Notes under the pieces: generated by a model | Told to the model about the DNA's origin: nothing | Databases searched by the model: none | What the model saw: the letters and a program-made list of their open reading frames with translations, nothing else | Position numbers and translations under genes: made by a program | NCBI GenBank assembly: GCA_023475265.1 | Contig: JAMCWE010000051.1 | Span: 1 to 64,000, forward strand | Source of the DNA: Bacteroidota bacterium | Lineage (GTDB): Bacteria; Bacteroidota; Ignavibacteria; Ignavibacteriales; Ignavibacteriaceae | DNA length: 64,000 nt | Reading direction: 5' to 3' | Shown: piece after piece, positions 1-64,000 of the stretch | How positions within the stretch are numbered: position 1 is the first letter of the stretch | Layout of the letters: every line of letters starts with the position of its first letter

Positions 1-126
1 TTAATTAGAAAGGTTGGCAAAACCTATAAATATTACGTAACAGAATTTGGAAGACAAGTAATAATCACATGTTTGAAGTTGAAGAATTTAGTGATTATAC
101 CAAGCCTCAATTTTGTTAACGCCTAA
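1..126 (+). CDS. C-terminal fragment of a winged-helix-like protein
   Basis: An open frame runs from base 1 to a TAA at 124-126 and encodes the last 41 residues of a protein whose start lies outside the window. The fragment reads like the end of a winged-helix domain: a recognition-helix end (LIRKVGKTYKYYVTEFGRQV), where the KTYKYYVTEFGRQ stretch resembles the beta-wing and following helix of MarR/ArsR-like folds. Similar C-termini occur in some transposase-like and regulator-like proteins of this lineage. The fragment is too short to decide which. Nothing is known of its neighbours to the left. Confidence 0.45.
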   Translation, partial: LIRKVGKTYKYYVTEFGRQVIITCLKLKNLVIIPSLNFVNA

Positions 127-325
127 TCTATTTCTTGCCAGTTTTGGTTTTAATTTTATTGATAAGGTACTAATAAACATGACCCAAATTTACAATGAGT
201 CAGTCAAAAGAGTGTAGGTTCCTTTGTTTTTTGGCCGGGTTCAAAGCTTTTTTCGCATCTTTTAAAAAGTGCGGAAAACAGGAGGGAAGGGTTCTGTTTT
301 TACTGTTACATTTAATTAGAATTTA
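127..325. other. Non-coding gap with weak hairpins
   Basis: No gene is visible between the end of the fragment at 126 and the terminator at 326. The stretch contains a CGCA/TGCG-type hairpin near 254-273. Next to it is a weak 7-bp hairpin (AAAACAG at 275-281 with CTGTTTT at 294-300) followed by T residues. On the plus strand the second hairpin could be a poor intrinsic terminator for the leftmost gene. On the minus strand its loop is C-rich, somewhat like the small RNAs described at 4152 and 28376, but the sequence is not clearly related. Confidence 0.3.
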
Positions 326-362
326 AAAGAGATGACATCTATGAATAAGATGTCATCTCTTT
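326..362. terminator. Bidirectional intrinsic terminator
   Basis: A perfect 15-bp inverted repeat (326-340 with 348-362) with a 7-base loop lies six bases beyond the stop of the minus-strand tricorn-like gene. It is A/T-flanked on both sides, so it can end transcripts from either direction. Its main client is the tricorn-like gene. Confidence 0.8.
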
Positions 363-368
363 ATATAA

Positions 369-3300
369 TTATTTTTTTACAGGATAAGGTGGTTGTGGAG
401 GGAAAATAAATGGATGTTCCTTAATCTCTTTTAATACAGTTTCAATTGCCGTATCTAGTTGTGGATCTTTTCCTTGCATAACTGATGCCGGGTCGTTATC
501 AATTAAAATGTCCGGATCAGCGCCATGATTTTCTACCAGCCATTTCCCGCCGCGTCCGTAGAATCCATTGTTAGATTGTTCAACTCTTCCGTTATCGATT
601 GTAGCTTGTCCATTTAAAATTCCAGTTAGTCCGCCCCAAGATGGAACGCCAACAACTTTTCCTAATTTCCTTGCTTTAAAATCTTCAACAAATGCTTCCC
701 CATCCGAACCATTATACTCATTTGAGATTACAACAAATTGTCCGGTAGAAGTGCTGCCGGGATATCTGAAAGGCACCATTCCATGAAGTACATTGTAAGC
801 AGCCATTTGCCGTTCAAGTTTATCTATTAAGAAATATTCTGTCCACCCGCCGGAGTTACGGCGCATATCTAAGATCAATCCTTTTTTGTATCTGAATGCT
901 CTCCAAAATTTATCGAACTCACCAATTCCGCCAGCGCCCATTGCGTTAACATGCATATAGCCAACTTCGCCGTTAGTTTCTTTTAAAACTTTATGAATAT
1001 TGTCAGTTAACCACCTAAAGTAACGAAGCTGCGGATTATTTTTTATTGTTTCAACTTCATAAGTTCGCGCACCTTCAGATGACGGTTTATCATTTACAGT
1101 AACTGAAATTTTTTGTCCCGGAACCACTTGAAGATATTTAAAGTAGTCATCCGGAGCTTTTATTTCATTTCCATTGATTGCAATTAAGTAATCACCTTCT
1201 TTTAATTTAATATCAGGCCTGACCAATGGAGATTTAAGATTGAGATTATATTCCGTAGGTCCGTAAATTTTTTCAAACTTATAAAATTCAGAATTTTTTG
1301 TTTTGATTAAATCAGCGCCGAGCCATCCGGTGTAAACTTTCGATGTTGGTGCAGTCTCAGGCCCCATATCGCCGCCGCTAATATAAGTATGAGAAACGCT
1401 CAACTCACCAACAAGCTGAAGCAATACCCAATTTAAATCGTCTCGAGAAGTAATGTATGGAAGATAAGCTTTATATTTCTCGCCGAGAGCTTTCCAATCT
1501 AGACCAAACATTTTCGGATCGAAAAAGAAATCTCTATACCATCGCCATGTATCATTAAATATTTGATTCCATTCGGCTTCATAATTTATTTTATAAGACA
1601 TTCCATCAAGATTAAGTTTCTCGCCGATCTTTTTTGTATTAAATGCTTGATCAAAAGTGGTTGTATAAATATCATCCCCTTTTTGTAAAACAAGTTGTTC
1701 TCCGTTAATAGAAGTTTTGAAATCTTTAATCTTTTCATCAAGCGTTACTTCTTTTTTATCTTTCATATCAAAAATATGCAGATCCCATTTTGTAGCGCCG
1801 CCCGGTTTAAATATTTCCTCGTACTCCGCTTCAGTAAATTCTGGAACCGAGCACCATGCAACTCTGTTATAACCAGCTTTTAAATAAAAATAATTTCCAG
1901 GTTCTACCGGCAGCGGATATGTTCTTTTTTGAATTCCATCAATATCTATTCTAAATTCTTTTGATGGTTTAGGCTCGTCAGTTGTAACTGCATCTGAAAA
2001 TGGCGGCTGCTCTCCGGCTTGAAGCTGCACACACATGATTTGCTGCGGTGCATCAATTACATGATCATCTTCATAAAAGTCCATTTGAATATCAAAGTTT
2101 CTGCTTGAGAGATAATAAAGATATTTCCCATTAGCATCAAAAGTTGGATTTAAATTATCGAAGAAGTCATCAGTAATTGCATACTTTTTGTTTTGATCAA
2201 GATTATATAAATAAATTACACTGTTGCGGTTGTAATCAACAAAGCTGTAAGTAATCCATTTACTATCGGGCGACCAGTTATAATCACTTATTTCCCAATA
2301 GAATTCATCATTCTTCATTTGATTTGATTCATCAATCTTCACTAATTTTTTCGTTGCCACATCAATATAAAAAATTGCATAATCTTTATTGCCGAATAAA
2401 ATTTTCTTTCCATCCGGTGACCAGGCTAAATGATAATCGGTTCGATTTAGAGATGTTGTTAAAGCTGTCCAGCTTGCCTGCCGGTTTGGCTGGTCACCGC
2501 CTTCCGCTTTTTGAATATAAAGTTCATATTCTCCGGATTTATCTGAAAAAAATGCTACCCATTTTCCATCCGGCGAAAGCTGAGGATACATTTCTCGTGT
2601 TCCAGGAGTGTTTGAAAGATTTATCGTATTTCCTTTATCAGTTGGTACATTAAAAATATCTCCTCGTGCTTCAATTGCAACTTGTTTTCCATCGTTTGAA
2701 ACATTTACGTAATGAATATAATCTTTCGGATTAATTATTCTATCACGGAGTTCCCATTTATCCGAAGGAACTTCGACATCAATTTTTTTTTGTTGGTCTG
2801 TTTTTGTATCAAGCACATAAAGATAACCGTCATGGAGGTATGCAATTTGTTCATTATCATTTGATGGCATCATAACGTCAACATCGCTGTAATTTGTAAC
2901 TTGAGTAATTTCTTTTGTAGAAAGGTTTTCTTTATAGATATTTGCGATGCCGTTAGATTTGTCTGAAACAAAGTACATAAAATTTCCAATCCACATTGGA
3001 TAAGCGTTTTTGCCAACATAATTAGAAATGGGTGTAAATTTATTTTCTTTAAAATCGTACATCCAAATATCGCAGTACTGTCCGCCTTTATAGCGCTTCC
3101 AGTTATATTCTTCACGTCCTTTTCTTACATAAACAATTTTATTTCCATTGGGAGAAAAACTGCAGCGAACTCCACGATCCAACGGAAATCTTTCAGGTGC
3201 AGAACCGTCTTTATCAACAAAATAAAGGTTTGGATCGCGCATAATAAAATTTTCAAAAAAAGATCTGAAAACAATTTGTTTACCATCGGGAGTCCATGTT

Positions 3301-3638
3301 ACTACTTCAGCGCCGCCAGGATTATAAGTAATTCTTTTCGGTTCGCCGCCATCTGAAGGAATTAGATAAACATTATAAGAACCATCATAATTACCAGTAA
3401 ATGCAATTGATTTCCCATCGGGTGAAAATCTTGCGGAATATTCTGTACCGGGCGAAGTTGTTAATCTTGTAGCCGATCCACCAGCTGAATTAACAATCCA
3501 TAAATCTCCTTCATAAGTAAAAACTATTTTATCTTTATGAATAGTCGGATCTTTCATAAATCTGCCGACATCATTTGCGAACGTAATTTGAATTAAAAGC
3601 AGGAAGGATAAACTTAAACTGATGTAAAAATTTTTCAT
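369..3638 (-). CDS. Secreted tricorn-type S41 protease
   Basis: The predicted protein (about 1089 residues) is a tricorn protease homologue, normally an oligopeptide-degrading serine protease. It opens with a signal peptide (hydrophobic run SLSLSFLLLIQITFA), so it is exported. The N-terminal two thirds are WD40/PD40-like propeller repeats with recurrent SPDGK motifs. A tricorn C1 region follows, then a PDZ-like segment (near LKEGDYLIAINGNE) and the S41 core. The Ser-His pair of VSHTYISGG, the nucleophile serine in YNGSDGEAF (about residue 978) and the late glutamate in VENHGADPDI (about residue 1036) match the tricorn catalytic tetrad. I start at ATG 3638 because GGAGAG lies just upstream; a longer in-frame reading from TTG at 3650 would place that ribosome site inside the gene. 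It is monocistronic. Confidence 0.93.
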   Translation of the reverse strand: MKNFYISLSLSFLLLIQITFANDVGRFMKDPTIHKDKIVFTYEGDLWIVNSAGGSATRLTTSPGTEYSARFSPDGKSIAFTGNYDGSYNVYLIPSDGGEPKRITYNPGGAEVVTWTPDGKQIVFRSFFENFIMRDPNLYFVDKDGSAPERFPLDRGVRCSFSPNGNKIVYVRKGREEYNWKRYKGGQYCDIWMYDFKENKFTPISNYVGKNAYPMWIGNFMYFVSDKSNGIANIYKENLSTKEITQVTNYSDVDVMMPSNDNEQIAYLHDGYLYVLDTKTDQQKKIDVEVPSDKWELRDRIINPKDYIHYVNVSNDGKQVAIEARGDIFNVPTDKGNTINLSNTPGTREMYPQLSPDGKWVAFFSDKSGEYELYIQKAEGGDQPNRQASWTALTTSLNRTDYHLAWSPDGKKILFGNKDYAIFYIDVATKKLVKIDESNQMKNDEFYWEISDYNWSPDSKWITYSFVDYNRNSVIYLYNLDQNKKYAITDDFFDNLNPTFDANGKYLYYLSSRNFDIQMDFYEDDHVIDAPQQIMCVQLQAGEQPPFSDAVTTDEPKPSKEFRIDIDGIQKRTYPLPVEPGNYFYLKAGYNRVAWCSVPEFTEAEYEEIFKPGGATKWDLHIFDMKDKKEVTLDEKIKDFKTSINGEQLVLQKGDDIYTTTFDQAFNTKKIGEKLNLDGMSYKINYEAEWNQIFNDTWRWYRDFFFDPKMFGLDWKALGEKYKAYLPYITSRDDLNWVLLQLVGELSVSHTYISGGDMGPETAPTSKVYTGWLGADLIKTKNSEFYKFEKIYGPTEYNLNLKSPLVRPDIKLKEGDYLIAINGNEIKAPDDYFKYLQVVPGQKISVTVNDKPSSEGARTYEVETIKNNPQLRYFRWLTDNIHKVLKETNGEVGYMHVNAMGAGGIGEFDKFWRAFRYKKGLILDMRRNSGGWTEYFLIDKLERQMAAYNVLHGMVPFRYPGSTSTGQFVVISNEYNGSDGEAFVEDFKARKLGKVVGVPSWGGLTGILNGQATIDNGRVEQSNNGFYGRGGKWLVENHGADPDILIDNDPASVMQGKDPQLDTAIETVLKEIKEHPFIFPPQPPYPVKK

Positions 3639-3954
3639 GAAGCTCTCCAATAATTTTTAATCATTAAATTATTTTAAAAATAAATATAAAACCTCAACTT
3701 CATTAAAGTAACTCTGTAAAGATAATATCAATTATAGTAATTCTAATCCTATTTATTTTTTAAAAATATTGTTGAAATATTTTTATTGAAAATTTTGATT
3801 ATATCTTTTAAAAAGTGTACTGAGATTTATAAATGTTTAACAATGTAAATCATCAATTGATTTTAAACAAAATAAAAATTAATTTCGGTCAGTATTCATC
3901 TTGACCCTTTGGACTGGTCGAGTTTTTTATAATATTAAAAGAAAGGGGCCGGAA
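3639..3954. other. AT-rich divergent intergenic region
   Basis: This stretch separates the minus-strand tricorn-like gene from the plus-strand small membrane protein. It must hold both promoters. A TATAAT-like hexamer lies at 3928-3933, shortly before the small gene, but no well-spaced -35 partner is clear. I see no repeat, RNA gene or open frame with a ribosome site here. Confidence 0.4.
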
Positions 3955-4089
3955 ATGTTCTGGTTAAAGTTTAAGGAATTTGTAATAAATTATGACATGG
4001 TACTTTTCATGATTTTGGTAACCTTTGGTTGGGTTATTCTTTATACATTCTTCATCCTCTTATCAATGCTTTTCTTTTCTATCCACTAA
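3955..4089 (+). CDS. Small membrane protein, 44 residues
   Basis: ATG at 3955 is preceded by an AAGAAAGGGG ribosome site, and a 12-bp intrinsic hairpin lies 27 bases after the stop, so this short frame looks like a real gene. The product is MFWLKFKEFVINYDMVLF followed by one or two strongly hydrophobic helices (ILVTFGWVILYTFFILLSML). It has no recognisable domain. Upstream in-frame codons from 3901 would add 18 residues but would bury the ribosome site. The function is unknown. It stands alone between the divergent protease gene and the convergent carbamate kinase operon. Confidence 0.6.
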   Translation: MFWLKFKEFVINYDMVLFMILVTFGWVILYTFFILLSMLFFSIH

Positions 4090-4115
4090 ATTCTTTTTCT
4101 TGATAAGCTGATTTT

Positions 4116-4146
4116 AAGGTGATTTGATAATTTGTCAAATCACTTT
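4116..4146 (+). terminator. Intrinsic terminator of the small membrane gene
   Basis: A 12-bp stem (4116-4127 with 4135-4146, including one G-T pair) with a 7-base loop follows the 44-residue gene. The right arm ends in TTT. The repeat is almost symmetric, so it may also act on minus-strand transcripts that pass the small RNA at 4152. Confidence 0.6.
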
Positions 4147-4151
4147 AAAAA

Positions 4152-4231
4152 TTAAAAAGCCCAATGATCGGGCGACCACGGGCTTTAACTCTTTTTGTTC
4201 AAAAGGCAGGGGAGAACCTTTTGAAAGAGTC
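4152..4231 (-). ncRNA. Candidate small RNA with C-rich loop, copy 1
   Basis: On the minus strand this roughly 80-base stretch folds into a long hairpin. The lower stem ACUCUUU/AAAGAGU and upper stem CAAAAGG/CCUUUUG present the loop UUCUCCCCUG, and a strong terminator hairpin (GCCCG...UUGGGC) followed by U residues comes next. A paralogue lies at 28376-28457. The lower stem differs between the copies at two pairs, and both changes keep pairing (A-U to G-C and C-G to U-A). A promoter-like pair sits seven bases upstream. The exposed UCUCCCC is complementary to Shine-Dalgarno-type GGGGAGA, which suggests a trans-acting regulator. It also lies just beyond the end of the carbamate kinase operon and could serve as its terminator. 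I do not recognise a named family. Confidence 0.6.
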
Positions 4232-4237
4232 ATACCA

Positions 4238-4266
4238 AATTTATTCTTCAAATTATTTTTTTCCAA
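4238..4266 (-). promoter_or_regulatory. Promoter-like -35/-10 for small RNA copy 1
   Basis: On the minus strand TTGGAA (4266-4261) and TAAATT (4243-4238) are separated by exactly 17 bases. The predicted start falls at about 4231, the first base of the conserved RNA. The paralogous copy has the same geometry. Confidence 0.45.
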
Positions 4267-4345
4267 ACAAAAAATATTTTTTGCATTTTACTGTGACTTA
4301 ACTAACAAAAATAAGCGCAGTATTTGATCCACATTTTTTGTCAAG

Positions 4346-5443
4346 CTATTCGATTACAGTTCCTGCATTACCTTGTAGTGTTTCCTGGTACAAAGAGGAT
4401 TTTGTAATTAAAACTTTTTTACCGCCTCCTCTTAAAAAATTTATTGCAGCTTTTATTTTTGGCCCCATGCTGCCGGCAGGAAAATTATTTTTTTCATAAA
4501 GTTCTACAACTTGATTTAGTGTCAAATGTCTTAAATCTTTTTGATCCGGTTTTTGATAATTTAATTTAGCACCGTCTACATCTGTGAAGATTATTAATTC
4601 AACATCCAAATCCTCACCGTTATTTTTAGATTTATTCAGCAGCATAGTTCCCATTAAACTTGTAGCTAAATCTTTATCAACAACAGCTTCAATACCGGTA
4701 TAGATATTGAGTTTATTGCCCGGGACAAATTTCCGCGAATAGGTAATTCCATAATTACATTTATAAATTTCATTACCTTCTGAAATTTCATAATTAACTT
4801 TTTTTACCGGTATGCCGCCGCCGCCAACTGCAATTGGAATAATACCGGCTTTCATATTATTATAAATTACATCGATTTCTAAAATGTCAATCGGATTAGG
4901 AGACGGCACAACCCAGCGCCAAAGTTCTTCGCCCTGGTCATTCATTTTATAAAATTTCATTAAATGATCTTCTTCACTTTGTATCTTTAGCGCATCCTCT
5001 TTCAAATGTGCTGGACCAATAAATTTTGAAGGATTAGCAAAATCCGGATCGTTCTGATCAACAACTACTCTTGTTACAGTTTCCGCAACAACTCGATTTA
5101 TATTTAAGATGGCTAAATTATTTGTAAGCTGAGCCAGCATATAACCCATTGCGCCTTGAGTATCAGCATCACAAACATCTAATGGTAATAGATGGAGTAT
5201 TGGGCGTGAATATTCTGCGCGAAGAATAATATTCCCAACCTGCGGACCATTCCCATGAGTTAAAATAAAATAATCGTCTTGATCCTCTTTTATAATTTCC
5301 GCAAGCAGTTTACAAGTATCGGCGGTTCTTCGCCATTGTTCCGGTAGATCCGGTATAATTTGTTTTCCGGTTAACGGATCAACTTTTCCTGATGGAGAAA
5401 CTTCATTTCCACCGAGAGCGAATATTTTTAATTTTTTCGGCAT
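4346..5443 (-). CDS. arcC: Carbamate kinase (YqeA/ArcC type)
   Basis: Carbamate kinase makes ATP from carbamoyl phosphate and ADP, releasing ammonia and CO2; it is cytoplasmic. The protein has the amino-acid-kinase N-terminus FALGGNE, the THGNGPQVGN loop, a PIAVGGGGIP segment and a C-terminal FPAGSMGPKIKAA element. All are characteristic of ArcC/YqeA. At 365 residues it is longer than the usual 310 or so, with extra sequence around residues 150-185. It is the last gene of a minus-strand operon after the two xanthine dehydrogenase genes. In the E. coli yge cluster and in anaerobic purine-degrading clusters a carbamate kinase works with the YgeW carbamoyltransferase (here at 17265), which is why I assign it to purine energy conservation rather than arginine deimination. 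The start ATG at 5443 has no strong ribosome site. Confidence 0.93.
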   Translation of the reverse strand: MPKKLKIFALGGNEVSPSGKVDPLTGKQIIPDLPEQWRRTADTCKLLAEIIKEDQDDYFILTHGNGPQVGNIILRAEYSRPILHLLPLDVCDADTQGAMGYMLAQLTNNLAILNINRVVAETVTRVVVDQNDPDFANPSKFIGPAHLKEDALKIQSEEDHLMKFYKMNDQGEELWRWVVPSPNPIDILEIDVIYNNMKAGIIPIAVGGGGIPVKKVNYEISEGNEIYKCNYGITYSRKFVPGNKLNIYTGIEAVVDKDLATSLMGTMLLNKSKNNGEDLDVELIIFTDVDGAKLNYQKPDQKDLRHLTLNQVVELYEKNNFPAGSMGPKIKAAINFLRGGGKKVLITKSSLYQETLQGNAGTVIE

Positions 5444-5520
5444 AAAATTTAATTGATGTTTATGAGATAATTATTTGATGATTTTTTTTAAAAATTTTCT
5501 TTCCAATTCTTTAAATAAAA

Positions 5521-7806
5521 TTATGAAATGTTTGAAGATATTGGTTCGTTTAAATTAGAATAGAGTGAAAGTAAAACTTTTTCCGGAGTTAATGGAGCTG
5601 CTATTGGGAAAATATTATTCGGGCGAAATGCTTTCATCGCATTTATCAAGGCAAAGTAAACACCGATTCCATACATAAGAGGCGGCTCACCAATAGCTTT
5701 AGAATTAAATATTCCCATTGGATTGATAGAATTTTCTAAAAAATTAATTTCTATATTTTCCGGCGCAAAATGAACATCCGGAATTTTGTACGTTGAAAGT
5801 GAATCTGTTAACAATTTCCCTTGATCATTGTAAACTACGTCTTCAATTGTCATCCAGCCGAGTCCTTGAACTATTGCTCCTTCAGCTTGACCTTTATCTA
5901 TCACTTTGTCTAACGATTTTCCAAAATCATGTAAAACTTTTATAGAATCGATTTTGTAAATCCCTCTTAAGCAATCTAAAGTTACTTCTAAAACTGCCGT
6001 ACCGAATGAATAATATGCAAATGGATTTCCCTTAGAAGTTCCTTTATCAAAAGATATTCCCGGCGTAGCATATTGACTTTGTGAAGACAGATTTACTCTT
6101 TTCATAAAAGCAGATTTAATTACATCTTCCCATTTTAATTCTGTTGGTTTATCTATAATATAAACAAGCTCATCTTTTATATGAACGGAAATATTGTTTT
6201 CAATTTTTAATTCTTGTCTTATCGAACCTGTCAATCTGTCTCGAAGAGAATTGCAAGCTACTTCCAATGCTTTGCCGTTTAAATCAGCGCTGCTGCTTGC
6301 CGCTGTTGGAGAAGCATTAGCAATTCTTGTAGTATTTGATGATTCAATTTTCACTTTATTTATATTGATGGAGAAGATATTTGCTGCAATCTTTCTTAAT
6401 TTTTCATTTACCCCTTGGCCCATTTCTATTGCAGCGGTTGTAATTCCAACACTGCCATCTGAATAAATATGAACCAATGCGCTCGCTTGATTCATAAATG
6501 TATTTGTAAATGAAATTCCAAAACAAACCGGCATAACTGCAAAACCTTTTTTGGAAAGTATATTTGAATTATTAAATCTTTCTATTTTATTTTTAATCTC
6601 AGTTAATTGATATTTCTCATCGAGTTCAGTCCAGCATCTGCGTGCGTTTGAAGATTTAATTTTTTGTCCGTATGGAAATTCATCTCCTTCGTTTAATAAA
6701 TTTTTTCTCTGAATTATAAAAGGATCAATTCCCATTTTCTCGGCGGCTTTATAAATAGCTGCTTCCATTACAAACATTGCTTGTGGTCCGCCAAAGCCTC
6801 TAAAAGCAGTGTTAGGCGGAAGATTAGTTCTGCAGCAAAATCCGGTTGCTTTTACATTTGGAATAAAATAACTGTTTGTTGAATGGAAAAGAGTTCTATC
6901 TAGAATTGCCGGAGAAAGATCCGCAGAGGCTCCGGCATTCTGGTAAAATGTTACTTCGTAAGCCAGAATATTTCCTTCGTTCGTTAATCCAATTTTAAAA
7001 TCTGCCGAATAAGGATGACGCTTGCCGGTAACTTTAATATCTTCTTGGCGAGGTAGAACAAGCTTTACAGGTTTTTTCAATTTAAATGAAGCCAATGCTG
7101 CCATTGCTGCCCAAGCATTTGCTTGATCTTCCTTTCCTCCAAACCCTCCGCCTAATCTTGGAACATCAACTTCAATTTTGTTCATTGACAATCCGAGAAC
7201 TCTTGCAACAGTTCTTTGAACAACAGTGGGCCCCTGTGTTGAAGAATAAATCTTTACTCCGCCGCCTTCAGTAGGCATGGCGATAGCCCCTTGAGTTTCT
7301 AAATAAATATGTTCCTGTCCACTCGTTTCTGCTTTCCCGGATACAACTATGTCACAATTTTTCCATGCGCTTTCTACGTCACCTAAAGAAAACATTCGTG
7401 GGGGAATTATCAATTCTCCCTTAGCAAATGCTTCGCGAGGATCAATAATAAGTGGAAGATCTTCAATTTCAATTTTAATTTTTTCCCTTGCAAGTTTAGC
7501 AGTTGTTTGAGATTCTGCAACAATAATTGCAATAGGCTGACCGATAAAAGTAACCTCGTCTTTTGCTAACAATTCTTCATCAGGAATAATTCCTCCTATT
7601 TGATTTTCGCCAGGAATATCGTCTGATGTAAAAATTCCTTTTACTCCTGATAAACTTTTTATTTCTTCTAAATTTAACCTAAGAATTTTTCCGTGGGCTT
7701 TTGGTGAATAAAAAATCGATGCATAAAGTGTTCCTTCAGGTATAATCAAATCATCAACAAAATAAGATTCGCCGCGAACATGCTGGATCAAATCGTATCT
7801 GCTCAT
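5521..7806 (-). CDS. xdhB: Xanthine dehydrogenase, molybdopterin-binding subunit
   Basis: This 761-residue subunit carries the molybdenum site that hydroxylates purine rings such as hypoxanthine and xanthine. An N-terminal a/b-hammerhead domain (about residues 1-115) precedes the Moco-binding domain. The substrate-positioning arginine is in AFRGFGGPQ, and the catalytic glutamate is E707 in SKAIGEPPLMYG. Other Moco motifs are GGGFGGKE and EMGQGV. The size is typical of XdhB in bacteria with two-subunit enzymes (E. coli names the equivalent XdhA). GGAGGA lies just before the ATG, and the gene overlaps the stop of the upstream FeS/FAD gene by four bases, so translation is probably coupled. The FRGFGGPQ and GEPP motifs are those of true xanthine dehydrogenases, unlike the second Moco subunit at 23287. 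Confidence 0.93.
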   Translation of the reverse strand: MSRYDLIQHVRGESYFVDDLIIPEGTLYASIFYSPKAHGKILRLNLEEIKSLSGVKGIFTSDDIPGENQIGGIIPDEELLAKDEVTFIGQPIAIIVAESQTTAKLAREKIKIEIEDLPLIIDPREAFAKGELIIPPRMFSLGDVESAWKNCDIVVSGKAETSGQEHIYLETQGAIAMPTEGGGVKIYSSTQGPTVVQRTVARVLGLSMNKIEVDVPRLGGGFGGKEDQANAWAAMAALASFKLKKPVKLVLPRQEDIKVTGKRHPYSADFKIGLTNEGNILAYEVTFYQNAGASADLSPAILDRTLFHSTNSYFIPNVKATGFCCRTNLPPNTAFRGFGGPQAMFVMEAAIYKAAEKMGIDPFIIQRKNLLNEGDEFPYGQKIKSSNARRCWTELDEKYQLTEIKNKIERFNNSNILSKKGFAVMPVCFGISFTNTFMNQASALVHIYSDGSVGITTAAIEMGQGVNEKLRKIAANIFSININKVKIESSNTTRIANASPTAASSSADLNGKALEVACNSLRDRLTGSIRQELKIENNISVHIKDELVYIIDKPTELKWEDVIKSAFMKRVNLSSQSQYATPGISFDKGTSKGNPFAYYSFGTAVLEVTLDCLRGIYKIDSIKVLHDFGKSLDKVIDKGQAEGAIVQGLGWMTIEDVVYNDQGKLLTDSLSTYKIPDVHFAPENIEINFLENSINPMGIFNSKAIGEPPLMYGIGVYFALINAMKAFRPNNIFPIAAPLTPEKVLLSLYSNLNEPISSNIS

Positions 7807-9218
7807 ATAATTTCCTCCATAGCAATTTGTTCAGGAAAAAGCTTCAGGAAATGTGCAAATATTAATTGGCGAAGAAGCAATCTTTTATATTCTTCAGAAC
7901 CTCGAACATCGCTGATTGGAGAAATTTCCTTTTTTGTAAATTCAAACGCTTCATTAATTGTTTGAATCGTAATTTCTTTCCCAGTTAAGTAATTGGAAGT
8001 ACTTTCCAATAATAATGGATAAGGAGAAACGCCGCCTGCGGATATAGAAACGCTTTTTAAATGTTTATTTTCTTTTACCAAATATATTGCTGTGTTCACG
8101 CTTGCAATGTCAAGGTAAGTTCGTCTGGAAACTTTGTCAAAATTTATATAAGACTCTTTAGGAGGGATAGGGAATTTGACTAAATCCAAAATTTCATTCG
8201 GCATCTTATCAATTTGTTTGTATCCTTTATAAAATCGTTTCAAATTAACTTCTCTGGTTGAACTATCACTCTTAAATTGAAGTATCGATTTTAAAGCTAA
8301 GAAAAAAATTGTCATGTCACCGATTGGTGAAGCGTTGATAATATTGCCGCCAAGAGTAGCACGATTCCGTATTTGGTAAGAGCCGAATAATTCAAAATGA
8401 TTTTTTATTTCCGGGAAGTATTTTTGTAAAATTGAAGAATTCCGAATTTCATTAACCGTTGTATTTGCTTTTATATAAATGAAATTTCTATCCTCCCAAA
8501 TCTTTTGTGTTTTATTTGATGAAATTAATTCTATTCCTTTTTCTATAAGTTGATTTTCTTTTTGCAGAAATAAATCTGTACATCCGGCTGCAATAAAATT
8601 TTCTCCTGAAGAATAGATTCTAATTTCCTTATAATTTAATTCTTTAAGTCGTGCAGGAATTTCTAAAAAATATTCTGGAAGGAAATTATTTTCGACAAGA
8701 GTTTTTAAGGAATTATTTTCCAAATCTATTTTATTAAATAAATTCATTTCTAGAATTTCTATGGATCTTTTAATTGATGCGTAGCCGGTGCATCTGCAAA
8801 TATTCCCATCAATTGATTCCATCATTTCTTTATGATTAATATTTTTATTCATGAGGGAACCAGTAAGAGAAATAATGAATCCAGGGGTGCAAAAACCGCA
8901 TTGGCTCGCGCCTTCATCTACCATAACTTTTTGAATAGGAGTAAGTGTTGAGTTATTTAATCCTTCGATTGTAACAAGATGTTTCCCATTTAAAGCAGCA
9001 ACTGGTAGTAGACAGGAATTAATTGTTTTGTATTTAATTACATCTCCATTTAATTCGCCTAACAAAACTGTACAAGTGCCGCAATCTCCTTCACGGCAGC
9101 CTTCTTTTGTGCCGGATAAATGAAGTTGTTTACGGATTAAATCCAGTGCAGATGCTGCTGGATTCATTACGACTGAAATTAAATTTTGATTACATATAAA
9201 ATTTATATTTATTTCCAC
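7803..9218 (-). CDS. xdhA: Xanthine dehydrogenase, 2Fe-2S and FAD subunit
   Basis: The 471-residue protein passes electrons from the Mo site to NAD or another acceptor. Residues 1-160 form the two [2Fe-2S] domains: a plant-ferredoxin-type cluster with C41, C46, C49 and a fourth cysteine near 70, then a helical domain with CGFCTPG and CRCTGY. Residues of about 190-370 are the FAD-binding domain (GNIINASPIGD), followed by the CO-dehydrogenase flavoprotein C-terminal fold. This fused layout is the normal XdhA architecture. The start is GTG at 9218 with GGGGA upstream; no ATG fits. It is the first gene of the xdhA-xdhB-carbamate kinase operon and diverges from the ECF-like fusion gene at 9441. 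Confidence 0.92.
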   Translation of the reverse strand: MEININFICNQNLISVVMNPAASALDLIRKQLHLSGTKEGCREGDCGTCTVLLGELNGDVIKYKTINSCLLPVAALNGKHLVTIEGLNNSTLTPIQKVMVDEGASQCGFCTPGFIISLTGSLMNKNINHKEMMESIDGNICRCTGYASIKRSIEILEMNLFNKIDLENNSLKTLVENNFLPEYFLEIPARLKELNYKEIRIYSSGENFIAAGCTDLFLQKENQLIEKGIELISSNKTQKIWEDRNFIYIKANTTVNEIRNSSILQKYFPEIKNHFELFGSYQIRNRATLGGNIINASPIGDMTIFFLALKSILQFKSDSSTREVNLKRFYKGYKQIDKMPNEILDLVKFPIPPKESYINFDKVSRRTYLDIASVNTAIYLVKENKHLKSVSISAGGVSPYPLLLESTSNYLTGKEITIQTINEAFEFTKKEISPISDVRGSEEYKRLLLRQLIFAHFLKLFPEQIAMEEII

Positions 9219-9440
9219 TTTGTCCCCGTTAATAGCTGTGGAAAAATAAGTTTAAGTTGTTGAAGTTTCAAGTGGTATTATTGTAGGTTAATAAAAAAAG
9301 TTTATTTATTTGAATGATTATTTTACAAAAGATAAAATTCTTTACGCTAAATTATCATTTGTCTAAATGACTAAGAAAAAAATAATTTTTATATTAAACA
9401 GAAACAATTGTTAAAGATTAGGTTAAACAGGGAATAAATT

Positions 9441-11189
9441 TTGGATAATAGAAATAAGATAAATCATGTCTGGTTAAAATCAACAGTAGTTGGAAGTTTG
9501 TGGGCTTCCAGCGAAATTATTTTAGGAAGTTTCCTTCATAATGTTCAAGCGCCTTTTTCAGGAACAATTCTTTCTTCAATTGGAGTTATTCTATTAGTTG
9601 CCAGCGATAGATTTTGGCAAACTAAAGGAATTATTTGGAGAGCCGGAATAATTTGTGCAATTATGAAAACTATTTCTCCTAGTGCTGATATTTTTGGACC
9701 GATGATAAGCATTGCTGCGGAAGCATTTCTTCTTGAAGCAATAGTAAGAATATTTGGTTCAAATTATTTTGGATATTTGATAGGAGGCGGTTTAGCAGTT
9801 TCATGGAGTTTATTTTATAAAATATTTGGTTCAATAATTGTTTACGGGTTTAATATTGTAGAATTGTACTCCAAGTTATACCAGTTCGCAGCTAAACAAA
9901 TAAATTTTAAGTTAACTAATCCCTGGACTTTAGTCCTTGTTCTTTTTTTTATTTACCTAATATTGGGTGCGATTGCCGGAGTATTTGGAAAATTTGTCGG
10001 CGATAAAGCAAAATCAGATATTGAAAAAAAATTTTCTTCATCAATTAATATTCATCCTATCATTGAATTTACTTCAGCAAAAAATTATCAAAAATTTTCA
10101 TTTTCATGGTTGGTGTTACATATTTTAGCAATCATATCCGGATTGATTGCATTAAATATTTTACCGCTTTGGGTTTCAACGATTTTAATCCTTTGTTATG
10201 TCGGTGTTTGTTTGATGCAATATCAACATAATTTAAAGAGATTAAAGAAACCGAAATTCTGGATTTTACTTATTTCAATAACATTGTTAGCTGGATTATT
10301 ATTAAGCAGTTTAAGAAGTAATGTTCATGGAGTAAATTGGTCAGGTCTTTCGGTTGGGATAGCAATAAATGTTAGAGCGTTTCTCATGATATTCGGATTT
10401 TCAAGCTTGAGTATAGAACTTAGAAATCCGAAAATCGAACATTGGTTTAAGCAGAAGGGAATGAGGCAATTTTCACAGTCACTCGAAGTTGCATTTAAGA
10501 TTTTGCCTTTTATGGCAGCAAATGTTTCTGAAGAAAAAATGATTTTCAAAAAACCATTGATCGCTTCTTCAAACCTTATTCTAAAAGCAAATTATTGGTT
10601 GGAAAGAATTGAAGAGAATTCGTACGGACTGCCAATTGTTTTTATTGTTACTGGTGAAAGAGGATCGGGCAAAACCACATTACTTTCTCAAACTTTACTA
10701 AAGCTTAAATCAGAAAAAATAAACACCTCCGGAATTTTAGCTCCTGGATTTTGGACAGACAATCGCAGAAGCGCTTTTGATATAGTTGACATTCAATCAG
10801 AAGATAGAACTAAACTTTGTACTATTGAACCAAGCCAAAGTAGAGTTAGAATTGGGCAATTTAATTTTCTATCCGAAGGAATTTCTCTTGGCAATAAAGC
10901 TCTTTCAACTGATAAAGTTTCTGAATCTGATGTATGTATAATTGATGAAATTGGTTTTTTAGAACTTAAAGGTGAAGGCTGGTCAAATAGACTAAATGAG
11001 TTGATAAAAAATTATAAAAAAATTTTGGTGTTGGTAGTTAGAAATGAACTTGTTGATGATGTTTGTAAAAAGTGGTCGATTTATTCGCCGATTATTTTTG
11101 ATTGCAGAGAAAAAGATTCGGATAATTTATCAAGCGCAATTTATCATCATCTTATCTTACTTTCTGATAAAAGTTCAATTAACATTTAG
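9441..11189 (+). CDS. ECF-like membrane protein fused to a THEP1-type NTPase
   Basis: This 582-residue protein has three parts. Residues 10-200 are about six hydrophobic helices resembling an ECF-transporter S component (substrate binder). Residues of about 215-370 resemble an ECF T component: helix pair, then GLSVGIAINVRAFLMIFG, a middle helix, and the amphipathic HWFKQKGMRQFSQSLEVAF segment before a final ILPFM. Residues of about 395-582 are a THEP1/DUF2478-type nucleoside triphosphatase with Walker A GERGSGKTT (about 400) and Walker B VCIIDEIGFLEL. A normal ECF system uses ABC ATPases; none is next door. The S/T assignment is my inference from the helix pattern; the NTPase call is firm. 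The start is TTG at 9441 with AGGGA upstream, since no ATG fits. The gene diverges from xdhA, which suggests uptake of a purine, molybdate or cofactor, though the substrate is unknown. Confidence 0.7.
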   Translation: MDNRNKINHVWLKSTVVGSLWASSEIILGSFLHNVQAPFSGTILSSIGVILLVASDRFWQTKGIIWRAGIICAIMKTISPSADIFGPMISIAAEAFLLEAIVRIFGSNYFGYLIGGGLAVSWSLFYKIFGSIIVYGFNIVELYSKLYQFAAKQINFKLTNPWTLVLVLFFIYLILGAIAGVFGKFVGDKAKSDIEKKFSSSINIHPIIEFTSAKNYQKFSFSWLVLHILAIISGLIALNILPLWVSTILILCYVGVCLMQYQHNLKRLKKPKFWILLISITLLAGLLLSSLRSNVHGVNWSGLSVGIAINVRAFLMIFGFSSLSIELRNPKIEHWFKQKGMRQFSQSLEVAFKILPFMAANVSEEKMIFKKPLIASSNLILKANYWLERIEENSYGLPIVFIVTGERGSGKTTLLSQTLLKLKSEKINTSGILAPGFWTDNRRSAFDIVDIQSEDRTKLCTIEPSQSRVRIGQFNFLSEGISLGNKALSTDKVSESDVCIIDEIGFLELKGEGWSNRLNELIKNYKKILVLVVRNELVDDVCKKWSIYSPIIFDCREKDSDNLSSAIYHHLILLSDKSSINI

Positions 11190-11247
11190 ATTTAAAACGA
11201 TATTTTAGCTCCGGAAAATAAACTTCTATATACTTATAATTTTATTC

Positions 11248-12564
11248 TCAAATTATTTTATCCATTCTTTTCCAAAGCTTAGTTGCTGCTTTCCTCGCTT
11301 CAGCATAAAGTGAATTTACTTCAAACGGAAAGCTTCTATTTTCATAAATGATTTTACCGTTGATAATAACTGTTTCAACATCACGCGAAGAGAAACCGAA
11401 TACAAAATGCCCAGCTAAATTTTTATTAACAATTGGTGTTGGCGGATTATAGTCATAAACAACCAGGTCAGCTTTGTAACCTTTTTCAATCTTACCGAAT
11501 TTAGAATTGAAATAACGTTGAAGAATTAAATTCCCGTTTTGTAAATATTTTAAAAAATCTTCCAAAGGTAATTTTACTTTTGCATCATTATTTTTAAAGA
11601 ATGCAAATTTAGTTTCTTCAAACATATTAGAGCCAATTCCATCTGTCCCGATTGCAGCATTTTTGATTCGGCGTAAATTATTTAAGTAACCAACGCTGTT
11701 ATTCATGTTTGATCTTGGATTATGAACAATGAATGAGTCATTTTCGTTTATGATTTTAATTTCATTTAATGAAAGATGAACACCGTGTGCAAGAATTGAT
11801 TTATCATTCAACAAATTAAAATCATTTAATCTTTTAATTACGGACTTTCCGAATTTTTGTTTAGAATATTCCTCGTCAAATTTATCTTCACCGGCATGTA
11901 TGTGAATTCCTTTCCCGGTTTCAGTAATTACTTCTGAAATCAAGGAAAGAGTTTCATCGCTTAAAGTGAAAGAAGCATGCGCTCCAATAGCGGCTTCAAT
12001 TAAATTAGCGGAAGATTTAATTTGCCCGATTTCATTTATAAAGTCTACAGATTCTTCAATTCCTTTTAATGCGTCAGCCTTGCCGTTTCTATCGGTTATT
12101 TCGTAGCAAAGTATTCCGCGGAGTCCGGCTTTTTCAAAACCTTTTTTTAAAACATTAAGAGAACCTTTTATAAATGATGGAGAAGAATTATGGTCGACCA
12201 CAGAAGTTGTTCCGGCTTTAATGGATTCGAGTGAGCCGATCAAACCGCTGTAGTAAAGAATTTCTTCATCAATTGCTTTGTCTAATTTCCACCAAAGATT
12301 TTTTAAAATCCCGGTAAAGTTTTTTGAAGGTTTTATGTTGGCTAGAATTCCTCTTGCGAGTGCTGAATAAAAATGATTATGTGAGCAAACCAATCCGGTC
12401 GAAATATATTTACCCGAAAGATCAATAATATTTTCACCGGCAAAATTTTGTGAAATATTTTTCCCAACGCCGATAATTTTGTCATCATCAATTAAAATAT
12501 CAGTCTCTTTTGAAACCGACGGCGGATAAAAATTGATGATCTTTGCATTTTTAAGAAGCAACAT
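11248..12564 (-). CDS. ssnA: SsnA-type aminohydrolase
   Basis: SsnA belongs to the TRZ/ATZ metal-dependent amidohydrolases and sits in purine-degrading clusters, where it is thought to hydrolyse an oxidised purine ring. The protein has the metal motif SHNHFYSALARG (H62 and H64) and the SsnA-typical run LKNLWWKLDKAIDEE. The later metal ligands are in IHAGEDKF, LAHGVHL and GTDGIGSNM. Its length (438 residues) matches E. coli SsnA. I start at ATG 12564 with GGAAG upstream; the in-frame GTG at 12570 is less likely. The start lies inside the last codons of ygfK (14-base overlap), so the two are co-transcribed and probably act in sequence. It converges with the ECF-like fusion gene. Confidence 0.92.
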   Translation of the reverse strand: MLLLKNAKIINFYPPSVSKETDILIDDDKIIGVGKNISQNFAGENIIDLSGKYISTGLVCSHNHFYSALARGILANIKPSKNFTGILKNLWWKLDKAIDEEILYYSGLIGSLESIKAGTTSVVDHNSSPSFIKGSLNVLKKGFEKAGLRGILCYEITDRNGKADALKGIEESVDFINEIGQIKSSANLIEAAIGAHASFTLSDETLSLISEVITETGKGIHIHAGEDKFDEEYSKQKFGKSVIKRLNDFNLLNDKSILAHGVHLSLNEIKIINENDSFIVHNPRSNMNNSVGYLNNLRRIKNAAIGTDGIGSNMFEETKFAFFKNNDAKVKLPLEDFLKYLQNGNLILQRYFNSKFGKIEKGYKADLVVYDYNPPTPIVNKNLAGHFVFGFSSRDVETVIINGKIIYENRSFPFEVNSLYAEARKAATKLWKRMDKII

Positions 12565-15500
12565 AAGCACTTCCCAAGTTAAGTAAATAAGAATAGTTCT
12601 TAATTATGTTTGAAATGAATTTCAAAAAATTTTCAGTTTCTTCATTATCATTTGCCGGATCAAGTGAAAAAACGTTTCCGTCTTTGCTGCACAAAAACAT
12701 TCCAACTTTATTATTCAGTCTAAAATTAATTTTCAAAATATCATTATAATTATTCATGCTAATGAAAAATCCATCATTATTGTTTTCATTAAAAATATTT
12801 TTGTCCCAAAATAAAGTTGGTTTAGTTTTGTAAGGCGCATTGCTATAAGGACAAAATGTTTCGCAGTTGCCGCACTCATTACAAAGCCCATCAAGATGAA
12901 GGATTTGAAATGCATTCTTATAACCGTTACCGAGCAGCTTTGAATCTAATGCGATATTAGCTCGGTTCGGACAAACCTCCGCGCATTTGTTGCAAAGAAT
13001 ATTACATCCAAGACAACGTGAAGATTCAATGTTTACAATTTTTGACCGATCAATAATTTTACCTTTACGTTCAACAATATCTTGAATTCTTTTTTCGGTG
13101 TCGTAAATATTTCCAGGTTTAATTTCTGGTGTTAGTTTAATGCCTTCTTTTATTAAAATTGATTCGGCGGCTTTTTTGCCATCGGCGATTGATTCGATAA
13201 CTGTTGAAGGTCCGCGCAAAGCATCGCCACCTACAAAAACATTTTCCAAATTAGTTTCATTTGTTTTAATGTTTACCTGAAGACGATCTTTTCCATTTAC
13301 TATTAAATTATTTTGGATAAAAAATTCTTTTTCAGTTTGCTCACCAATTGCAGAAATTAAACTATCTATTTGTAATTCTTCAAATTCATTTTCATTTGGA
13401 ATTACTTTTTTTCGCCCGTCTTTGTCAAATTCTCCCAAAATCATTTTCTGACATTTCAATAATCCTTTTTCAAATGAAATGGGAGAAAGAAGTTCTTTGA
13501 AAATTATTCCTTCAGAAATTGCAGCATCAAATTCTTCACGATCAGCCGGCATGAAATCCTTTGTCCGACGGTAAAGAATAAAAATCTTTTCAACTCCGTT
13601 TAATCTTTTAGCTGCTCTTGCGCTATCCATTGCTGAATTACCGCCGCCAATAATAGCAGCGGTTTTACCTATATCAAATATTCCTTTTTTGTTAAATGAT
13701 TTTAAGAAATCAATTGAGTTATAAATTTCACGATCGCATTTTGAAAGCTGAAGTTGATTTGATTTCGGTGCGCCGATTCCGATAAAAATATACTTGAAAC
13801 CGACTTCTCTTAAATGTCGCACAGATAAATTTTCATTTACTTCATAAATAATTTTTATTCCAAGAGAAGTAACGAAGTCAATATCTTTGTCTATTATTTC
13901 TTGCGGAATTCGAAATTCTGGAATTACATGACGGACGGTTCCACCGGCTTTGCTGGAGCGTTCAAAAATAGTTACATCAATTCCATTTCTTGATAAAAAG
14001 TAGGCAGCCGCTAAACCCGCTGGGCCAGCGCCAATAACCGCTGCCTTAATTTTATTTTTATTGCCGAATGAATTATGAGAAAAACTATTTTGGAAAAAAT
14101 GATAACCCTTTTCCGCAGCAATCTTTTTTAATTCTCTGATGTCAAGAGCACTATCATAATCATGTCGAGTGCATTTGTTCATGCATTGATGATCGCAAAT
14201 GTACCCGGTTATATTTGGCAGCGGATTTGTCGAAGTGATAATTTCAAATGCTTCCACGAATTTTTCTTCCTCAATCAATCTAATGTATTCAGAAACATTT
14301 TGACCGGCAGGACAAGCGATAGAGCACGGTGCAATGTAACAATCAAATATTGGCAATTGAAGAGGAATTTTAGTCGAACTAGTTTCTCTTTTCCTTTTGG
14401 AATATTTAAAATTATTGATAGAAGATTCAGCAAGTACATTTAACTTTTCTAAATTTATTTTCTCATCAATTATATTACATTTTGAAATTATTTCTTCTGA
14501 TAATTTTGCCATTTCAAAAAGCCGAAAGTAGCCGCCTGGCTTCAATAAATCAGTCACGACCGTAACCTGAAAAATTCCGGTTGATAAAATTTCAGTTAAG
14601 TTTGAAGCATCGCATCCTCCGGAATAAGAAATCCTAATTTCACCATTTAATTCGTTTGAAATTTCTTTCGCAAGATTGATTGTCAAAGGGAACAACGATC
14701 TTCCGGACATGTACATGTCATTACCCGGAAGAATATTCTTCCGGTTTTTTACAGCAAGCGTGTTGGAAAGTTTTATCCCGAATTCTTTGTCGTTTGATTT
14801 TGAAAAATTTTTTAGCTCTCTAATTAAACTTATAGCATCATAAAATTTCAAATCTTTCTTGAAAGAATTCTCGTCAAGTTCGATATAATCATATTGGAGA
14901 TCTTCTAAAATATTTTTCACTTTATTATATCCAAGCAGCGTTGGATTTAATTTAATAAAAGTATGAAGATGCTTTTCTTTAATTAAATATTTTGCAATCC
15001 GTTCAATCTCATCCGGCGGACAACCATGCATTGTTGAAAGTGTAACGGAACTGGAAATGTTCGGAGGAATATTCTTAGATAATTCAAATGCCGATTCTAG
15101 CTTATCGAAAAATCCTTTATGCTGGTTAGTTCCATTCTTTGAAAATGAATTTTCAATATAATTAAGGAATTTCTTATCATTTAAAATATTAATGTACTTA
15201 TTAAATAATTTATCGTTTGTTGAATCCTTAATTGAATCAATGAATAAATTCATTTTGTCAGATTTAATTCCTTCAAGATCATATCCGACACTCATATTAA
15301 AGATGAAAGATCTTTTTGAATGAGAAGAAAGGTTTAACAAATCAGAAAGCAGATGTATTATAATCCAAGCTTTTAGATATTCATCAAAAGATTGTTCCAG
15401 CATAAGTTCTTGCGACCATTCAACATTGTAGCATTCATCTTCCGCATCGATGCATGGCTTATCAACTATGATTGAATCAAGAGTTTGAACTGTCTTTAAT

Positions 15501-15742
15501 TCAAAAAATCTTCCTCCAGTTAAATATGCAGAGATGATGTTTTGTGCTAATTGAGTATGCGGGCCAGCAGCCGGGCCGATTGGAGTTTCTAGTTCGTTAT
15601 CAAAAAGTTTTATCGGATTATTATTTTTCTTTTTGAAAAATTTTTGGGAGGGAATTCCGAATATTGAATCATGATTTTTATATTCTTTAAAAATCCAGAA
15701 TAGCAGATGTTGAAAATCTATAGGTTGAAAATGTTTTTCCAT
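12551..15742 (-). CDS. ygfK: YgfK-type iron-sulfur flavoprotein (putative selenate reductase subunit)
   Basis: The 1063-residue protein matches YgfK in length and layout. The N-terminal third resembles dihydropyrimidine/dihydroorotate dehydrogenase-like barrel folds (HGCPPDEIERIA). A cysteine-rich FeS helical domain follows (CYIAPCSIACPAGQN near residue 470), then a glutamate-synthase-small-subunit-like FAD/NAD(P)H domain (GAGPAGLAAAYFLSRNG near 570 and GGGNSAMDSAR near 690). The C-terminus carries two 4Fe-4S sets (CLGCNILCNKCAEVCP and CNECGNCETFCPY). E. coli YgfK was named for selenate reduction. In purine clusters it is a candidate for the reductive ring step that feeds YgeY and YgeW. GAGGGG lies five bases before the ATG. 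It is the first gene of the ygfK-ssnA operon. Confidence 0.92.
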   Translation of the reverse strand: MEKHFQPIDFQHLLFWIFKEYKNHDSIFGIPSQKFFKKKNNNPIKLFDNELETPIGPAAGPHTQLAQNIISAYLTGGRFFELKTVQTLDSIIVDKPCIDAEDECYNVEWSQELMLEQSFDEYLKAWIIIHLLSDLLNLSSHSKRSFIFNMSVGYDLEGIKSDKMNLFIDSIKDSTNDKLFNKYINILNDKKFLNYIENSFSKNGTNQHKGFFDKLESAFELSKNIPPNISSSVTLSTMHGCPPDEIERIAKYLIKEKHLHTFIKLNPTLLGYNKVKNILEDLQYDYIELDENSFKKDLKFYDAISLIRELKNFSKSNDKEFGIKLSNTLAVKNRKNILPGNDMYMSGRSLFPLTINLAKEISNELNGEIRISYSGGCDASNLTEILSTGIFQVTVVTDLLKPGGYFRLFEMAKLSEEIISKCNIIDEKINLEKLNVLAESSINNFKYSKRKRETSSTKIPLQLPIFDCYIAPCSIACPAGQNVSEYIRLIEEEKFVEAFEIITSTNPLPNITGYICDHQCMNKCTRHDYDSALDIRELKKIAAEKGYHFFQNSFSHNSFGNKNKIKAAVIGAGPAGLAAAYFLSRNGIDVTIFERSSKAGGTVRHVIPEFRIPQEIIDKDIDFVTSLGIKIIYEVNENLSVRHLREVGFKYIFIGIGAPKSNQLQLSKCDREIYNSIDFLKSFNKKGIFDIGKTAAIIGGGNSAMDSARAAKRLNGVEKIFILYRRTKDFMPADREEFDAAISEGIIFKELLSPISFEKGLLKCQKMILGEFDKDGRKKVIPNENEFEELQIDSLISAIGEQTEKEFFIQNNLIVNGKDRLQVNIKTNETNLENVFVGGDALRGPSTVIESIADGKKAAESILIKEGIKLTPEIKPGNIYDTEKRIQDIVERKGKIIDRSKIVNIESSRCLGCNILCNKCAEVCPNRANIALDSKLLGNGYKNAFQILHLDGLCNECGNCETFCPYSNAPYKTKPTLFWDKNIFNENNNDGFFISMNNYNDILKINFRLNNKVGMFLCSKDGNVFSLDPANDNEETENFLKFISNIIKNYSYLLNLGSAYVAS

Positions 15743-15796
15743 TAAAGCCCCTCTTACGCTTTTGAAATTATATTACGAAACTATCAATCATAAAAA

Positions 15797-15816
15797 TTAA
15801 TTACAATTGAAATTAA
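15797..15816. promoter_or_regulatory. Near-palindrome in the ygfK/ygeY divergent region
   Basis: TTAATTACAATTGAAATTAA is a 20-base inverted repeat with nine of ten pairs matching, in the 284-base control region between ygfK (minus) and ygeY (plus). A shorter palindrome with the same CAATTG core, AACAATTGTT, lies just before the ECF-like fusion gene (near 9403-9412). They could be operators of one regulator of the island, but A/T-rich palindromes also arise by chance. Confidence 0.25.
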
Positions 15817-16026
15817 TTAAACGATGTTAATATAAATTAAGTTTTTGAAAAAAATAACATTGAGGTAACTAATTAATATTTTTTTTATATTTTTGGCATG
15901 CTAAATTTAATAGGTGAAAAAATCATGATTAATGAATGGGGATTTAACTTTGGAAAATATTGAAACAAATTTTTCAACATTTAATTTTATTCTCTCATAT
16001 ATTCTTATAGAAAGATAAAGGGGCAA

Positions 16027-17211
16027 ATGAATTACTCGAAAAAAATTTTAGGACTTGCGAAGAAATATGAATCCTTCACGTCGAATAATCTATCAAAAAT
16101 TATTCAACAAAAATCCTTAAGCTGTAACGAAAAGGAAGTTGCGCTTTTGATTAAAGATATGATGGAAGAGTCAGGCTTTGATGAAGTGTTTATTGACGGT
16201 TTAGGGGATGTAATCGGCAGAATTGGAAACGGAAAAAAAATTGTTGCAATTGATGGACACATTGATACCGTTGATGTTGGCAATATGAATAATTGGAGCT
16301 TCGATCCGTTTGGCGGCGAAATAAAAGATGGCTTTGTTCATGGCCGCGGCAGTGTTGATCAATCCGGCGGGCCAGCTGCGTTTATTACTGCCGGGAAAAT
16401 TCTTAAAGAAATCGGATTGAAAAATGATGTAACAATCTATTTTGTCGGCTCGGTTATGGAAGAAGACTGCGACGGGCTTTGTTGGAAATATATAATTGAG
16501 GAAGACAAAATCAAACCTGATTGTGTAATTGTTACAGAGCCGACAAACTTAAATATTTATCGCGGTCATCGAGGAAGAATGGAAATTGAAGTTTCATTCT
16601 ATGGATTATCTGCACATGGATCTGCCCCGGAAAGAGGGAAGAATGCAATTTACATGGCATCGAAAGCTGCATTGGAAATCGAAAAGTTAAATGAAAAATT
16701 ACTGAACGATTCATTCCTTGGAAAAGGCTCAGTGACAATTTCGGAAATGGTTTCTTCGAGTCCCTCGTTGTGTGCGGTTTCTGACTTCTGCAAAATTCAT
16801 CTTGATAGGAGATTAACTTTTGGTGAAGATAAAAATTTAGCACTAAATCAAATTGAAAAAATTGTTGAAGGGATGAATGCCAAAGTTGAACTTTTAAATT
16901 ATAATGAAAAATCTTTTACCGGCTTAAATTATGGAATGGAAAAATATTATCCTACTTGGGTACTGGAAGAAAATCACCCGGTAATTCAAAACGGAGTCAA
17001 AACTTATTCACAGCTTTTTGGTGAGCAGCCGGTTGTTGATAAATGGACCTTTTCAACAAACGGAGTTGTTATAAATGGAATTTATGAAATTCCGGTAATT
17101 GGATTTGGGCCCGGTAATGAAGTGTTAGCGCATGCACCGGATGAAAAAGTTCCTATTGAACATTTGGTGAAAGCATCGGCATTTTACGCTTATTATTGCA
17201 CTATCTTTTAA
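16027..17211 (+). CDS. ygeY: YgeY-type M20 peptidase/hydrolase
   Basis: YgeY is a zinc-dependent hydrolase of the M20/ArgE/DapE family found in purine and selenium-linked clusters, where it cleaves an acyl-amino intermediate. All expected metal and catalytic residues are visible: H78 and D80 in DGHIDTVD, D111 in GRGSVDQSGG, E145-E146 in VMEEDCDG and the late histidine in VLAHAPDE. The VMEEDCDG signature is typical of YgeY. The 394 residues are close to the family length. AAGGGG lies seven bases before the ATG. It opens the plus-strand run that continues through ygeW, two PLP enzymes and the molybdenum accessory genes, and is divergent from ygfK. Confidence 0.93.
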   Translation: MNYSKKILGLAKKYESFTSNNLSKIIQQKSLSCNEKEVALLIKDMMEESGFDEVFIDGLGDVIGRIGNGKKIVAIDGHIDTVDVGNMNNWSFDPFGGEIKDGFVHGRGSVDQSGGPAAFITAGKILKEIGLKNDVTIYFVGSVMEEDCDGLCWKYIIEEDKIKPDCVIVTEPTNLNIYRGHRGRMEIEVSFYGLSAHGSAPERGKNAIYMASKAALEIEKLNEKLLNDSFLGKGSVTISEMVSSSPSLCAVSDFCKIHLDRRLTFGEDKNLALNQIEKIVEGMNAKVELLNYNEKSFTGLNYGMEKYYPTWVLEENHPVIQNGVKTYSQLFGEQPVVDKWTFSTNGVVINGIYEIPVIGFGPGNEVLAHAPDEKVPIEHLVKASAFYAYYCTIF

Positions 17212-17264
17212 AGAATTATTAAACATTTAATTAAATAATCAATCAATAAATTAAAGAGGGAATT

Positions 17265-18275
17265 ATGAACTCAAATTTGAAGGGGAAGCATTTCCTGACT
17301 TGTGAAGACTGGACGAAAGATGAACTAGATTTAGTTTTTGATACTTCGTTTGACCTGAAAGATAAATTTAAGAAAGAAATTTCGACGAGATATCTGCCGG
17401 ATAAAACTTTGTTCATGATCTTTTTTGAACAATCCACACGAACAAGAAATTCAATGGAAGCTGGAATGACGCAGCTAGGCGGCCACGCGCATGATTTAAC
17501 TGAGGATAAGATGCAGCTTTCGCATGGCGAATCTGCAAAAGATACTGCAATTATTCTTTCGCGAATGGGACATGGAATTGCATCGCGAAATTGTTTTTAC
17601 GGAATCGGAAGAAAATATCTTTTGGAAATGGCCGCACATTCAACCCGGCCGATTATGTCTCTTCAAGATGATGTTTACCATCCATTCCAAGGCCTTGCAG
17701 ATTTGATGACCATCTTTGAATATTTTGGAAAGAACACAAAAAATTTAAAGGTAACAATTTCATGGGCATACGCAGATACGCATTCCAAACCATTGTCTGT
17801 CCCGCAATCGCAAATTCTACTTTTTCCGAGATATGGGATTGATGTTACAGTTGCTCATCCAAAAGAATTTCCATTAAGTAAAAATATTGTTGACAAAGCT
17901 TATGAGAATGCAAAAGCCGGCGGCGGAAGTTTGAAGTTTACAAATAATATGGATGAAGCTTTTGAAGGTGCACAAATTGTAATTCCAAAAAATTGGGGCG
18001 GTTTTGGATATTATGATGTTGAGGAATATTTGAAGAATGAATCAGAAAGTAAAAAGGAAATGAAATCCAATTTAGAAAAGCACAAAGATTGGATTTGTAA
18101 TGATCATCGAATAAAACTTGCTGATAAAAATGTTAAGCTTATGCATGCTTTACCTGCGGACAGAGGGCATGAAGTAACTGATGAAATAATTGATGACCCA
18201 AAAATTTCGATTGTCTATGACGAAGCAGAAAACCGGCTCCATACAGCTAAAGCAATTATGTCTTTAACGATGTGA
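17265..18275 (+). CDS. ygeW: YgeW-type knotted carbamoyltransferase
   Basis: This aspartate/ornithine-carbamoyltransferase-fold enzyme has the carbamoyl-phosphate motif STRTR (residues 57-61). It also has the YgeW-type MQLSHGESAKDTA loop and a C-terminal MHALPADRGHEVTDEI element. The HALP motif replaces the HCLP of ornithine carbamoyltransferase. In purine clusters it is believed to phosphorolyse a carbamoylated intermediate, giving carbamoyl phosphate for carbamate kinase (here at 4346). At 336 residues it is shorter than the 396-residue E. coli protein but holds the whole fold. GAGGG precedes the ATG; it follows ygeY by about 50 bases and is probably co-transcribed with it. Confidence 0.9.
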   Translation: MNSNLKGKHFLTCEDWTKDELDLVFDTSFDLKDKFKKEISTRYLPDKTLFMIFFEQSTRTRNSMEAGMTQLGGHAHDLTEDKMQLSHGESAKDTAIILSRMGHGIASRNCFYGIGRKYLLEMAAHSTRPIMSLQDDVYHPFQGLADLMTIFEYFGKNTKNLKVTISWAYADTHSKPLSVPQSQILLFPRYGIDVTVAHPKEFPLSKNIVDKAYENAKAGGGSLKFTNNMDEAFEGAQIVIPKNWGGFGYYDVEEYLKNESESKKEMKSNLEKHKDWICNDHRIKLADKNVKLMHALPADRGHEVTDEIIDDPKISIVYDEAENRLHTAKAIMSLTM

Positions 18276-18308
18276 AAATCCTTGAAATAAAATTTTGAAA
18301 ATAATTTT

Positions 18309-19529
18309 ATGAAAAATGATTTCTTATATAAGTGCGAAAGCTGCGGAAGAAATTTTAAGATTGACAAAAAATTAATGCTTTGCCCTTTTTGTGCCGATGA
18401 GAATCCGGAAGGCAAACCATTAAGAGGTGTTCTAACAATTCAGCTTCCGGGAAAATATTATCAATCAAAAAAAATAAATCAAGACTTTGATATTTATGAT
18501 TATCTTCCGGTTGAGAAAAAATATTTCCCAAAACTAAACGTTGGTGATACGCCTTTAATTGAACCGGAAATTATTCAAAAGGAATTAGAATATAAAAATC
18601 TTTTCTTAAAATTTGATGGAACAAATCCCACCGGTTCTTTTAAAGACCGAGCATCTTATTTGGTTTCCGCATTTGCAAAAAAAAATAAGGTCAATGAAAT
18701 TGTTGTTGCATCAACCGGAAACGCTGCATCATCTATGGCTGGGATAGCTGCTGCAGCAGGTCAAAAAGCTTTCATCTTCATGCCGCAAAATGCACCGAAG
18801 GCAAAATTAATTCAGTGCCTTCAATACGGTGCGACATTAATTCCAATCAAAGGAGATTATGATAAAGCTTTTGATCTTTCACTAAAATTCAGTGACAAAA
18901 CCGGATTCTTAAACCGAAATACTGCTTTCAATCCGATGACAATTGAAGGAAAAAAAACTGTTTCATTTGAACTTCTAAAACAGATGAATAGAAAGAAAAT
19001 AAATTATATTTTCCTCCCGGTTGGCGATGGAGTTGTGTTGAGCGGCGTTATAAAAGGTTTCCTGGATCTAAAATATTTAGGATTGATTAGAGAGATTCCT
19101 CAAATCGTTGGTGTACAGGCGGAAAAAAGTTCGTTCTTGTATAAAGCGTTTTATAAAAATAAATTTGTACTTAATTATAAAGCTGTAACAATTGCCGATT
19201 CTATTTCGGTTAATATTGCAAGAAATGCTTACACTGCAATTCATCATTTGAAAACTATAAATGGAAAAATGATTTTAGTAAGCGATCAAGAAATATTGGA
19301 AGCACAAAGTTATTTATCAAGAAAGAGCGGTATATTTTGTGAGCCTTCATCGGCAGCATCTTTTGCGGGATTTGTTAAGATGGGAAAAAATATTTCTAAA
19401 GATGATGGTGTAATTATTTTACTCACCGGTCATGGTTTGAAGGATATTGAATCGGCAAGCAAAACTGTAAAATTCCCGAAACCGGTTGAACCCGATTTGA
19501 ATTTAATTCTTAAAAAATTAAAAATATAA
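18309..19529 (+). CDS. Threonine-synthase-like PLP enzyme
   Basis: The 406-residue protein is a fold-type II PLP enzyme. A small zinc ribbon (C9, C12, C25, C28) opens the chain. The PLP lysine is K112 in NPTGSFKDRAS, the phosphate and substrate loop is ASTGNAASSMAG, and a SGIFCEPSSAAS segment lies near the end. This is the architecture of threonine synthase. Its place between ygeW and mocA, however, suggests another ammonia-eliminating lyase of the purine pathway, for example in the place of YgeX (2,3-diaminopropionate ammonia-lyase), which is absent here. There is no thr operon partner nearby. The ATG has no clear ribosome site and follows ygeW by 33 bases. Confidence 0.75.
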   Translation: MKNDFLYKCESCGRNFKIDKKLMLCPFCADENPEGKPLRGVLTIQLPGKYYQSKKINQDFDIYDYLPVEKKYFPKLNVGDTPLIEPEIIQKELEYKNLFLKFDGTNPTGSFKDRASYLVSAFAKKNKVNEIVVASTGNAASSMAGIAAAAGQKAFIFMPQNAPKAKLIQCLQYGATLIPIKGDYDKAFDLSLKFSDKTGFLNRNTAFNPMTIEGKKTVSFELLKQMNRKKINYIFLPVGDGVVLSGVIKGFLDLKYLGLIREIPQIVGVQAEKSSFLYKAFYKNKFVLNYKAVTIADSISVNIARNAYTAIHHLKTINGKMILVSDQEILEAQSYLSRKSGIFCEPSSAASFAGFVKMGKNISKDDGVIILLTGHGLKDIESASKTVKFPKPVEPDLNLILKKLKI

Positions 19530-19547
19530 ATTAGCTTCTGAGATTTG

Positions 19548-20234
19548 ATGATCAAGAATAACAAGCTTGAAGGTATAATATTAGCGGCGGGATTATCCAC
19601 AAGATTAAGTTACTGGAAGCCGGAAGTAAAAATTAACAAGCTTCCAATTATTGTTCATACAATTAATTCATTAATACCTTATTGTAAAAGAATAATTATT
19701 GTCGGTGGTTTTAATTGCAAGAGCTTAAAAAAAATAATATTAGATGGAACTTATTTCTCATCAGAAGAAAAAGAAAAAATTAATATTGTTGAAAATGAAA
19801 AATATATGAACGGAATGCTTTCATCAGTCAAAACCGGATTAAATATTATTGATCAACAAACTGAAGGAATATTTATTTTGCCTGGTGATATGCCGTTTGT
19901 ATTAAGTGAAACTTTCAATAAACTGATTTCAAGATTTGATGAAAATATTAATTCTGATATTTTTATTCCAGTAACTAAAATTAACTTACCTTCAAATTTT
20001 AATGATGAAATAAACAAGAAAGGACATCCGGTTTTAGTTAGAAAAAGAATTGTAAGCCAGATATTAGCTGATGAAAATGAGGTCATCTTTAGAGATATTT
20101 TAAAGAAATTCGGACATGAATTATGTCCGGTAGAAGATAAAGGAATAATTATCGATATTAATGATGTTAAAGATTTAGAGAAAGCAAAAATCTATTACGA
20201 AGAATTTTTAATCCAGCAAAGAGGAAATAAATGA
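19548..20234 (+). CDS. mocA: MocA/YgfJ-type molybdenum cofactor nucleotidyltransferase
   Basis: The protein belongs to the MobA-like NTP transferases; MocA adds CMP to molybdopterin to make the cytidine-dinucleotide cofactor used by many molybdenum hydroxylases. The N-terminal nucleotide loop reads ILAAGLSTRLSYWK, a variant of LAAGxSxRMGxxK in which the usual MG is LS. The metal-binding GD lies in LPGDMPFV, and a GHPVLV motif near residue 160 is typical of MocA. At 228 residues it is normal in size. ATG at 19548 is preferred over the adjoining TTG at 19545. It overlaps the next gene by four bases (ATGA). Its likely clients are the two hydroxylase sets of the island. Confidence 0.85.
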   Translation: MIKNNKLEGIILAAGLSTRLSYWKPEVKINKLPIIVHTINSLIPYCKRIIIVGGFNCKSLKKIILDGTYFSSEEKEKINIVENEKYMNGMLSSVKTGLNIIDQQTEGIFILPGDMPFVLSETFNKLISRFDENINSDIFIPVTKINLPSNFNDEINKKGHPVLVRKRIVSQILADENEVIFRDILKKFGHELCPVEDKGIIIDINDVKDLEKAKIYYEEFLIQQRGNK

Positions 20235-21694
20235 TCAATTTGAATTTGAACGCGGAAGCAAGAAAAAATAATATCCAAAGGTGTCGGGATAAAAATATAA
20301 TTTATCCAACCTATGAACAGATGAAGAATCCAAATAAAATTCCGAAATATATTTCCAGCAGATTAAAGAACATCGGATTATGGGATGTAAATCCGTTAAA
20401 TCTTTTTCGAATTACTTGGAAGAATGAACCAAAAGGGTTTGGCGGTGGATTCAATGGAATTAATTATATAGAATTTCCATCAGAGTTGACCGGAGTGAAA
20501 GCTAAAATTATTGCATTGGTTGGAAAATGGTTCCCTACCGGCGCTCACAAAGTTGGCGCAACGTATGGATGCTTGTCTCCGGCATTGGTTACCGGAAACT
20601 TTGATTCAACATGGCAGAAAGCTGTATGGCCTTCCACAGGAAATTATTGCCGTGGCGGCGCATTTAATTCAGCATTGCTTGGCTGCGAATCTATCGCAAT
20701 CTTGCCTGAAGAAATGAGCAAAGAAAGATTTGAATGGCTTCGCGGACTTGCCGGTGAGGTGATTGCAACTCCCGGATGCGAAAGCAATGTTAAAGAAATA
20801 TTTGACAAATGCTGGGAACTAAAGCGCGAAAGAAATGACGTGAAAATTTTTAATCAGTTTGAAGAGTTTGGAAATTATCTTTGGCATTATGAAGTAACCG
20901 GAAATGCTTTGCTGGAAGTCTTTGAAAAATCTTTAAGCAAAAAAGGAAATGTTGCCGGATATATTTCGGCTACTGGTTCCGGCGGAACGATTGCTGCCGG
21001 AGATTTTCTAAAACAAAAATTTCCGCAGATGAAAATTGTCGCTTCCGAAGCACTCCAATGCCCAACTCTTTTATTGAATGGATACGGCGGGCACCGGATT
21101 GAAGGTATCGGCGACAAGCATGTTCCATGGATTCACAATGTAAGAAACACAGATATGGTAATCGCAATTGATGATCAAGACTGCATCGAGCTTATCAGAT
21201 TGTTCAACGAAGAAAGCGGAAAAGATTATTTATCAGCATCAGGCATTGATTCCGAACTTGTTTCTAAACTAAATTATATCGGAATATCGGGCGCTTCCAA
21301 TTTGCTTTCTGCAATTAAGTTTGCAAAATATTATGAGTTGAAAGAAGATGATGTAGTTTTCACTATCTTAACTGACTCGATGGATCTATATGGTTCGCGC
21401 TTACAAGAGTTGAATGACAAGCACGGAAAATATCAGCGGGATGATGCAATAAAAGCATTCAACAGAAATTTACTTGGCGCTAATATTTCTTCAATGCTTG
21501 AATTGAACTATTACGACAAAAAAAGAATTCATAATCTGAAATATTTTACATGGATTGAGCAGCAGCAAAAAAGTTTGGATGAATTGAATGCTCAGTGGTA
21601 CGACTATCCAAACTATTGGCTGCAAATCCAAAATAAAGCTGTAGAAATCGATAAACTAATTAATGAATTCAACACGGAAGCCGGACTTTTATGA
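20231..21694 (+). CDS. PLP-dependent lyase-like protein, 487 residues
   Basis: This is a large fold-type II PLP enzyme. K107 in FPTGAHKVGATYG is the likely Schiff-base lysine, and glycine-rich phosphate contacts occur in SATGSGGTIAAGDFL. It differs from both threonine synthase and YgeX and carries about 100 extra C-terminal residues rich in aromatic side chains. I know the family mainly from its position: it is found next to ygeW and ygeY in purine/selenium-linked clusters and its substrate is not certain to me. Elimination of ammonia from a diamino acid intermediate would fit. Start ATG at 20231 overlaps mocA, and its own stop overlaps xdhC by four bases, so translation is coupled across three genes. 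Confidence 0.7.
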   Translation: MINLNLNAEARKNNIQRCRDKNIIYPTYEQMKNPNKIPKYISSRLKNIGLWDVNPLNLFRITWKNEPKGFGGGFNGINYIEFPSELTGVKAKIIALVGKWFPTGAHKVGATYGCLSPALVTGNFDSTWQKAVWPSTGNYCRGGAFNSALLGCESIAILPEEMSKERFEWLRGLAGEVIATPGCESNVKEIFDKCWELKRERNDVKIFNQFEEFGNYLWHYEVTGNALLEVFEKSLSKKGNVAGYISATGSGGTIAAGDFLKQKFPQMKIVASEALQCPTLLLNGYGGHRIEGIGDKHVPWIHNVRNTDMVIAIDDQDCIELIRLFNEESGKDYLSASGIDSELVSKLNYIGISGASNLLSAIKFAKYYELKEDDVVFTILTDSMDLYGSRLQELNDKHGKYQRDDAIKAFNRNLLGANISSMLELNYYDKKRIHNLKYFTWIEQQQKSLDELNAQWYDYPNYWLQIQNKAVEIDKLINEFNTEAGLL

Positions 21695-22566
21695 TCGAAG
21701 TATTTGAAGCTTTGGCAAATAGAATTAAATTAAATGAAGCTTCTGTTTTGGTGACGATTATTGAGATGAAAGGAAGCACTCCGGGAAAAGTTGGTTTTAA
21801 AATGCTTGTCGGAAGTGATGGAAGGATTGCAGGTACAGTCGGCGGCGGGGGAGTTGAGTTTTATGCAATAAATAAATGTAAAGAGCTGTTTCAATCAGAT
21901 CAATTCAGTTTAAAAGAAACTTTGGTGATGAAGGATTCCTTGCTTGGTGAAAAGTCCGGCAATCTTGAAGTGAAAAAAAATGATGACGTTGCGATAAACG
22001 CATTGTGCGGAGGTGAAGTGACTTTGTTTTTCGAAGTTTACAAACCTGCAAAAATGATTTATGTTTTTGGTGCGGGGCACGTTGGACAAGCGATTATCAG
22101 GCTTGCAAAACAGATGAATTATTTCATTTCGGTTTTTGATAACCGCCAAAATGTATTGGATGAAATTCCGGAAGATATTTGTAATGAAAAAAAATGTTTG
22201 GATCTTCCAAATCTTCATACAAAAGAAAAAAGTTATATCACGTTGGACCCTGGCGGTTATGTAATAATTGTAACTCACAATCATTCAAATGATCTTCAAG
22301 TGTTTGAATATCTTTATAGAAATTATCCTGATCAAAAATATATCGGAATGATCGGCTCAAAAAGAAAAGTGCACGAAGGAATTTCATTCATAAAGAAAAA
22401 ATTAAATGGCGAAATAAATTTGAGCAATCTTTATTCGCCGGTAGGAATTGATTTAGGCGGTGATTCGCCGAATGAAATTGCCGTCAGCGTTCTTGCAGAA
22501 ATTCAAGCGGTAACTTATGGAAAGACGGTAAATCATTTACGATTAAATTATGACGACATAAAATGA
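21691..22566 (+). CDS. xdhC: XdhC-family molybdenum hydroxylase accessory factor
   Basis: XdhC proteins bind molybdenum cofactor and help insert the sulfurated cofactor into xanthine-dehydrogenase-type apoenzymes. The N-terminal XdhC/CoxI domain (residues 1-110) has GSTPGKVG and GTVGGGGVE. A Rossmann domain follows with YVFGAGHVGQA and TLDPGGYVIIVTH. The conserved cysteine is in ALCGGEVTLFFE. At 291 residues it has normal length. The start overlaps the PLP enzyme by ATGA, and the MoaD-like carrier follows after ten bases, placing all cofactor-maturation functions in one stretch of the operon. Confidence 0.9.
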   Translation: MIEVFEALANRIKLNEASVLVTIIEMKGSTPGKVGFKMLVGSDGRIAGTVGGGGVEFYAINKCKELFQSDQFSLKETLVMKDSLLGEKSGNLEVKKNDDVAINALCGGEVTLFFEVYKPAKMIYVFGAGHVGQAIIRLAKQMNYFISVFDNRQNVLDEIPEDICNEKKCLDLPNLHTKEKSYITLDPGGYVIIVTHNHSNDLQVFEYLYRNYPDQKYIGMIGSKRKVHEGISFIKKKLNGEINLSNLYSPVGIDLGGDSPNEIAVSVLAEIQAVTYGKTVNHLRLNYDDIK

Positions 22567-22576
22567 GCCGCGAAAT

Positions 22577-22810
22577 ATGAAAATTAAATTTGAATACATC
22601 GGCTTGCTTCATATTGATGGAATAAAAAATCACAGTGAAATTGAATTGGAAAATGATTCGACAATTAACGATTTATTCAATAAGCTGAAAATCCGGAACG
22701 AACATAGACAATTCATTTCCGCATTTGTAAACGGTGAAGAGAAAAAACGATTTTCAGTTTTAAAGAATGATGACAAGGTAAAATTATTTCTTCCAACCGG
22801 CGGGGGATAA
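22577..22810 (+). CDS. MoaD/ThiS-like sulfur carrier protein
   Basis: A 77-residue beta-grasp protein ends in PTGGG, the exposed diglycine tail that is adenylated and thiocarboxylated in MoaD and ThiS. It lies directly after xdhC and before a truncated ThiF-type activating enzyme. In selenium-linked molybdenum hydroxylase clusters a ThiS/ThiF pair is a regular companion, presumably delivering sulfur for the cofactor or a modified ligand. Because the local ThiF is broken, the carrier must use another activating enzyme (MoeB or a second ThiF) elsewhere or be idle. No strong ribosome site is visible before the ATG. Confidence 0.85.
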   Translation: MKIKFEYIGLLHIDGIKNHSEIELENDSTINDLFNKLKIRNEHRQFISAFVNGEEKKRFSVLKNDDKVKLFLPTGGG

Positions 22811-22816
22811 GCTTGA

Positions 22817-23281
22817 GCAAGAAAATCCCATCTGATTTCAAATCTAAATGGGCAGCAGTATTTTATTGATGACTTGGGAAAATATAAAGTTGATGCGCTG
22901 TTAAAAGTTATGAAATCAATAAATCTACTGGTAAAAATTGAAACTCATAAAACAAAATTGAATTCAAAAAATTTGGGAATAATATTTCATGATTGTCAAA
23001 TTGTGGTGGAAGCTTTTGATTCAATTGAAGTAAAAGCTATGATCGTAAAAACCTTTACAAAAGATTTTCCGGGAAAATATTTAGTATGTGCTTCCGGTTT
23101 AGCGGGATTTGGAAAGTCGAATAAAATTAAAACTAGAAAACTTACAAAGAATATTTTTATTTGCGGGGATAACCAAACGGAACCTATTGAAACAACCGGT
23201 TTAATGGCTCCAAGAGTAATGATCGCTGCTGCTCATCAGGCAAATAAAGTGCTGGAGTTAATTTCGAAAATTTCTTACTAA
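22817..23281 (+). pseudogene. thiF: ThiF-type activating enzyme, N-terminal half deleted
   Basis: The frame resumes after a TGA at 22814 with residues reading NLNGQQYFIDDLGKYKVDAL. It continues to a normal C-terminus with CQIVVEAFDS, ASGLAGFGKSNKIKTR and GLMAPRVMIAAAHQANKVL. These match the second half of ThiF-family sulfur-carrier adenylyltransferases (about 200 residues). The missing first 60-90 residues should hold the GxGGxGS nucleotide loop and the arginine finger, but only six bases separate the carrier gene's stop from the remnant. There is no room for them in another frame, so this is a deletion rather than a frameshift. The nearest in-frame start is TTG at 22874, with no ribosome site. 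The remnant cannot bind ATP in the normal way. Confidence 0.8.
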
Positions 23282-23286
23282 AAATA

Positions 23287-25626
23287 CTAACCTGCTAAAA
23301 TCTTCAAAACATATTCCGGTGAAAATGGTGCCTTAAAAAGTCTTTTGCCTGTTGCATTGAAAAATGCATTTGCAATCGCCGGCAAAGCGCCATTTATATT
23401 AATTTCTGAAATTGATTTAGCGCCAAACGGGCCGGTCTCTTCATACGAATCAATTAGAAAAATTTTTATCGGAGGAATATCTGCGGCTGTGTACATTCCG
23501 TATTTTCCGAAAGTATCATTTAATAATTTCCCATGCTGAGAAAAATAATAATTTTCAAACAGCGCATAAGAAATTCCATTTACTATTGCGCCTTCGGCTT
23601 GCCCCTCCGCTAATGTAGTGTTAATTGGAGTGCCGCAGTCAACTGTTGCAACATATTTGAGAACTTTTATAATTCCAGTAAATGTATCGACTTCAATTTC
23701 CACAAAGTGCGCGGCAAACGGAGGCGGCGATTTGGGTGAAACATGAGAAACGCCGGCTTGAATTTGAAATTGATTGTTCTGATAAAAAGAATATCTGCAA
23801 ATGTCTTCGTAAGAAACCTCGCCTTTATTTTGATTTTCATTAGAAGACTTAATTACCACATTTGAATCATAGATTTCGACTTCATCAATATTTACTCCAA
23901 GAATCTCAGCGCCAACTTGCAATATTTGTTCTTTAATTTTGGTTGCACACTTCAACACCGCTTGACCTGAAAGATATGTTGTTGAAGAAGCATAAGCGCC
24001 GGTATCAAACGGAGTAAAATCTGTGTCGGAAGAAGTGACGATAAAATTTTCAACCGGAGTATCCAATACTTCAGAAGCAATCTGCGCAAGAATTGTATCT
24101 GAACCGGTTCCTAAATCGGTAGCACCAATGTTCAAATTAAATGAACCGTCGTCATTCATTTTAATATAAGCGGAAGCCATATCAATTTCCGGAATGGCTG
24201 AGCCTTGCATTAACGCCGCCATACCGATTCCTCTTTTAAATCGCTTTCCTTTATTGAAAGTAGAATTTGCACCATATAATTTTTCCTTTTCATACCACCC
24301 GGATTCTTTTGCGCCAACCTCCAAACATTCATTTAGCGAAGTTGAAGTAACCGTCATCGCAACGCCTTCTTTGCCTTCTCCCAAAGCTTTGAAGATTGGA
24401 GAAGTTTCACCGGATTTGATCGACCATTTTTTATAATACTCAATAATATCATTGTTGGTGGCTTCGCAAACCATGTCAACGATTTGCCCGTACCCAAAAT
24501 ATGCTTCAGTAGCGCCGTAACCGCGGTAGGCGCCGCCGCAAGGAAGATTCGTATAAACTCCTTTGCCGGTAAATTTTAAATTTTCAATCTTGTTTAGCAG
24601 CGGAAGAGTTTTTGATCCTGCGTTTGAAAGGACAGTTAATGCATGCGAGCCGTATGCGCCGGAATTTTCAAGCGCATCCAAGTGTATCGCATTAATTTTT
24701 CCGTCTTTCTGAAAACCAACTTTGAAAATTGTTCTATACCCGTGTCGTGTTCGTGATGATTTAAAAACTTCTTTACGGCTATAAACTAACTTTGCCGGAC
24801 GTTTTGTCTTCCACGTAATTAAAGCAACAATTGGTTCAAGAAGAACTTCTTGCTTTCCTCCGAATCCGCCGCCAATTCTCGGTTTAATAACGCGGATTTT
24901 TGAAATTGGGATTTCAGCAATATGCGAAACGATTCGTCTCACATGAAATGGAACTTGAGTTGTAGAAATAATTACCAATCTTCCTCTTGTGTCTATATAA
25001 GATACCGCTGCGTGCGGTTCTATTGCGCAGTGTGAAGCATATTGAGTGAAGAATGTATGTTCAATTTTATTTTCTGAGCTTAGGAAGGCTTCTTCAAAAT
25101 TTCCTACATTAGCTTCAACTTTTGCCGCAAGATTTTGTGAAGCATCATAATAAACCGGGATTTTGGGAAAAGCTCCGTCGTCTTTATGAACTAAGATTTT
25201 AGAATTTTCGGATTTTTCAAAATCTAAAAGAGGTTTTAATCTTTTATAACTCACTTTGATTTTTTTTAATGCGGCATCAGCAATTTCTTTAGTTTCTGCG
25301 GCAACCGCACAGACATTGTCGCCGACAAATCTCATAACATTTCCGAATAAAACTGTATCGTAAGGTGACGGTTCAGGATAACCTTGTCCGGCAGTTGTAT
25401 ATAAAATTTGTTTTATATTTTTATAGGAAAGTACTTCAACAACGCCAGGCATTTTTAACGCGGCGGATTCATCAATGTTTTCAATCTTTGCATAAGCAAA
25501 ACCGGAATGAAGAACAGAAACATGAAGCATGTTATCAAATGAAAAATCATCAGTATATTTTTCGTTCCCGGTGACTAAAGCAAGTCCGTCAATTTTTTCA
25601 ATTGGTTTTTTAATATACTTAAACAT
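23287..25626 (-). CDS. Second molybdenum hydroxylase, Moco-binding subunit (XdhD-like)
   Basis: The 779-residue subunit has the xanthine-dehydrogenase Moco fold, with GGGFGGKQE and the active-site glutamate E741 in GAKSISEININGALP. In place of the classical FRGFGGPQ it has YRGYGATEAYFG, like XdhD and selenium-linked purine hydroxylases rather than canonical xanthine dehydrogenase. The substrate is probably a purine at another ring position or oxidation state. It is the last gene of a minus-strand operon (deaminase, FAD, FeS, Moco) and converges with the thiF remnant five bases away. Start ATG at 25626 is preceded by GGAGTAAGC and lies two bases after the FeS gene. Confidence 0.88.
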   Translation of the reverse strand: MFKYIKKPIEKIDGLALVTGNEKYTDDFSFDNMLHVSVLHSGFAYAKIENIDESAALKMPGVVEVLSYKNIKQILYTTAGQGYPEPSPYDTVLFGNVMRFVGDNVCAVAAETKEIADAALKKIKVSYKRLKPLLDFEKSENSKILVHKDDGAFPKIPVYYDASQNLAAKVEANVGNFEEAFLSSENKIEHTFFTQYASHCAIEPHAAVSYIDTRGRLVIISTTQVPFHVRRIVSHIAEIPISKIRVIKPRIGGGFGGKQEVLLEPIVALITWKTKRPAKLVYSRKEVFKSSRTRHGYRTIFKVGFQKDGKINAIHLDALENSGAYGSHALTVLSNAGSKTLPLLNKIENLKFTGKGVYTNLPCGGAYRGYGATEAYFGYGQIVDMVCEATNNDIIEYYKKWSIKSGETSPIFKALGEGKEGVAMTVTSTSLNECLEVGAKESGWYEKEKLYGANSTFNKGKRFKRGIGMAALMQGSAIPEIDMASAYIKMNDDGSFNLNIGATDLGTGSDTILAQIASEVLDTPVENFIVTSSDTDFTPFDTGAYASSTTYLSGQAVLKCATKIKEQILQVGAEILGVNIDEVEIYDSNVVIKSSNENQNKGEVSYEDICRYSFYQNNQFQIQAGVSHVSPKSPPPFAAHFVEIEVDTFTGIIKVLKYVATVDCGTPINTTLAEGQAEGAIVNGISYALFENYYFSQHGKLLNDTFGKYGMYTAADIPPIKIFLIDSYEETGPFGAKSISEININGALPAIANAFFNATGKRLFKAPFSPEYVLKILAG

Positions 25627-25628
25627 GC

Positions 25629-26108
25629 TTACTCCGCTTCAACTTTATTTTCTTGAAGAATGATTGCTGATCTTTTAACTGCTTCAATAATTTTTACATA
25701 TCCGGTGCATCTGCATAAGTTGCCGTCTAATGCTTCTACTATTTCTTCATTTGATGGAGATGAATTTTCTTTTAACAAACTATAAGCCGCAACAACCATT
25801 CCCGGCGAACAGAAACCGCATTGGTCGGCGCCGGTGCTTGCAAATATTTTTTGAATCAAATTCGGGTTATGCAATGTGCCGATACCTTTTACGGTTTTAA
25901 TTTTTTTGTTTTGCACGCTCATTGCTAAAACCTGGCAGGAATTGACTGGTTTGTCTTTTAGAAGAACAAGACAAGCACCGCATTCACCTTCATTGCAGCC
26001 GCATTTTACTTCGGTGAAACCATTATTCCTCAAAGCATTTAATAATGTTTCGTTGGGATTTAATTCCAGTTCACTTACTGAATTATTAATGTTGAAGCTG
26101 GCTTTCAT
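25629..26108 (-). CDS. Molybdenum hydroxylase 2Fe-2S subunit
   Basis: A 159-residue electron-transfer subunit with both [2Fe-2S] domains: GCNEGECGACLVLL with a fourth cysteine in VNSCQV, then CGFCSPGMVVAAYSLL and GNLCRCTGYVKI. This is the standard small subunit of three-part hydroxylases such as CoxS or XdhC of clostridia. It overlaps the FAD gene upstream by four bases (ATGA) and is followed two bases later by the Moco subunit. Together they form one enzyme distinct from the two-gene enzyme at 5521-9218. Confidence 0.9.
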   Translation of the reverse strand: MKASFNINNSVSELELNPNETLLNALRNNGFTEVKCGCNEGECGACLVLLKDKPVNSCQVLAMSVQNKKIKTVKGIGTLHNPNLIQKIFASTGADQCGFCSPGMVVAAYSLLKENSSPSNEEIVEALDGNLCRCTGYVKIIEAVKRSAIILQENKVEAE

Positions 26109-26929
26109 AAGTTCTCTCTAATTATTTCCGAAAGAAGTTCGTTGAAGTAAACTTTTGCAACTGTTTCTTTGTATGATGCTGAATATTTGTAGTCTGAGAC
26201 AAATTTTGGCTCAATAAATTTTTCAATTTCATCTGAAAGATTGTTGGATAGTTTTTGACCGGTTAAGAATTTCTCGGCTTTCTTAAATCTTTTAAATCTA
26301 TTTTTCACTCCGGTAATCACTAGTTTCGCATCTTCAATTATTTTCCCGTTCATCTTAAATGCAATTGCAATGTTGAATAATGGATATTCAAATTTTAACA
26401 ATGCAAATCTTTTAACTTTCCAAATAATATTTTCATTTTCCGGAACGATGATTTCCTTAATGATGTGTTTTGATTTAATAATTCCATCGGAAACATATTC
26501 TTCAACAGAATAGATGCCGGATTTATCTCCTCTAATTTCAATTTTAGCATCAATGGTAATTAAAGGTGCATATAAATTACTCCAAAGTGGAAAATCTTTT
26601 AGTGAACCGCCGACTGTTATTCTATTTCTAAGCGGAGTTGAGGCAGCTTGAGAAAGAGCTGCGCCAAGCATCTTTAAACAATTATTTTCTTTGGAGAATT
26701 TTATAACATCATTAAAAGTTGTCGCCGAACCAATGTGGAATGAATTATTTTTAAATTTTATATAATTCAATTTCAAATTGCCGACATCAACTAAACCCAC
26801 AATATTTTTCGATTGAGTTTTGAGAATCCTTGTTCCGCCAGCATGTAAAATTACTCCCGGCTTCTGAATTAATTCCACAGCTTGCGAAACGCTGGAAGGA
26901 AAATACCATTTAAGATTTTCTGAAAGCAT
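26105..26929 (-). CDS. Molybdenum hydroxylase FAD-binding subunit
   Basis: The 274-residue protein has the FAD-binding and C-terminal domains of the CoxM type: an N-terminal YFPSSVSQAVELI strand-helix, the HAGGTRIL pyrophosphate loop, and RNRITVGGSLKDF in place of the usual TIGGNL. It carries electrons from the 2Fe-2S subunit to the final acceptor. It starts nine bases after the deaminase and overlaps the FeS gene. The ATG has no good ribosome site, so coupled translation is likely. E. coli has a similar free-standing FAD subunit, YgfM, next to xdhD. Confidence 0.85.
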   Translation of the reverse strand: MLSENLKWYFPSSVSQAVELIQKPGVILHAGGTRILKTQSKNIVGLVDVGNLKLNYIKFKNNSFHIGSATTFNDVIKFSKENNCLKMLGAALSQAASTPLRNRITVGGSLKDFPLWSNLYAPLITIDAKIEIRGDKSGIYSVEEYVSDGIIKSKHIIKEIIVPENENIIWKVKRFALLKFEYPLFNIAIAFKMNGKIIEDAKLVITGVKNRFKRFKKAEKFLTGQKLSNNLSDEIEKFIEPKFVSDYKYSASYKETVAKVYFNELLSEIIRENL

Positions 26930-26938
26930 ATATTTTTA

Positions 26939-28300
26939 TTATGTTAAAAGTTTTTTTGCTATTTCATTTCCTTTTTTAATAATCAAATTTTCATCCTCAC
27001 CGATCAACTTTCCCCTTTCAACAACAACTTTCCCATTCACAATAGTATATTCAGTTTGATGACTAATGCCGGAAAATAATAATGCGGCAAGCGGGTCGGA
27101 AAGACTGCCGGTATATTCAAGTTTATTTAAATTAAATACTGCAAGATCGGCAAGCCAGCCTTCTTTTATTTTACCAAGTTTTTTGTAATTCAATATCTTC
27201 GCACCGTTTTCTATTCCCATTTGAAAAGCTTCATTTACATTTAATCCATCTGAGCCATATTTTACTCTTTGAAGCAGTAAGGCATTTCTCAATTCACCAA
27301 GCATATCCGAAGTATCATTCGATGCAGAGCCGTCAACACCAATACCAACGTTGATTCCTAAATCAATCATTTCGCGGACTCTTGCTATTCCGGAACCTAA
27401 TCTCATATTTGATGAAGGGCAGTGAGCAACGGATGTATTGGTTTCTTTTAATACTTTAAGTTCATCGTCATTGAAAAAAATTCCATGAGCAAAAAAAACA
27501 TCTTCGCCTAAAAAATCAATTTCTTCCATAAGCGATAAAGGATTCTTTCCAAATTTTTCGTTGCAGAATTCTTCTTCATCTTTTGTTTCAGCAAGATGTG
27601 TATGAAGCCGAACATTATAAGTTCTAGCAAGTTTGGCTGTCTGTTTCATGTTTCCTTTTGTGACAGAAAATGGTGAACATGGTGCAAGAACAATTTTTTG
27701 CATCGAATCTTCGGATGGATCGTGATATTTTTCTATAATTCGTAAACTATCTTTTAATATTGTTTCTTCGTCTTGAACAACAGAATCCGGTGGAAGTCCG
27801 CCATTTTTTTTACTTAGCGACATTGATCCCCTTGATGGAGAAAAGCGAATTCCCAATTTTTTTGCAGCGTCAAATTGAATTCCCATCAAATCGCCGCCGA
27901 AATTTTCCGGATATAAATAATGATGATCAGTAGAAAGAGTGCAGCCTGTTTTCAATAATTCACCCATCGCAATAAGAGAAGAATAATAAACCGCTTCTTC
28001 ATCTATATTCTTCCAAATTTCATAAAGATAAACTAGCCAATCAAATAATTTTGCATTTTGAACAGCTTTTAAATTACGAGTCAATGTTTGATAGAAATGA
28101 TGGTGAGTGTTGATTAGTCCAGGAATAACTATACAATTTGAACAGTCTAAAATTCTTAAACTTTTATCCTGTCGATAATTGGCTATCAAATTTTTTCCGA
28201 TGTGAGAGACTTTATTGTTATCAATTAAGATATCTGATTCGGAATAACATTTTTCGTTATCGAAGGAAGCAATAAAAAAACAATTTTGAAGCAGGATCAT
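26939..28300 (-). CDS. 8-oxoguanine deaminase-like amidohydrolase
   Basis: This TRZ/ATZ-family metal hydrolase has H66-H68 in INTHHHFYQTLTRN. It also has the loop SRGSMSLSKKNGGLPPDS that marks 8-oxoguanine deaminases. Later metal ligands lie in LHTHLAET, FAHGIFF and GVDGSASND. It would convert 8-oxoguanine (or a related aminopurine) to the dioxo form, feeding the hydroxylases of the cluster. At 453 residues it is normal in size. ATG at 28300 has TGGGG six bases upstream; TTG at 28303 is less likely. It is the first gene of its operon. The small RNA or attenuator at 28376-28457 lies 76 bases upstream and reads toward it. Confidence 0.88.
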   Translation of the reverse strand: MILLQNCFFIASFDNEKCYSESDILIDNNKVSHIGKNLIANYRQDKSLRILDCSNCIVIPGLINTHHHFYQTLTRNLKAVQNAKLFDWLVYLYEIWKNIDEEAVYYSSLIAMGELLKTGCTLSTDHHYLYPENFGGDLMGIQFDAAKKLGIRFSPSRGSMSLSKKNGGLPPDSVVQDEETILKDSLRIIEKYHDPSEDSMQKIVLAPCSPFSVTKGNMKQTAKLARTYNVRLHTHLAETKDEEEFCNEKFGKNPLSLMEEIDFLGEDVFFAHGIFFNDDELKVLKETNTSVAHCPSSNMRLGSGIARVREMIDLGINVGIGVDGSASNDTSDMLGELRNALLLQRVKYGSDGLNVNEAFQMGIENGAKILNYKKLGKIKEGWLADLAVFNLNKLEYTGSLSDPLAALLFSGISHQTEYTIVNGKVVVERGKLIGEDENLIIKKGNEIAKKLLT

Positions 28301-28375
28301 CAAAACCCCATTTGTTAAAAAATTCGACCTTAAAATAAAAATTATTTTTAAGTTTTACCACAAAAATATTTAAAA

Positions 28376-28457
28376 ATAAAAAAGCCCAATGATCGGGCGA
28401 CCATCGGGACTTAGTTCTTTTGATTCAAAAGGCAGGGGAGAACCTTTTGAAAGAACC
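28376..28457 (-). ncRNA. Candidate small RNA with C-rich loop, copy 2
   Basis: This is the paralogue of the RNA at 4152-4231. On the minus strand the lower stem is GUUCUUU/AAAGAAC, the upper stem CAAAAGG/CCUUUUG is identical, and the loop UUCUCCCCUG is identical. The terminator stem CCCGAUGGUC/GAUCAUUGGG (10 bp, loop GCCC) ends in six U residues. A promoter-like pair sits at the same distance as in copy 1. Since it points toward the 8-oxoguanine deaminase operon 76 bases away, a leader/attenuator role is possible here. Copy 1 has no such gene close downstream, which favours an independent trans-acting RNA. Confidence 0.6.
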
Positions 28458-28463
28458 GAAGTA

Positions 28464-28492
28464 AAAATAATGTTATATTGAAAATCATGCAA
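28464..28492 (-). promoter_or_regulatory. Promoter-like -35/-10 for small RNA copy 2
   Basis: On the minus strand TTGCAT (28492-28487) and TATTTT (28469-28464) are 17 bases apart. The predicted start is about 28457, the first base of the conserved RNA. Spacing is identical to copy 1 although the intervening sequences differ. Confidence 0.4.
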
Positions 28493-28658
28493 GTATTTTA
28501 AGTAATAAATATTAATTTTGTGATTTATACAACAAATTTATTTATTATAATGTAAAAATTTTTTTAATTCATTTAATTTCTAAAACATTTTAATTTACAT
28601 AATTGTTTGAATAAGTGGAATTAGCTTTTCTTATAATTATTTAAGATTGAATTGTAAA
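28493..28658. other. AT-rich gap before the DUF493 gene
   Basis: Together with 28301-28375 this makes a 358-base stretch without protein genes; the small RNA at 28376-28457 and its promoter occupy the middle. In the remainder I see only A/T-rich sequence that must hold the promoter of the DUF493 gene. No open frame with a ribosome site and no long repeat is visible. Confidence 0.4.
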
Positions 28659-28925
28659 ATGATTCTAGATAATGAAAATCAAAAACCGTTAATTGAATAT
28701 CCTTGCGAATGGATTTATAAAGTAATTGGTTCGGATGTAGATAAAATATTAGACGCGATTGAGGAAGCTGCTTTGGGGCTTAATTATAAAGTCGCGACTT
28801 CAAACATTAGCAAGAATGGAAAATATTTTAGTTTAAGTTTTTCAGTAGAAGTTCCAAACGAAACTGTTCGAAATATAATCTTTGAGAAATTAAATAAAAA
28901 TCCAGATATAAAATTCGTTCTATAA
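28659..28925 (+). CDS. DUF493 (YbeD-like) family protein
   Basis: The 88-residue protein has the YbeD/DUF493 ferredoxin-like alpha/beta fold signature: EYPCEWIYKVIGSD at the N-terminus, then SNISKNGKYFSLSFSVEV and a C-terminal LNKNPDIKFVL strand. The family is widespread and its function is not settled; E. coli YbeD lies between dacA and lipB. Here it is followed by a flavoprotein after 33 bases. I start at ATG 28659; an in-frame TTG at 28647 would add four residues. No strong ribosome site distinguishes them. Confidence 0.8.
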   Translation: MILDNENQKPLIEYPCEWIYKVIGSDVDKILDAIEEAALGLNYKVATSNISKNGKYFSLSFSVEVPNETVRNIIFEKLNKNPDIKFVL

Positions 28926-28958
28926 AAACATAGATCAATTATTCTAAATTTTTATTTC

Positions 28959-30188
28959 ATGCAAATATCAAACAGAGAAAATGATTTTGATGTAATAATA
29001 GTTGGAAGCGGGCCTTCCGGTTCTTCCGCAGCTCTAAAATTTGCGCAAAATGGATCAAAAGTATTAATACTTGAAAAAGAAAAATTACCGCGTTACAAAA
29101 CGTGCGGTGGAGGAGTTGTCGGCCGTATAAAAAATATTTTACCATTTGAGTTTGATGAAGTTATCGAAAAAAAATGTTATTCTTCAACCGTGTATGACCA
29201 CCGCGGTCATTTAAAATTTATTACAGAAAGAAACGTTCCGATAATAATGATGACGATGAGAAAAGATTTTGACAACTTCTTACTTTCTAAAGCTAAGTGT
29301 GCCGGTGCAATTATTAGAGAAGAATGTGAAGTGAAAAATATTATTTCAACTGATGATGGAGTTGTTGTAGAATCAAGACAAGAAAAGTTTAATTGTAAAT
29401 TTTTAATCGGTTCAGACGGTGCTACTGGCGTAATATCAAAAAAGAATAATTCCAAAGAAAATTTAGTTCGATTACCGGCATTAGAGTATGAAGTATTTGT
29501 CGAAAAAAATATCTATACTAAATTTTGTCACGATTCTAGGTTTGATTTTGATCTAATACCGAATGGCTATGGCTGGGTATTCCCTAAAAGAGATCATCTT
29601 TCAATCGGGGTTGTTTCTATGAAGAAAAGTAATTTCCATTTAAAAGATATATTCAAAAAATATTTAAAAATATTGGGAATTGAACAAGTAATAAAAATAG
29701 AGGAACATGGGCTTTTTATTCCTATGACAAAAGAGAAAAAAAATTTTAGTAAAGGTAGAATTTTATTGACAGGGGACTCAGCAGGTTTTGCTGACCCGGT
29801 AACTGCGGAAGGAATTAGTAATGCAATCCTCAGCGGTTATTTAGCAGCTGAAGCCATAATCCAGAATAATTTCGATGAAAAATCAGTTGCTCTTTCTTAC
29901 AATAAAAAGATTTCAAAAAAAATTTTATATGAGAATAAATACTCAAGGGTGATAGCAAAGATTGTTTACCAATATCCCAAATTACGTTTATTATTATTTC
30001 AACTTTATGGTCAGAAATTATGTGAGTTGATTACTGATATATTTATTGGTGAAAGAAAATACAGCAGCCTTTTAAAGAATCCAATAAATTATTTAAAACT
30101 AGTTAAATATATTTTTGTTAAACACAACCGGAATAAAAGTATTAATCAAAAATCTAATTTATCTTTTCCAGCGGATAACCTTTCTTAA
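28959..30188 (+). CDS. Geranylgeranyl-reductase-family flavoprotein
   Basis: The 409-residue protein is an FAD-dependent oxidoreductase of the geranylgeranyl reductase group, which reduces isoprenoid chains of lipids or quinones. The N-terminus has GSGPSGSSAALKFA, then YKTCGGGVVGR, a fingerprint of this group. The second FAD motif is LLTGDSAGFADPVTAEGIS. It has no membrane helix of its own but a basic C-terminal tail. In this lineage, members probably saturate menaquinone or lipid side chains, although chlorophyll-type substrates cannot be excluded by sequence alone. It is likely co-transcribed with the DUF493 gene. Confidence 0.8.
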   Translation: MQISNRENDFDVIIVGSGPSGSSAALKFAQNGSKVLILEKEKLPRYKTCGGGVVGRIKNILPFEFDEVIEKKCYSSTVYDHRGHLKFITERNVPIIMMTMRKDFDNFLLSKAKCAGAIIREECEVKNIISTDDGVVVESRQEKFNCKFLIGSDGATGVISKKNNSKENLVRLPALEYEVFVEKNIYTKFCHDSRFDFDLIPNGYGWVFPKRDHLSIGVVSMKKSNFHLKDIFKKYLKILGIEQVIKIEEHGLFIPMTKEKKNFSKGRILLTGDSAGFADPVTAEGISNAILSGYLAAEAIIQNNFDEKSVALSYNKKISKKILYENKYSRVIAKIVYQYPKLRLLLFQLYGQKLCELITDIFIGERKYSSLLKNPINYLKLVKYIFVKHNRNKSINQKSNLSFPADNLS

Positions 30189-30197
30189 AATAATTAA

Positions 30198-30640
30198 GGT
30201 CTCATTTCTCTAATAAGAAGAGGATTAGAGCAATTAACACTAGATGACTATAAAGAAAAATTTACATTTCCAATCAAGGACTATTACCAAAAAGTTGGAT
30301 TTGATTTTCAAAAATATTCATTCGAAAGCCTTGGTAAAGAATGGATTGAAGAATATGAACTTCGAAAGCATGAAGCAGAATTATATCAAAATGTTAGATC
30401 AGTACTTATCACATTTATGCTACAAGTAAAATTGAACTTGGTAAAGAACTAATTAAAAACATAAATAGTAAAAATGAGGAAGTTTTGTTAATCGGAGATA
30501 CAATTCAAGATTATGAAGTTTCTTTAGAAATTGGAGCTGATTGTATTTTAATAGCAAATGGCCATCAAAGTAAAAGTAAGCTTCAAATGTGTAGAGCACA
30601 AGTACTGGATAGTCTTGAAGAAGTAAATAGTTATGTATGA
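30198..30640 (+). pseudogene. Decayed HAD-family phosphatase
   Basis: Two pieces of one phosphoglycolate-phosphatase-like HAD protein are visible in different frames. The first (from about 30210) reads RRGLEQLTLDDYKEKFTFPI and continues to an EYELRKHEAELYQNV segment. The second (from about 30420) reads SKIELGKELIKNIN, then EEVLLIGDTIQDYEVSLEIG and ILIANGHQSKSKL, ending at TGA 30638-30640. The N-terminal DWDGT nucleophile motif is missing, and about 35 internal codons between the pieces are deleted with a frame change. The flanking gene at 28959 is intact. It is a dead gene; the open frame in the third phase at 30244-30429 is a by-product. Confidence 0.8.
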
Positions 30641-30857
30641 ATAATTGATTTGTAATTCTGATTATACAATATTGATTTTGGATATAAAATAATCTAAGTT
30701 GAATTAAGATTTACGCGGATCAATAAAACCATTCGACATATTTTTCCCTTAATGCATAAGATATTTTGTTAATATTTTTTTTGAATAAGAGAAAGTAAAT
30801 ATTTTTTAAGCTCAAATTCCTAATTAACAAATTATATTAACTAAATGAGGTATATTT

Positions 30858-31439
30858 ATGAAAAAACATTTTCTATTTTTCGCATCATGCTCTGTTATTT
30901 TGGTTTTTATTTTTTTGCAATTGGATTGTTCATCTAAAAAAATGTCGAATGATGAACTAATTGCAAGAGGGAAATATCTTGTTCAATTTGGAGGTTGCAA
31001 TGACTGCCATACTCCTAAAATGATGACTGCAATGGGACCAGTTCCTGATACTACAAAATTATTATCTGGACATCCCGCTGATCAACCTATACCACAAATT
31101 GAAGAAGGAATGACAGCACCTGGCAAATGGGTATTATCTGATGACGGATCAACGATGTGGTTTGGACCCTGGGGCGCTTCTTTTACAGCAAATTTAACGC
31201 CGGATTCTTCAACCGGTTTAGGTGCTTGGACTTTGGATAATTTTATAAACACAATGCGAACTGGCAAGCATTTGGGAACAGGCAGAGATCTTTTGCCTCC
31301 AATGCCTTGGCAAGGAATAGCTTCACTCAATGATGAAGATTTGAATGCTATGTTTGCTTATCTAAAAAGTATTCCGCCAATTAATAATCGAGTTCCAAAT
31401 CCTACTCCACCGAATATGCCTCCAGCAAATAAAAATTAG
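30858..31439 (+). CDS. Lipoprotein c-type cytochrome
   Basis: The 193-residue protein starts with a lipoprotein signal (lipobox LQLDC, cysteine 24), so it is membrane-anchored outside the cytoplasm. One covalent heme site, CNDCH (C47, C50, H51), follows, and the methionine of LPPMPW is a possible sixth ligand. The rest resembles the single-heme domains of cytochromes in alcohol-dehydrogenase-like or diheme electron carriers. It ends in a proline-rich tail (PNPTPPNMPPANK). It probably shuttles electrons to a respiratory or oxidase complex, but no partner gene is adjacent. GAGG precedes the ATG, and a strong terminator follows directly. Confidence 0.85.
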   Translation: MKKHFLFFASCSVILVFIFLQLDCSSKKMSNDELIARGKYLVQFGGCNDCHTPKMMTAMGPVPDTTKLLSGHPADQPIPQIEEGMTAPGKWVLSDDGSTMWFGPWGASFTANLTPDSSTGLGAWTLDNFINTMRTGKHLGTGRDLLPPMPWQGIASLNDEDLNAMFAYLKSIPPINNRVPNPTPPNMPPANKN

Positions 31440-31442
31440 TTG

Positions 31443-31460
31443 TGGGAGCTTCGGCTCCCA
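31443..31460 (+). terminator. Intrinsic terminator with UUCG tetraloop
   Basis: A TGGGAGC/GCTCCCA stem closed by a TTCG loop begins three bases after the cytochrome stop codon and is followed by TTATATTTTA. The C(UUCG)G loop is exceptionally stable. Confidence 0.85.
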
Positions 31461-31738
31461 TTATATTTTAGCATCTTGTGAATTCAATTCGTGCACATTA
31501 AACTATTTTAAAGTTTTTGCATCAAGAAAATTAAATATTGAGTTCGTAAATATTTTCTAACCGCTTTTTCATATCTTAATTATAGTCCTTATAAAACTTC
31601 AATTCTGAAAAGCGAAAACTCAGAACTGAAAATATTCAAATAATAATTTAGGTTGTTTAATAATAGATATTGTAAATGTATATTTAGTATGTAATTTGAG
31701 AAAGAAATTAGCAAAACAATTTTTTTATGGATTAAAAA

Positions 31739-32848
31739 ATGGAAAATAAAAAATCAATTTCAATTTGGTTACATCATCTTCAAGAAGAGATTGATGCTGC
31801 ATTTTTATATCGTGTATTAGCAGATTTGATAACTGACGAAAATAAAAAAGAAATTTACCTAAAACTCGCAAATGTGGAAGATAAGCACATTATTGCTTGG
31901 AGAGAATTGCTTGAAAAAAATAATTATCCCGTAAAAATTTTAAGCCCATCATTTCAAGCAAAATTAATGGTTTGGTTTTCAAAAAAATTTGGTTTATGGA
32001 TTTTATCAAAAACTCTCATGAATGAAGAAGCGATGGAGGTAAAATCTTATTTAGGTTTATATAAATCAAGTTCTGATGAATCTACAAAAAATATTGCACT
32101 TCGGCTGGCAAAAGATTCCGCTGAGCATGCAGGAAAATTAATGACGATTAAAGGAACTACCGAAGAACCCTGGCACCGTTCTGAATCTGGCGGATTATTG
32201 CGCAATGTAGTTTATGGTTTTAATGATGGACTTACTGCAAATTTCGGTTTGATAGCTGGAGTTATCGGCGCAAGTGTAGCTCCGCATGTTATTTTAATTT
32301 CTGGAATTTCTGGAATGTTAGCTGATTCTCTTTCAATGGGTTCCTCCGGATATCTTGCGGCAGTTAGTGAAAAGGAAGTTCATGATTATGAAAAAAAAAT
32401 GGAAAGGGAAGAAATTCTTTTAATGCCTGAACTTGAAACAGAAGAATTAGCATTAATTTATGAGTCGAAAGGTATGAGCAGTGCTGACGCTGCTGCTCTT
32501 GCAATAGAAGTTATGAAAAATCCCGAGCAAGCTTTGGAGGAAAAAGTTAAAGAAGAATTAGGTATTGCATCGCAATATACAAATCCATTTAAAGAAGGCT
32601 GGATTACAGGATTAGCTACCGCAATTGGTGCTGTCATTCCAGTGTTTCCATTTTTTTTCTTAACCGGTTCAGCCGCAATTTGGACTTCATTCATTATTGC
32701 AATGGCTGCACACTTCGGAGTCGGTGCTGCAAGAAGCTTTTTCACCGGAAGGGGAATATTTAGAAGTGGTTTTGATATGTTTATAGTCGGTTTCGGTATT
32801 GCGGCAATCGGATATTTTATTGGAGAGTTTATTTCTAAAATTTTTTAA
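31739..32848 (+). CDS. Rubrerythrin-VIT1 fusion iron/manganese exporter (MbfA-like)
   Basis: The 369-residue protein joins an N-terminal ferritin-like rubrerythrin domain (about residues 5-135, with metal-ligand helices in LQEEIDAAFLYRVL, VEDKHIIAW and SAEHAGKL) to a C-terminal VIT1/CCC1 transporter. The transporter has GFNDGLTANFGLIAGV, a SLSMGSSGYLAAVSEKE loop and five hydrophobic segments. In MbfA-type proteins the ferritin-like part binds iron in the cytoplasm and the VIT1 part exports it across the membrane, protecting against iron or peroxide stress. It is a single gene with long gaps on either side; ATG 31739 has no strong ribosome site. Confidence 0.9.
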   Translation: MENKKSISIWLHHLQEEIDAAFLYRVLADLITDENKKEIYLKLANVEDKHIIAWRELLEKNNYPVKILSPSFQAKLMVWFSKKFGLWILSKTLMNEEAMEVKSYLGLYKSSSDESTKNIALRLAKDSAEHAGKLMTIKGTTEEPWHRSESGGLLRNVVYGFNDGLTANFGLIAGVIGASVAPHVILISGISGMLADSLSMGSSGYLAAVSEKEVHDYEKKMEREEILLMPELETEELALIYESKGMSSADAAALAIEVMKNPEQALEEKVKEELGIASQYTNPFKEGWITGLATAIGAVIPVFPFFFLTGSAAIWTSFIIAMAAHFGVGAARSFFTGRGIFRSGFDMFIVGFGIAAIGYFIGEFISKIF

Positions 32849-33293
32849 TAAATATAGATTGGATTGATTAGGAACAATGAACAAACACACTTAGGTATGA
32901 ATATCAATTAGAAATATAATTTAGTGTATTTCATATAATTCTGATTAAGTTTTTTAAAAGATATATCATTTCAAAAATTATCGTCAACAAAATTTAACTG
33001 AAAGTAAATTTCGAATTAATTTTGTTATAATGGAGAGATTATTTTTGATATTAGATAAATAATTCTTTATATTTTTATTGATTTTGAGTGGGGAATTTGG
33101 GAAAAAGATAAATGAAACCAAATGATAAAAATAAACTCACTAACAAATCTAACTTCAGAAAAACGTCTAGTCATTTTTCGTATTGTCACAATTAAAAATA
33201 AATTTGTCCTATTAGGTATTAATATTAAAAATGGTAAATAGAAAAAAATATTTAGTGAAATATATTTTCATAAATCTTAATTCAAAGGATTAA
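32849..33293. other. AT-rich gap before the sigma-54 activator
   Basis: No protein gene is supported here. A 27-codon frame at 33112-33195 (beginning MKPNDKNKL) has a weak GGGAAAAAG upstream and no homology I recognise, so I leave it out. The stretch must contain the activator's promoter; I see no -24/-12 element in it. Confidence 0.4.
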
Positions 33294-34643
33294 ATGGAAA
33301 AAGGGAAAATACTAGTTATCAATTCGGATAAATTGGTCACAGAAACATTGGTTATCTTTTTGAATGAATTGAACTTTAAAGTTATTCTCGCTTTTGATGG
33401 GCGTAAAGGGTTCCAACTTTTTGAAAAAGAAAAACCAAATTTAATAATTACTGATGTTAAAGTGCCTAAATTAGATGGAATGACTTTGTTAAAGATGATA
33501 AAAAAAATTGATCAGAACGTTCCAATAATTTTAATAACCGCTTTCGATGATATGAATTCAATTATAGAGGCTATGCAGATTGGCGCGTATGATTGTATAG
33601 AAAATCCATTGGATTTAGGTAAATTAAAAAGCATAGTAACCCATGCAATTGAAACTTATTATTTAAGTAAGAGATTGGAAATTACTTCATCTGAACTGTT
33701 AAATAAAGATGATGAAAATATTATTGTTGGGAAGAATTTTAAAATAAAAGAAATTTTAAAAGTAATAGGTAAAGTTTCATCTACAAGAGTAAATGTACTT
33801 ATAGAAGGGGAAAGTGGCACCGGGAAAGAATTAATTAGCAGAGTAATTCATAACTCAGGAGTAACAAAAGATTTTCCATTCATACCAGTTAATTTATCCG
33901 CTTTACCTGAAACCTTACTTGAAAGTGAGTTATTTGGATTTGAAAAAGGATCTTTTACAGGTGCATTAAAAAATAAAAAAGGAAAATTTGAATTAGCTGA
34001 ACAGGGTACAATATTTTTAGATGAAATATCCGACATTTCCCAAAACTTACAGGTCAAGCTTTTAAGAGTGATTCAAGAAAGAGAATTTGAAAGAATAGGA
34101 AGCGAAACCACTATACCTATGAAAGCAAGAATTATAACAGCAACAAATAAAAATTTAGAAGAGCTTGTTCAACAAGGCAAATTTAGAGAAGATTTATTTT
34201 ATAGATTAAATGTATTTAAAATTTCAGCACCGCCGCTAAGAGAAAGAAAAGAAGATATTCCAAATCTTGTTATACATTTTTTAAAAAAGATAAATAGAGA
34301 TTTACATAAAAATGTTAATAAAATACCGTATGAAGTAATTGAGATATTACAAAATTACGAATGGGTTGGTAACGTAAGAGAATTGGAGAATATCCTTTTA
34401 CAAGCAGTTGTTTTAGCAAAAGGCGAAGTATTAGAAAAAGAAAATATTTTGTTACGAAAAATTAAAAAAAATAATACTAGAAAAGAGTTAATAGATCCCA
34501 GCTTAGCTATGATGGAGAAAGAACATATAAAAAATATTTTAGATAAAGTTAATTGGAACAAAAAGGAAGCAGCTAAGCTATTAAAGGTTTCTAGACAAAC
34601 TCTATATAATAAAATAAAAGCACTCTCAATTATCCCTTCTTGA
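33294..34643 (+). CDS. Sigma-54-dependent activator with degenerate receiver domain
   Basis: The 449-residue protein is an NtrC-family enhancer-binding protein: receiver domain (1-120), AAA+ domain (about 135-370), and a Fis-type helix-turn-helix at the end (WNKKEAAKLLKVSRQTLYNK). The AAA+ part has Walker A GESGTGKE and the sigma-54 contact loop GSFTGA (a serine variant of GAFTGA). In the receiver the phospho-acceptor D54 (IITDVKVP) and T82 are kept, but the acidic pair is replaced by N10-S11 and the conserved lysine by N104 (IENPLD). It may therefore not follow normal phosphorylation. AAGGA precedes the ATG. No histidine kinase is nearby; the adjacent curli operon has a -24/-12 promoter, which I take as its target. 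Confidence 0.92.
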   Translation: MEKGKILVINSDKLVTETLVIFLNELNFKVILAFDGRKGFQLFEKEKPNLIITDVKVPKLDGMTLLKMIKKIDQNVPIILITAFDDMNSIIEAMQIGAYDCIENPLDLGKLKSIVTHAIETYYLSKRLEITSSELLNKDDENIIVGKNFKIKEILKVIGKVSSTRVNVLIEGESGTGKELISRVIHNSGVTKDFPFIPVNLSALPETLLESELFGFEKGSFTGALKNKKGKFELAEQGTIFLDEISDISQNLQVKLLRVIQEREFERIGSETTIPMKARIITATNKNLEELVQQGKFREDLFYRLNVFKISAPPLRERKEDIPNLVIHFLKKINRDLHKNVNKIPYEVIEILQNYEWVGNVRELENILLQAVVLAKGEVLEKENILLRKIKKNNTRKELIDPSLAMMEKEHIKNILDKVNWNKKEAAKLLKVSRQTLYNKIKALSIIPS

Positions 34644-34766
34644 TCAACACTCTCTGTATATTTAATCAGCAAAGATTTGTATTTCATTATTTTAATATCA
34701 ATAACGAATTGTAATTAAATAGGTTGACGAGATCATCTCAGTAGAATTATTTCAGTGTCAAAATCT

Positions 34767-34780
34767 TATACGTACGTATA
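34767..34780. promoter_or_regulatory. 14-bp palindrome upstream of the curli operon
   Basis: TATACGTACGTATA is a perfect palindrome about 90 bases upstream of the -24/-12 promoter at 34858. That distance suits an upstream activator site for the sigma-54 activator encoded next door. Only one copy is visible. Confidence 0.4.
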
Positions 34781-34857
34781 GTCCAATATTTTAATCCTTT
34801 CTTCAAGCCAGCTAAAGTAAAGCGAACATTATCGTATAAAAACAAATAATTATAAGC

Positions 34858-34873
34858 GGGCATATTATTTGCA
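34858..34873 (+). promoter_or_regulatory. Sigma-54 (-24/-12) promoter of the cheW-csgEFG operon
   Basis: GGGCATATTATTTGCA matches the consensus TGGCACN5TTGCA at nine of eleven fixed positions, with the invariant GG and GC exactly ten bases apart. Transcription would start near 34885, about 55 bases before the CheW-like gene. The gene immediately upstream encodes a sigma-54 activator, which strengthens the call. Confidence 0.7.
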
Positions 34874-34939
34874 CTTACTTAGTTAAAAAATCGGAAACAA
34901 TATTTTCCAAACTACTTAAAATGATTTTTGAAAGTTATA

Positions 34940-35443
34940 ATGGTTATAAATATAGATTCATTTATCGGGATAAGCGGGTTATTAATTTTTAAATTAAGTA
35001 ACCAGGAGTATTGTGCAGATATGAAAAATATTTCGGCAATAATTAATCTTAATGAGTTTGCTTTACTTTCAAAAAACAAATTTATGAATGAAATAAAATT
35101 TGCAGATTTTACTTATACAATAATTGATATTCATAAAATGTTCAATTACCACGTTACTAAATTAAAAAACGGTGCACGTATAATATTATTTGAAATTTAT
35201 AATAAAAAATTTGGCTTTCTTGTCGATAGAGTTACTGAAATAATTACTATGGACCGAATGTTTATGGATAAATCAATAGATATTATAATGGACATTGATA
35301 AAGAATATGTAAAAAGTGTTTTGATATATCAAAACAGAAAAATTTTACTTTTTGACTTTGAAAAAATTTCAAAAAACCTAAATAATTTATTTAAACTTGA
35401 CATGAGTGGGAGCTTTTATAAAGAAGGAAATTATAATGTCTAG
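34940..35443 (+). CDS. CheW-like adaptor protein
   Basis: The 167-residue protein has the CheW double beta-barrel pattern: an N-terminal LLIFKLSNQEYCADMKNI strand pair, then TIIDIHKMFN, ARIILFEIYNKKFGFLVDRV and a C-terminal KILLFDFEKI. CheW links chemoreceptors to the CheA kinase, but no chemotaxis gene is present here. It is the first gene of the curli operon and overlaps csgE by eight bases, so it is made together with the curli secretion factors. A role in a non-flagellar surface-sensing pathway is a reasonable guess. ATG 34940 is chosen over TTG 34928; neither has a strong ribosome site. Confidence 0.75.
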   Translation: MVINIDSFIGISGLLIFKLSNQEYCADMKNISAIINLNEFALLSKNKFMNEIKFADFTYTIIDIHKMFNYHVTKLKNGARIILFEIYNKKFGFLVDRVTEIITMDRMFMDKSIDIIMDIDKEYVKSVLIYQNRKILLFDFEKISKNLNNLFKLDMSGSFYKEGNYNV

Positions 35444-36227
35444 GATAAAAGTAGGCTCTTTAATTTTATTTATTTTTTTTAATTGTTCCATGATCTTTGC
35501 AGCAAAATCTGAATCACATTTAAATATTAATGCTATTTTCTCTTCATTATTTTATTTAGTTGTAAAGTGCAAAGAATATAAAGCTGATGTTATTCATGGA
35601 TTGCAAACCAAAGATAGTTTAAAAATGTTTGCGATTGATGAATCTAATAATGCATCTGGGATTTCAAATCTTGTACTGCTATATGATTATAATTTTTCCA
35701 AATACTATTATACTAATATCCATGAGAATCTTGTCCCCGATCTTTTAACACATGAACAAAATCTACAAACATCTTTACCTAATAAAAAAAGTGAAATATT
35801 TAACGACTCTTCAAAAGTGCAAAAGAATAATCAATCAAAAATAAATATAATATCAGATTCCTCATTTAATAAAAGAGATTGCTCAATTAGAAACGATGTG
35901 GAAATTGAATCAATAATAGTTGATCAGACACAAAGCAAATTAGGGAAAGATTTTTTTGATCTTTTTAATTATAACTGGAATCCGCCTAAAAACAATAACA
36001 GCTTTACAATTGTAATTGAAGAAAAAGTTTTACCGCGATTAGGCACTCTAGTTGTTATAGAAATAGACGGAAACGATATCTACCAAAAATTAATTCAACC
36101 AAGATATGAAAGTATAGAAGAGAGCGCTATTGAAGGAGTAAATATTGCGCTTGTCTATTTGGAAAACTATGAAGAAATCCAAAAAGAATTACAAGGTAAA
36201 GATCTTAAAGGAACAGGGATATTTTAA
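35436..36227 (+). CDS. csgE: Curli assembly factor CsgE with long N-terminal extension
   Basis: CsgE is a periplasmic factor that caps and gates the CsgG secretion channel. The C-terminal 110 residues carry the CsgE pattern: VEIESIIVDQTQSKLGKDFF, FNYNWNPP, a FTIVIEEKVLPRLGTLVVIE strand pair and LIQPRYESIEESAIEG. Before this lies a signal peptide (LILFIFFNCSMIFA) and about 130 residues of unrecognised, polar sequence that E. coli CsgE (129 residues in all) lacks. ATG 35436 has AAGGAAAT upstream, so I reject an earlier GTG at 35406. csgF follows after 28 bases. Confidence 0.82.
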   Translation: MSRIKVGSLILFIFFNCSMIFAAKSESHLNINAIFSSLFYLVVKCKEYKADVIHGLQTKDSLKMFAIDESNNASGISNLVLLYDYNFSKYYYTNIHENLVPDLLTHEQNLQTSLPNKKSEIFNDSSKVQKNNQSKINIISDSSFNKRDCSIRNDVEIESIIVDQTQSKLGKDFFDLFNYNWNPPKNNNSFTIVIEEKVLPRLGTLVVIEIDGNDIYQKLIQPRYESIEESAIEGVNIALVYLENYEEIQKELQGKDLKGTGIF

Positions 36228-36255
36228 TAATTGAAAAAATTAAAATGAGGCCGAT

Positions 36256-36687
36256 ATGAAAAAAAATAAATTTTATATTTTGTTTTTAATGTTATTTACT
36301 CTCTTTTCAAGCGATGTCTTATTCGCCCAGCAGCTAGTATATACACCCATCAATCCATCTTTCGGAGGCAGTTCATTTAATGGCTCATGGATGCTTGCAT
36401 TAGCTCAAGCTGAAAATAGATTTACAGCTAATCCTTATAATAACTATTACAATATGTATAATTCAAATTCCCTAGATCAATTTTCTCAAAATTTAAATAA
36501 TCAAATTTTGAGTCAGTTATCTAATAAGATTATAAAATCTGTTTTTGGTGAAGATAATCTTACGAAAGGTCATTATGAAGTCGGAAATTATATAGTGGAC
36601 ATAAATCCTTCAAGCGATGGTGTTCATATAAATATTCTAGATAATTCAACTGGAGATCAAACAAATATTATTGTGCCATTTTATTGA
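36256..36687 (+). CDS. csgF: Curli assembly factor CsgF
   Basis: CsgF is a surface-exposed factor that couples CsgG to nucleation of curli fibres. After a signal peptide (FLMLFTLFSSDVLFA) the mature N-terminus reads QQLVYTPINPSFGG. The TPINPSFGG segment is the conserved CsgF element that inserts into the CsgG pore. The remainder, including SQLSNKIIKSVFGE and a C-terminal strand region, is typical in length at 143 residues. GAGG precedes the ATG. It sits between csgE and csgG in one operon. Confidence 0.9.
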   Translation: MKKNKFYILFLMLFTLFSSDVLFAQQLVYTPINPSFGGSSFNGSWMLALAQAENRFTANPYNNYYNMYNSNSLDQFSQNLNNQILSQLSNKIIKSVFGEDNLTKGHYEVGNYIVDINPSSDGVHINILDNSTGDQTNIIVPFY

Positions 36688-36704
36688 AATACAATTAAAA
36701 AATT

Positions 36705-38093
36705 ATGCAAACAAAAGAAATATTAATATTAGTTGTCGCTTCTGTAGTATCTTGTTTCGGCTTGATGAGCTGTGCTTCACTTGAACCATTTAGTGTTTCT
36801 AAAGCTAAAATTGGTTCAAAGACAGCAACAAATTTTGAACTAACTTCTCTACCAATTCCGAAAGAAAAAATAGTTGCTGCAGTTTATAAATTTAGAGATC
36901 AAACAGGTCAATATAAATCCTCATCAACAGCGAGCAGTTTTTCAACCGCTGTTACTCAAGGCGCCACATCAATTCTAATAAAAGCTTTGGAGGATTCCAA
37001 ATGGTTTGTTCCAATTGAAAGGGAAGGATTATCAGATCTTTTAAACGAACGTAAAATTGTTAGATCTAGCAGGGATAATTATTTAAATGAAGATGGTAAA
37101 AAATTACCTGATTTACCTCCATTATTATATGCGGGAATAATATTGGAAGGTGGAATTATTTCTTATGATACCGATGTTTTAACTGGTGGTGAAGGAATAG
37201 AATATTTTGGTATAAGTTTATCGGGCCAATATCGTCAAGATAGAATAACTATTTATCTAAGGGCAATATCCACTCAAAACGGACGAATCTTGAAAACTGT
37301 TTATACAACTAAAACCATCTTATCACAATTAGTAGATGTTGGTTTATATAAATATGTAGAATACAGTAGAATATTGCAGGCGGAAGCAGGCTTTTCTTAT
37401 AACGAACCAACAGATATATGCGTTACTCAAGCTGTTGAAAAAGCAGTTCAAAGTTTAATTGTCGAAGGAATTATGGATGGACTTTGGCAATTGAAAGATT
37501 CTACGGACATATCATCTTCTTCAATAAAAAATTATCTGGAAGAAAAAAATGAGATCGAGGAAAAAGATTATGCTGGAAGAGAGTATTTAAAAAAACGAGG
37601 TTCTTTTGGAATTGGTTTGAATCTAGGCGGTCAAATTTATTCTGGCGATTATTCACACAGAGAATTTAATGGATTAGGAGAAGTGGATTTGAAAATTAAT
37701 ACATGGCAGGATTTATTTCTTAATATAAGTTATAGTCGCGGAATATTGTCCGCAAAGAATTCTTTTAGCTCTGTATTTCATTCTCTAGAGATTAGTGGCA
37801 GCTACTATCTTTTACCAGGTTTTGATTTATCACCATTTCTAATATTTGGTGGAGGATTGTTAATTAGAGAAGATTCAAAAAAATCCAAAACCTACCCAAT
37901 CACATTGAGTTATTCTAATTTTCCTTCATTTGTTTGGGGTGCAGGAATCGAATATTTATTTTCTGATAATATTGGTTTGGGTTTGGAATTAACAAACCAT
38001 TATATATTAAGTGACCAAGTAGATGGTTTAAGCAATGGTAAATTTTTTGATTACTTCTGGAAAGGCGGCTTCGGAATAAACATTTATTTCTAA
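36705..38093 (+). CDS. csgG: CsgG secretion channel fused to an outer-membrane barrel
   Basis: CsgG is the lipoprotein pore that exports curlin. The protein has a lipobox (GLMSC, cysteine 23) and the CsgG core: VAAVYKFRDQTGQYKSSS, FVPIEREGLSDLLNERKIVR, LLYAGIILEGGIISYD. Normal CsgG is about 277 residues. Here about 165 further residues (from KKRGSFGIGLNLGGQ) form alternating hydrophobic strands ending in the aromatic GGFGINIYF, as in 8-stranded outer-membrane beta-barrels. The fusion is probably functional rather than a frame error, since there is a single stop. The start ATG has no clear ribosome site, but only 17 bases separate it from csgF. Confidence 0.88.
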   Translation: MQTKEILILVVASVVSCFGLMSCASLEPFSVSKAKIGSKTATNFELTSLPIPKEKIVAAVYKFRDQTGQYKSSSTASSFSTAVTQGATSILIKALEDSKWFVPIEREGLSDLLNERKIVRSSRDNYLNEDGKKLPDLPPLLYAGIILEGGIISYDTDVLTGGEGIEYFGISLSGQYRQDRITIYLRAISTQNGRILKTVYTTKTILSQLVDVGLYKYVEYSRILQAEAGFSYNEPTDICVTQAVEKAVQSLIVEGIMDGLWQLKDSTDISSSSIKNYLEEKNEIEEKDYAGREYLKKRGSFGIGLNLGGQIYSGDYSHREFNGLGEVDLKINTWQDLFLNISYSRGILSAKNSFSSVFHSLEISGSYYLLPGFDLSPFLIFGGGLLIREDSKKSKTYPITLSYSNFPSFVWGAGIEYLFSDNIGLGLELTNHYILSDQVDGLSNGKFFDYFWKGGFGINIYF

Positions 38094-38175
38094 TTCGACA
38101 TAATATGAAAAAATTGAAAGGAGGATGATTATAAAAATATAATTGAATAGTTAATAATTTTATTACCATTAAACT

Positions 38176-38216
38176 CTTTGAAGGAAAGGAGGCATAAAAA
38201 AACATTCAAAGTTTTT
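38176..38216 (+). terminator. Possible intrinsic terminator after csgG
   Basis: CTTTGAA (38176-38182) and TTCAAAG (38205-38211) form a 7-bp stem followed by TTTTT. The loop of 22 bases contains GGAAAGGAGG, an unusually strong Shine-Dalgarno-like run. A/T-rich pairing makes this a modest terminator. Confidence 0.4.
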
Positions 38217-38249
38217 ATAATACAATTTCCGATAGATTGTATTGTAAAA

Positions 38250-38317
38250 AGGTAGCGAAAGAGCCCCACTATTCTACAGAAAAATAGAATAGTTTGACCG
38301 GAACCCTAACGCCACCT
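38250..38317 (+). ncRNA. Unrecognised structured RNA upstream of the curlin gene
   Basis: AGGUAGCG (38250-38257) pairs with CGCCACCU (38310-38317) except for one A-C mismatch and closes a domain. Inside it a perfect 9-bp hairpin, ACUAUUCUA/UAGAAUAGU, carries the loop CAGAAAAA. The joining strands GAAAGAGCCCC and UUGACCGGAACCCUAA are G/C-rich in an otherwise A/T-rich gap, which points to selection. The closed, multi-branched form with conserved-looking joints resembles a riboswitch aptamer, but it does not match any class I remember. It lies about 410 bases before the main curlin gene and after the csgG terminator, so it may be a leader element or a free RNA. Confidence 0.45.
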
Positions 38318-38625
38318 AAGATTTAAATGTTTAATTAAAATTAAATAAAATAATTTTAATTATAAACAATAAAAAATATCGAGAACAGTTTAAATAAATT
38401 CATATTGATTAATAATATGATTTATTGAAAACAAATTTATTGAGTTCGAATTATTGGTTAGTTCTTATTTAATAATTCTCAACTTTTTATTGATAAAGAA
38501 TTGAAAAAGTATTTGTTGATATTTTTTTTCAATTATTTAAAAAGTGATTGTATGAATATTGAATTAGTAATGTCGATTTTTCAAATATATCATTCTAGAA
38601 AAACATATTAAGTCAATAGGATAGT
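38318..38625. other. AT-rich gap before the curlin promoter
   Basis: Beyond the structured RNA this stretch is almost pure A/T and holds no open frame or hairpin of note. It may include upstream activator sites for the promoter at 38626, but I can point to none. The whole 38094-38727 gap has no protein gene. Confidence 0.35.
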
Positions 38626-38641
38626 TGGAAAATTACCAGCA
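38626..38641 (+). promoter_or_regulatory. Possible sigma-54 promoter of the curlin gene
   Basis: TGGAAAATTACCAGCA keeps the invariant GG and GC ten bases apart and the flanking T and A. It departs from the consensus at C4, C6 and the two T residues before GC. It lies 87 bases before the curlin ATG. It is weaker than the site at 34858 and is supported mainly by the neighbouring sigma-54 activator. Confidence 0.4.
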
Positions 38642-38727
38642 AAATTTTTGTTGGGGATATTAAATGTGTTCACAAGTAAATTTTTTGTAAAAATAATTTT
38701 TAACATTTAATAAAAAAGGAAATTAAA

Positions 38728-39684
38728 ATGAAAAAGTTAATTTTAAGTGCGTTTGTCGTTTTGTTGTTCGCCAGTGTTTCTTTTGCTCAAGTTAATACTG
38801 CGTTAACAACTCAAGTTGGTAGCTCTAATGCTGTCCTTGTTGATCAACTTGGTACAATGAACTTGGCTACCGTAGTTTCAACAGGAGATAATAATATAGA
38901 TAATGTCCAAATAATGCATGCTTTCACAGTTCCTAATACTAGTCCGCTATTAACTTATGCTGCTCCAATGGAAGCATTAGGAATAACACAGCACGGAAAT
39001 AATAATAGTGCAATGATAACCCAAACCTGGAACAATAATAATGCAGGTGTTGCTCAAATCGGAAATGGTGACTTAGCAACTATTTTCCAAGCAGATGCTT
39101 CTCATTCAGCTGTTTCTTTTCGAAACGCTTGGATCGATCAATTAGAGGGTAATAGTAACGTTGCATTCATTAGCCAATTAGGTGTTGATGATGAAAGCTT
39201 TATTAAACAGATGGGAAGTACTAATAGTGCACATGTTCAACAGTCAGATCTTGCTGTTTCGGATGTTGTTCAGGATGGAAATAGTAATACACTAACACAT
39301 TTTCAATCAGGCGGAGCTGCATTAGCACAGAATTATGCTTATGGTTACCAGATTGGTAATAATAACTTTGCTATCCAAAATCAAATTGGTAAAAATAACA
39401 ATTCATTAGTTACATCATTCGGTAATAATAACGGTGTTTCCGGTGACGAAATAAAAACCGATCAAACCGGTGACAATAATACAGCTTCAATTGAAGAAGG
39501 ATTGTTAGGATCAGTTAATTTTAGTTTAGCATCTGTGTTACAAACCGGCAATTTGAATTTAACCACAGTAAAACAAGAAGGTGGCGATTCAAACGAAGCC
39601 AGAGTTTCACAAACTACTAACAGCAATGCTGCTCATGTGTTACAAACAGGAGCTCTAAATTTTGCAACTGTTTCTCAACATTAA
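38728..39684 (+). CDS. Curlin-repeat amyloid subunit (CsgA-like)
   Basis: A 318-residue secreted protein with a clean signal peptide (LILSAFVVLLFASVSFAQ) is followed by about a dozen degenerate curlin repeats of the form xQxGxxNxAxVxQ. Examples are ITQHGNNNSAMITQ, VAQIGNGDLATIFQ, YQIGNNNFAIQNQIG and VLQTGALNFATVSQH at the very end. Such repeats stack as beta-solenoids and self-assemble into surface amyloid. It is twice the size of E. coli CsgA (five repeats). AAAAAAGGAAATTAAA precedes the ATG. It has its own promoter region and a strong terminator, as expected for a highly expressed fibre subunit. Confidence 0.9.
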   Translation: MKKLILSAFVVLLFASVSFAQVNTALTTQVGSSNAVLVDQLGTMNLATVVSTGDNNIDNVQIMHAFTVPNTSPLLTYAAPMEALGITQHGNNNSAMITQTWNNNNAGVAQIGNGDLATIFQADASHSAVSFRNAWIDQLEGNSNVAFISQLGVDDESFIKQMGSTNSAHVQQSDLAVSDVVQDGNSNTLTHFQSGGAALAQNYAYGYQIGNNNFAIQNQIGKNNNSLVTSFGNNNGVSGDEIKTDQTGDNNTASIEEGLLGSVNFSLASVLQTGNLNLTTVKQEGGDSNEARVSQTTNSNAAHVLQTGALNFATVSQH

Positions 39685-39691
39685 TTCTTAA

Positions 39692-39723
39692 TGAACCTCA
39701 CAGGAATTATCCTGTGAGGTTCA
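39692..39723 (+). terminator. Strong intrinsic terminator after the curlin gene
   Basis: A perfect 14-bp stem (39692-39705 with 39710-39723) with a four-base loop starts eight bases after the curlin stop codon and is followed by AAAATTATTTTAT. It separates the major curlin gene from the second curlin-like gene. Confidence 0.85.
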
Positions 39724-39796
39724 AAATTATTTTATAAAAATTTTAGTTCTGTTTAATTGTTTTTGTTTCGAGATTTAACAAAGTAAAAGATAAGTA

Positions 39797-40447
39797 ATGA
39801 AATCAAGAATATTCGAGATAGTAATTCTAACAGTAATTATTTTTTGCCGAAAAAACATAATGATAAATAGAATTGTTTACTTTCTAGTTCTAGTGCCTTT
39901 TATAATTTTTAGTGAAACTTTTGGACAAACTAGTATCCAGCCAAACCTATTCAATTATTCTGATAACAATTTTCCCAAAACTATTCTTGAAAACCGAAAT
40001 AATTTTGGAATTAGCAATACTTTATTAATTGAAAGTAATGAAGCGAATATAAGTCAACTAGGAAATAATAATGAGGCATATATAACTCAAGTTAAAGCAT
40101 TAGGTGGATTTGGGAACATTGGTGAAATTATTCAGTCCTTTGGAAACAATCAGGCAATTATAAGTCAGAATGGAAGTGGAAACAATAATCTAATTGAACA
40201 AGATGGGACCAATAATTCAGCATTAGTCAATGTAAATGGTGACTATAATAATTCTGTCTTCATGCAAAAAGGGTTGAACAATTTTATCTCACAAGATTTA
40301 GAGGTAAGCAATAAGAATTATTATTTCACGCAGCAAGGTGAGAATAATATGATAGTCCAAAAAGAGAACAACATTAATACAAAGCATTATATAATTTCTC
40401 AAAAAGGTAATGGGATGCATATGATAATAACCAATGCGCATTATTAA
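39797..40447 (+). CDS. Second curlin-repeat protein (CsgB-like)
   Basis: The protein has N/Q/G-rich repeats such as ISQLGNNNEAYITQV, ISQNGSGNNNLIEQDG and VFMQKGLNNFISQDL, in about six copies, with longer and less regular spacers than the protein at 38728. This suits a minor curlin or nucleator. The C-terminus (MHMIITNAHY) differs from the repeat pattern. The first ATG at 39797 gives two hydrophobic stretches. ATG at 39860 gives a conventional signal peptide (MINRIVYFLVLVPFIIFSE), so the true start is uncertain; neither has a good ribosome site. It lies downstream of the curlin terminator. Confidence 0.8.
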   Translation: MKSRIFEIVILTVIIFCRKNIMINRIVYFLVLVPFIIFSETFGQTSIQPNLFNYSDNNFPKTILENRNNFGISNTLLIESNEANISQLGNNNEAYITQVKALGGFGNIGEIIQSFGNNQAIISQNGSGNNNLIEQDGTNNSALVNVNGDYNNSVFMQKGLNNFISQDLEVSNKNYYFTQQGENNMIVQKENNINTKHYIISQKGNGMHMIITNAHY

Positions 40448-40547
40448 TAGCTAAAAATATTCACGAAAATTTCTGAACAGATAATTCAAATATTCTAATA
40501 GAATTTTAGATCAGTAAGTTTTATTAAAATAAATTTAGAGAATAGTC

Positions 40548-42035
40548 ATGAAAATAAAATATTTTTTCCTTTTGCTAATACTTTTCATAATTCCTTCATG
40601 TAGTGAAAACACAGTTGAACCTATACTTTACGGCAATTTATCGGGTGTTGTCTTAAGCCCAGACGGCAAAACAAAAATATCTGGTGCTAGCGTAACTACC
40701 AGTCCTCCATCCAATGCAATAATTACGAATGGTGATGGTGAATTTAAAATAGAAAATGTTCCTGTAGGTAATTATGTTGTTACTGCAAACAAATCCGGTT
40801 ATAGTAAAGGCTCAGTTTCAATTGCAATAAACAATAGTGAAACAACAGACGCTGTAATATTTTTAAATATTAATTCTGACTATACCTCTCCGGGAATGCC
40901 TGAGTATTATGCCCCGGCAGATCAAGCTGAAAATCAACCATTATCAATAACGCTATCCTGGTACAACCAATCTTCTTCAAAAAATAGTATAGATACAACA
41001 TGGTTTGATGTTTATTTAATGGAATCCGGAACAACATTGAGTAATAAAATAGCATCTAATATAGTTGATACAAATGTTAGTATAAAAAATCTTAATTATA
41101 ATACAACATATTATTGGCAGGTAATTGCGAAGGGGCGAGATACTGCAAAAGTATATGGTAAAATTTGGAGCTTCAAAACTAAATCAATACCGAATAATCC
41201 GATTGTCCTTTCTAAATTAGTAAATGGCAGCTATGAAATTTTTTCTTCCGATATAAATGGCGATAACCTAGTTCAACTAACAAGTACAGAAAATAGAAAT
41301 TGGTATCCAAGAATGAATTCCAGGTATAACAAAATTGCATTCACAACTGATATTGAAGTAGAGCCTCAAATATATACCATCAATAAAGATGGTTCAGGAC
41401 TATTTAAAGTTAGCACTATTTCTGTAGCCGGTTATAATAATTACGGTATGGGTATTTGCTGGTCACCGGACGGGGCATATATCATTTATCCACATTACGA
41501 TAAATTATATAGAATAAATATGGACGGCACAAATTTGACGCTAATTGCAAATGCACCTCCAAATAGAAATTTTAAAGATTGCGATTGGACCTCAGTAGGG
41601 AATAAAATCGTTGTTCAAACAATTGGAATAAACGTTTATGACTCGGAAATTTATTTGATGAATGCAGACGGAAGCGACTTTAATCTTTTAGTTGGAAACA
41701 TGAAGGGCAAATTAGATAATCCTTCTTTTTCAATTGATGGGAAAAAAGTTTTATATACATATGATATTACCGATTATCAAAATTCTCAAGGACGTTCACT
41801 AGAGTCGCACATATTTTCTATTTCTGTGGGTGGAAAAGATACTGTTGATTTATCATTCAATAAATATGCTGGAACAAACGATGCCAATCCGAGATATTCA
41901 TCAGACGGATCAAAAATTATATTTACAAACTGTCCAAATGATGGGTCAGCACTTCCGGACGTTTGGATAATGAATGCTGATGGAAGCCATAGATCGAAAA
42001 TAATTACAAATGGAACAATGCCGGATTGGCGTTAG
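40548..42035 (+). CDS. Lipoprotein with carboxypeptidase-like, fibronectin-like and PD40 propeller domains
   Basis: The signal ends in a lipobox (FIIPSC, cysteine 18), so the protein is anchored to a membrane. Residues of about 25-115 form a carboxypeptidase-regulatory-like domain (GNLSGVVLSPDGKTKISGAS). Residues 120-215 resemble a fibronectin-like domain (YYAPADQAENQPLSITLSW). Residues 220-495 are TolB/PD40 propeller repeats (CWSPDGAYIIYP, IYLMNADGSDF, VWIMNADGSHR). No catalytic motif is visible; it is likely a binding or scaffold protein. The position after the curlin genes suggests, but does not prove, a role in the cell surface matrix. GAGA lies before the ATG. Confidence 0.8.
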   Translation: MKIKYFFLLLILFIIPSCSENTVEPILYGNLSGVVLSPDGKTKISGASVTTSPPSNAIITNGDGEFKIENVPVGNYVVTANKSGYSKGSVSIAINNSETTDAVIFLNINSDYTSPGMPEYYAPADQAENQPLSITLSWYNQSSSKNSIDTTWFDVYLMESGTTLSNKIASNIVDTNVSIKNLNYNTTYYWQVIAKGRDTAKVYGKIWSFKTKSIPNNPIVLSKLVNGSYEIFSSDINGDNLVQLTSTENRNWYPRMNSRYNKIAFTTDIEVEPQIYTINKDGSGLFKVSTISVAGYNNYGMGICWSPDGAYIIYPHYDKLYRINMDGTNLTLIANAPPNRNFKDCDWTSVGNKIVVQTIGINVYDSEIYLMNADGSDFNLLVGNMKGKLDNPSFSIDGKKVLYTYDITDYQNSQGRSLESHIFSISVGGKDTVDLSFNKYAGTNDANPRYSSDGSKIIFTNCPNDGSALPDVWIMNADGSHRSKIITNGTMPDWR

Positions 42036-42234
42036 TTTTTTTGTTATTAGAATAAAAAAAATTTAATTATACTTCATTAATATCGCAATTAGCATAAAGG
42101 TTGATTAGGGGAATGCCATTATACTTTTTCACTATCTCATTTTATTTAAATAAAACAAAAAAAGTTAAAAACGTATTTTTGCAAACGTTTGGGATGTAAG
42201 CGGTAAAAATATAACAATCATCACTACTGTCCGG
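42036..42234. other. Gap with a LacI-type palindrome
   Basis: No gene is visible. The only clear signal is CAAACGTTTG at 42182-42191, a perfect 10-bp palindrome of the kind bound by LacI-family regulators. It lies beside insertion-sequence remnants and far from an obvious target gene, so it may be accidental. Confidence 0.3.
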
Positions 42235-42467
42235 TTATAAGTTGAATAAAGATAATTGATTAGGACTATAGTTAATTTCATTTTTGTAATCCGAGTCAGA
42301 AAATATTGAAATAATGGGTTGTTTTTCAAATATGAATACACTTATTAATTGCAAAAAAGTGTAGAGTGAGTGCTCAATTTTTAATTTTTTCTTTATGACA
42401 GCAAGAAGGACATAAACAGAAATAGCAATGCAAACTTGAGTCGTAACAGCGTTGACTGAATTACCAT
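42235..42467 (-). pseudogene. C-terminal remnant of an IS4-type transposase
   Basis: The minus-strand frame encodes YRFYGNSVNAVTTQVCIAIS, then KKKLKIEHSLYTFLQLISVF, and ends in PNQLSLFNL. This is the typical end of IS4-family transposases of the FYGTSxNAVKTQ kind. The upstream part is gone: the frame stops matching at 42467, where another element's remnant begins. The CCGGACAGTAGTG sequence (minus strand) near 42223-42235 may be the old element end. It has no function left. Confidence 0.8.
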
Positions 42468-42468
42468 A

Positions 42469-42657
42469 GAACCGGTATTCGGACACTTAAAATCGGATAA
42501 TAGACTTGAGAGAAACCTACTGAAAAGTGAGGATGGCGATCATATCAATGCAGTGTTATAAGCATATGGATTCAACTTAAGAAAACTCTATGCAGTTTTC
42601 TTTTTGCCAATTTTGAAATGGCTGAAAAATCAGTTATCAAAAAATATTTTCTTATAA
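42469..42657 (+). pseudogene. C-terminal remnant of an IS5/IS1182-type transposase
   Basis: The plus strand reads EPVFGHLKSDNRLERNLLKS, then EDGDHINAVL, an in-frame TAA at 42559-42561, and AYGFNLRKLYAVF. This is the C-terminus of an IS5-group transposase (the E of the DDE triad is in the EPVFGHLKSD helix). An internal stop and loss of the N-terminus show that it is dead. It abuts the IS4-type remnant at 42467, so one element inserted into or replaced part of the other. A TTTTTCAGCGATGAG stretch near 42703-42717 may be the element end. Confidence 0.8.
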
Positions 42658-42877
42658 ATCCGAATTTAAATGATAGGTCATTTGTTCTTATCACAAATCA
42701 ATGACTTTTTCAGCGATGAGTAATAAAATAAATTTTATTGAATGTTTTTAATGCTATGCATTGCTAATCACTACCAGTTAGAATTCGACTGAATTATTGT
42801 AAGTGATTTTACAATCATCTAAAGATAATTTTTAAGCTAACTTTCTTTCACAACTCATTTTTGTTTCGAACAAGGGA

Positions 42878-43945
42878 TTAATTTTCTAATGTATAATTGC
42901 CATTAGCATCGGGTATTAGCAATTTGGGTTCTATTTTGATCTGAACAATTTTATTATTCGGATTATTCATTTTATCAATTAATATCTCGGCTGCTTTAAA
43001 TCCCACTTGATCATTAAATTGTTCAACGGTAGGACAAATTGGCGTTTCAAAACTATTGTTATATCCGAAGATGTGGCAGTTTGCAGGCATCTCAATTTTT
43101 TTTTCGTGAAGGCATTTCAATAATTCTGTAACCATAGCGTCATGATTCATACTTATACCAATATTGTTATAAGATTTGCTTAAATTCTCTATGTTATCTA
43201 CAAGATCATCCAGTTGCATTATGGTTCCTGAATCATTTCCATATAACATTTTGATAGCATTCTCAAAGCTGATTATTTTCTCCTCAGATGATGAAATATT
43301 CATAGAACTTTCGTATTCAGGTATAAAAAATATTTTATCGCATGACCTGCTATACTTTAAATAGGAACAAATTCTTAACATCGCATCTTTATTGTTAATT
43401 ACAACGTAATCAGTTTCTAATTCAGGAATATACCTATCTATTAAAACAAACGGAAAATTTCTTTCTTTGAGTTCTACTATATGTGAATAATCATTTCTAT
43501 AGTTGTCTTCAAGAAAAATAATCATTCCATCAATATGTCTTGAAATAAGTTTATCTATTGTTTCCTTTTCTTTTTCATGGCTCATATTTGAAATGGAAAT
43601 CAGTAAGCCAATTTTTGCTTTTTCGAGAGCTGCTCTTACCCCGGTCAACACGTCGATAAAAATTTTATGGCTACTAAAATGTCCAGGGATTATCAAAGCT
43701 ACTTGCTTACTACTGAATTGAGGCTCTATTCTGTTAACATATAATCCTTTGCCTTGTCGTTTAGTTATGATACCTTCATTTTCCATCTCGATAAGAGTTC
43801 TATGTACAGTAGCGTAACTAAAATCAAAGTTTTTTATAATTTCTCTGACTGTCGGTAATTTGTCGTTTGGTTTCAAGTTATTGTTCTTGATATAATCAAG
43901 CATCTCATCTCTTAGAATTTTATATTTTTTCCCATTCTTCTTCAT
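42878..43945 (-). CDS. GntR-type regulator with LacI-like sensor domain
   Basis: The 355-residue protein has an N-terminal GntR winged helix (residues 1-70; KLPTVREIIKNFDFSYATVH and GIITKRQGKGLYV) joined to a periplasmic-binding-protein-like effector domain (residues 75-350; VALIIPGHFSSHKIFID, RHIDGMIIFLE, FPFVLIDRYI). This is the AraR layout, seen in regulators of sugar-uptake genes in Bacteroidota and Firmicutes. GAGGAG precedes the ATG. It follows the symporter gene by 55 bases in the same direction and is probably co-transcribed. Its likely operator is the 40-bp palindrome at 46081. Confidence 0.9.
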   Translation of the reverse strand: MKKNGKKYKILRDEMLDYIKNNNLKPNDKLPTVREIIKNFDFSYATVHRTLIEMENEGIITKRQGKGLYVNRIEPQFSSKQVALIIPGHFSSHKIFIDVLTGVRAALEKAKIGLLISISNMSHEKEKETIDKLISRHIDGMIIFLEDNYRNDYSHIVELKERNFPFVLIDRYIPELETDYVVINNKDAMLRICSYLKYSRSCDKIFFIPEYESSMNISSSEEKIISFENAIKMLYGNDSGTIMQLDDLVDNIENLSKSYNNIGISMNHDAMVTELLKCLHEKKIEMPANCHIFGYNNSFETPICPTVEQFNDQVGFKAAEILIDKMNNPNNKIVQIKIEPKLLIPDANGNYTLEN

Positions 43946-44000
43946 TTTTATTTCTCCTCACTTGTATTATTTCTTTTGCATCAGTTTTATAATTTTTTTT

Positions 44001-45977
44001 CTATATTATTTTATTATTGAAAGCTTTGTTCTCTTTTGGAGGCAGATTCCTATACCAGAACCAATACATTCCAGATATACATATGATAAACAAAGTAAGA
44101 GTTATATAAAATTGTTTATACGCCTGAATCATAAGTTGCATTGGCAATAAAAAAAGCGATATTTGCCAGCCTAAAGTGAAGGGCACAGAAATAAGATCGT
44201 TTCTATGTTCCCGTTCCATTGTTTTCCTGATATTTGGATCTAATTTATCTTTATATGGTTTCCAAAATCCGAATGGTCTAGTATTCAAATAAAAATTATT
44301 TAAAGTGGTTTCCTCTGTAGGTGAAGTTAGAAACGTTCCTATTACTGTAGCAATGAGAGAAACAGAAGAAACTAGAAGGAACTGCTGCCAGTCAGATAGA
44401 CCAGGAAAAATTTTTGTCTGAGCTATTGCCGTAATAATGCCAACCAAAGTACCGATTGCAAAACCGCTCCCGTTATAACGCCACCAATAAAATTTAAGCA
44501 TAGCAGGAATAGCTAAACCGCCTCCTAATCCCATTATAATCCAACCCCAAATTTGTGTTATGCTTTGAAAATTATATGCTAATATATAGCTTATTGAAAC
44601 CATGCACACAATGAATACATATGAAGCTAAGATCAACTCTTTATTGTGTGCTCTTACACGTAAATAACGCTGGTATATATCCCGTGTAAAATATCCTGTC
44701 GCCGTATTAACATTTGAATTAAAAGAAGAAAAGGCAGCGGCAACAAAAGCGACTAGAAGAAACCCTCTTACACCAGCCGGGATATTAAATAAAATTACAG
44801 CAGGTACAATCTTCTCAGGATTAATCGTTCCATTATAACTGAGAAGATTTAATTTTGATTGCCAGTTGTCATGAAGAAGGTGCTTAATTCCATTGATCAA
44901 TTCCGGCGGAAAACTGTTTGGATAATTTTTAATGCTGGAAATTATATCCGGCCAACCGTCTCTTGATAAATTGTGTACATGTAATTTTATGAAATCCGCT
45001 GTTTGAGATAATACAACTGGATTAGGAAAAAAATTATTTACTAAAACAATTCCCAGAACAGCAAAACCCATCATCATTGGCCACCTGAACATCATCAAAG
45101 AAGTCCATAAAAAACTTAGTGTACCGCATTCCCTTTCATTTCTAGCCCCGAAGTATTTTGGATCTGCCCCTGCGGATGATATCCCAATAAGCATATTCCT
45201 TATAAAGTAAAAGAATGCAAGTATCATAAGATCATCGTATGCTTCGTATCCTTTAGGCATCGTTACATGCCATTTCAATGAAGAGCTGAGCCATTCTGAA
45301 TTTCCGGTTACTTTTTCAGCGAGTGTTGCCAGATTGCTGATGCTGGAAATTTTAAAAATTGCTATAGTTGAAATTAAAATAATGGCAGAAATAACAATAA
45401 TAGACTGGAACAAATCAGTATATACAACACCATAAAAACCGGAAATTAGTGTGTAAAGAGTAGCTATACATATAATTATAAGTGAGCACATTGCAGGAGT
45501 AAAAGGGAAGAACATAGCAACAAATATACCAAGTGCCTTTATTAAATATGCTAACATACCAATGGTAGTTATTATAACGGCAAATGAAGAAATAATCCTT
45601 GCAAACTGTCCACCCCATGTATTACCAAACCGATACTCCATCCATTCCGCACCAGTCATACATTTTGAACGATAATGCCACTTACCAGACCAGAGAAGCA
45701 TAAAAGAGAGCACCAAAACAGCACCCCCTCTAAATTCTATATATAGTCCGCGAGGGCCTAACATATATAGGAATGAAACTATCAACATAGTTCCAGCCAT
45801 ATCTACATATGAGGACATTCCGGAAATCCCCATTGCCCACCAGGGTAATTTATTCCCCGCCAAAAAGTAATCTTCTAAACTCCTTGAAGCTTTCTTCTTA
45901 AAATACAATGCGATAATTATCAGAATCATGAAATAAGATAGAATCATTATTAGATCTATTTTATTAAGAAGCAGCAT
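44001..45977 (-). CDS. Sodium/solute symporter (SSS family)
   Basis: The 658-residue protein has about 14 membrane segments and SSS-family motifs. These include YFLAGNKLPWWAMGISGMSSYVD-type sequence early, MTGAEWMEYRFGNTWGG and GFYGVVYTDLFQ in the core, and the sodium-site segment FVAAAFSSFNSNVNTATGYF. The family includes SGLT-type sugar and other solute carriers driven by sodium. The substrate is likely a sugar or sugar derivative released by the secreted enzymes of the divergent operon. The ATG at 45977 has no clear ribosome site. It precedes the GntR/LacI-type regulator gene. Confidence 0.88.
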   Translation of the reverse strand: MLLLNKIDLIMILSYFMILIIIALYFKKKASRSLEDYFLAGNKLPWWAMGISGMSSYVDMAGTMLIVSFLYMLGPRGLYIEFRGGAVLVLSFMLLWSGKWHYRSKCMTGAEWMEYRFGNTWGGQFARIISSFAVIITTIGMLAYLIKALGIFVAMFFPFTPAMCSLIIICIATLYTLISGFYGVVYTDLFQSIIVISAIILISTIAIFKISSISNLATLAEKVTGNSEWLSSSLKWHVTMPKGYEAYDDLMILAFFYFIRNMLIGISSAGADPKYFGARNERECGTLSFLWTSLMMFRWPMMMGFAVLGIVLVNNFFPNPVVLSQTADFIKLHVHNLSRDGWPDIISSIKNYPNSFPPELINGIKHLLHDNWQSKLNLLSYNGTINPEKIVPAVILFNIPAGVRGFLLVAFVAAAFSSFNSNVNTATGYFTRDIYQRYLRVRAHNKELILASYVFIVCMVSISYILAYNFQSITQIWGWIIMGLGGGLAIPAMLKFYWWRYNGSGFAIGTLVGIITAIAQTKIFPGLSDWQQFLLVSSVSLIATVIGTFLTSPTEETTLNNFYLNTRPFGFWKPYKDKLDPNIRKTMEREHRNDLISVPFTLGWQISLFLLPMQLMIQAYKQFYITLTLFIICISGMYWFWYRNLPPKENKAFNNKII

Positions 45978-46080
45978 ATTTTACTTATTGATAATATCTT
46001 TCTGAACTGTATATATTTTATAACTGTTAATATAATAATAAAATATGATAAATGCATCATAATAGCAAGATTTAGTAATC

Positions 46081-46120
46081 GATTTATAAAAAATTGTATA
46101 TATACAATTTTTTATAAATC
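46081..46120. promoter_or_regulatory. Perfect 40-bp palindrome between divergent transport operons
   Basis: Bases 46081-46100 are the exact reverse complement of 46101-46120, with the core TTGTATATATACAA. The palindrome lies 104 bases from the symporter start and 252 bases from the TonB receptor start. Related GTATATA half-sites occur near 46010 and 46310. The core fits operators of GntR/AraR-type regulators, and such a regulator is encoded at 42878. There is no loop and no G/C content to favour a terminator, so operator is the better reading. Confidence 0.6.
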
Positions 46121-46371
46121 ATCTTAGTTATGCAAGTGTAATTAATAAAACTAATAATTATTGAAATAAATGTTGACACTATCTAATAAATCTTTTATTT
46201 TAGAACCATTCTTTTTATAACATCATTATTATTAAGCAATTTGTCCTTGAATAATATGAAGATCATAAATAAAAGAATTTTCTTAAAATAATTTGTTGAT
46301 AATTACTAAATGTATATATAGTCTCGAAACCTAATTTCAATGAACATCCAACATAAAAAGAGATACTATTG
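46121..46371. other. Leader region before the TonB receptor gene
   Basis: With 45978-46080 this makes a 394-base control region. Apart from the palindrome it is A/T-rich with GTATATA repeats near 46310. It must hold the promoters of both operons. I see no gene and no terminator. Confidence 0.4.
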
Positions 46372-49014
46372 ATGAAAAAATCTACCATTATTTTATTTCT
46401 TATCATGTTTCTTATCCCAAGAGTAATTTGGTGTGGAACCACAGGGAAAATTTCGGGGAAAATAATAGATGCAAAAACCGGCGAACCTTTAGTGGGAGCT
46501 AACATACTAATTGAAAACACAAGCTTGGGTGCCGCAGCCGATTTGGACGGTTCATATTTTATAATAAATATTCCGCCTGGAGTTTATGTAGTTAAAGCTT
46601 CATATGTGGGCTATCGTACGGTAATTGAAAAACAAGTTGTAGTTAATATTGACAGAACTAGGCGTCTTGATTTTTCATTATCTCCCGAAGGAGTTCAAAC
46701 AAATGCTGTTGTTGTAGTTGCAAAGAAAGAAGGCATCATAAAAGATTTAACTGCAACTTCGCAGCAAATTAACTTTAATCAAATTCAAAAATTACCTGTC
46801 GAAAATATTAGCGATATTCTTGCATTGCAGGTGGGAATGACCCAGGATCCAAACGGCGGGATGCATTTAAGAGGAGGCAGATCATCTGAAATTCAATATA
46901 TAGTAGATGGAATGCCTGTTGATGATCCTTTTGGCGGCGGGTTAGCCGTGGATGTACAGAATAATGACGTACAACAATTGGAAGTAATAAGCGGGACGTT
47001 TAATGCCGAGTATGGGCGAGCGATGTCCGGTATTGTAAATATTGTTACAAAAGAAGGCGGCGATAAGCTTGAAGGTACTGTAAATGCTTATTCAGGCAAC
47101 TATGCTACGAGTCATAACAACTTATTCTATAATATAGAAAAACAAAGATCTTTAGCCGAAAGATATTTTGAGGGAACTCTTGGAGGGCCATTACCTTTTA
47201 TTAGTAGTACGCATTTTTTCTTATCAACCCGAATTTCTGATCAGCAAGGCTGGCTGTATGGAAGTAGACTACACGCACCTAGTGATACTGCCGACTTTTC
47301 CAATACAAATCCCAGCCTATGGCAAATTCAATATGGAGGAGACAATGCACTTGTACCCATGAACAGTTCCCGATCGGTATCTTATTTTGGTAAGATAACC
47401 TCGTCTATTTTTACTGGATTTAAGATATCATACAGCTTAACCGCTGATTATGGGAGATGGAAAAGTTATGATCATTTTAATAAATACAATCCGGATTACG
47501 ATCCTACCAATAGAAATTGGGGGTATAATAATCTCCTTTCGCTAGTACATGTAATCAGCAATAGTACTTTTCAAGAACTAAAACTATCCTATTATGCAAC
47601 CAGGTATGAACGTTCTGTCTATACTGATCCGTTCGATCTACGATATTTTACAGAGCTTCAATACAATCTAAATGTTCCGGCAAATATATTTAACGTTGGT
47701 GGTGTTGATCCAAATTTCCAATATAATAAAAGCTATACAAAGGCAATAAAATATGATTTAACTAGTCAAGTAAACAAAGCGAATTTAATAAAATTGGGTT
47801 TTGAATTTAGGCAATATGAGTTAAAGGAGGAAGATTTTTCAGTAAGAAAAGATCCACAAACAAATTTTCAGCTTGCCATAGATCCTTTAACGGCACTCGA
47901 TCATAATGCTTATGACCACAAGCCTGTGGAAGCGGGCGCATATGCACAGGATAAAGTTGAAGTAAAAGATTTTATTTTGAATGCTGGACTTCGATTCGAT
48001 TATTTTGATGCTAGGACTTATGTGCCTACAAATTTGGGAGATCCTTCCAACTCACAGGGAAGGCCTTTTGACCAGGCATTTCGTTATGTGAAACCGAAAA
48101 TGCAATTGAGCCCTCGAATTGGATTTGCCTTTCCCATATCAGATGCGGGATCGTTGCATGCTTCCTTTGGAGAATTTTTCCAAATGCCTGAATTAGGAAG
48201 GTTGTATGAAAATCCTGGGTTTAAAGTTGTTGGAACCTTTGAATCGTTTATTGGTAATGCCGATCTTGAAGCCCAAAAAACAACTTCGTATGAAATAGGA
48301 CTGCAGCAAAAGCTTACGCCCAATTTAATTTTAGATGCGACTTGCTATTATAAAGATATTAGGAACTTAGCGGGCACAAAACTTTATCAAACATTCGACC
48401 AGGTTCAATATGGTCAATATGTGAATTATGATTACGGCAGCGTATGGGGAATTACCTTAGCTTTTGATTTGCTGCAAACCGGAATGATCTCATCCAATAT
48501 TGATTATACTTATCAAGTTGCTGAAGGTAATGGTTCCGATCCAAAACAAGCTTTTTATGATGCCGCAAATAAAGCTGAAGCATCTAAAACACTTGTACCG
48601 CTGGCATGGGACCAAACGCATGTGCTTAACTGGATTTTAAATGTATCGGGAAAGGATTGGGGAATAAGCACTATAACTAAATTCCAATCCGGTCTTCCAT
48701 ACACTCCAATAAATTCCAATCTTCTGACCACAAATATGCAGCTCCTCAATCTCGGAAGAAGACTATCCCAATTTAATATGGATTTGCAGGTCTATAAGAA
48801 TTTCAAAATTTCCAGTTTAACAGCGCAATTATTTTTACGAGTTGATAACGTGTTTGATCAAACATTGCCTGAATACTTTCCGCAGTTGACCCCACAGCAA
48901 TTAGCAGGGCATGCGGCAGAAGATTATCTCAACTCACTGTATGAATTTTCGTTTAACCCCGCATCCCAGCCTGCACCCCGTCTTGTGGAGTTGGGTATCA
49001 AATTCGATTATTAA
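46372..49014 (+). CDS. TonB-dependent outer-membrane receptor with carboxypeptidase-like domain
   Basis: The 880-residue protein imports a solute across the outer membrane using TonB energy. After a signal peptide, residues of about 25-110 are a carboxypeptidase-regulatory-like domain (GKIIDAKTGEPLVGANILIE). The plug domain follows (LRGGRSSEIQYIVDGMPVDD and FNAEYGRAMSGIVNIVTKEGG), then a 22-strand-type barrel ending in RLVELGIKFDY. It lacks clear SusC-specific C-terminal features, so it is better called a general carbohydrate or oligomer receptor. The ATG at 46372 lies after a TTG at 46369; AAGAGA is the nearest ribosome-like site. It is the first gene of the plus-strand utilisation locus. 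Confidence 0.9.
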   Translation: MKKSTIILFLIMFLIPRVIWCGTTGKISGKIIDAKTGEPLVGANILIENTSLGAAADLDGSYFIINIPPGVYVVKASYVGYRTVIEKQVVVNIDRTRRLDFSLSPEGVQTNAVVVVAKKEGIIKDLTATSQQINFNQIQKLPVENISDILALQVGMTQDPNGGMHLRGGRSSEIQYIVDGMPVDDPFGGGLAVDVQNNDVQQLEVISGTFNAEYGRAMSGIVNIVTKEGGDKLEGTVNAYSGNYATSHNNLFYNIEKQRSLAERYFEGTLGGPLPFISSTHFFLSTRISDQQGWLYGSRLHAPSDTADFSNTNPSLWQIQYGGDNALVPMNSSRSVSYFGKITSSIFTGFKISYSLTADYGRWKSYDHFNKYNPDYDPTNRNWGYNNLLSLVHVISNSTFQELKLSYYATRYERSVYTDPFDLRYFTELQYNLNVPANIFNVGGVDPNFQYNKSYTKAIKYDLTSQVNKANLIKLGFEFRQYELKEEDFSVRKDPQTNFQLAIDPLTALDHNAYDHKPVEAGAYAQDKVEVKDFILNAGLRFDYFDARTYVPTNLGDPSNSQGRPFDQAFRYVKPKMQLSPRIGFAFPISDAGSLHASFGEFFQMPELGRLYENPGFKVVGTFESFIGNADLEAQKTTSYEIGLQQKLTPNLILDATCYYKDIRNLAGTKLYQTFDQVQYGQYVNYDYGSVWGITLAFDLLQTGMISSNIDYTYQVAEGNGSDPKQAFYDAANKAEASKTLVPLAWDQTHVLNWILNVSGKDWGISTITKFQSGLPYTPINSNLLTTNMQLLNLGRRLSQFNMDLQVYKNFKISSLTAQLFLRVDNVFDQTLPEYFPQLTPQQLAGHAAEDYLNSLYEFSFNPASQPAPRLVELGIKFDY

Positions 49015-49056
49015 TAATTATTAGCGGCAATAAGTAAATAACTGAGGTTGGCATAT

Positions 49057-52000
49057 ATGTTAATTAAAAAAGTTTTTTCTCTATATCTAATAATTTTGAC
49101 AGTAATTTATTTCCCTTCAGTAATTAAAGCGCAAAATAATGGAGGCAGTACATATTGGATCGATCCGAATCGTGGTGAAAAGATATACCGCAAAACCGGT
49201 ATCATTCAGGCGAACCAAGTCCAATCAATATTTGGTAATTGGGGTATTTTCGGGAAACTACTTGATCCTTACTCTGGTGTGTGGCCGAAAGGAACATTTC
49301 ATGGACACATTCACGAGATGACGATGCTGGCTGCTTCCGAAGTTGTGGGAAGAGACGGAAAAAAATATCACGTTATTTCCGAGTCATATGCAGAAAATCC
49401 AAATCGGGCACCCGATGGGCACGAGTATTGGTGGAATCCTTTACCTGGTTATGCTAATGAGCATCGTCATTTTGTTTCCCCTGACGGAACTGTAGATACA
49501 ACCACCCAAGTTGCACATAGTGCAGATACTACAACCTGGCCTGCATCTTGGCCTGGCAAAGACGCAACGTGGGATGGTACGTGGAACGGCTACTTTGGTC
49601 AAAATCAATTTAATGCAGATGATGAAGCCTACTATGTTATGGATGATTATTGGAATGACAAGTATCCATATTATCCGTTTCCGGATGATTCAACTAAGCG
49701 TGGTCTTGGATTGCAATGTGAAACTCGAATCTTCGAATGGGCTCATCCTTTGGCCCAGGACCAAGTATTTATTCACTTCCGAGTAACAAATACTTCACCA
49801 ACAGATTACCGGAGAGATACACGACCAATATTTTTTGGCGCATATGCTGATGTTCACCCAGGCGGTTTGGGAAGTACGAACGATGTTGATTCCTACGATA
49901 TAAATGAAAGTATGGTTATAACATATGCTTATCAAAATAAAGGCATCTGGTCACAGTATCCCAATATATTACCTGGTTACATGGCATGGAAATTCCTGGA
50001 AAGTCCTGGTATATCTGATGATGGTATAGACAATGATCATGATGGCCTAGTGGATGAAAGACGAGACAACGATGCTGGGCAGTATATCTTCGGTCCAGTC
50101 GGAATATATGGTCCCCCCAAATGGCATTGGAGCGGTGATGAGAACGGTAACTGGAACCCGGATTTCGATGATGTTGGAAGCGATGGCATTGGCCCTTTCG
50201 ATCCTAACTATAAAGGACCGGACGCAGATGGCACTGAAGGAAATGGAAGACCCGATCAAGGTGAACCGGATTTTGGTTTTCTTGATAAAGATGAATCCGA
50301 CCAAATTGGATTAACTTCATTTGCGGCCCCATCGTATGGATCGGTTGTTGCACGAAATGAAGATCAGATTTGGGCGCAAATTCAACCCGGAATATTTTCG
50401 AATCCAATTGCCGATGCAAACCTTCTGTGGATTTTTGCTTCTGGACCATTTGACCTTGATTCTAAACAGACAGAACGTTTTTCTACTGTATGGATATTTG
50501 GTCCTGATAATGAAACTATATATCGTAATGCAATCACTTCTCAAAATATTTATAATAACAATTACAGATTTACGAAACCACCTTTGCAGCCAATTGTACA
50601 TGCTGTACCGGGTGACCATAAAGTAACGATCTATTGGGATAATAGAGCTGAAAAGTCAGTTAATCCGGTTTACGGACAAAACTTTGAAGGCTACATGGTC
50701 GTACGTGGCACAGATCCCCAGTTGACAGAAGCAAAAGTTATTACTGATGGGCAAGGTGATTGGACATATTATAAACCACTCGCACAATTCGACTTGATTG
50801 ATGGAATTAAGGGTATGTCGCCAATTGCATCGGGTTCAGAATTGGGAGATCAGTATTCAAAAGGTATACAATTTTATTTAGGAAATGATTCCGGATTAAA
50901 ATATTCTTTTGAAGATGACAACGTTATAAATGGAGTTACTTATTACTATGCTGTTCTAGCTTACGACAGAGGATATTTCCCAGGAATGGATACGATACTT
51001 ATAAATAGAGGTTTCTTAAAAGGGACAGACAGGCATTTGGTTAGTATGGAGCCTTCTTATAGTCCTTTCTCGTTTACTTATGATACATATAATCAATTAG
51101 TAAGTCAAAGTCCTAATACGGCAATTGTTACTCCCAATCCTCCAGCTACAAATTATGTTTCGGGCCATACGGATGCTGATGAAAATGGATATATTACATA
51201 CTCTGCAGGGCCTAATCAAACTACAACAGGGAAAGTTCAAATTCAGGTAATAGATCCAAGCGTAATTCCTAATGCAAATAATTATGAAGTAAGCTTTGCA
51301 GATTCATTAAATAATGTTGGTGAAGACTTTACTTATGGTTACACTGTTAAGGATTTAACCACGGGTAAAACAATTTTTAATAATTTGGTTATCCCAATAG
51401 ATTCAACCTTGAAACCAGGTTTAAATTGGTCTTCTACAATATTTGATGGGATGTTGTTAAACTTTCAAAATGTCCAGCCAAACATGCCATATATATTAGC
51501 ACACTCAGGCTGGACAGTTAACAGACCTGAAAATTTACAGGTCAATATATTAAAAGGTACCGGATGGAATCCAGAGAATTTCACACTAGAAGTGACAGAT
51601 CAACCTGGATCGTACCAGTTCAAAAAAACTGATCCCGTTTATTTCAAAATTTATAGTAATACCACTGGAGATACTGTACCTTTTTGGTTAACGAAAGATG
51701 TCAATTCTAATAACTCAAGTTTGAAAGGACATTTAGATATTGGGGATGAAATTACAATACTTGCAAAAACTAATTCGAATAGATACCAGTTTTCTTATAA
51801 ATTGCAATTTACGGCTCCGGCTGACACAACGCTTACTCCCAGAATACCTCAGTCTGGCGACAAATACGTTTTTGTTACTAATTCTCCCTTCGGAACAAAT
51901 GATAAATTTCAATTTAATACAACTGCCAGTCAAACCAAGCAGGTTCGAAGCAATGTTTTAGATGAAGTATCAGTGGTTCCTAATCCGTACATAGTAGCAG

Positions 52001-52269
52001 CAAAATGGGAACAACCAACAGCTCTTCAAGGAAGAGGTGAACAAAAAATTTATTTTAATCATTTACCTGCGCAATGTACAATACGCATATTTACTCAAAA
52101 TGGATATTTGATAAAAACGATTCAGCATTCAGGAAACGTAGCTAATGGCAGCGAAGCGTGGGATTTAACAACTAAAGACGGATTAGATGTAGCTTTCGGT
52201 ATTTATGTATATCATATTGATGCTCCAGGTATAGGGCAAAAAATAGGAACATTCGCAGTAATTCAATAA
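49057..52269 (+). CDS. Large secreted protein with calcium-binding motif and T9SS-type C-terminus
   Basis: A 1070-residue exported protein (signal peptide FSLYLIILTVIYFPSVIKA) of a type common in Ignavibacteria but without a firm function. It is rich in aromatic and aspartate residues. An EF-hand- or thrombospondin-type-3-like calcium loop, DDGIDNDHDGLVDE, lies near residue 330, with further DENGNWNPDFDDVG and DADGTEGNGRPDQGE stretches. The C-terminus (VVPNPYIVAAKWEQPT, then TIRIFTQNGYLIKTIQH and GLDVAFGIYVYHID) is a FlgD/T9SS-type sorting domain. It sits directly after the TonB receptor, the position of SusD in Bacteroidetes, and may be a surface ligand-binding partner. ATG 49057 has GAGG upstream. 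Confidence 0.75.
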   Translation: MLIKKVFSLYLIILTVIYFPSVIKAQNNGGSTYWIDPNRGEKIYRKTGIIQANQVQSIFGNWGIFGKLLDPYSGVWPKGTFHGHIHEMTMLAASEVVGRDGKKYHVISESYAENPNRAPDGHEYWWNPLPGYANEHRHFVSPDGTVDTTTQVAHSADTTTWPASWPGKDATWDGTWNGYFGQNQFNADDEAYYVMDDYWNDKYPYYPFPDDSTKRGLGLQCETRIFEWAHPLAQDQVFIHFRVTNTSPTDYRRDTRPIFFGAYADVHPGGLGSTNDVDSYDINESMVITYAYQNKGIWSQYPNILPGYMAWKFLESPGISDDGIDNDHDGLVDERRDNDAGQYIFGPVGIYGPPKWHWSGDENGNWNPDFDDVGSDGIGPFDPNYKGPDADGTEGNGRPDQGEPDFGFLDKDESDQIGLTSFAAPSYGSVVARNEDQIWAQIQPGIFSNPIADANLLWIFASGPFDLDSKQTERFSTVWIFGPDNETIYRNAITSQNIYNNNYRFTKPPLQPIVHAVPGDHKVTIYWDNRAEKSVNPVYGQNFEGYMVVRGTDPQLTEAKVITDGQGDWTYYKPLAQFDLIDGIKGMSPIASGSELGDQYSKGIQFYLGNDSGLKYSFEDDNVINGVTYYYAVLAYDRGYFPGMDTILINRGFLKGTDRHLVSMEPSYSPFSFTYDTYNQLVSQSPNTAIVTPNPPATNYVSGHTDADENGYITYSAGPNQTTTGKVQIQVIDPSVIPNANNYEVSFADSLNNVGEDFTYGYTVKDLTTGKTIFNNLVIPIDSTLKPGLNWSSTIFDGMLLNFQNVQPNMPYILAHSGWTVNRPENLQVNILKGTGWNPENFTLEVTDQPGSYQFKKTDPVYFKIYSNTTGDTVPFWLTKDVNSNNSSLKGHLDIGDEITILAKTNSNRYQFSYKLQFTAPADTTLTPRIPQSGDKYVFVTNSPFGTNDKFQFNTTASQTKQVRSNVLDEVSVVPNPYIVAAKWEQPTALQGRGEQKIYFNHLPAQCTIRIFTQNGYLIKTIQHSGNVANGSEAWDLTTKDGLDVAFGIYVYHIDAPGIGQKIGTFAVIQ

Positions 52270-52289
52270 TAAAAATATTTGGAGAAATT

Positions 52290-53297
52290 TTGAAAATGAA
52301 GAGATTAATACTATTCATTACAGCGTTTTTAATTTGGCAAAGCCTTTCCTGGTGTCAAGAAGTCTCCAAAGTAGGAACTACAGCAGCACCATTCTTACAA
52401 ATTGGGGTAGGCTCAAGGGCGACTGCATTAGGTGAAGCCTATACTGCGATTCCGGAAGATGTAAATGCATTGTATTGGAATCCCTCAAGTTTAGATTGGT
52501 TCACTGATAATCAAGTATCTTTCAATTATAGCGATTGGTTCGCGGGAATGAAATTCATTAATGCTGCTGGCGCAATTCATTTAGGTGAAGCCGGTAGTTT
52601 TGGAATATCAGTTACCTCATTAACAACTCCATACATGCTCGTAACAACGGTTGATTATCCTGATGGAATTGGTACAAAGTTTAATGCTGCTGATGTTGCG
52701 TTAGGAGTAAGCTATGCAAAAAAACTAATGGATAGATTTTCTTTCGGCGCAACATTTAAATATATCAATCGCAGAATTTGGGAAATGAATGCCAGTGCAT
52801 TTGCAATGGATTTGGGAATTTTGTATCAGCTTCCATGGGAAAATATTAAACTAGGAATGTCCATACTTAATTTTGGATCTAAGTTGCAGATGCAAGGAGT
52901 CGATGCCATCGTTTTCCATGATCTTGATCCATCAATGGCTGGAAACAATGATCAAATAATGGCTGACCTGCATACTAAAGAATGGGATTTACCTTTAAGC
53001 CTTCGTTTCGGATTATCATACCAAGTTATTAAATCAGGCGATCAAGAAGTTCTTTTAGCTGCAGATTACATTCATCCAAACGATAATTTTTCCAGCGTGA
53101 ATGTAGGATGTGAATACGGATTTATGGATCATTTTTTTGCTAGAATCGGTTACAAATCATTAGGACTGCAGGACAACCAGGAAGGCTTGTCCTTTGGCGG
53201 AGGAATAAAATATCAATTTATTGGAATTGACTATGCATACGTTAAGATGAAATATTTTGATTATGTACAGCAGTTTTCAGTAAATCTTAGATTCTGA
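52290..53297 (+). CDS. porV: PorV/PorQ-family outer-membrane protein
   Basis: PorV-type proteins are FadL-like beta-barrels that shuttle T9SS cargo or bind its sorting domains at the outer membrane. The mature protein begins with GTTAAPFLQIGVGSRATALG and NALYWNPSSLDW, the family hallmark. Strands repeat to the C-terminal FDYVQQFSVNLRF. At 335 residues it has the normal size. GGAG lies five bases before TTG 52290 and eleven before ATG 52296, so I retain the TTG start. It is placed between two T9SS-type cargo genes, suggesting that it serves this locus. Confidence 0.85.
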   Translation: MKMKRLILFITAFLIWQSLSWCQEVSKVGTTAAPFLQIGVGSRATALGEAYTAIPEDVNALYWNPSSLDWFTDNQVSFNYSDWFAGMKFINAAGAIHLGEAGSFGISVTSLTTPYMLVTTVDYPDGIGTKFNAADVALGVSYAKKLMDRFSFGATFKYINRRIWEMNASAFAMDLGILYQLPWENIKLGMSILNFGSKLQMQGVDAIVFHDLDPSMAGNNDQIMADLHTKEWDLPLSLRFGLSYQVIKSGDQEVLLAADYIHPNDNFSSVNVGCEYGFMDHFFARIGYKSLGLQDNQEGLSFGGGIKYQFIGIDYAYVKMKYFDYVQQFSVNLRF

Positions 53298-53324
53298 AAT
53301 ATATTCTTAAACAATAAATATCTT

Positions 53325-53350
53325 TTAGCATTAGTGCTAATGATGTTTTT
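53325..53350 (+). terminator. Intrinsic terminator after the PorV gene
   Basis: TTAGCA/TGCTAA (53325-53330 with 53335-53340) forms a hairpin followed shortly by TTTTTT at 53345-53350. It separates the receptor-PorV transcript from the next secreted-protein gene. Confidence 0.55.
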
Positions 53351-53387
53351 TAATTAACAACAAACTCAACAATCAATGGAGTAAAGT

Positions 53388-56309
53388 ATGAAAAAATATT
53401 TTTATACCTTAATGATCTCTCTTTTATTCCTTGGTGGGCATTTAGAAGCCCAAGTAAAAGTATGGCAGCCTTATATCAGATTCCGTACAGATGGTGGAGT
53501 GCCATGTACTAAAAACCCTGCTGAAGCGTATTTTCTTGTTCCAACAGCCCAGGGTCAAGATGGCGGCGACCATCGATTTGCTGATGGTACTAATATGTTC
53601 GAGTATCATTTCAACCTTGCACAATTTCAGAGTGAGCAAAGTATACATCCTTTGCACTTGCGATTTTTCTTACAAAATGAATTTGTTGTAGAAGTATCTC
53701 AAAGTCCTATGACAGACGTTAATAGCGGTCAGATAGTAGCTCAGTATGCCGCAGGTCCGCCATGGACTCAGCCTTTAACAGATGGTAGTAATGCACAGTG
53801 GGTAGATGTGCCTTTACAGCAATATTATGATATTGGCGCAACCGACCTCTACTTAGCTTTTTTTGATGGAAAGAGCGACGATGGCTGGGGACCCAGTGTT
53901 GCAGAAGTAGGATTATGGTACAATGATACTGAGAACAAGGGAACTGCAGTAAATGCTGTGTTAGGCGATGATGGATTCATCAACATTAATAATGATATAA
54001 GTTCCTGGTCTTCTTTAACACAGTGGGATACACTGCAAAATGGTGCTACCGGAATTACATCACTCGGAAATGTAACTGGTTTAAGTGGTACAGCCGGTGT
54101 TGGTTTTGATCCGGATGATATTTATTTTGCAGCAAATGTTACAGATGCCAATGTCAGCAATTCTGATTCGGTAATTTTTTATTTTGGTGCGTATGACATT
54201 TCCGATTCGTTAAATAATTTTGGACACACAGCATTTACCGGCGATTCAGCCGTTACTGGATACCGTAAAATGGCTGAACCTGATTATAGATTTGTTGTTA
54301 CAAATATTGCCGGGACCCCAACTATTAGTGAAACTCAAATAGTGAATGGTATATTACCAAATTCAAAAGTTACCGTTACAAAAACTGCTACCGGATATGT
54401 TGTTCAAGCGCAGATATCAAAAGCAGATCTCTTTGTACCAAATAAAATTAATGGAGTTTTTAAAGTAGATCCCAATTCATTTTATCCGTATGCGTTTAAA
54501 TTGATTGACGGCGCATCGGGAGGTGCGCTTATTACTGGTAATGCTGATGTGGATAACAATCCAACTTCTTGGGGTTTGAAAACAAATATATTTGATAAGA
54601 GGACACAAAATGTTGTTCAAATTCCATTTGGGATAGTACAAACTCTCACTCCTGGAAAAGACGACTTGCCTTATGTTTTACCCAAGCCATATCAAGGTTC
54701 AGGTTCGGATCAACTTCATAGATGGTCAGATGGACATGATACGCTTGTATATCATTTTGATCAAGCTAAAATCCAAGCGATGGCTCCTGGCTTAAAATTA
54801 TTTATGGATTTTCATGTGGGCAATGAATATGTTATTAATACTAGTACAGGAATAGACAGTTCAAAGAAATTAGTCGCAGTTTGGTCCGAGAAAGGTCAGC
54901 CGGTTCATGATATGTCGAACGTTACTAATGTTGAAATACCACTTGCAAGTTCGGGAGACTTGTATGTATGGTTCACTGATGGAATTGACTCAACCGGTTG
55001 GGGAGCTTCGCTTGACCGAATAAGAATCTATTATAAAGGCGTTAATTCAGATTCAACAATTATTTCATTTGTACCTGGAGCCGCTGATCAGGCTTATGTT
55101 GTTGCAGATTCAGGTTCTGGCTCGGATAGCCAGCATCGTTGGGCAGATTACCATAGCTCATTCGGTTATAGATTTGACTTGACAAGTATAAAAACCCAGG
55201 CTCCCAAAAATACCGAATTGTATTTTAATGTACATATTGGAAATGAATGGAGAATTACTGTAGCTAAGGACTCAAATTCGCAACAATATTATCTAGGCGA
55301 CTGGACGGGGAAAAACGATACTACTCAACAAATACACGATGAATCCAATTCGGCATGGCAAATGTTTTCTTTACAGCCGTATATTGATTCTGGTTGGACG
55401 CATGTAGTATTTTTCTTCTCCGATGAAAATAAAGCTGATGGCGGTTGGGGCTCGTCGGTACGCTGGGATAATGGTAACCCCGGTGTAAAAATAAACTATC
55501 GTCAAATTCTTGCTTATTATCCTTTTGATAGTTTTGTTCCTAGCAGTCCGGAATCAGCTTCGGAATTAAAATATTTAGTTGAAAATCCACAAGGATTTAC
55601 GGGTTCAGGCGTCGATAGCAACCATCGCTGGGCAGATGCGCAGTCTGCGATTGCTTATGCGTTTAGGAAAGAAGATTTGTTAGCTGCAGATGGTGGAGTT
55701 AATAACATTGTCTTTCAGGTTGATGTTGCAAATGAGTATGTCATCTGGGTAAATAATGTATTAGACACTAGCAGTACTTCACCAAATTTAAGTATGGTTT
55801 ATCAGTACAATCAGAATAGAAGCATTACAGAACGCAGTGAAGCAAATAGATCAACTCTAGAAATTAATCTTTCTAAGTATTACAATATGGGATGGGATAC
55901 TGTTTTCGTGTTTTTTACAGATGGTCGCCCGCAAGATGGCTGGGGTCCTTCACTTCACATGGTAACTTTGAATTCAGTAAAGCCAGCTGTTATAGTAACC
56001 GGAATTAAAAAAGAAAAGAACACAATTCCGAATAAGTTTGTACTAAGTCAAAATTATCCTAACCCATTCAATCCCTCAACTGTCATAAGTTATGATATCC
56101 CAAGCTCAGGTAAGGTGATATTGAAAATTTATAACATATTAGGGCAAGATGTAAAAACACTTGTTAACGGCGTTGAGACACCTGGTAGTTATCAGATTAC
56201 CTGGAATGGAGACAATAACCAAGGACAAAAATTAGCAAGCGGTGTGTACTTATATAGAATGCTTTATAATCAACAGCAAACTGTTAAAAAAATGATCCTC
56301 CTAAAATAA
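53388..56309 (+). CDS. T9SS-exported multi-module carbohydrate-binding-like protein
   Basis: The 973-residue protein has a signal peptide, a T9SS type-A sorting domain (882-973, starting at NKFVLSQNYPNPFNP) and repeated modules. One module type occurs at about 20-185, 425-555, 565-700 and 715-865. Each copy shows HR(W/F)A/SDG near its start, NE(Y/W/F) in the middle and DGWGxS near the end; the third copy has GGWGSS. Between the first two lies a CBM9-like domain (about 190-410; IYFAANVTDANVSNSDSVIF and YVVQAQISKADLF). No catalytic motif is visible, so a secreted glycan-binding or scaffold role is likely. GGAG precedes the ATG, and a 13-bp terminator follows the gene. Confidence 0.8.
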   Translation: MKKYFYTLMISLLFLGGHLEAQVKVWQPYIRFRTDGGVPCTKNPAEAYFLVPTAQGQDGGDHRFADGTNMFEYHFNLAQFQSEQSIHPLHLRFFLQNEFVVEVSQSPMTDVNSGQIVAQYAAGPPWTQPLTDGSNAQWVDVPLQQYYDIGATDLYLAFFDGKSDDGWGPSVAEVGLWYNDTENKGTAVNAVLGDDGFININNDISSWSSLTQWDTLQNGATGITSLGNVTGLSGTAGVGFDPDDIYFAANVTDANVSNSDSVIFYFGAYDISDSLNNFGHTAFTGDSAVTGYRKMAEPDYRFVVTNIAGTPTISETQIVNGILPNSKVTVTKTATGYVVQAQISKADLFVPNKINGVFKVDPNSFYPYAFKLIDGASGGALITGNADVDNNPTSWGLKTNIFDKRTQNVVQIPFGIVQTLTPGKDDLPYVLPKPYQGSGSDQLHRWSDGHDTLVYHFDQAKIQAMAPGLKLFMDFHVGNEYVINTSTGIDSSKKLVAVWSEKGQPVHDMSNVTNVEIPLASSGDLYVWFTDGIDSTGWGASLDRIRIYYKGVNSDSTIISFVPGAADQAYVVADSGSGSDSQHRWADYHSSFGYRFDLTSIKTQAPKNTELYFNVHIGNEWRITVAKDSNSQQYYLGDWTGKNDTTQQIHDESNSAWQMFSLQPYIDSGWTHVVFFFSDENKADGGWGSSVRWDNGNPGVKINYRQILAYYPFDSFVPSSPESASELKYLVENPQGFTGSGVDSNHRWADAQSAIAYAFRKEDLLAADGGVNNIVFQVDVANEYVIWVNNVLDTSSTSPNLSMVYQYNQNRSITERSEANRSTLEINLSKYYNMGWDTVFVFFTDGRPQDGWGPSLHMVTLNSVKPAVIVTGIKKEKNTIPNKFVLSQNYPNPFNPSTVISYDIPSSGKVILKIYNILGQDVKTLVNGVETPGSYQITWNGDNNQGQKLASGVYLYRMLYNQQQTVKKMILLK

Positions 56310-56321
56310 TGTAATAAGATG

Positions 56322-56351
56322 GTGAATGGAGAAAGTAATTTCTCCATTCAC
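56322..56351 (+). terminator. Strong intrinsic terminator
   Basis: A perfect 13-bp stem (56322-56334 with 56339-56351) and a GTAA loop lie 12 bases after the multi-module gene and are followed by TTTATT. Confidence 0.85.
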
Positions 56352-56402
56352 TTTATTATGAATTTATCTTAGATAATTTGTTAGTGAATAATTGGGCGTT
56401 TG

Positions 56403-58043
56403 ATGATGAAATTTATTATACTTTTGATTGTAGAAAGAGTAAAATATTTATATCTAGCAAATCTGTTCCTATTGCTAATCATTGTCCCTGGAGTATTGTG
56501 TTTATCTTGCGCTCAGAAATCAAATCCAGTCGATTCTAATGTTAATCAAAATTCCGGACAGCCTGCAAGGATTGTCGGAAGCCCATATCCGGTTTCTCAA
56601 AAGCCCGATACATTATTTATAGTTGATGAATCAAATTTTACTAGCAGTCAACAACTGACTATCAATAGTCTTCAAGGAGTGCTCGCGCAAAAGAAACCGC
56701 TCATCTATTGCGTCGGAAGTTCAAGCGATAGTTATTCAACTTGGCTTAACGACTTGCAAAAAAATTACGGAGTTGTTGTCATTAATTCTTATCGAGCAGA
56801 TTTTAAAGGTTTGTTAAATCATTTTAAAAGTTACATAAACGGTTATATTTTAACTGATGTAACCCAGCCTTCAGTTCATGTTGCAATTTCTTTAGCCGGA
56901 TTAAAAAATGCAATTGTAGTTGCGGGTACCGATGAACAAATAGCTAAAGACTTAGGTATTCCGTTTATTGAAGATGTAACAGGCGAAACTTATCAGCAAT
57001 TCATTGATAAATATCAGAACGATGTCAACAAAAATATATTATGCTACCAAGCTCCGGAAAAAGCAAATTTTCTTTCGGATTATTCCATCTTCGGAAAGAT
57101 GTATTTTTTTTATGATAACACTTCCAGCCCGGTAACTTCACAAGTATTTTCTCAAATGAATCCCAATTCGCCATTGCTCGGCTGGGGCAGCAGTGAATTT
57201 GATCTTGTCCGGACGGCATCTCAACACTCAATAATTGTTCATGCCGCAGATTATGCCAAAGACCTTTCGGTGCTTTCAAATTTTGGTGTTGAAACAAAAC
57301 AGGCAAGCTATATTACTAATCCGCAAGTGGTTCAGAATGTTCATACAGTTTGCTTCTTGATGACGGATGGCGATAATGTTCAATGGCTGCTAAATGATTT
57401 TTCTACTAACACAAAATGGTATGGCAGTCCGGATCGAAAAAAAGTAAATATCGGCTGGACAGTTTCACCAGCTATGTGTGAATTGGCGCCGACTGTGTTA
57501 AAAAAATTTTATGACGGCGAAGGCAAAACCGAAGGAGGCAGAGATTATTTTGTTGCAGGTCCCTCAGGACTTGGATATGTATACCCTGACAATTATCAAG
57601 ACCTAAATGGGTATGCAGAACTAACTAATGAATTTATGAAAAAAGCTGATTTGCATATTGTAAATCTTTTGGGAAATTCGATAGACTCTAAATATTTGCT
57701 TCCTTTTCTGAATCAAGATCAAATTGACGCTATTTTTTATTATTACTTTTCAAATTACGCCGGAGGTAATGGACAAATTTACTGGTTAAATGGTAAACCT
57801 GTAATAACAGCAAGGTATAACTTGTGGTCTCCGCAGTATGAAACGCCTGAAAGCCTTGCGGCAAAATTAAATTCTCTATCAACGGATATTACTTCGCAGC
57901 AAAGTTATAGCCTTATCGATGTTCATGTCTGGTCCCATTCGGTTGATGATATAATTAATTGCGTAAGCTTGCTGAATAAAAATGTGCGTGTAGTTCCTCC
58001 CGATGAATTTGTTGCACTAATTAAACAAAACATAAAACATTAG
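56403..58043 (+). CDS. GxGYxYP-family lipoprotein, putative glycoside hydrolase
   Basis: The 546-residue protein has the family signature GLGYVYP (residues 389-395), preceded by DYFVAGPS, and the nearby LMTDGDNVQWLLNDF segment. The GxGYxYP family is annotated as putative glycoside hydrolase; catalytic residues are not firmly known to me. The N-terminus is a long hydrophobic signal ending in a lipobox (CLSC), so it is membrane-anchored, and there is no T9SS domain. The next gene encodes a paralogue that has a sorting domain instead. ATG 56403 or 56406 are equally plausible, and TTG 56400 less so; no ribosome site decides. Confidence 0.85.
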   Translation: MMKFIILLIVERVKYLYLANLFLLLIIVPGVLCLSCAQKSNPVDSNVNQNSGQPARIVGSPYPVSQKPDTLFIVDESNFTSSQQLTINSLQGVLAQKKPLIYCVGSSSDSYSTWLNDLQKNYGVVVINSYRADFKGLLNHFKSYINGYILTDVTQPSVHVAISLAGLKNAIVVAGTDEQIAKDLGIPFIEDVTGETYQQFIDKYQNDVNKNILCYQAPEKANFLSDYSIFGKMYFFYDNTSSPVTSQVFSQMNPNSPLLGWGSSEFDLVRTASQHSIIVHAADYAKDLSVLSNFGVETKQASYITNPQVVQNVHTVCFLMTDGDNVQWLLNDFSTNTKWYGSPDRKKVNIGWTVSPAMCELAPTVLKKFYDGEGKTEGGRDYFVAGPSGLGYVYPDNYQDLNGYAELTNEFMKKADLHIVNLLGNSIDSKYLLPFLNQDQIDAIFYYYFSNYAGGNGQIYWLNGKPVITARYNLWSPQYETPESLAAKLNSLSTDITSQQSYSLIDVHVWSHSVDDIINCVSLLNKNVRVVPPDEFVALIKQNIKH

Positions 58044-58048
58044 GCAGC

Positions 58049-60322
58049 ATGAAAAAGACAATTTTTATCCTTCTTGTTCTACGTATTTCAATTTATTCTC
58101 AAGTCATCAATAGGCTTGAAGGCAGCCCCTATCCGGCTTCTGCTAAACCGGATACTCTCTATTCTGTTACCGATATAAATTTTAGCTTGAACCAGCTTAT
58201 AACTATCGAAACTCTGCAAGGTATCCTTGCCCAAACTAAGCCAAGAATTTATAGAATCTCTTCCCCTTCATACATGATATGGTTGAATGATCTAAAGAAA
58301 AGCTATGGAGTAAATGTATTAACTACTTACGACGGCAATTTCACCGGTCTTATAGAGCACTTTAAAGATCAAATTAAAAACTATATAGTTTGCGACCTTC
58401 AAGATAATTCGGTAAATGCTGCAATCTCTCTCTGCGGTATAACAAACTCTGTTGCGATTACGCAAGACAACATTGCCTTATTTGAATCTTTGGGAATTCA
58501 CATGCTGGCTGATGTCCGCGGAAAAGATGATGCGTGGTTTTTTAATAATTACGGTGCCCTGGTAAACAAAAATATTTTTTGCTTTCAAAAAGAAAGCTTG
58601 TTTAAATATTTAGCGGATTATTCCGTATTCGGGAAAATGATCACTTTCTATAATTCTTCTTTTGATTCCAGCGCTAACAGAATATATGATTCATTCAATC
58701 CCAATGCTGCACTCTTGGGCTGGGGCTTTGATGAATTTCAATTGGTGCAGCAATCATCCAATTACAATGTTTTTGTGAATGCCGCAGACCAAGCAACGAA
58801 TATTTCCACGCTTACTAACTTCAATGTAGAAGATAAACAAAAAAAGACTGTTGATTCTGTACTGTCGAAAGAAAATGTTCATACAGTATGTTTTTTAATG
58901 ACGGACGGAGATAATGTCCAATGGACATTGAGCGGCTTTTTAGGAAATAAATGGTACGGTAGCAGCGACAGAGGTAGACTTAAATTGGGCTGGACAGTTT
59001 CACCTGCATTATGCGAACTAGCCCCAACAGTTTTAAAATATTTTTATGACAATGAAACTTCCGGTAAGAATGGCGGAGATTATTTTGTTGCCGGTGCCTC
59101 CGGGCTTGGATATGAATACCCTGATAAATATCAAGATCTAGATGGGTATGCAAAACTAACCAGCGAATTTATGGGAAAAGCTGATCTTAGAATTATGAAT
59201 ATTATTGGCAATAATGACTCGACCCAGTATTTAGCACCGTTCATGATGCAGAATAATATAGATGCAATTTTCTATTATTTTTTTAGCGATTATTCCGGCG
59301 GTAGAGGCAAAATCAAATGGGTAGACGGTAAACCTGTAATTTATGGAAGATATAACTTGTGGGATGGATACGAAACACCTGCTTCGTTAGCTCAAATATT
59401 AAATAGCGCTTCTAAAAATATATACTCATCGGATGGGTACAGCTTAATTCCGGTTCATGCATGGTCGCGCTCAGTAAGTGATGTACTTAGTTGTATCCAG
59501 CAATTGGACAGCACAGTTAGAGTTGTTACTCCGGATGAATTTGTCTCGCTGATAAAAGAAAACCTAGGACCGAGAACAAAAATATTTGGTTTTATTCCGA
59601 ACAATAGCCCTCAGGAATTATCATATATAGTTCCGGGCGATACGGGTACTATGCACAATTCCGTCCACAGGTGGGCAAACTATTCAGACAAGATTATTTA
59701 TCAGTTTAATTTGGACACACTTCTGTCGATGAGTGGCGGAGATAAAAATTTATTTCTTAATTGCTTGGTTGGTAACGAATATTTAATAAGTGTTGCGTCT
59801 GGACCGGATGGCCCATGGACGGAAGTATTTCGATGGAGTTCTGATTCAACAAAACATATTCATGATTTATCAAATTTTTCCACTCTTACCGTTAATATTC
59901 AGAAATATTTTGACGAGGGTTGGCACAAAATATATTTAAAATTTGAAGACGGGATAAAATCGGATGGTTATGGTGCATCCGTATTCAATGTCTATTTTAC
60001 GATGCCGCAAGTTGTAACTGCTGTAAAAAATATTAGCAAATATCTTCCGCAACAATTTGAACTAGAACAAAATTATCCCAATCCGTTTAATCCTACAACT
60101 GTTATCGGCTATCAGCTATCATCCCGGCAAGGATTGGTACACGTAACTTTGAAAGTGTACAACATGTTAGGAAGAGAAGTTGCTACTTTGATAAACGGCG
60201 AACAAACGGCAGGATACCATGAAGTGAAATTCGATGGAACAAAGCTGAGCAGCGGCGTTTATTTTTATTGTTTGAGTGATGGGAATAATTTCGAAACAAA
60301 GAAGATGTTATTGATAAAATGA
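58049..60322 (+). CDS. GxGYxYP-family secreted enzyme with binding module and T9SS domain
   Basis: Residues 1-515 parallel the protein at 56403, including GLGYEYP (352-358), FLMTDGDNVQWTLSGF and a LIPVHAWSRS end. Then comes one HRWANY...NEYLI...DGYGAS module (about 525-655) like those in the protein at 53388. A T9SS type-A sorting domain closes the chain (QNYPNPFNPTTVIGY onward). So a secreted enzyme is fused to the same binding module as its neighbour, which supports a joint substrate. The signal peptide is short (IFILLVLRISIYSQ). It begins six bases after its paralogue and overlaps the next gene by four. Confidence 0.87.
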   Translation: MKKTIFILLVLRISIYSQVINRLEGSPYPASAKPDTLYSVTDINFSLNQLITIETLQGILAQTKPRIYRISSPSYMIWLNDLKKSYGVNVLTTYDGNFTGLIEHFKDQIKNYIVCDLQDNSVNAAISLCGITNSVAITQDNIALFESLGIHMLADVRGKDDAWFFNNYGALVNKNIFCFQKESLFKYLADYSVFGKMITFYNSSFDSSANRIYDSFNPNAALLGWGFDEFQLVQQSSNYNVFVNAADQATNISTLTNFNVEDKQKKTVDSVLSKENVHTVCFLMTDGDNVQWTLSGFLGNKWYGSSDRGRLKLGWTVSPALCELAPTVLKYFYDNETSGKNGGDYFVAGASGLGYEYPDKYQDLDGYAKLTSEFMGKADLRIMNIIGNNDSTQYLAPFMMQNNIDAIFYYFFSDYSGGRGKIKWVDGKPVIYGRYNLWDGYETPASLAQILNSASKNIYSSDGYSLIPVHAWSRSVSDVLSCIQQLDSTVRVVTPDEFVSLIKENLGPRTKIFGFIPNNSPQELSYIVPGDTGTMHNSVHRWANYSDKIIYQFNLDTLLSMSGGDKNLFLNCLVGNEYLISVASGPDGPWTEVFRWSSDSTKHIHDLSNFSTLTVNIQKYFDEGWHKIYLKFEDGIKSDGYGASVFNVYFTMPQVVTAVKNISKYLPQQFELEQNYPNPFNPTTVIGYQLSSRQGLVHVTLKVYNMLGREVATLINGEQTAGYHEVKFDGTKLSSGVYFYCLSDGNNFETKKMLLIK

Positions 60323-62205
60323 AAAATGTAATAATGTTTAAATATAGAGTAGTGTTCTTTGAACTTTTATTGATCTTTTTGCCTTTGCATTTATTGTTCG
60401 CATTTTCAGCCGAGGTTAATTCTCATAATTCTGATGAAGATACTGTAATTCAAATTTCTGCCAGAAGCGGATACAAGTTTGCCAATGAGCAGGGAACCTT
60501 TGGTGGAAATAATTACATAATCGGCTTCCGTGAATTTGAGGATCGATTGAATGATCTTCCTCTTCCTAATGAAAGTGGTTATCCTCTTGACGAGCTAAAA
60601 GAAAATATGGCATGCACTTTAATCGCTGAAACTATTCTTGCCAACGAAGCCAAAAAAGAAAAACTTGATAATTTGCCTCAAGTAAAATTAATGGCAGAAG
60701 AATATCATAAAGAAGCGTTATACGAGCAGTGGATGAACTCCGAAGTGACTGATAAGATAAAGGTAAGTGAAAAAGAAATTCAAAAAGGATATAACCGTCT
60801 TAAAGAAATTAGATATGTCGATTATTGGACTTCGCCAAGCTTGAAAGAGGCTAGTAAGATTCGGAACAGCATTTTGAAAGGTCTAAAGCCGGGTATAAAG
60901 CATATACTAAAAAAACTTGAATACGGCGAAGCGCTTGAGAATGTGGAAGATTCTGTTTACTCTCTGAAAATTGGGCAAACAACCTTACCGATAAAAGTCG
61001 ACAGTTTGTATTATGTTTTTAAATTAATAAAAACAGAAACAGACAAGCGTTATGCTAAAGAAGATATCGGATTTTATAAATCAACAATATTGGATAGATT
61101 AAAATCCAAGGAGAAACTTTATCTTGTTTCTAGTATTCTCAATGTTTTGATGAAAGATAAAGGGTATAATTTAGAAACTGGACCATATAAATTTTTACTA
61201 CAGCAGTTGCAGCCAATCATCTTTAACAACCAGCTGCCGGAAGAAAATCGTGCAGAAATTATTCAGCAAGAATTAGTAACTAAAAAAGTAAACTCGAATA
61301 ATATGTTTAAAAAGCCGATGATTGTTTTTAAAGACGGCAAGGTTTGGACAGTAAAGGATGTATGGAATAAGCTTGCTGTCTGTCCATATCCTTTAAATTA
61401 TGATACACCAGAAGAACTAGAGTCTGGTTTGCAGCGTGTTATAAAAGAAATAGTGTTATTGGAGTCGATCGCAAAAGATGCACAAAATAAAGAGCTTTCT
61501 GATTCTTTTTATGTGAAGTATCAATCCCAAATGTGGACTAACAATTTACTTGCCCAAGCTTTACTGGATAAATATCGCAAATCAATATCAATGAACAATC
61601 AAAATTTACTTGCGTTTTATGATTCGACTAAAAACAATTATATCGAACCGGAACGACGTAAGATTATTCCATTGGTTGTACATGATAAAAAGTTAGCGGA
61701 CAGATTATTTGAAAAGATAGACAAGGGCGCGGATATTCTCTCTCTCGCTAAAAAATACAGTTTGAACAAAGTTGGTTTAGATAAAAAAGAACCCGGAATT
61801 TATATTACACCGTACACCTGGGGCGAAGCGGGAAAATCTGTTTTCAAATTAAAACCCGGGCAAATAACCCGGCCTAAAAAAGTTGATGACAGCAGTTATG
61901 CTATTATAAAATTAATAGAAGTTAAAAGTGCCGCACCTTATCCATTTGACCAGATTCGCGATCAATTGTATTCTACACTGCAAGATCAAAAACTTCAAAA
62001 GCATGTAAATAAATTTTTGCTAAAAGTAATAAAAAATTACAGAATAATGATTAGTTGGAAAGAATTGAGCAAAGTTCAATACTTCGGAGGTAGCATGGGA
62101 GTTGAGAAGACACATTTCCCCTTAAGAAACGCCGTTCCTGGTTTCCCACTTTTTAATCACAATGCTAAGTGGTTTAACGAAGGTGTAAGTAAGAATAAAT
62201 ATTGA
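60319..62205 (+). CDS. SurA/PpiC-like periplasmic foldase
   Basis: The 628-residue protein has a signal-like N-terminus (VVFFELLLIFLPLHLLFAF) and two regions that look like parvulin rotamase domains. In the second, SLAKKYSLNKVGLDKKEPGI, then KLKPGQITRPKKVDDSSYAI, matches the PpiC pattern. The first (about 140-240) is more diverged (LEYGEALENVEDSVYSLKIG). The overall order resembles SurA/PrsA chaperones that guide outer-membrane and secreted proteins. Overlap with the upstream GxGYxYP gene (ATGA) suggests a dedicated foldase for these exported enzymes. Activity of the parvulin domains cannot be judged by eye. Confidence 0.7.
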   Translation: MKNVIMFKYRVVFFELLLIFLPLHLLFAFSAEVNSHNSDEDTVIQISARSGYKFANEQGTFGGNNYIIGFREFEDRLNDLPLPNESGYPLDELKENMACTLIAETILANEAKKEKLDNLPQVKLMAEEYHKEALYEQWMNSEVTDKIKVSEKEIQKGYNRLKEIRYVDYWTSPSLKEASKIRNSILKGLKPGIKHILKKLEYGEALENVEDSVYSLKIGQTTLPIKVDSLYYVFKLIKTETDKRYAKEDIGFYKSTILDRLKSKEKLYLVSSILNVLMKDKGYNLETGPYKFLLQQLQPIIFNNQLPEENRAEIIQQELVTKKVNSNNMFKKPMIVFKDGKVWTVKDVWNKLAVCPYPLNYDTPEELESGLQRVIKEIVLLESIAKDAQNKELSDSFYVKYQSQMWTNNLLAQALLDKYRKSISMNNQNLLAFYDSTKNNYIEPERRKIIPLVVHDKKLADRLFEKIDKGADILSLAKKYSLNKVGLDKKEPGIYITPYTWGEAGKSVFKLKPGQITRPKKVDDSSYAIIKLIEVKSAAPYPFDQIRDQLYSTLQDQKLQKHVNKFLLKVIKNYRIMISWKELSKVQYFGGSMGVEKTHFPLRNAVPGFPLFNHNAKWFNEGVSKNKY

Positions 62206-62227
62206 CAAAAGGTTTTAAAATAAAATA

Positions 62228-63556
62228 ATGAACAAAAAACTACTATTTGCAACAATCGTCTCTGCACTAGGCAGCTTTCTTTTCGGTTTTGATACCGCAG
62301 TCATTTCCGGTACAACAAAATTTATTTCGCAGCATTTTCAATTAACCGATGCTTCCCTTGGAATGACAGTTTCAATTGCACTCTGGGGAACTGTCCTCGG
62401 CTCAATTGCAGTTGGTAAGCCGGGCGATATATTCGGAAGACGTGCCATTCTTTCCGTTTGCGGAATATTGTATTTCTTTTCAGCAATCGGCTGTGCATTA
62501 TCCGAAGGTTGGTACATGCTTTTGCTTTCAAGATTTTTAGGCGGACTCGCAATCGGGGCCGCATCGGTTATGGCGCCGATGTACATTGCAGAAATAGCTC
62601 CAGGAAGACTTAGAGGAAGATTAGTTGCAGTAGCTCAATTCAACATCGTCTTCGGAATACTTGTTGCATTCTTTTCAAATTACTTGCTTGTTGATACCGG
62701 CGTAAACAATTGGCGCTGGATGTTTGGCGTAATGACAATACCTGCTGCAATATTTTTTCTTTTATTATTCCTTGTACCTGAAAGCCCGCGCTGGCTGGTA
62801 AAGAAAAATCTTGTTGATAAAGCCAGAGATGTTTTACAGAAAGTTGGCGCAACGAATGTTGAATCCGAATTAAGCGATATTGTTAATTCGTTAAAGGAAG
62901 AAGCCGGACAAGGAATAACAAAACTTTTCCAGAAGAAATACAACTTTGCAATTATGTGTGCGGTTCTGCTGGCGGTGTTTAATCAGCTATCCGGAATAAA
63001 TGTAATTATGTATTACGCGCCGATGATATTTGAAAAAGCCGGCGCAAGCACTAACTCGGCAATGCTTCAAGCAGTTGCTGTTGGTGTTACTAACATGCTG
63101 TTTACAATCATTGCTATGTTTTTTATAGACAAGTTTGGAAGAAAAACTCTTCTGCTAATTGGAGCAGTAGGAATGTGCCTTTCACTTGCCGGCGCTGCAT
63201 TTCATTATTATGATGAATCACTTTTCGGAAGCGCAGGCGTTGTAATATTCATTGTAGGATTCATTGCCTTCTTTGCATTCTCGCAGGGTGCGGTAATATG
63301 GGTTTTCCTTGCAGAGATATTCCCAAATAAAATAAGATCAAAAGGACAATCATTAGGTTCGTTTACACACTGGATTATGAATGCAATAATCGGTTTGGTG
63401 TTTCCTCTTGCACTTACAAATTTCGGCGGTGGAAATGTATTTATGTTTTTTGCTGTTATGATGATTCCATTCTTTTTCTTTGTTTGGAAGATGATGCCGG
63501 AAACAAAAGGAAAATCTTTGGAGGAGTTGGAAAAGATTATCGTTACCGAAGTCTGA
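62228..63556 (+). CDS. MFS sugar porter
   Basis: The 442-residue protein has twelve membrane segments and the sugar-porter signatures: FGFDTAVISGT, GDIFGRRA, PMYIAEIAPGRLRGR, PESPRWLV, NQLSGINVIMYYAP, DKFGRKT and PETKGKSLEEL. It would import a monosaccharide by proton symport across the inner membrane. This fits the last step of the locus: outer-membrane receptor, secreted enzymes, then uptake. The base composition is slightly richer in G/C than its neighbours. ATG 62228 lies 22 bases after the foldase gene. Confidence 0.93.
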   Translation: MNKKLLFATIVSALGSFLFGFDTAVISGTTKFISQHFQLTDASLGMTVSIALWGTVLGSIAVGKPGDIFGRRAILSVCGILYFFSAIGCALSEGWYMLLLSRFLGGLAIGAASVMAPMYIAEIAPGRLRGRLVAVAQFNIVFGILVAFFSNYLLVDTGVNNWRWMFGVMTIPAAIFFLLLFLVPESPRWLVKKNLVDKARDVLQKVGATNVESELSDIVNSLKEEAGQGITKLFQKKYNFAIMCAVLLAVFNQLSGINVIMYYAPMIFEKAGASTNSAMLQAVAVGVTNMLFTIIAMFFIDKFGRKTLLLIGAVGMCLSLAGAAFHYYDESLFGSAGVVIFIVGFIAFFAFSQGAVIWVFLAEIFPNKIRSKGQSLGSFTHWIMNAIIGLVFPLALTNFGGGNVFMFFAVMMIPFFFFVWKMMPETKGKSLEELEKIIVTEV

Positions 63557-63778
63557 ACCAATGCGAGAAGTAGAATCTTCATTAATGAGGAATGGAGATC
63601 TATCATGATATTGAAATGTAATATGAGATTAAATGAAAAAAATATTTCTGTTTTTCTTATTCGCTTTATTCAGAATTAAAATATGATAACTGACTGTTTA
63701 ACTTTAAATAATTACAGATCAATTTACCATAACAACCGGTTTGATAATTAAATATCACCGGAAGGAAGGAATAGCTAT
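63557..63778. other. Gap with a signal-peptide-like stub
   Basis: No full gene fits here. A 17-codon frame (63633-63686; MKKIFLFFLFALFRIKI) looks like the start of a signal peptide that stops early. It may be the remnant of a lost exported protein or chance. The rest holds the ribosome site of the next gene. Confidence 0.35.
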
Positions 63779-64000
63779 ATGTTTGCTAAACATACTAAAA
63801 GTTACCTGCTCATTCATTGGGGTAAACTTCTGACAAGTATAGTTTTCTCTTTAATTGTTTTCTCAATTAGTGGATGCGGAAAATTTAGCTCTCTTGATCC
63901 TGTTGAACCTAATTATTTAAAACCTCAAACCCATTCCTTTCACGGAAAAATTTCTCCTGAGCCATTAGCAGTTTCAGACGGTGCACGTACTCAACTCCGC
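63779..64000 (+). CDS. Lipoprotein, N-terminal part only
   Basis: ATG at 63779 is preceded by GGAAGGAAGGAA, and the frame stays open to the window's end. The first 74 residues give a lipoprotein signal (SIVFSLIVFSISGC, lipobox cysteine at residue 33) and the start of a polar, proline-containing mature part (SSLDPVEPNYLKPQ). It is probably the next member of the carbohydrate-utilisation locus. No domain can be assigned from the fragment. Confidence 0.7.
   Translation, partial: MFAKHTKSYLLIHWGKLLTSIVFSLIVFSISGCGKFSSLDPVEPNYLKPQTHSFHGKISPEPLAVSDGARTQLR

Follow-up and report, generated by a model that had tools for sequence, protein, structure and literature searches.

In Alphaproteobacteria, the ar14/NfeR1 small RNAs are described as carrying an ultraconserved, unpaired C-rich anti-Shine-Dalgarno motif on highly variable stems and as acting independently of Hfq; in the same description ar14 folds into three hairpins, each with CCUCCUCCC unpaired, in about 123 nt (PMC10746234). 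In mycobacteria, 6C/B11 is reported to have two C-rich loops, either of which is enough to repress a reporter with a G-tract in its 5′ UTR (PMC10470900). Yfr1 is presented as a small RNA of Cyanobacteria that is lineage-wide and mostly conserved in location; its pyrimidine-rich motif is ultraconserved and unpaired, and a terminator hairpin lies at its 3′ end (PMC2190773). Chlorobi-1 RNA (RF01696) is listed as a structured-RNA candidate of a lineage neighbouring the one considered here (PMC2864571).

Like ar14/NfeR1, the family that we analyse here forms hairpins exposing a conserved C-rich motif on variable stems, but it consists of two hairpins in about 80 nt, with UCUCCCC in loop 1 and a run of Cs in the loop of the terminator, and the host lineage of ar14/NfeR1 is distant from its class. 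It shares the possession of two C-rich loops with 6C/B11, a family of another lineage to which it is likened by description; pairing by 6C/B11 is said to be chaperone-independent, going by the title of one study. It resembles Yfr1 in being a lineage-wide small RNA with a conserved unpaired pyrimidine-rich motif and a 3′ terminator hairpin, whereas the Yfr1 motif ACUCCUCACAC lies between hairpins and not in a loop.

Rfam searches of the family loci returned no family at or above its cut-off, and neither 6C nor Chlorobi-1 matched the loci searched. The nearest profile on class members was ar14 (RF02344): in a permissive search it ranked first on 6 of the 10 class loci searched, with all six scores far under the cut-off (best 35.0 bits against 58.8); no ar14 match was listed on the four loci of the window's own genome at E ≤ 10. 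The RsaE/RoxS profile of Firmicutes (RF01820) gave a weak full-length match to two of the own copies at 24.3 and 23 bits (cut-off 79 bits), with E values of 1.8 and 3.5 that are compatible with chance. Literature searches combining Ignavibacteria with RNA terms turned up no description of the family.

Two predicted small RNA elements in the window

The window, by which we mean the whole stretch of DNA analysed (64,000 nucleotides), carries two copies:

4152..4231, minus strand: sRNA copy 1 (RNA 5′ end 4231; loop word TTCTCCCCTG at 4207-4216; terminator hairpin at about 4156-4186)
4238..4266, minus strand: promoter-like boxes of copy 1 (-35 TTGGAA at 4261-4266, 17-base spacer, -10 TAAATT at 4238-4243)
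28376..28457, minus strand: sRNA copy 2 (RNA 5′ end 28457; loop word TTCTCCCCTG at 28433-28442; terminator hairpin at about 28382-28412)
28464..28492, minus strand: promoter-like boxes of copy 2 (-35 TTGCAT at 28487-28492, 17-base spacer, -10 TATTTT at 28464-28469)

Both sequences were found where the original prediction had placed them. Each element is a hairpin with the loop UUCUCCCCUG followed by a terminator hairpin, with its own promoter-like boxes upstream. The copies show no difference in the upper stem and loop, and the lower stem differs by the two compensatory changes that had been claimed, A-U to G-C and C-G to U-A (GACTC..GAGTT versus GGTTC..GAACT). The boxes of both copies have the 17-base spacer, also as claimed; the gap between the -10 box and the RNA, given as seven bases, is six in the upstream sequence. 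The terminator loop holds a C-run as well, a feature that had gone unmentioned.

The predicted folds of the window RNAs reach -32.9 kcal/mol (z -5.9) and -32.6 kcal/mol (z -5.4), and none of 200 shuffles of either RNA folded as well. Both boxes stood at the fixed position in 62 of the 73 copies examined, against 1 of 438 in a control slid to six positions; with the terminator hairpin and its T-run, each RNA thus has its own promoter and terminator as sequence signals.

A covarying family across the class

Four copies occur in the window's own genome, none with an E value above 1.2e-16, and the best match after them had an E value of 0.44; the exact word TTCTCCCCTG has six matches there, two of them (L002, L006) outside the family. 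A search with the covariance model recovered members in 73 of the 80 genomes that represent the window's taxonomic family and in 152 of the 391 genomes of the class. Over 96 distinct rows, both sides had changed at 21 of 23 pairs and UCCCC was invariant while the stems varied. The C-rich loop 1 was absent in the five f2 loci read. Copies sit in many unrelated gene settings. Together, the covariance model and the Rfam searches strongly support a small RNA family with a conserved loop and covarying stems and without a named family. We conclude that this is an undescribed RNA family of the class that holds Ignavibacteriales.

In the phylum outside the class, five weak matches were obtained (E 1.6e-4 to 8.3e-4), of which four were read (all except that in G664). 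Three (L211-L213) were only terminator-like and were rejected as members. The fourth (L210) is doubtful: it forms two hairpins, the second with ACCC in its loop, but its first loop lacks a C-rich stretch, so that it could be either a remote relative or a chance match. The exact core also matched sequences from Marinococcus and from a Clostridia MAG (L126, L127), for which the covariance model gave no match, and it occurred in 0 viral contigs.

G-runs at ribosome sites of a urate-degradation cluster

Between the window copies lies a urate-degradation cluster, a setting that the earlier description had not included. The assignment used the reductive urate-degradation pathway as described in PMC12507026. 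The cluster encodes a carbamate kinase-like protein, Xdh (two sets), SsnA, YgfK, YgeY, a carbamoyltransferase, PLP enzymes, a MobA-like protein, XdhC and 8-oxoguanine deaminase. Four of its genes, each heading a unit, are preceded by candidate pairing sites:

4346..28303, no strand assigned: urate/purine-degradation gene cluster, between both copies (Pfam and NCBIfam)
9224..9227, minus strand: GGGG before the xdh small-subunit gene (start GTG, inferred), proposed pairing site; genus 3/5 genomes, elsewhere 0/11
15748..15751, minus strand: GGGG before ygfK, proposed pairing site; genus 3/3, elsewhere 0/8
16020..16023, plus strand: GGGG before ygeY, proposed pairing site and the weakest case; genus 1/3, elsewhere 0/24
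28306..28309, minus strand: GGGG before the 8-oxoguanine deaminase gene, proposed pairing site; genus 5/5 genomes, elsewhere 0/4

Across these four genes, GGGG stands at 12 of 16 ribosome sites in the window's genus and at 0 of 47 in other genera (Fisher p 7e-10), a count in which some gene starts are inferred and whose sites are not independent because the genus is one clade. For ygeY, the other two genus genomes have GGG, and only the window's genome has GGGG. Among 382 sampled starts, 11 ribosome sites had GGGG and 7 of these belonged to the urate cluster; in this genus, the replacement of the usual GGAG-like site by GGGG sets the cluster apart. The GGGG at these sites suggests what the window copies control. 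The cluster is missing from most sRNA-bearing genomes (33 of the 50 amidohydrolase-type rows are not at issue) and therefore cannot be the general target. Targeting of adjacent genes was rejected as a general rule: genes beside other copies mostly have no GGGG, which is present beside the 8-oxoguanine deaminase copies and sporadic elsewhere.

The proposal that the loop controls translation by antisense pairing held in part. As a rule, the long GGGGAGA site failed, and with it broad anti-Shine-Dalgarno targeting: AGGGGAG-N(3-14)-ATG occurred 133 times in eight genomes against 156 for the reversed pattern, showing no enrichment, and GGGGA preceded 0 of 288 sampled starts. The shorter GGGG at urate-cluster ribosome sites fits better. 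GGGGAG-N-ATG was commoner than its reversed control (581 versus 293), an excess that may be explained by ordinary Shine-Dalgarno use; GGAG preceded 9.4% of the 288 starts, against 2.4% farther upstream. The loop paired better with the 29 cluster genes than with 173 others (p 2e-4). This advantage does not establish the exact loop order, because permuted loops matched the difference in 29 of 200 cases and an assumed 16S 3′ end also favoured the cluster genes (p 0.007).

Alternative explanations

Of 127 copies, 71 are followed on the same strand by a DUF3098 gene, in two different neighbourhoods (the count includes two copies with less than 150 bases downstream). This link is likewise new relative to the original prediction. 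The gene starts about 20-45 bases past the terminator stem, which leaves no room for a separate promoter, and the family could accordingly be a cis-acting leader of this gene (an attenuator, or a ligand- or protein-binding element), its scattered copies being secondary. We consider this unlikely: the remaining 56 copies, both window copies among them, have no DUF3098 gene nearby and retain promoter, terminator and loop, and an unsystematic look revealed no conserved alternative pairing capable of opening the terminator. A purine or molybdenum-cofactor riboswitch, brought to mind by the purine genes, was dropped because many copies have unrelated or convergent genes as neighbours and Rfam gave no riboswitch match.

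A loop that stays invariant while the stems vary would equally suit an RNA whose C-rich loops bind or titrate a protein; the G-rich stretches in the urate cluster would then be no more than strong ribosome sites, as the behaviour of the 16S 3′ end would allow. The restriction of the GGGG replacement to this cluster and genus speaks against it, as do the DUF3098 starts (GGGG at 0 of 26, an ordinary site at 22), and we regard this explanation as quite improbable. Several copies per genome (at most nine, in G007), in some genomes arranged in tandem (L146, L147, L148), could recall a simple repeat or a mobile element with no RNA function. Covariation refutes a simple repeat in practice; with the class-wide conserved position, the fixed promoter and the lack of an exact match in viral contigs, we give this explanation almost no credence.

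Proposed mode of action and significance

The reading that we favour, and hold to be probable, is that of paralogous small RNAs of about 80 nt that act in trans. Each RNA would start at its own promoter and end at its own terminator, with UCCCC exposed in the first loop and a run of Cs in that of the terminator. The C-runs would impede translation by base-pairing with runs of G in ribosome-binding sites; pairing of the C-rich loop with GGGG ribosome sites is likely. It would proceed independently of Hfq, for which no match over the cut-off was obtained in 21 genomes (the control was found in 5 of 14). Transcription, pairing, repression and chaperone independence of the family are what we infer from these features. 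The most widespread copy, upstream of the DUF3098 gene, probably doubles as a read-through leader. In the window's genus, additional copies flank the urate cluster, and because of this position and of the GGGG at their ribosome sites, the unit-heading urate genes are the best candidate targets.

More tentatively, a class-wide core small RNA may have arisen as the terminated leader of the DUF3098 membrane-protein gene and been duplicated in one genus into the urate-flanking pair, which would silence operons whose heads evolved a loop-matching GGGG; we see this history as possible but somewhat doubtful. If true, it would be a visible case of a small RNA and its target operons becoming wired together.

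Rfam holds no such family. If our reading is correct, this small RNA family is widespread within a class of mostly uncultured bacteria, in a lineage that gave no Hfq match over the cut-off (21 genomes); its covariation is strong, its genomic anchor is fixed and its proposed targets in urate degradation can be tested. It would then be an independent parallel to the anti-Shine-Dalgarno small RNAs of Alphaproteobacteria and the C-rich-loop small RNAs of mycobacteria.

Family members in the window and in its own genome

Both predicted elements lie where the original prediction had placed them, and their sequence identity, compensatory stem changes, terminators and promoter boxes were all confirmed; six bases, rather than the seven first given, separate the -10 box from the RNA. 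Using R1, a covariance model built from the 26 sequences of alignment A2, we found four copies of this sRNA in the genome that carries the window, at E 1.2e-16 or better:

4152-4231, minus strand, sRNA copy 1 (window)
28376-28457, minus strand, sRNA copy 2 (window)
contig C167, position 27620, sRNA copy, R1 match
contig C61, position 2038, sRNA copy, R1 match

The next R1 match in this genome had an E-value of 0.44. Of the six places in this genome where the loop word occurs exactly, two lie outside the family.

Structure and distribution

The covariance-model search of related genomes that had been proposed for these elements returned many copies with a conserved loop and covarying stems. In alignment A5 (99 rows, 96 distinct, without the loci of f2, the second family of the order), 96.7% of cells pair, both-sided changes occur at 21 of the 23 pairs, and the covariation score is 0.468, versus 0.201 after shuffling and at most 0.121 with a slid partner. 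Every row of A5 has UCCCC in loop 1, and in the terminator loop C fills three columns at 100%, 100% and 94%. Fitting A5 to the model, and recovering most of its rows through an exact core, biases it toward structure and loop alike. Among 25 distant copies found by model score (alignment A4), UCCCC is kept in all 25 and CUCCCC in 23, though the stems are rewritten.

At E ≤ 0.01, R1 matched 102 of 164 genomes of the order, including 73 of 80 in the window's own taxonomic family (counted from the same search), with up to nine copies in a single genome (G007). Matches in f2 are weak, and the five f2 loci read (L203, L204, L206, L209, L214) have lost the C-run of loop 1 and kept that of the terminator loop. 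In these loci the terminator loop reads CUCCCCCC or alike, and the neighbourhood of a DUF3098 gene is retained. A wider model, R2, matched 152 of 391 genomes of the class at E ≤ 0.001. A phylum scan matched 48 of 395 genomes, five of them outside the class (E 1.6e-4 to 8.3e-4); of the four such matches read, three are terminator-like only and one (L210) has two hairpins without a C-rich loop 1, and there is therefore no firm member outside the class. The L210 match (2434-2513), with ACCC in its second loop, is either chance or a remote relative.

Scanning named genomes for the exact core gave 72 stretches, 70 of them in records titled Ignavibacteria and relatives, Bacteroidetes bacterium MAGs or bacterium BMS3Abin03; all 70 match R1, one (L109) partly, being cut by the stretch end. 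The other two, from Marinococcus (L126) and Clostridia (L127), carry the core without an R1 match. Copies stand in tandem, two to three together, in L146, L147 and L148; the gene downstream of those in L147 and L148 is presumably a GTP-dependent PEP carboxykinase.

Promoter and gene neighbourhood

TAnnTT stands at -12 to -7 in 64 of 73 copies and TTG or TGG within the -35 window in 63. Both boxes hold their fixed position in 62 of the 73, compared with 1 of 438 at six slid offsets; the first nucleotide of the lower stem thus seems, from box position, to be the start of the RNA. Some copies (e.g. L077, L091) have a promoter about 13 bases further upstream. In L207 (3032-3123) and L208 (2992-3081) a divergent sRNA follows a tRNA-Met gene with no base between them, so that tRNA processing could release it.

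A DUF3098 gene follows within 600 bases on the same strand in 71 of 127 copies tested, a count that drops L210-L213 and one antisense L209 match and includes two copies with less than 150 bases of room; the DUF3098 protein tested scored 24.9 against a Pfam cut-off of 25. The setting in the order is an 82-aa gene without Pfam match (upstream of 55 of the 127 copies), the sRNA, DUF3098, in many cases EutN, and DprA. There DUF3098 starts about 20-45 bases past the terminator stem and is therefore probably transcribed by read-through from the sRNA promoter. Elsewhere in the class, across six families that do not belong to the order, DUF3098 lies downstream of 15 of 16 copies (the exception is L191) in a different setting, with tRNA-Lys within 0.9 kb downstream in nine of the 16; permease and ABC ATPase genes, which we take to be LolC and LolD, lie upstream in L185, L188 and L198. 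Five more divergent copies (L200, L202, L205, L207, L208) lack DUF3098.

The urate cluster as a candidate target

The two window copies enclose the following cluster:

4346-28303, reductive urate-degradation-like cluster of this Ignavibacteriales member, with two xanthine dehydrogenase sets

YgfK, SsnA, YgeY and 8-oxoguanine deaminase exceed NCBIfam cut-offs; a carbamoyltransferase, two PLP enzymes, XdhC, a MobA-like protein, xanthine dehydrogenase and carbamate kinase have Pfam or NCBIfam matches, mostly below the NCBIfam cut-off. The cluster resembles the reductive urate-degradation set described for E. coli (PMC12507026); hyuA was not identified in it. The sRNAs recur at corresponding places in other cluster-bearing genomes of the genus (G001, G004, G005 and G008, the last with its copy at the end of contig C32 and matched by downstream neighbours only). 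A search for 8-oxoguanine deaminase was positive in 7 of 61 genomes and one for ygeY in 29 of 76; most sRNA-bearing genomes lack the cluster, so it is a possible target only of lineage-specific copies.

The original prediction had proposed antisense control at purine-rich ribosome sites such as GGGGAGA. In the window, GGGG starts 7-9 bases before four unit-heading cluster genes:

xanthine dehydrogenase (xdh) small subunit (inferred GTG start)
ygfK
ygeY
8-oxoguanine deaminase

The remaining ORFs among the 39 listed have no GGGG before their first ATG; in one xdh ORF an internal ATG is preceded by it.

GGGG before cluster genes, in the genus and elsewhere
Gene; genus; elsewhere
8-oxoguanine deaminase; 5/5; 0/4
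ygfK; 3/3; 0/8 (one unclear start)
xdh; 3/5; 0/11
ygeY (without partial matches L311 and L312); 1/3; 0/24 (at least one unclear start)
Pooled; 12/16; 0/47

The pooled Fisher p of 7e-10 ignores relatedness and draws several genes from the same genome. Across 382 starts (584 kb), GGGG occurs at -16 to -5 in 11, seven of them urate-cluster genes.

Predicted loop hybridisation energies also favour cluster genes (29 versus 173 others, p 2e-4; p 0.005 for the window by itself and p 0.04 for the other loci by themselves), in a set that includes twelve named records of inferred genus membership. Permuting the loop gave a difference at least as large in 29 of 200 trials, and the 16S 3' end as we assume it to read gave a smaller difference in the same direction (p 0.007); the statistic thus reflects the G-richness of the ribosome sites rather than the precise order of the loop bases. 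In eight genomes the specific form AGGGGAG-N-ATG shows no enrichment (133 versus 156 for the reversed pattern); the antisense proposal has partial support, and a shorter GGGG at the cluster sites suits it better. GGGGAG-N-ATG is enriched (581 versus 293), possibly from ordinary Shine-Dalgarno use, and GGGG is mostly missing at genes adjoining other sRNA copies.

The strongest predicted pairing among the 202 gene starts (-17.3 kcal/mol) is in L075 (5020-5499), where GCAGGGG, ahead of a gene resembling that for a xanthine dehydrogenase Fe-S subunit, complements CCCCUGC of the loop. Fourth is a tricorn-like protease gene (369-3650), which lies downstream of copy 1 and has GGAGAG before its start.

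Relation to known families and mode of action

The expectation that no named family fits held: no Rfam family reached its cut-off in the window, nor, apart from tRNAs, in ten loci of the class. Permissive searches gave RsaE at 24.3 bits (cut-off 79), ar14 at 35.0 (58.8) and anti-hemB at 26.5 (49.5). A literature search pairing Ignavibacteria with RNA terms, covering little of the subscription literature, returned no description of the family; among the papers listed, PMC5317091 mentions Ignavibacteria. DUF3098 is named in a single paper. We are confident that this is a real and widespread sRNA family, undescribed as far as these searches reach.

The ar14 RNA has three hairpins with CCUCCUCCC in each (PMC10746234) and mycobacterial B11 acts via two C-rich loops (PMC10470900). 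The tests made did not place the new RNAs in either family; by analogy, they may work in the same way. A search of 21 genomes for Hfq gave nothing above cut-off and a single weak, interrupted match; the control search recovered Hfq from 5 of the 14 known genomes used. Any pairing would probably be Hfq-free, as stated for NfeR1 (PMC10746234). These RNAs likely pair in trans through their C-rich loops, and the urate cluster would be a plausible target of the window copies.
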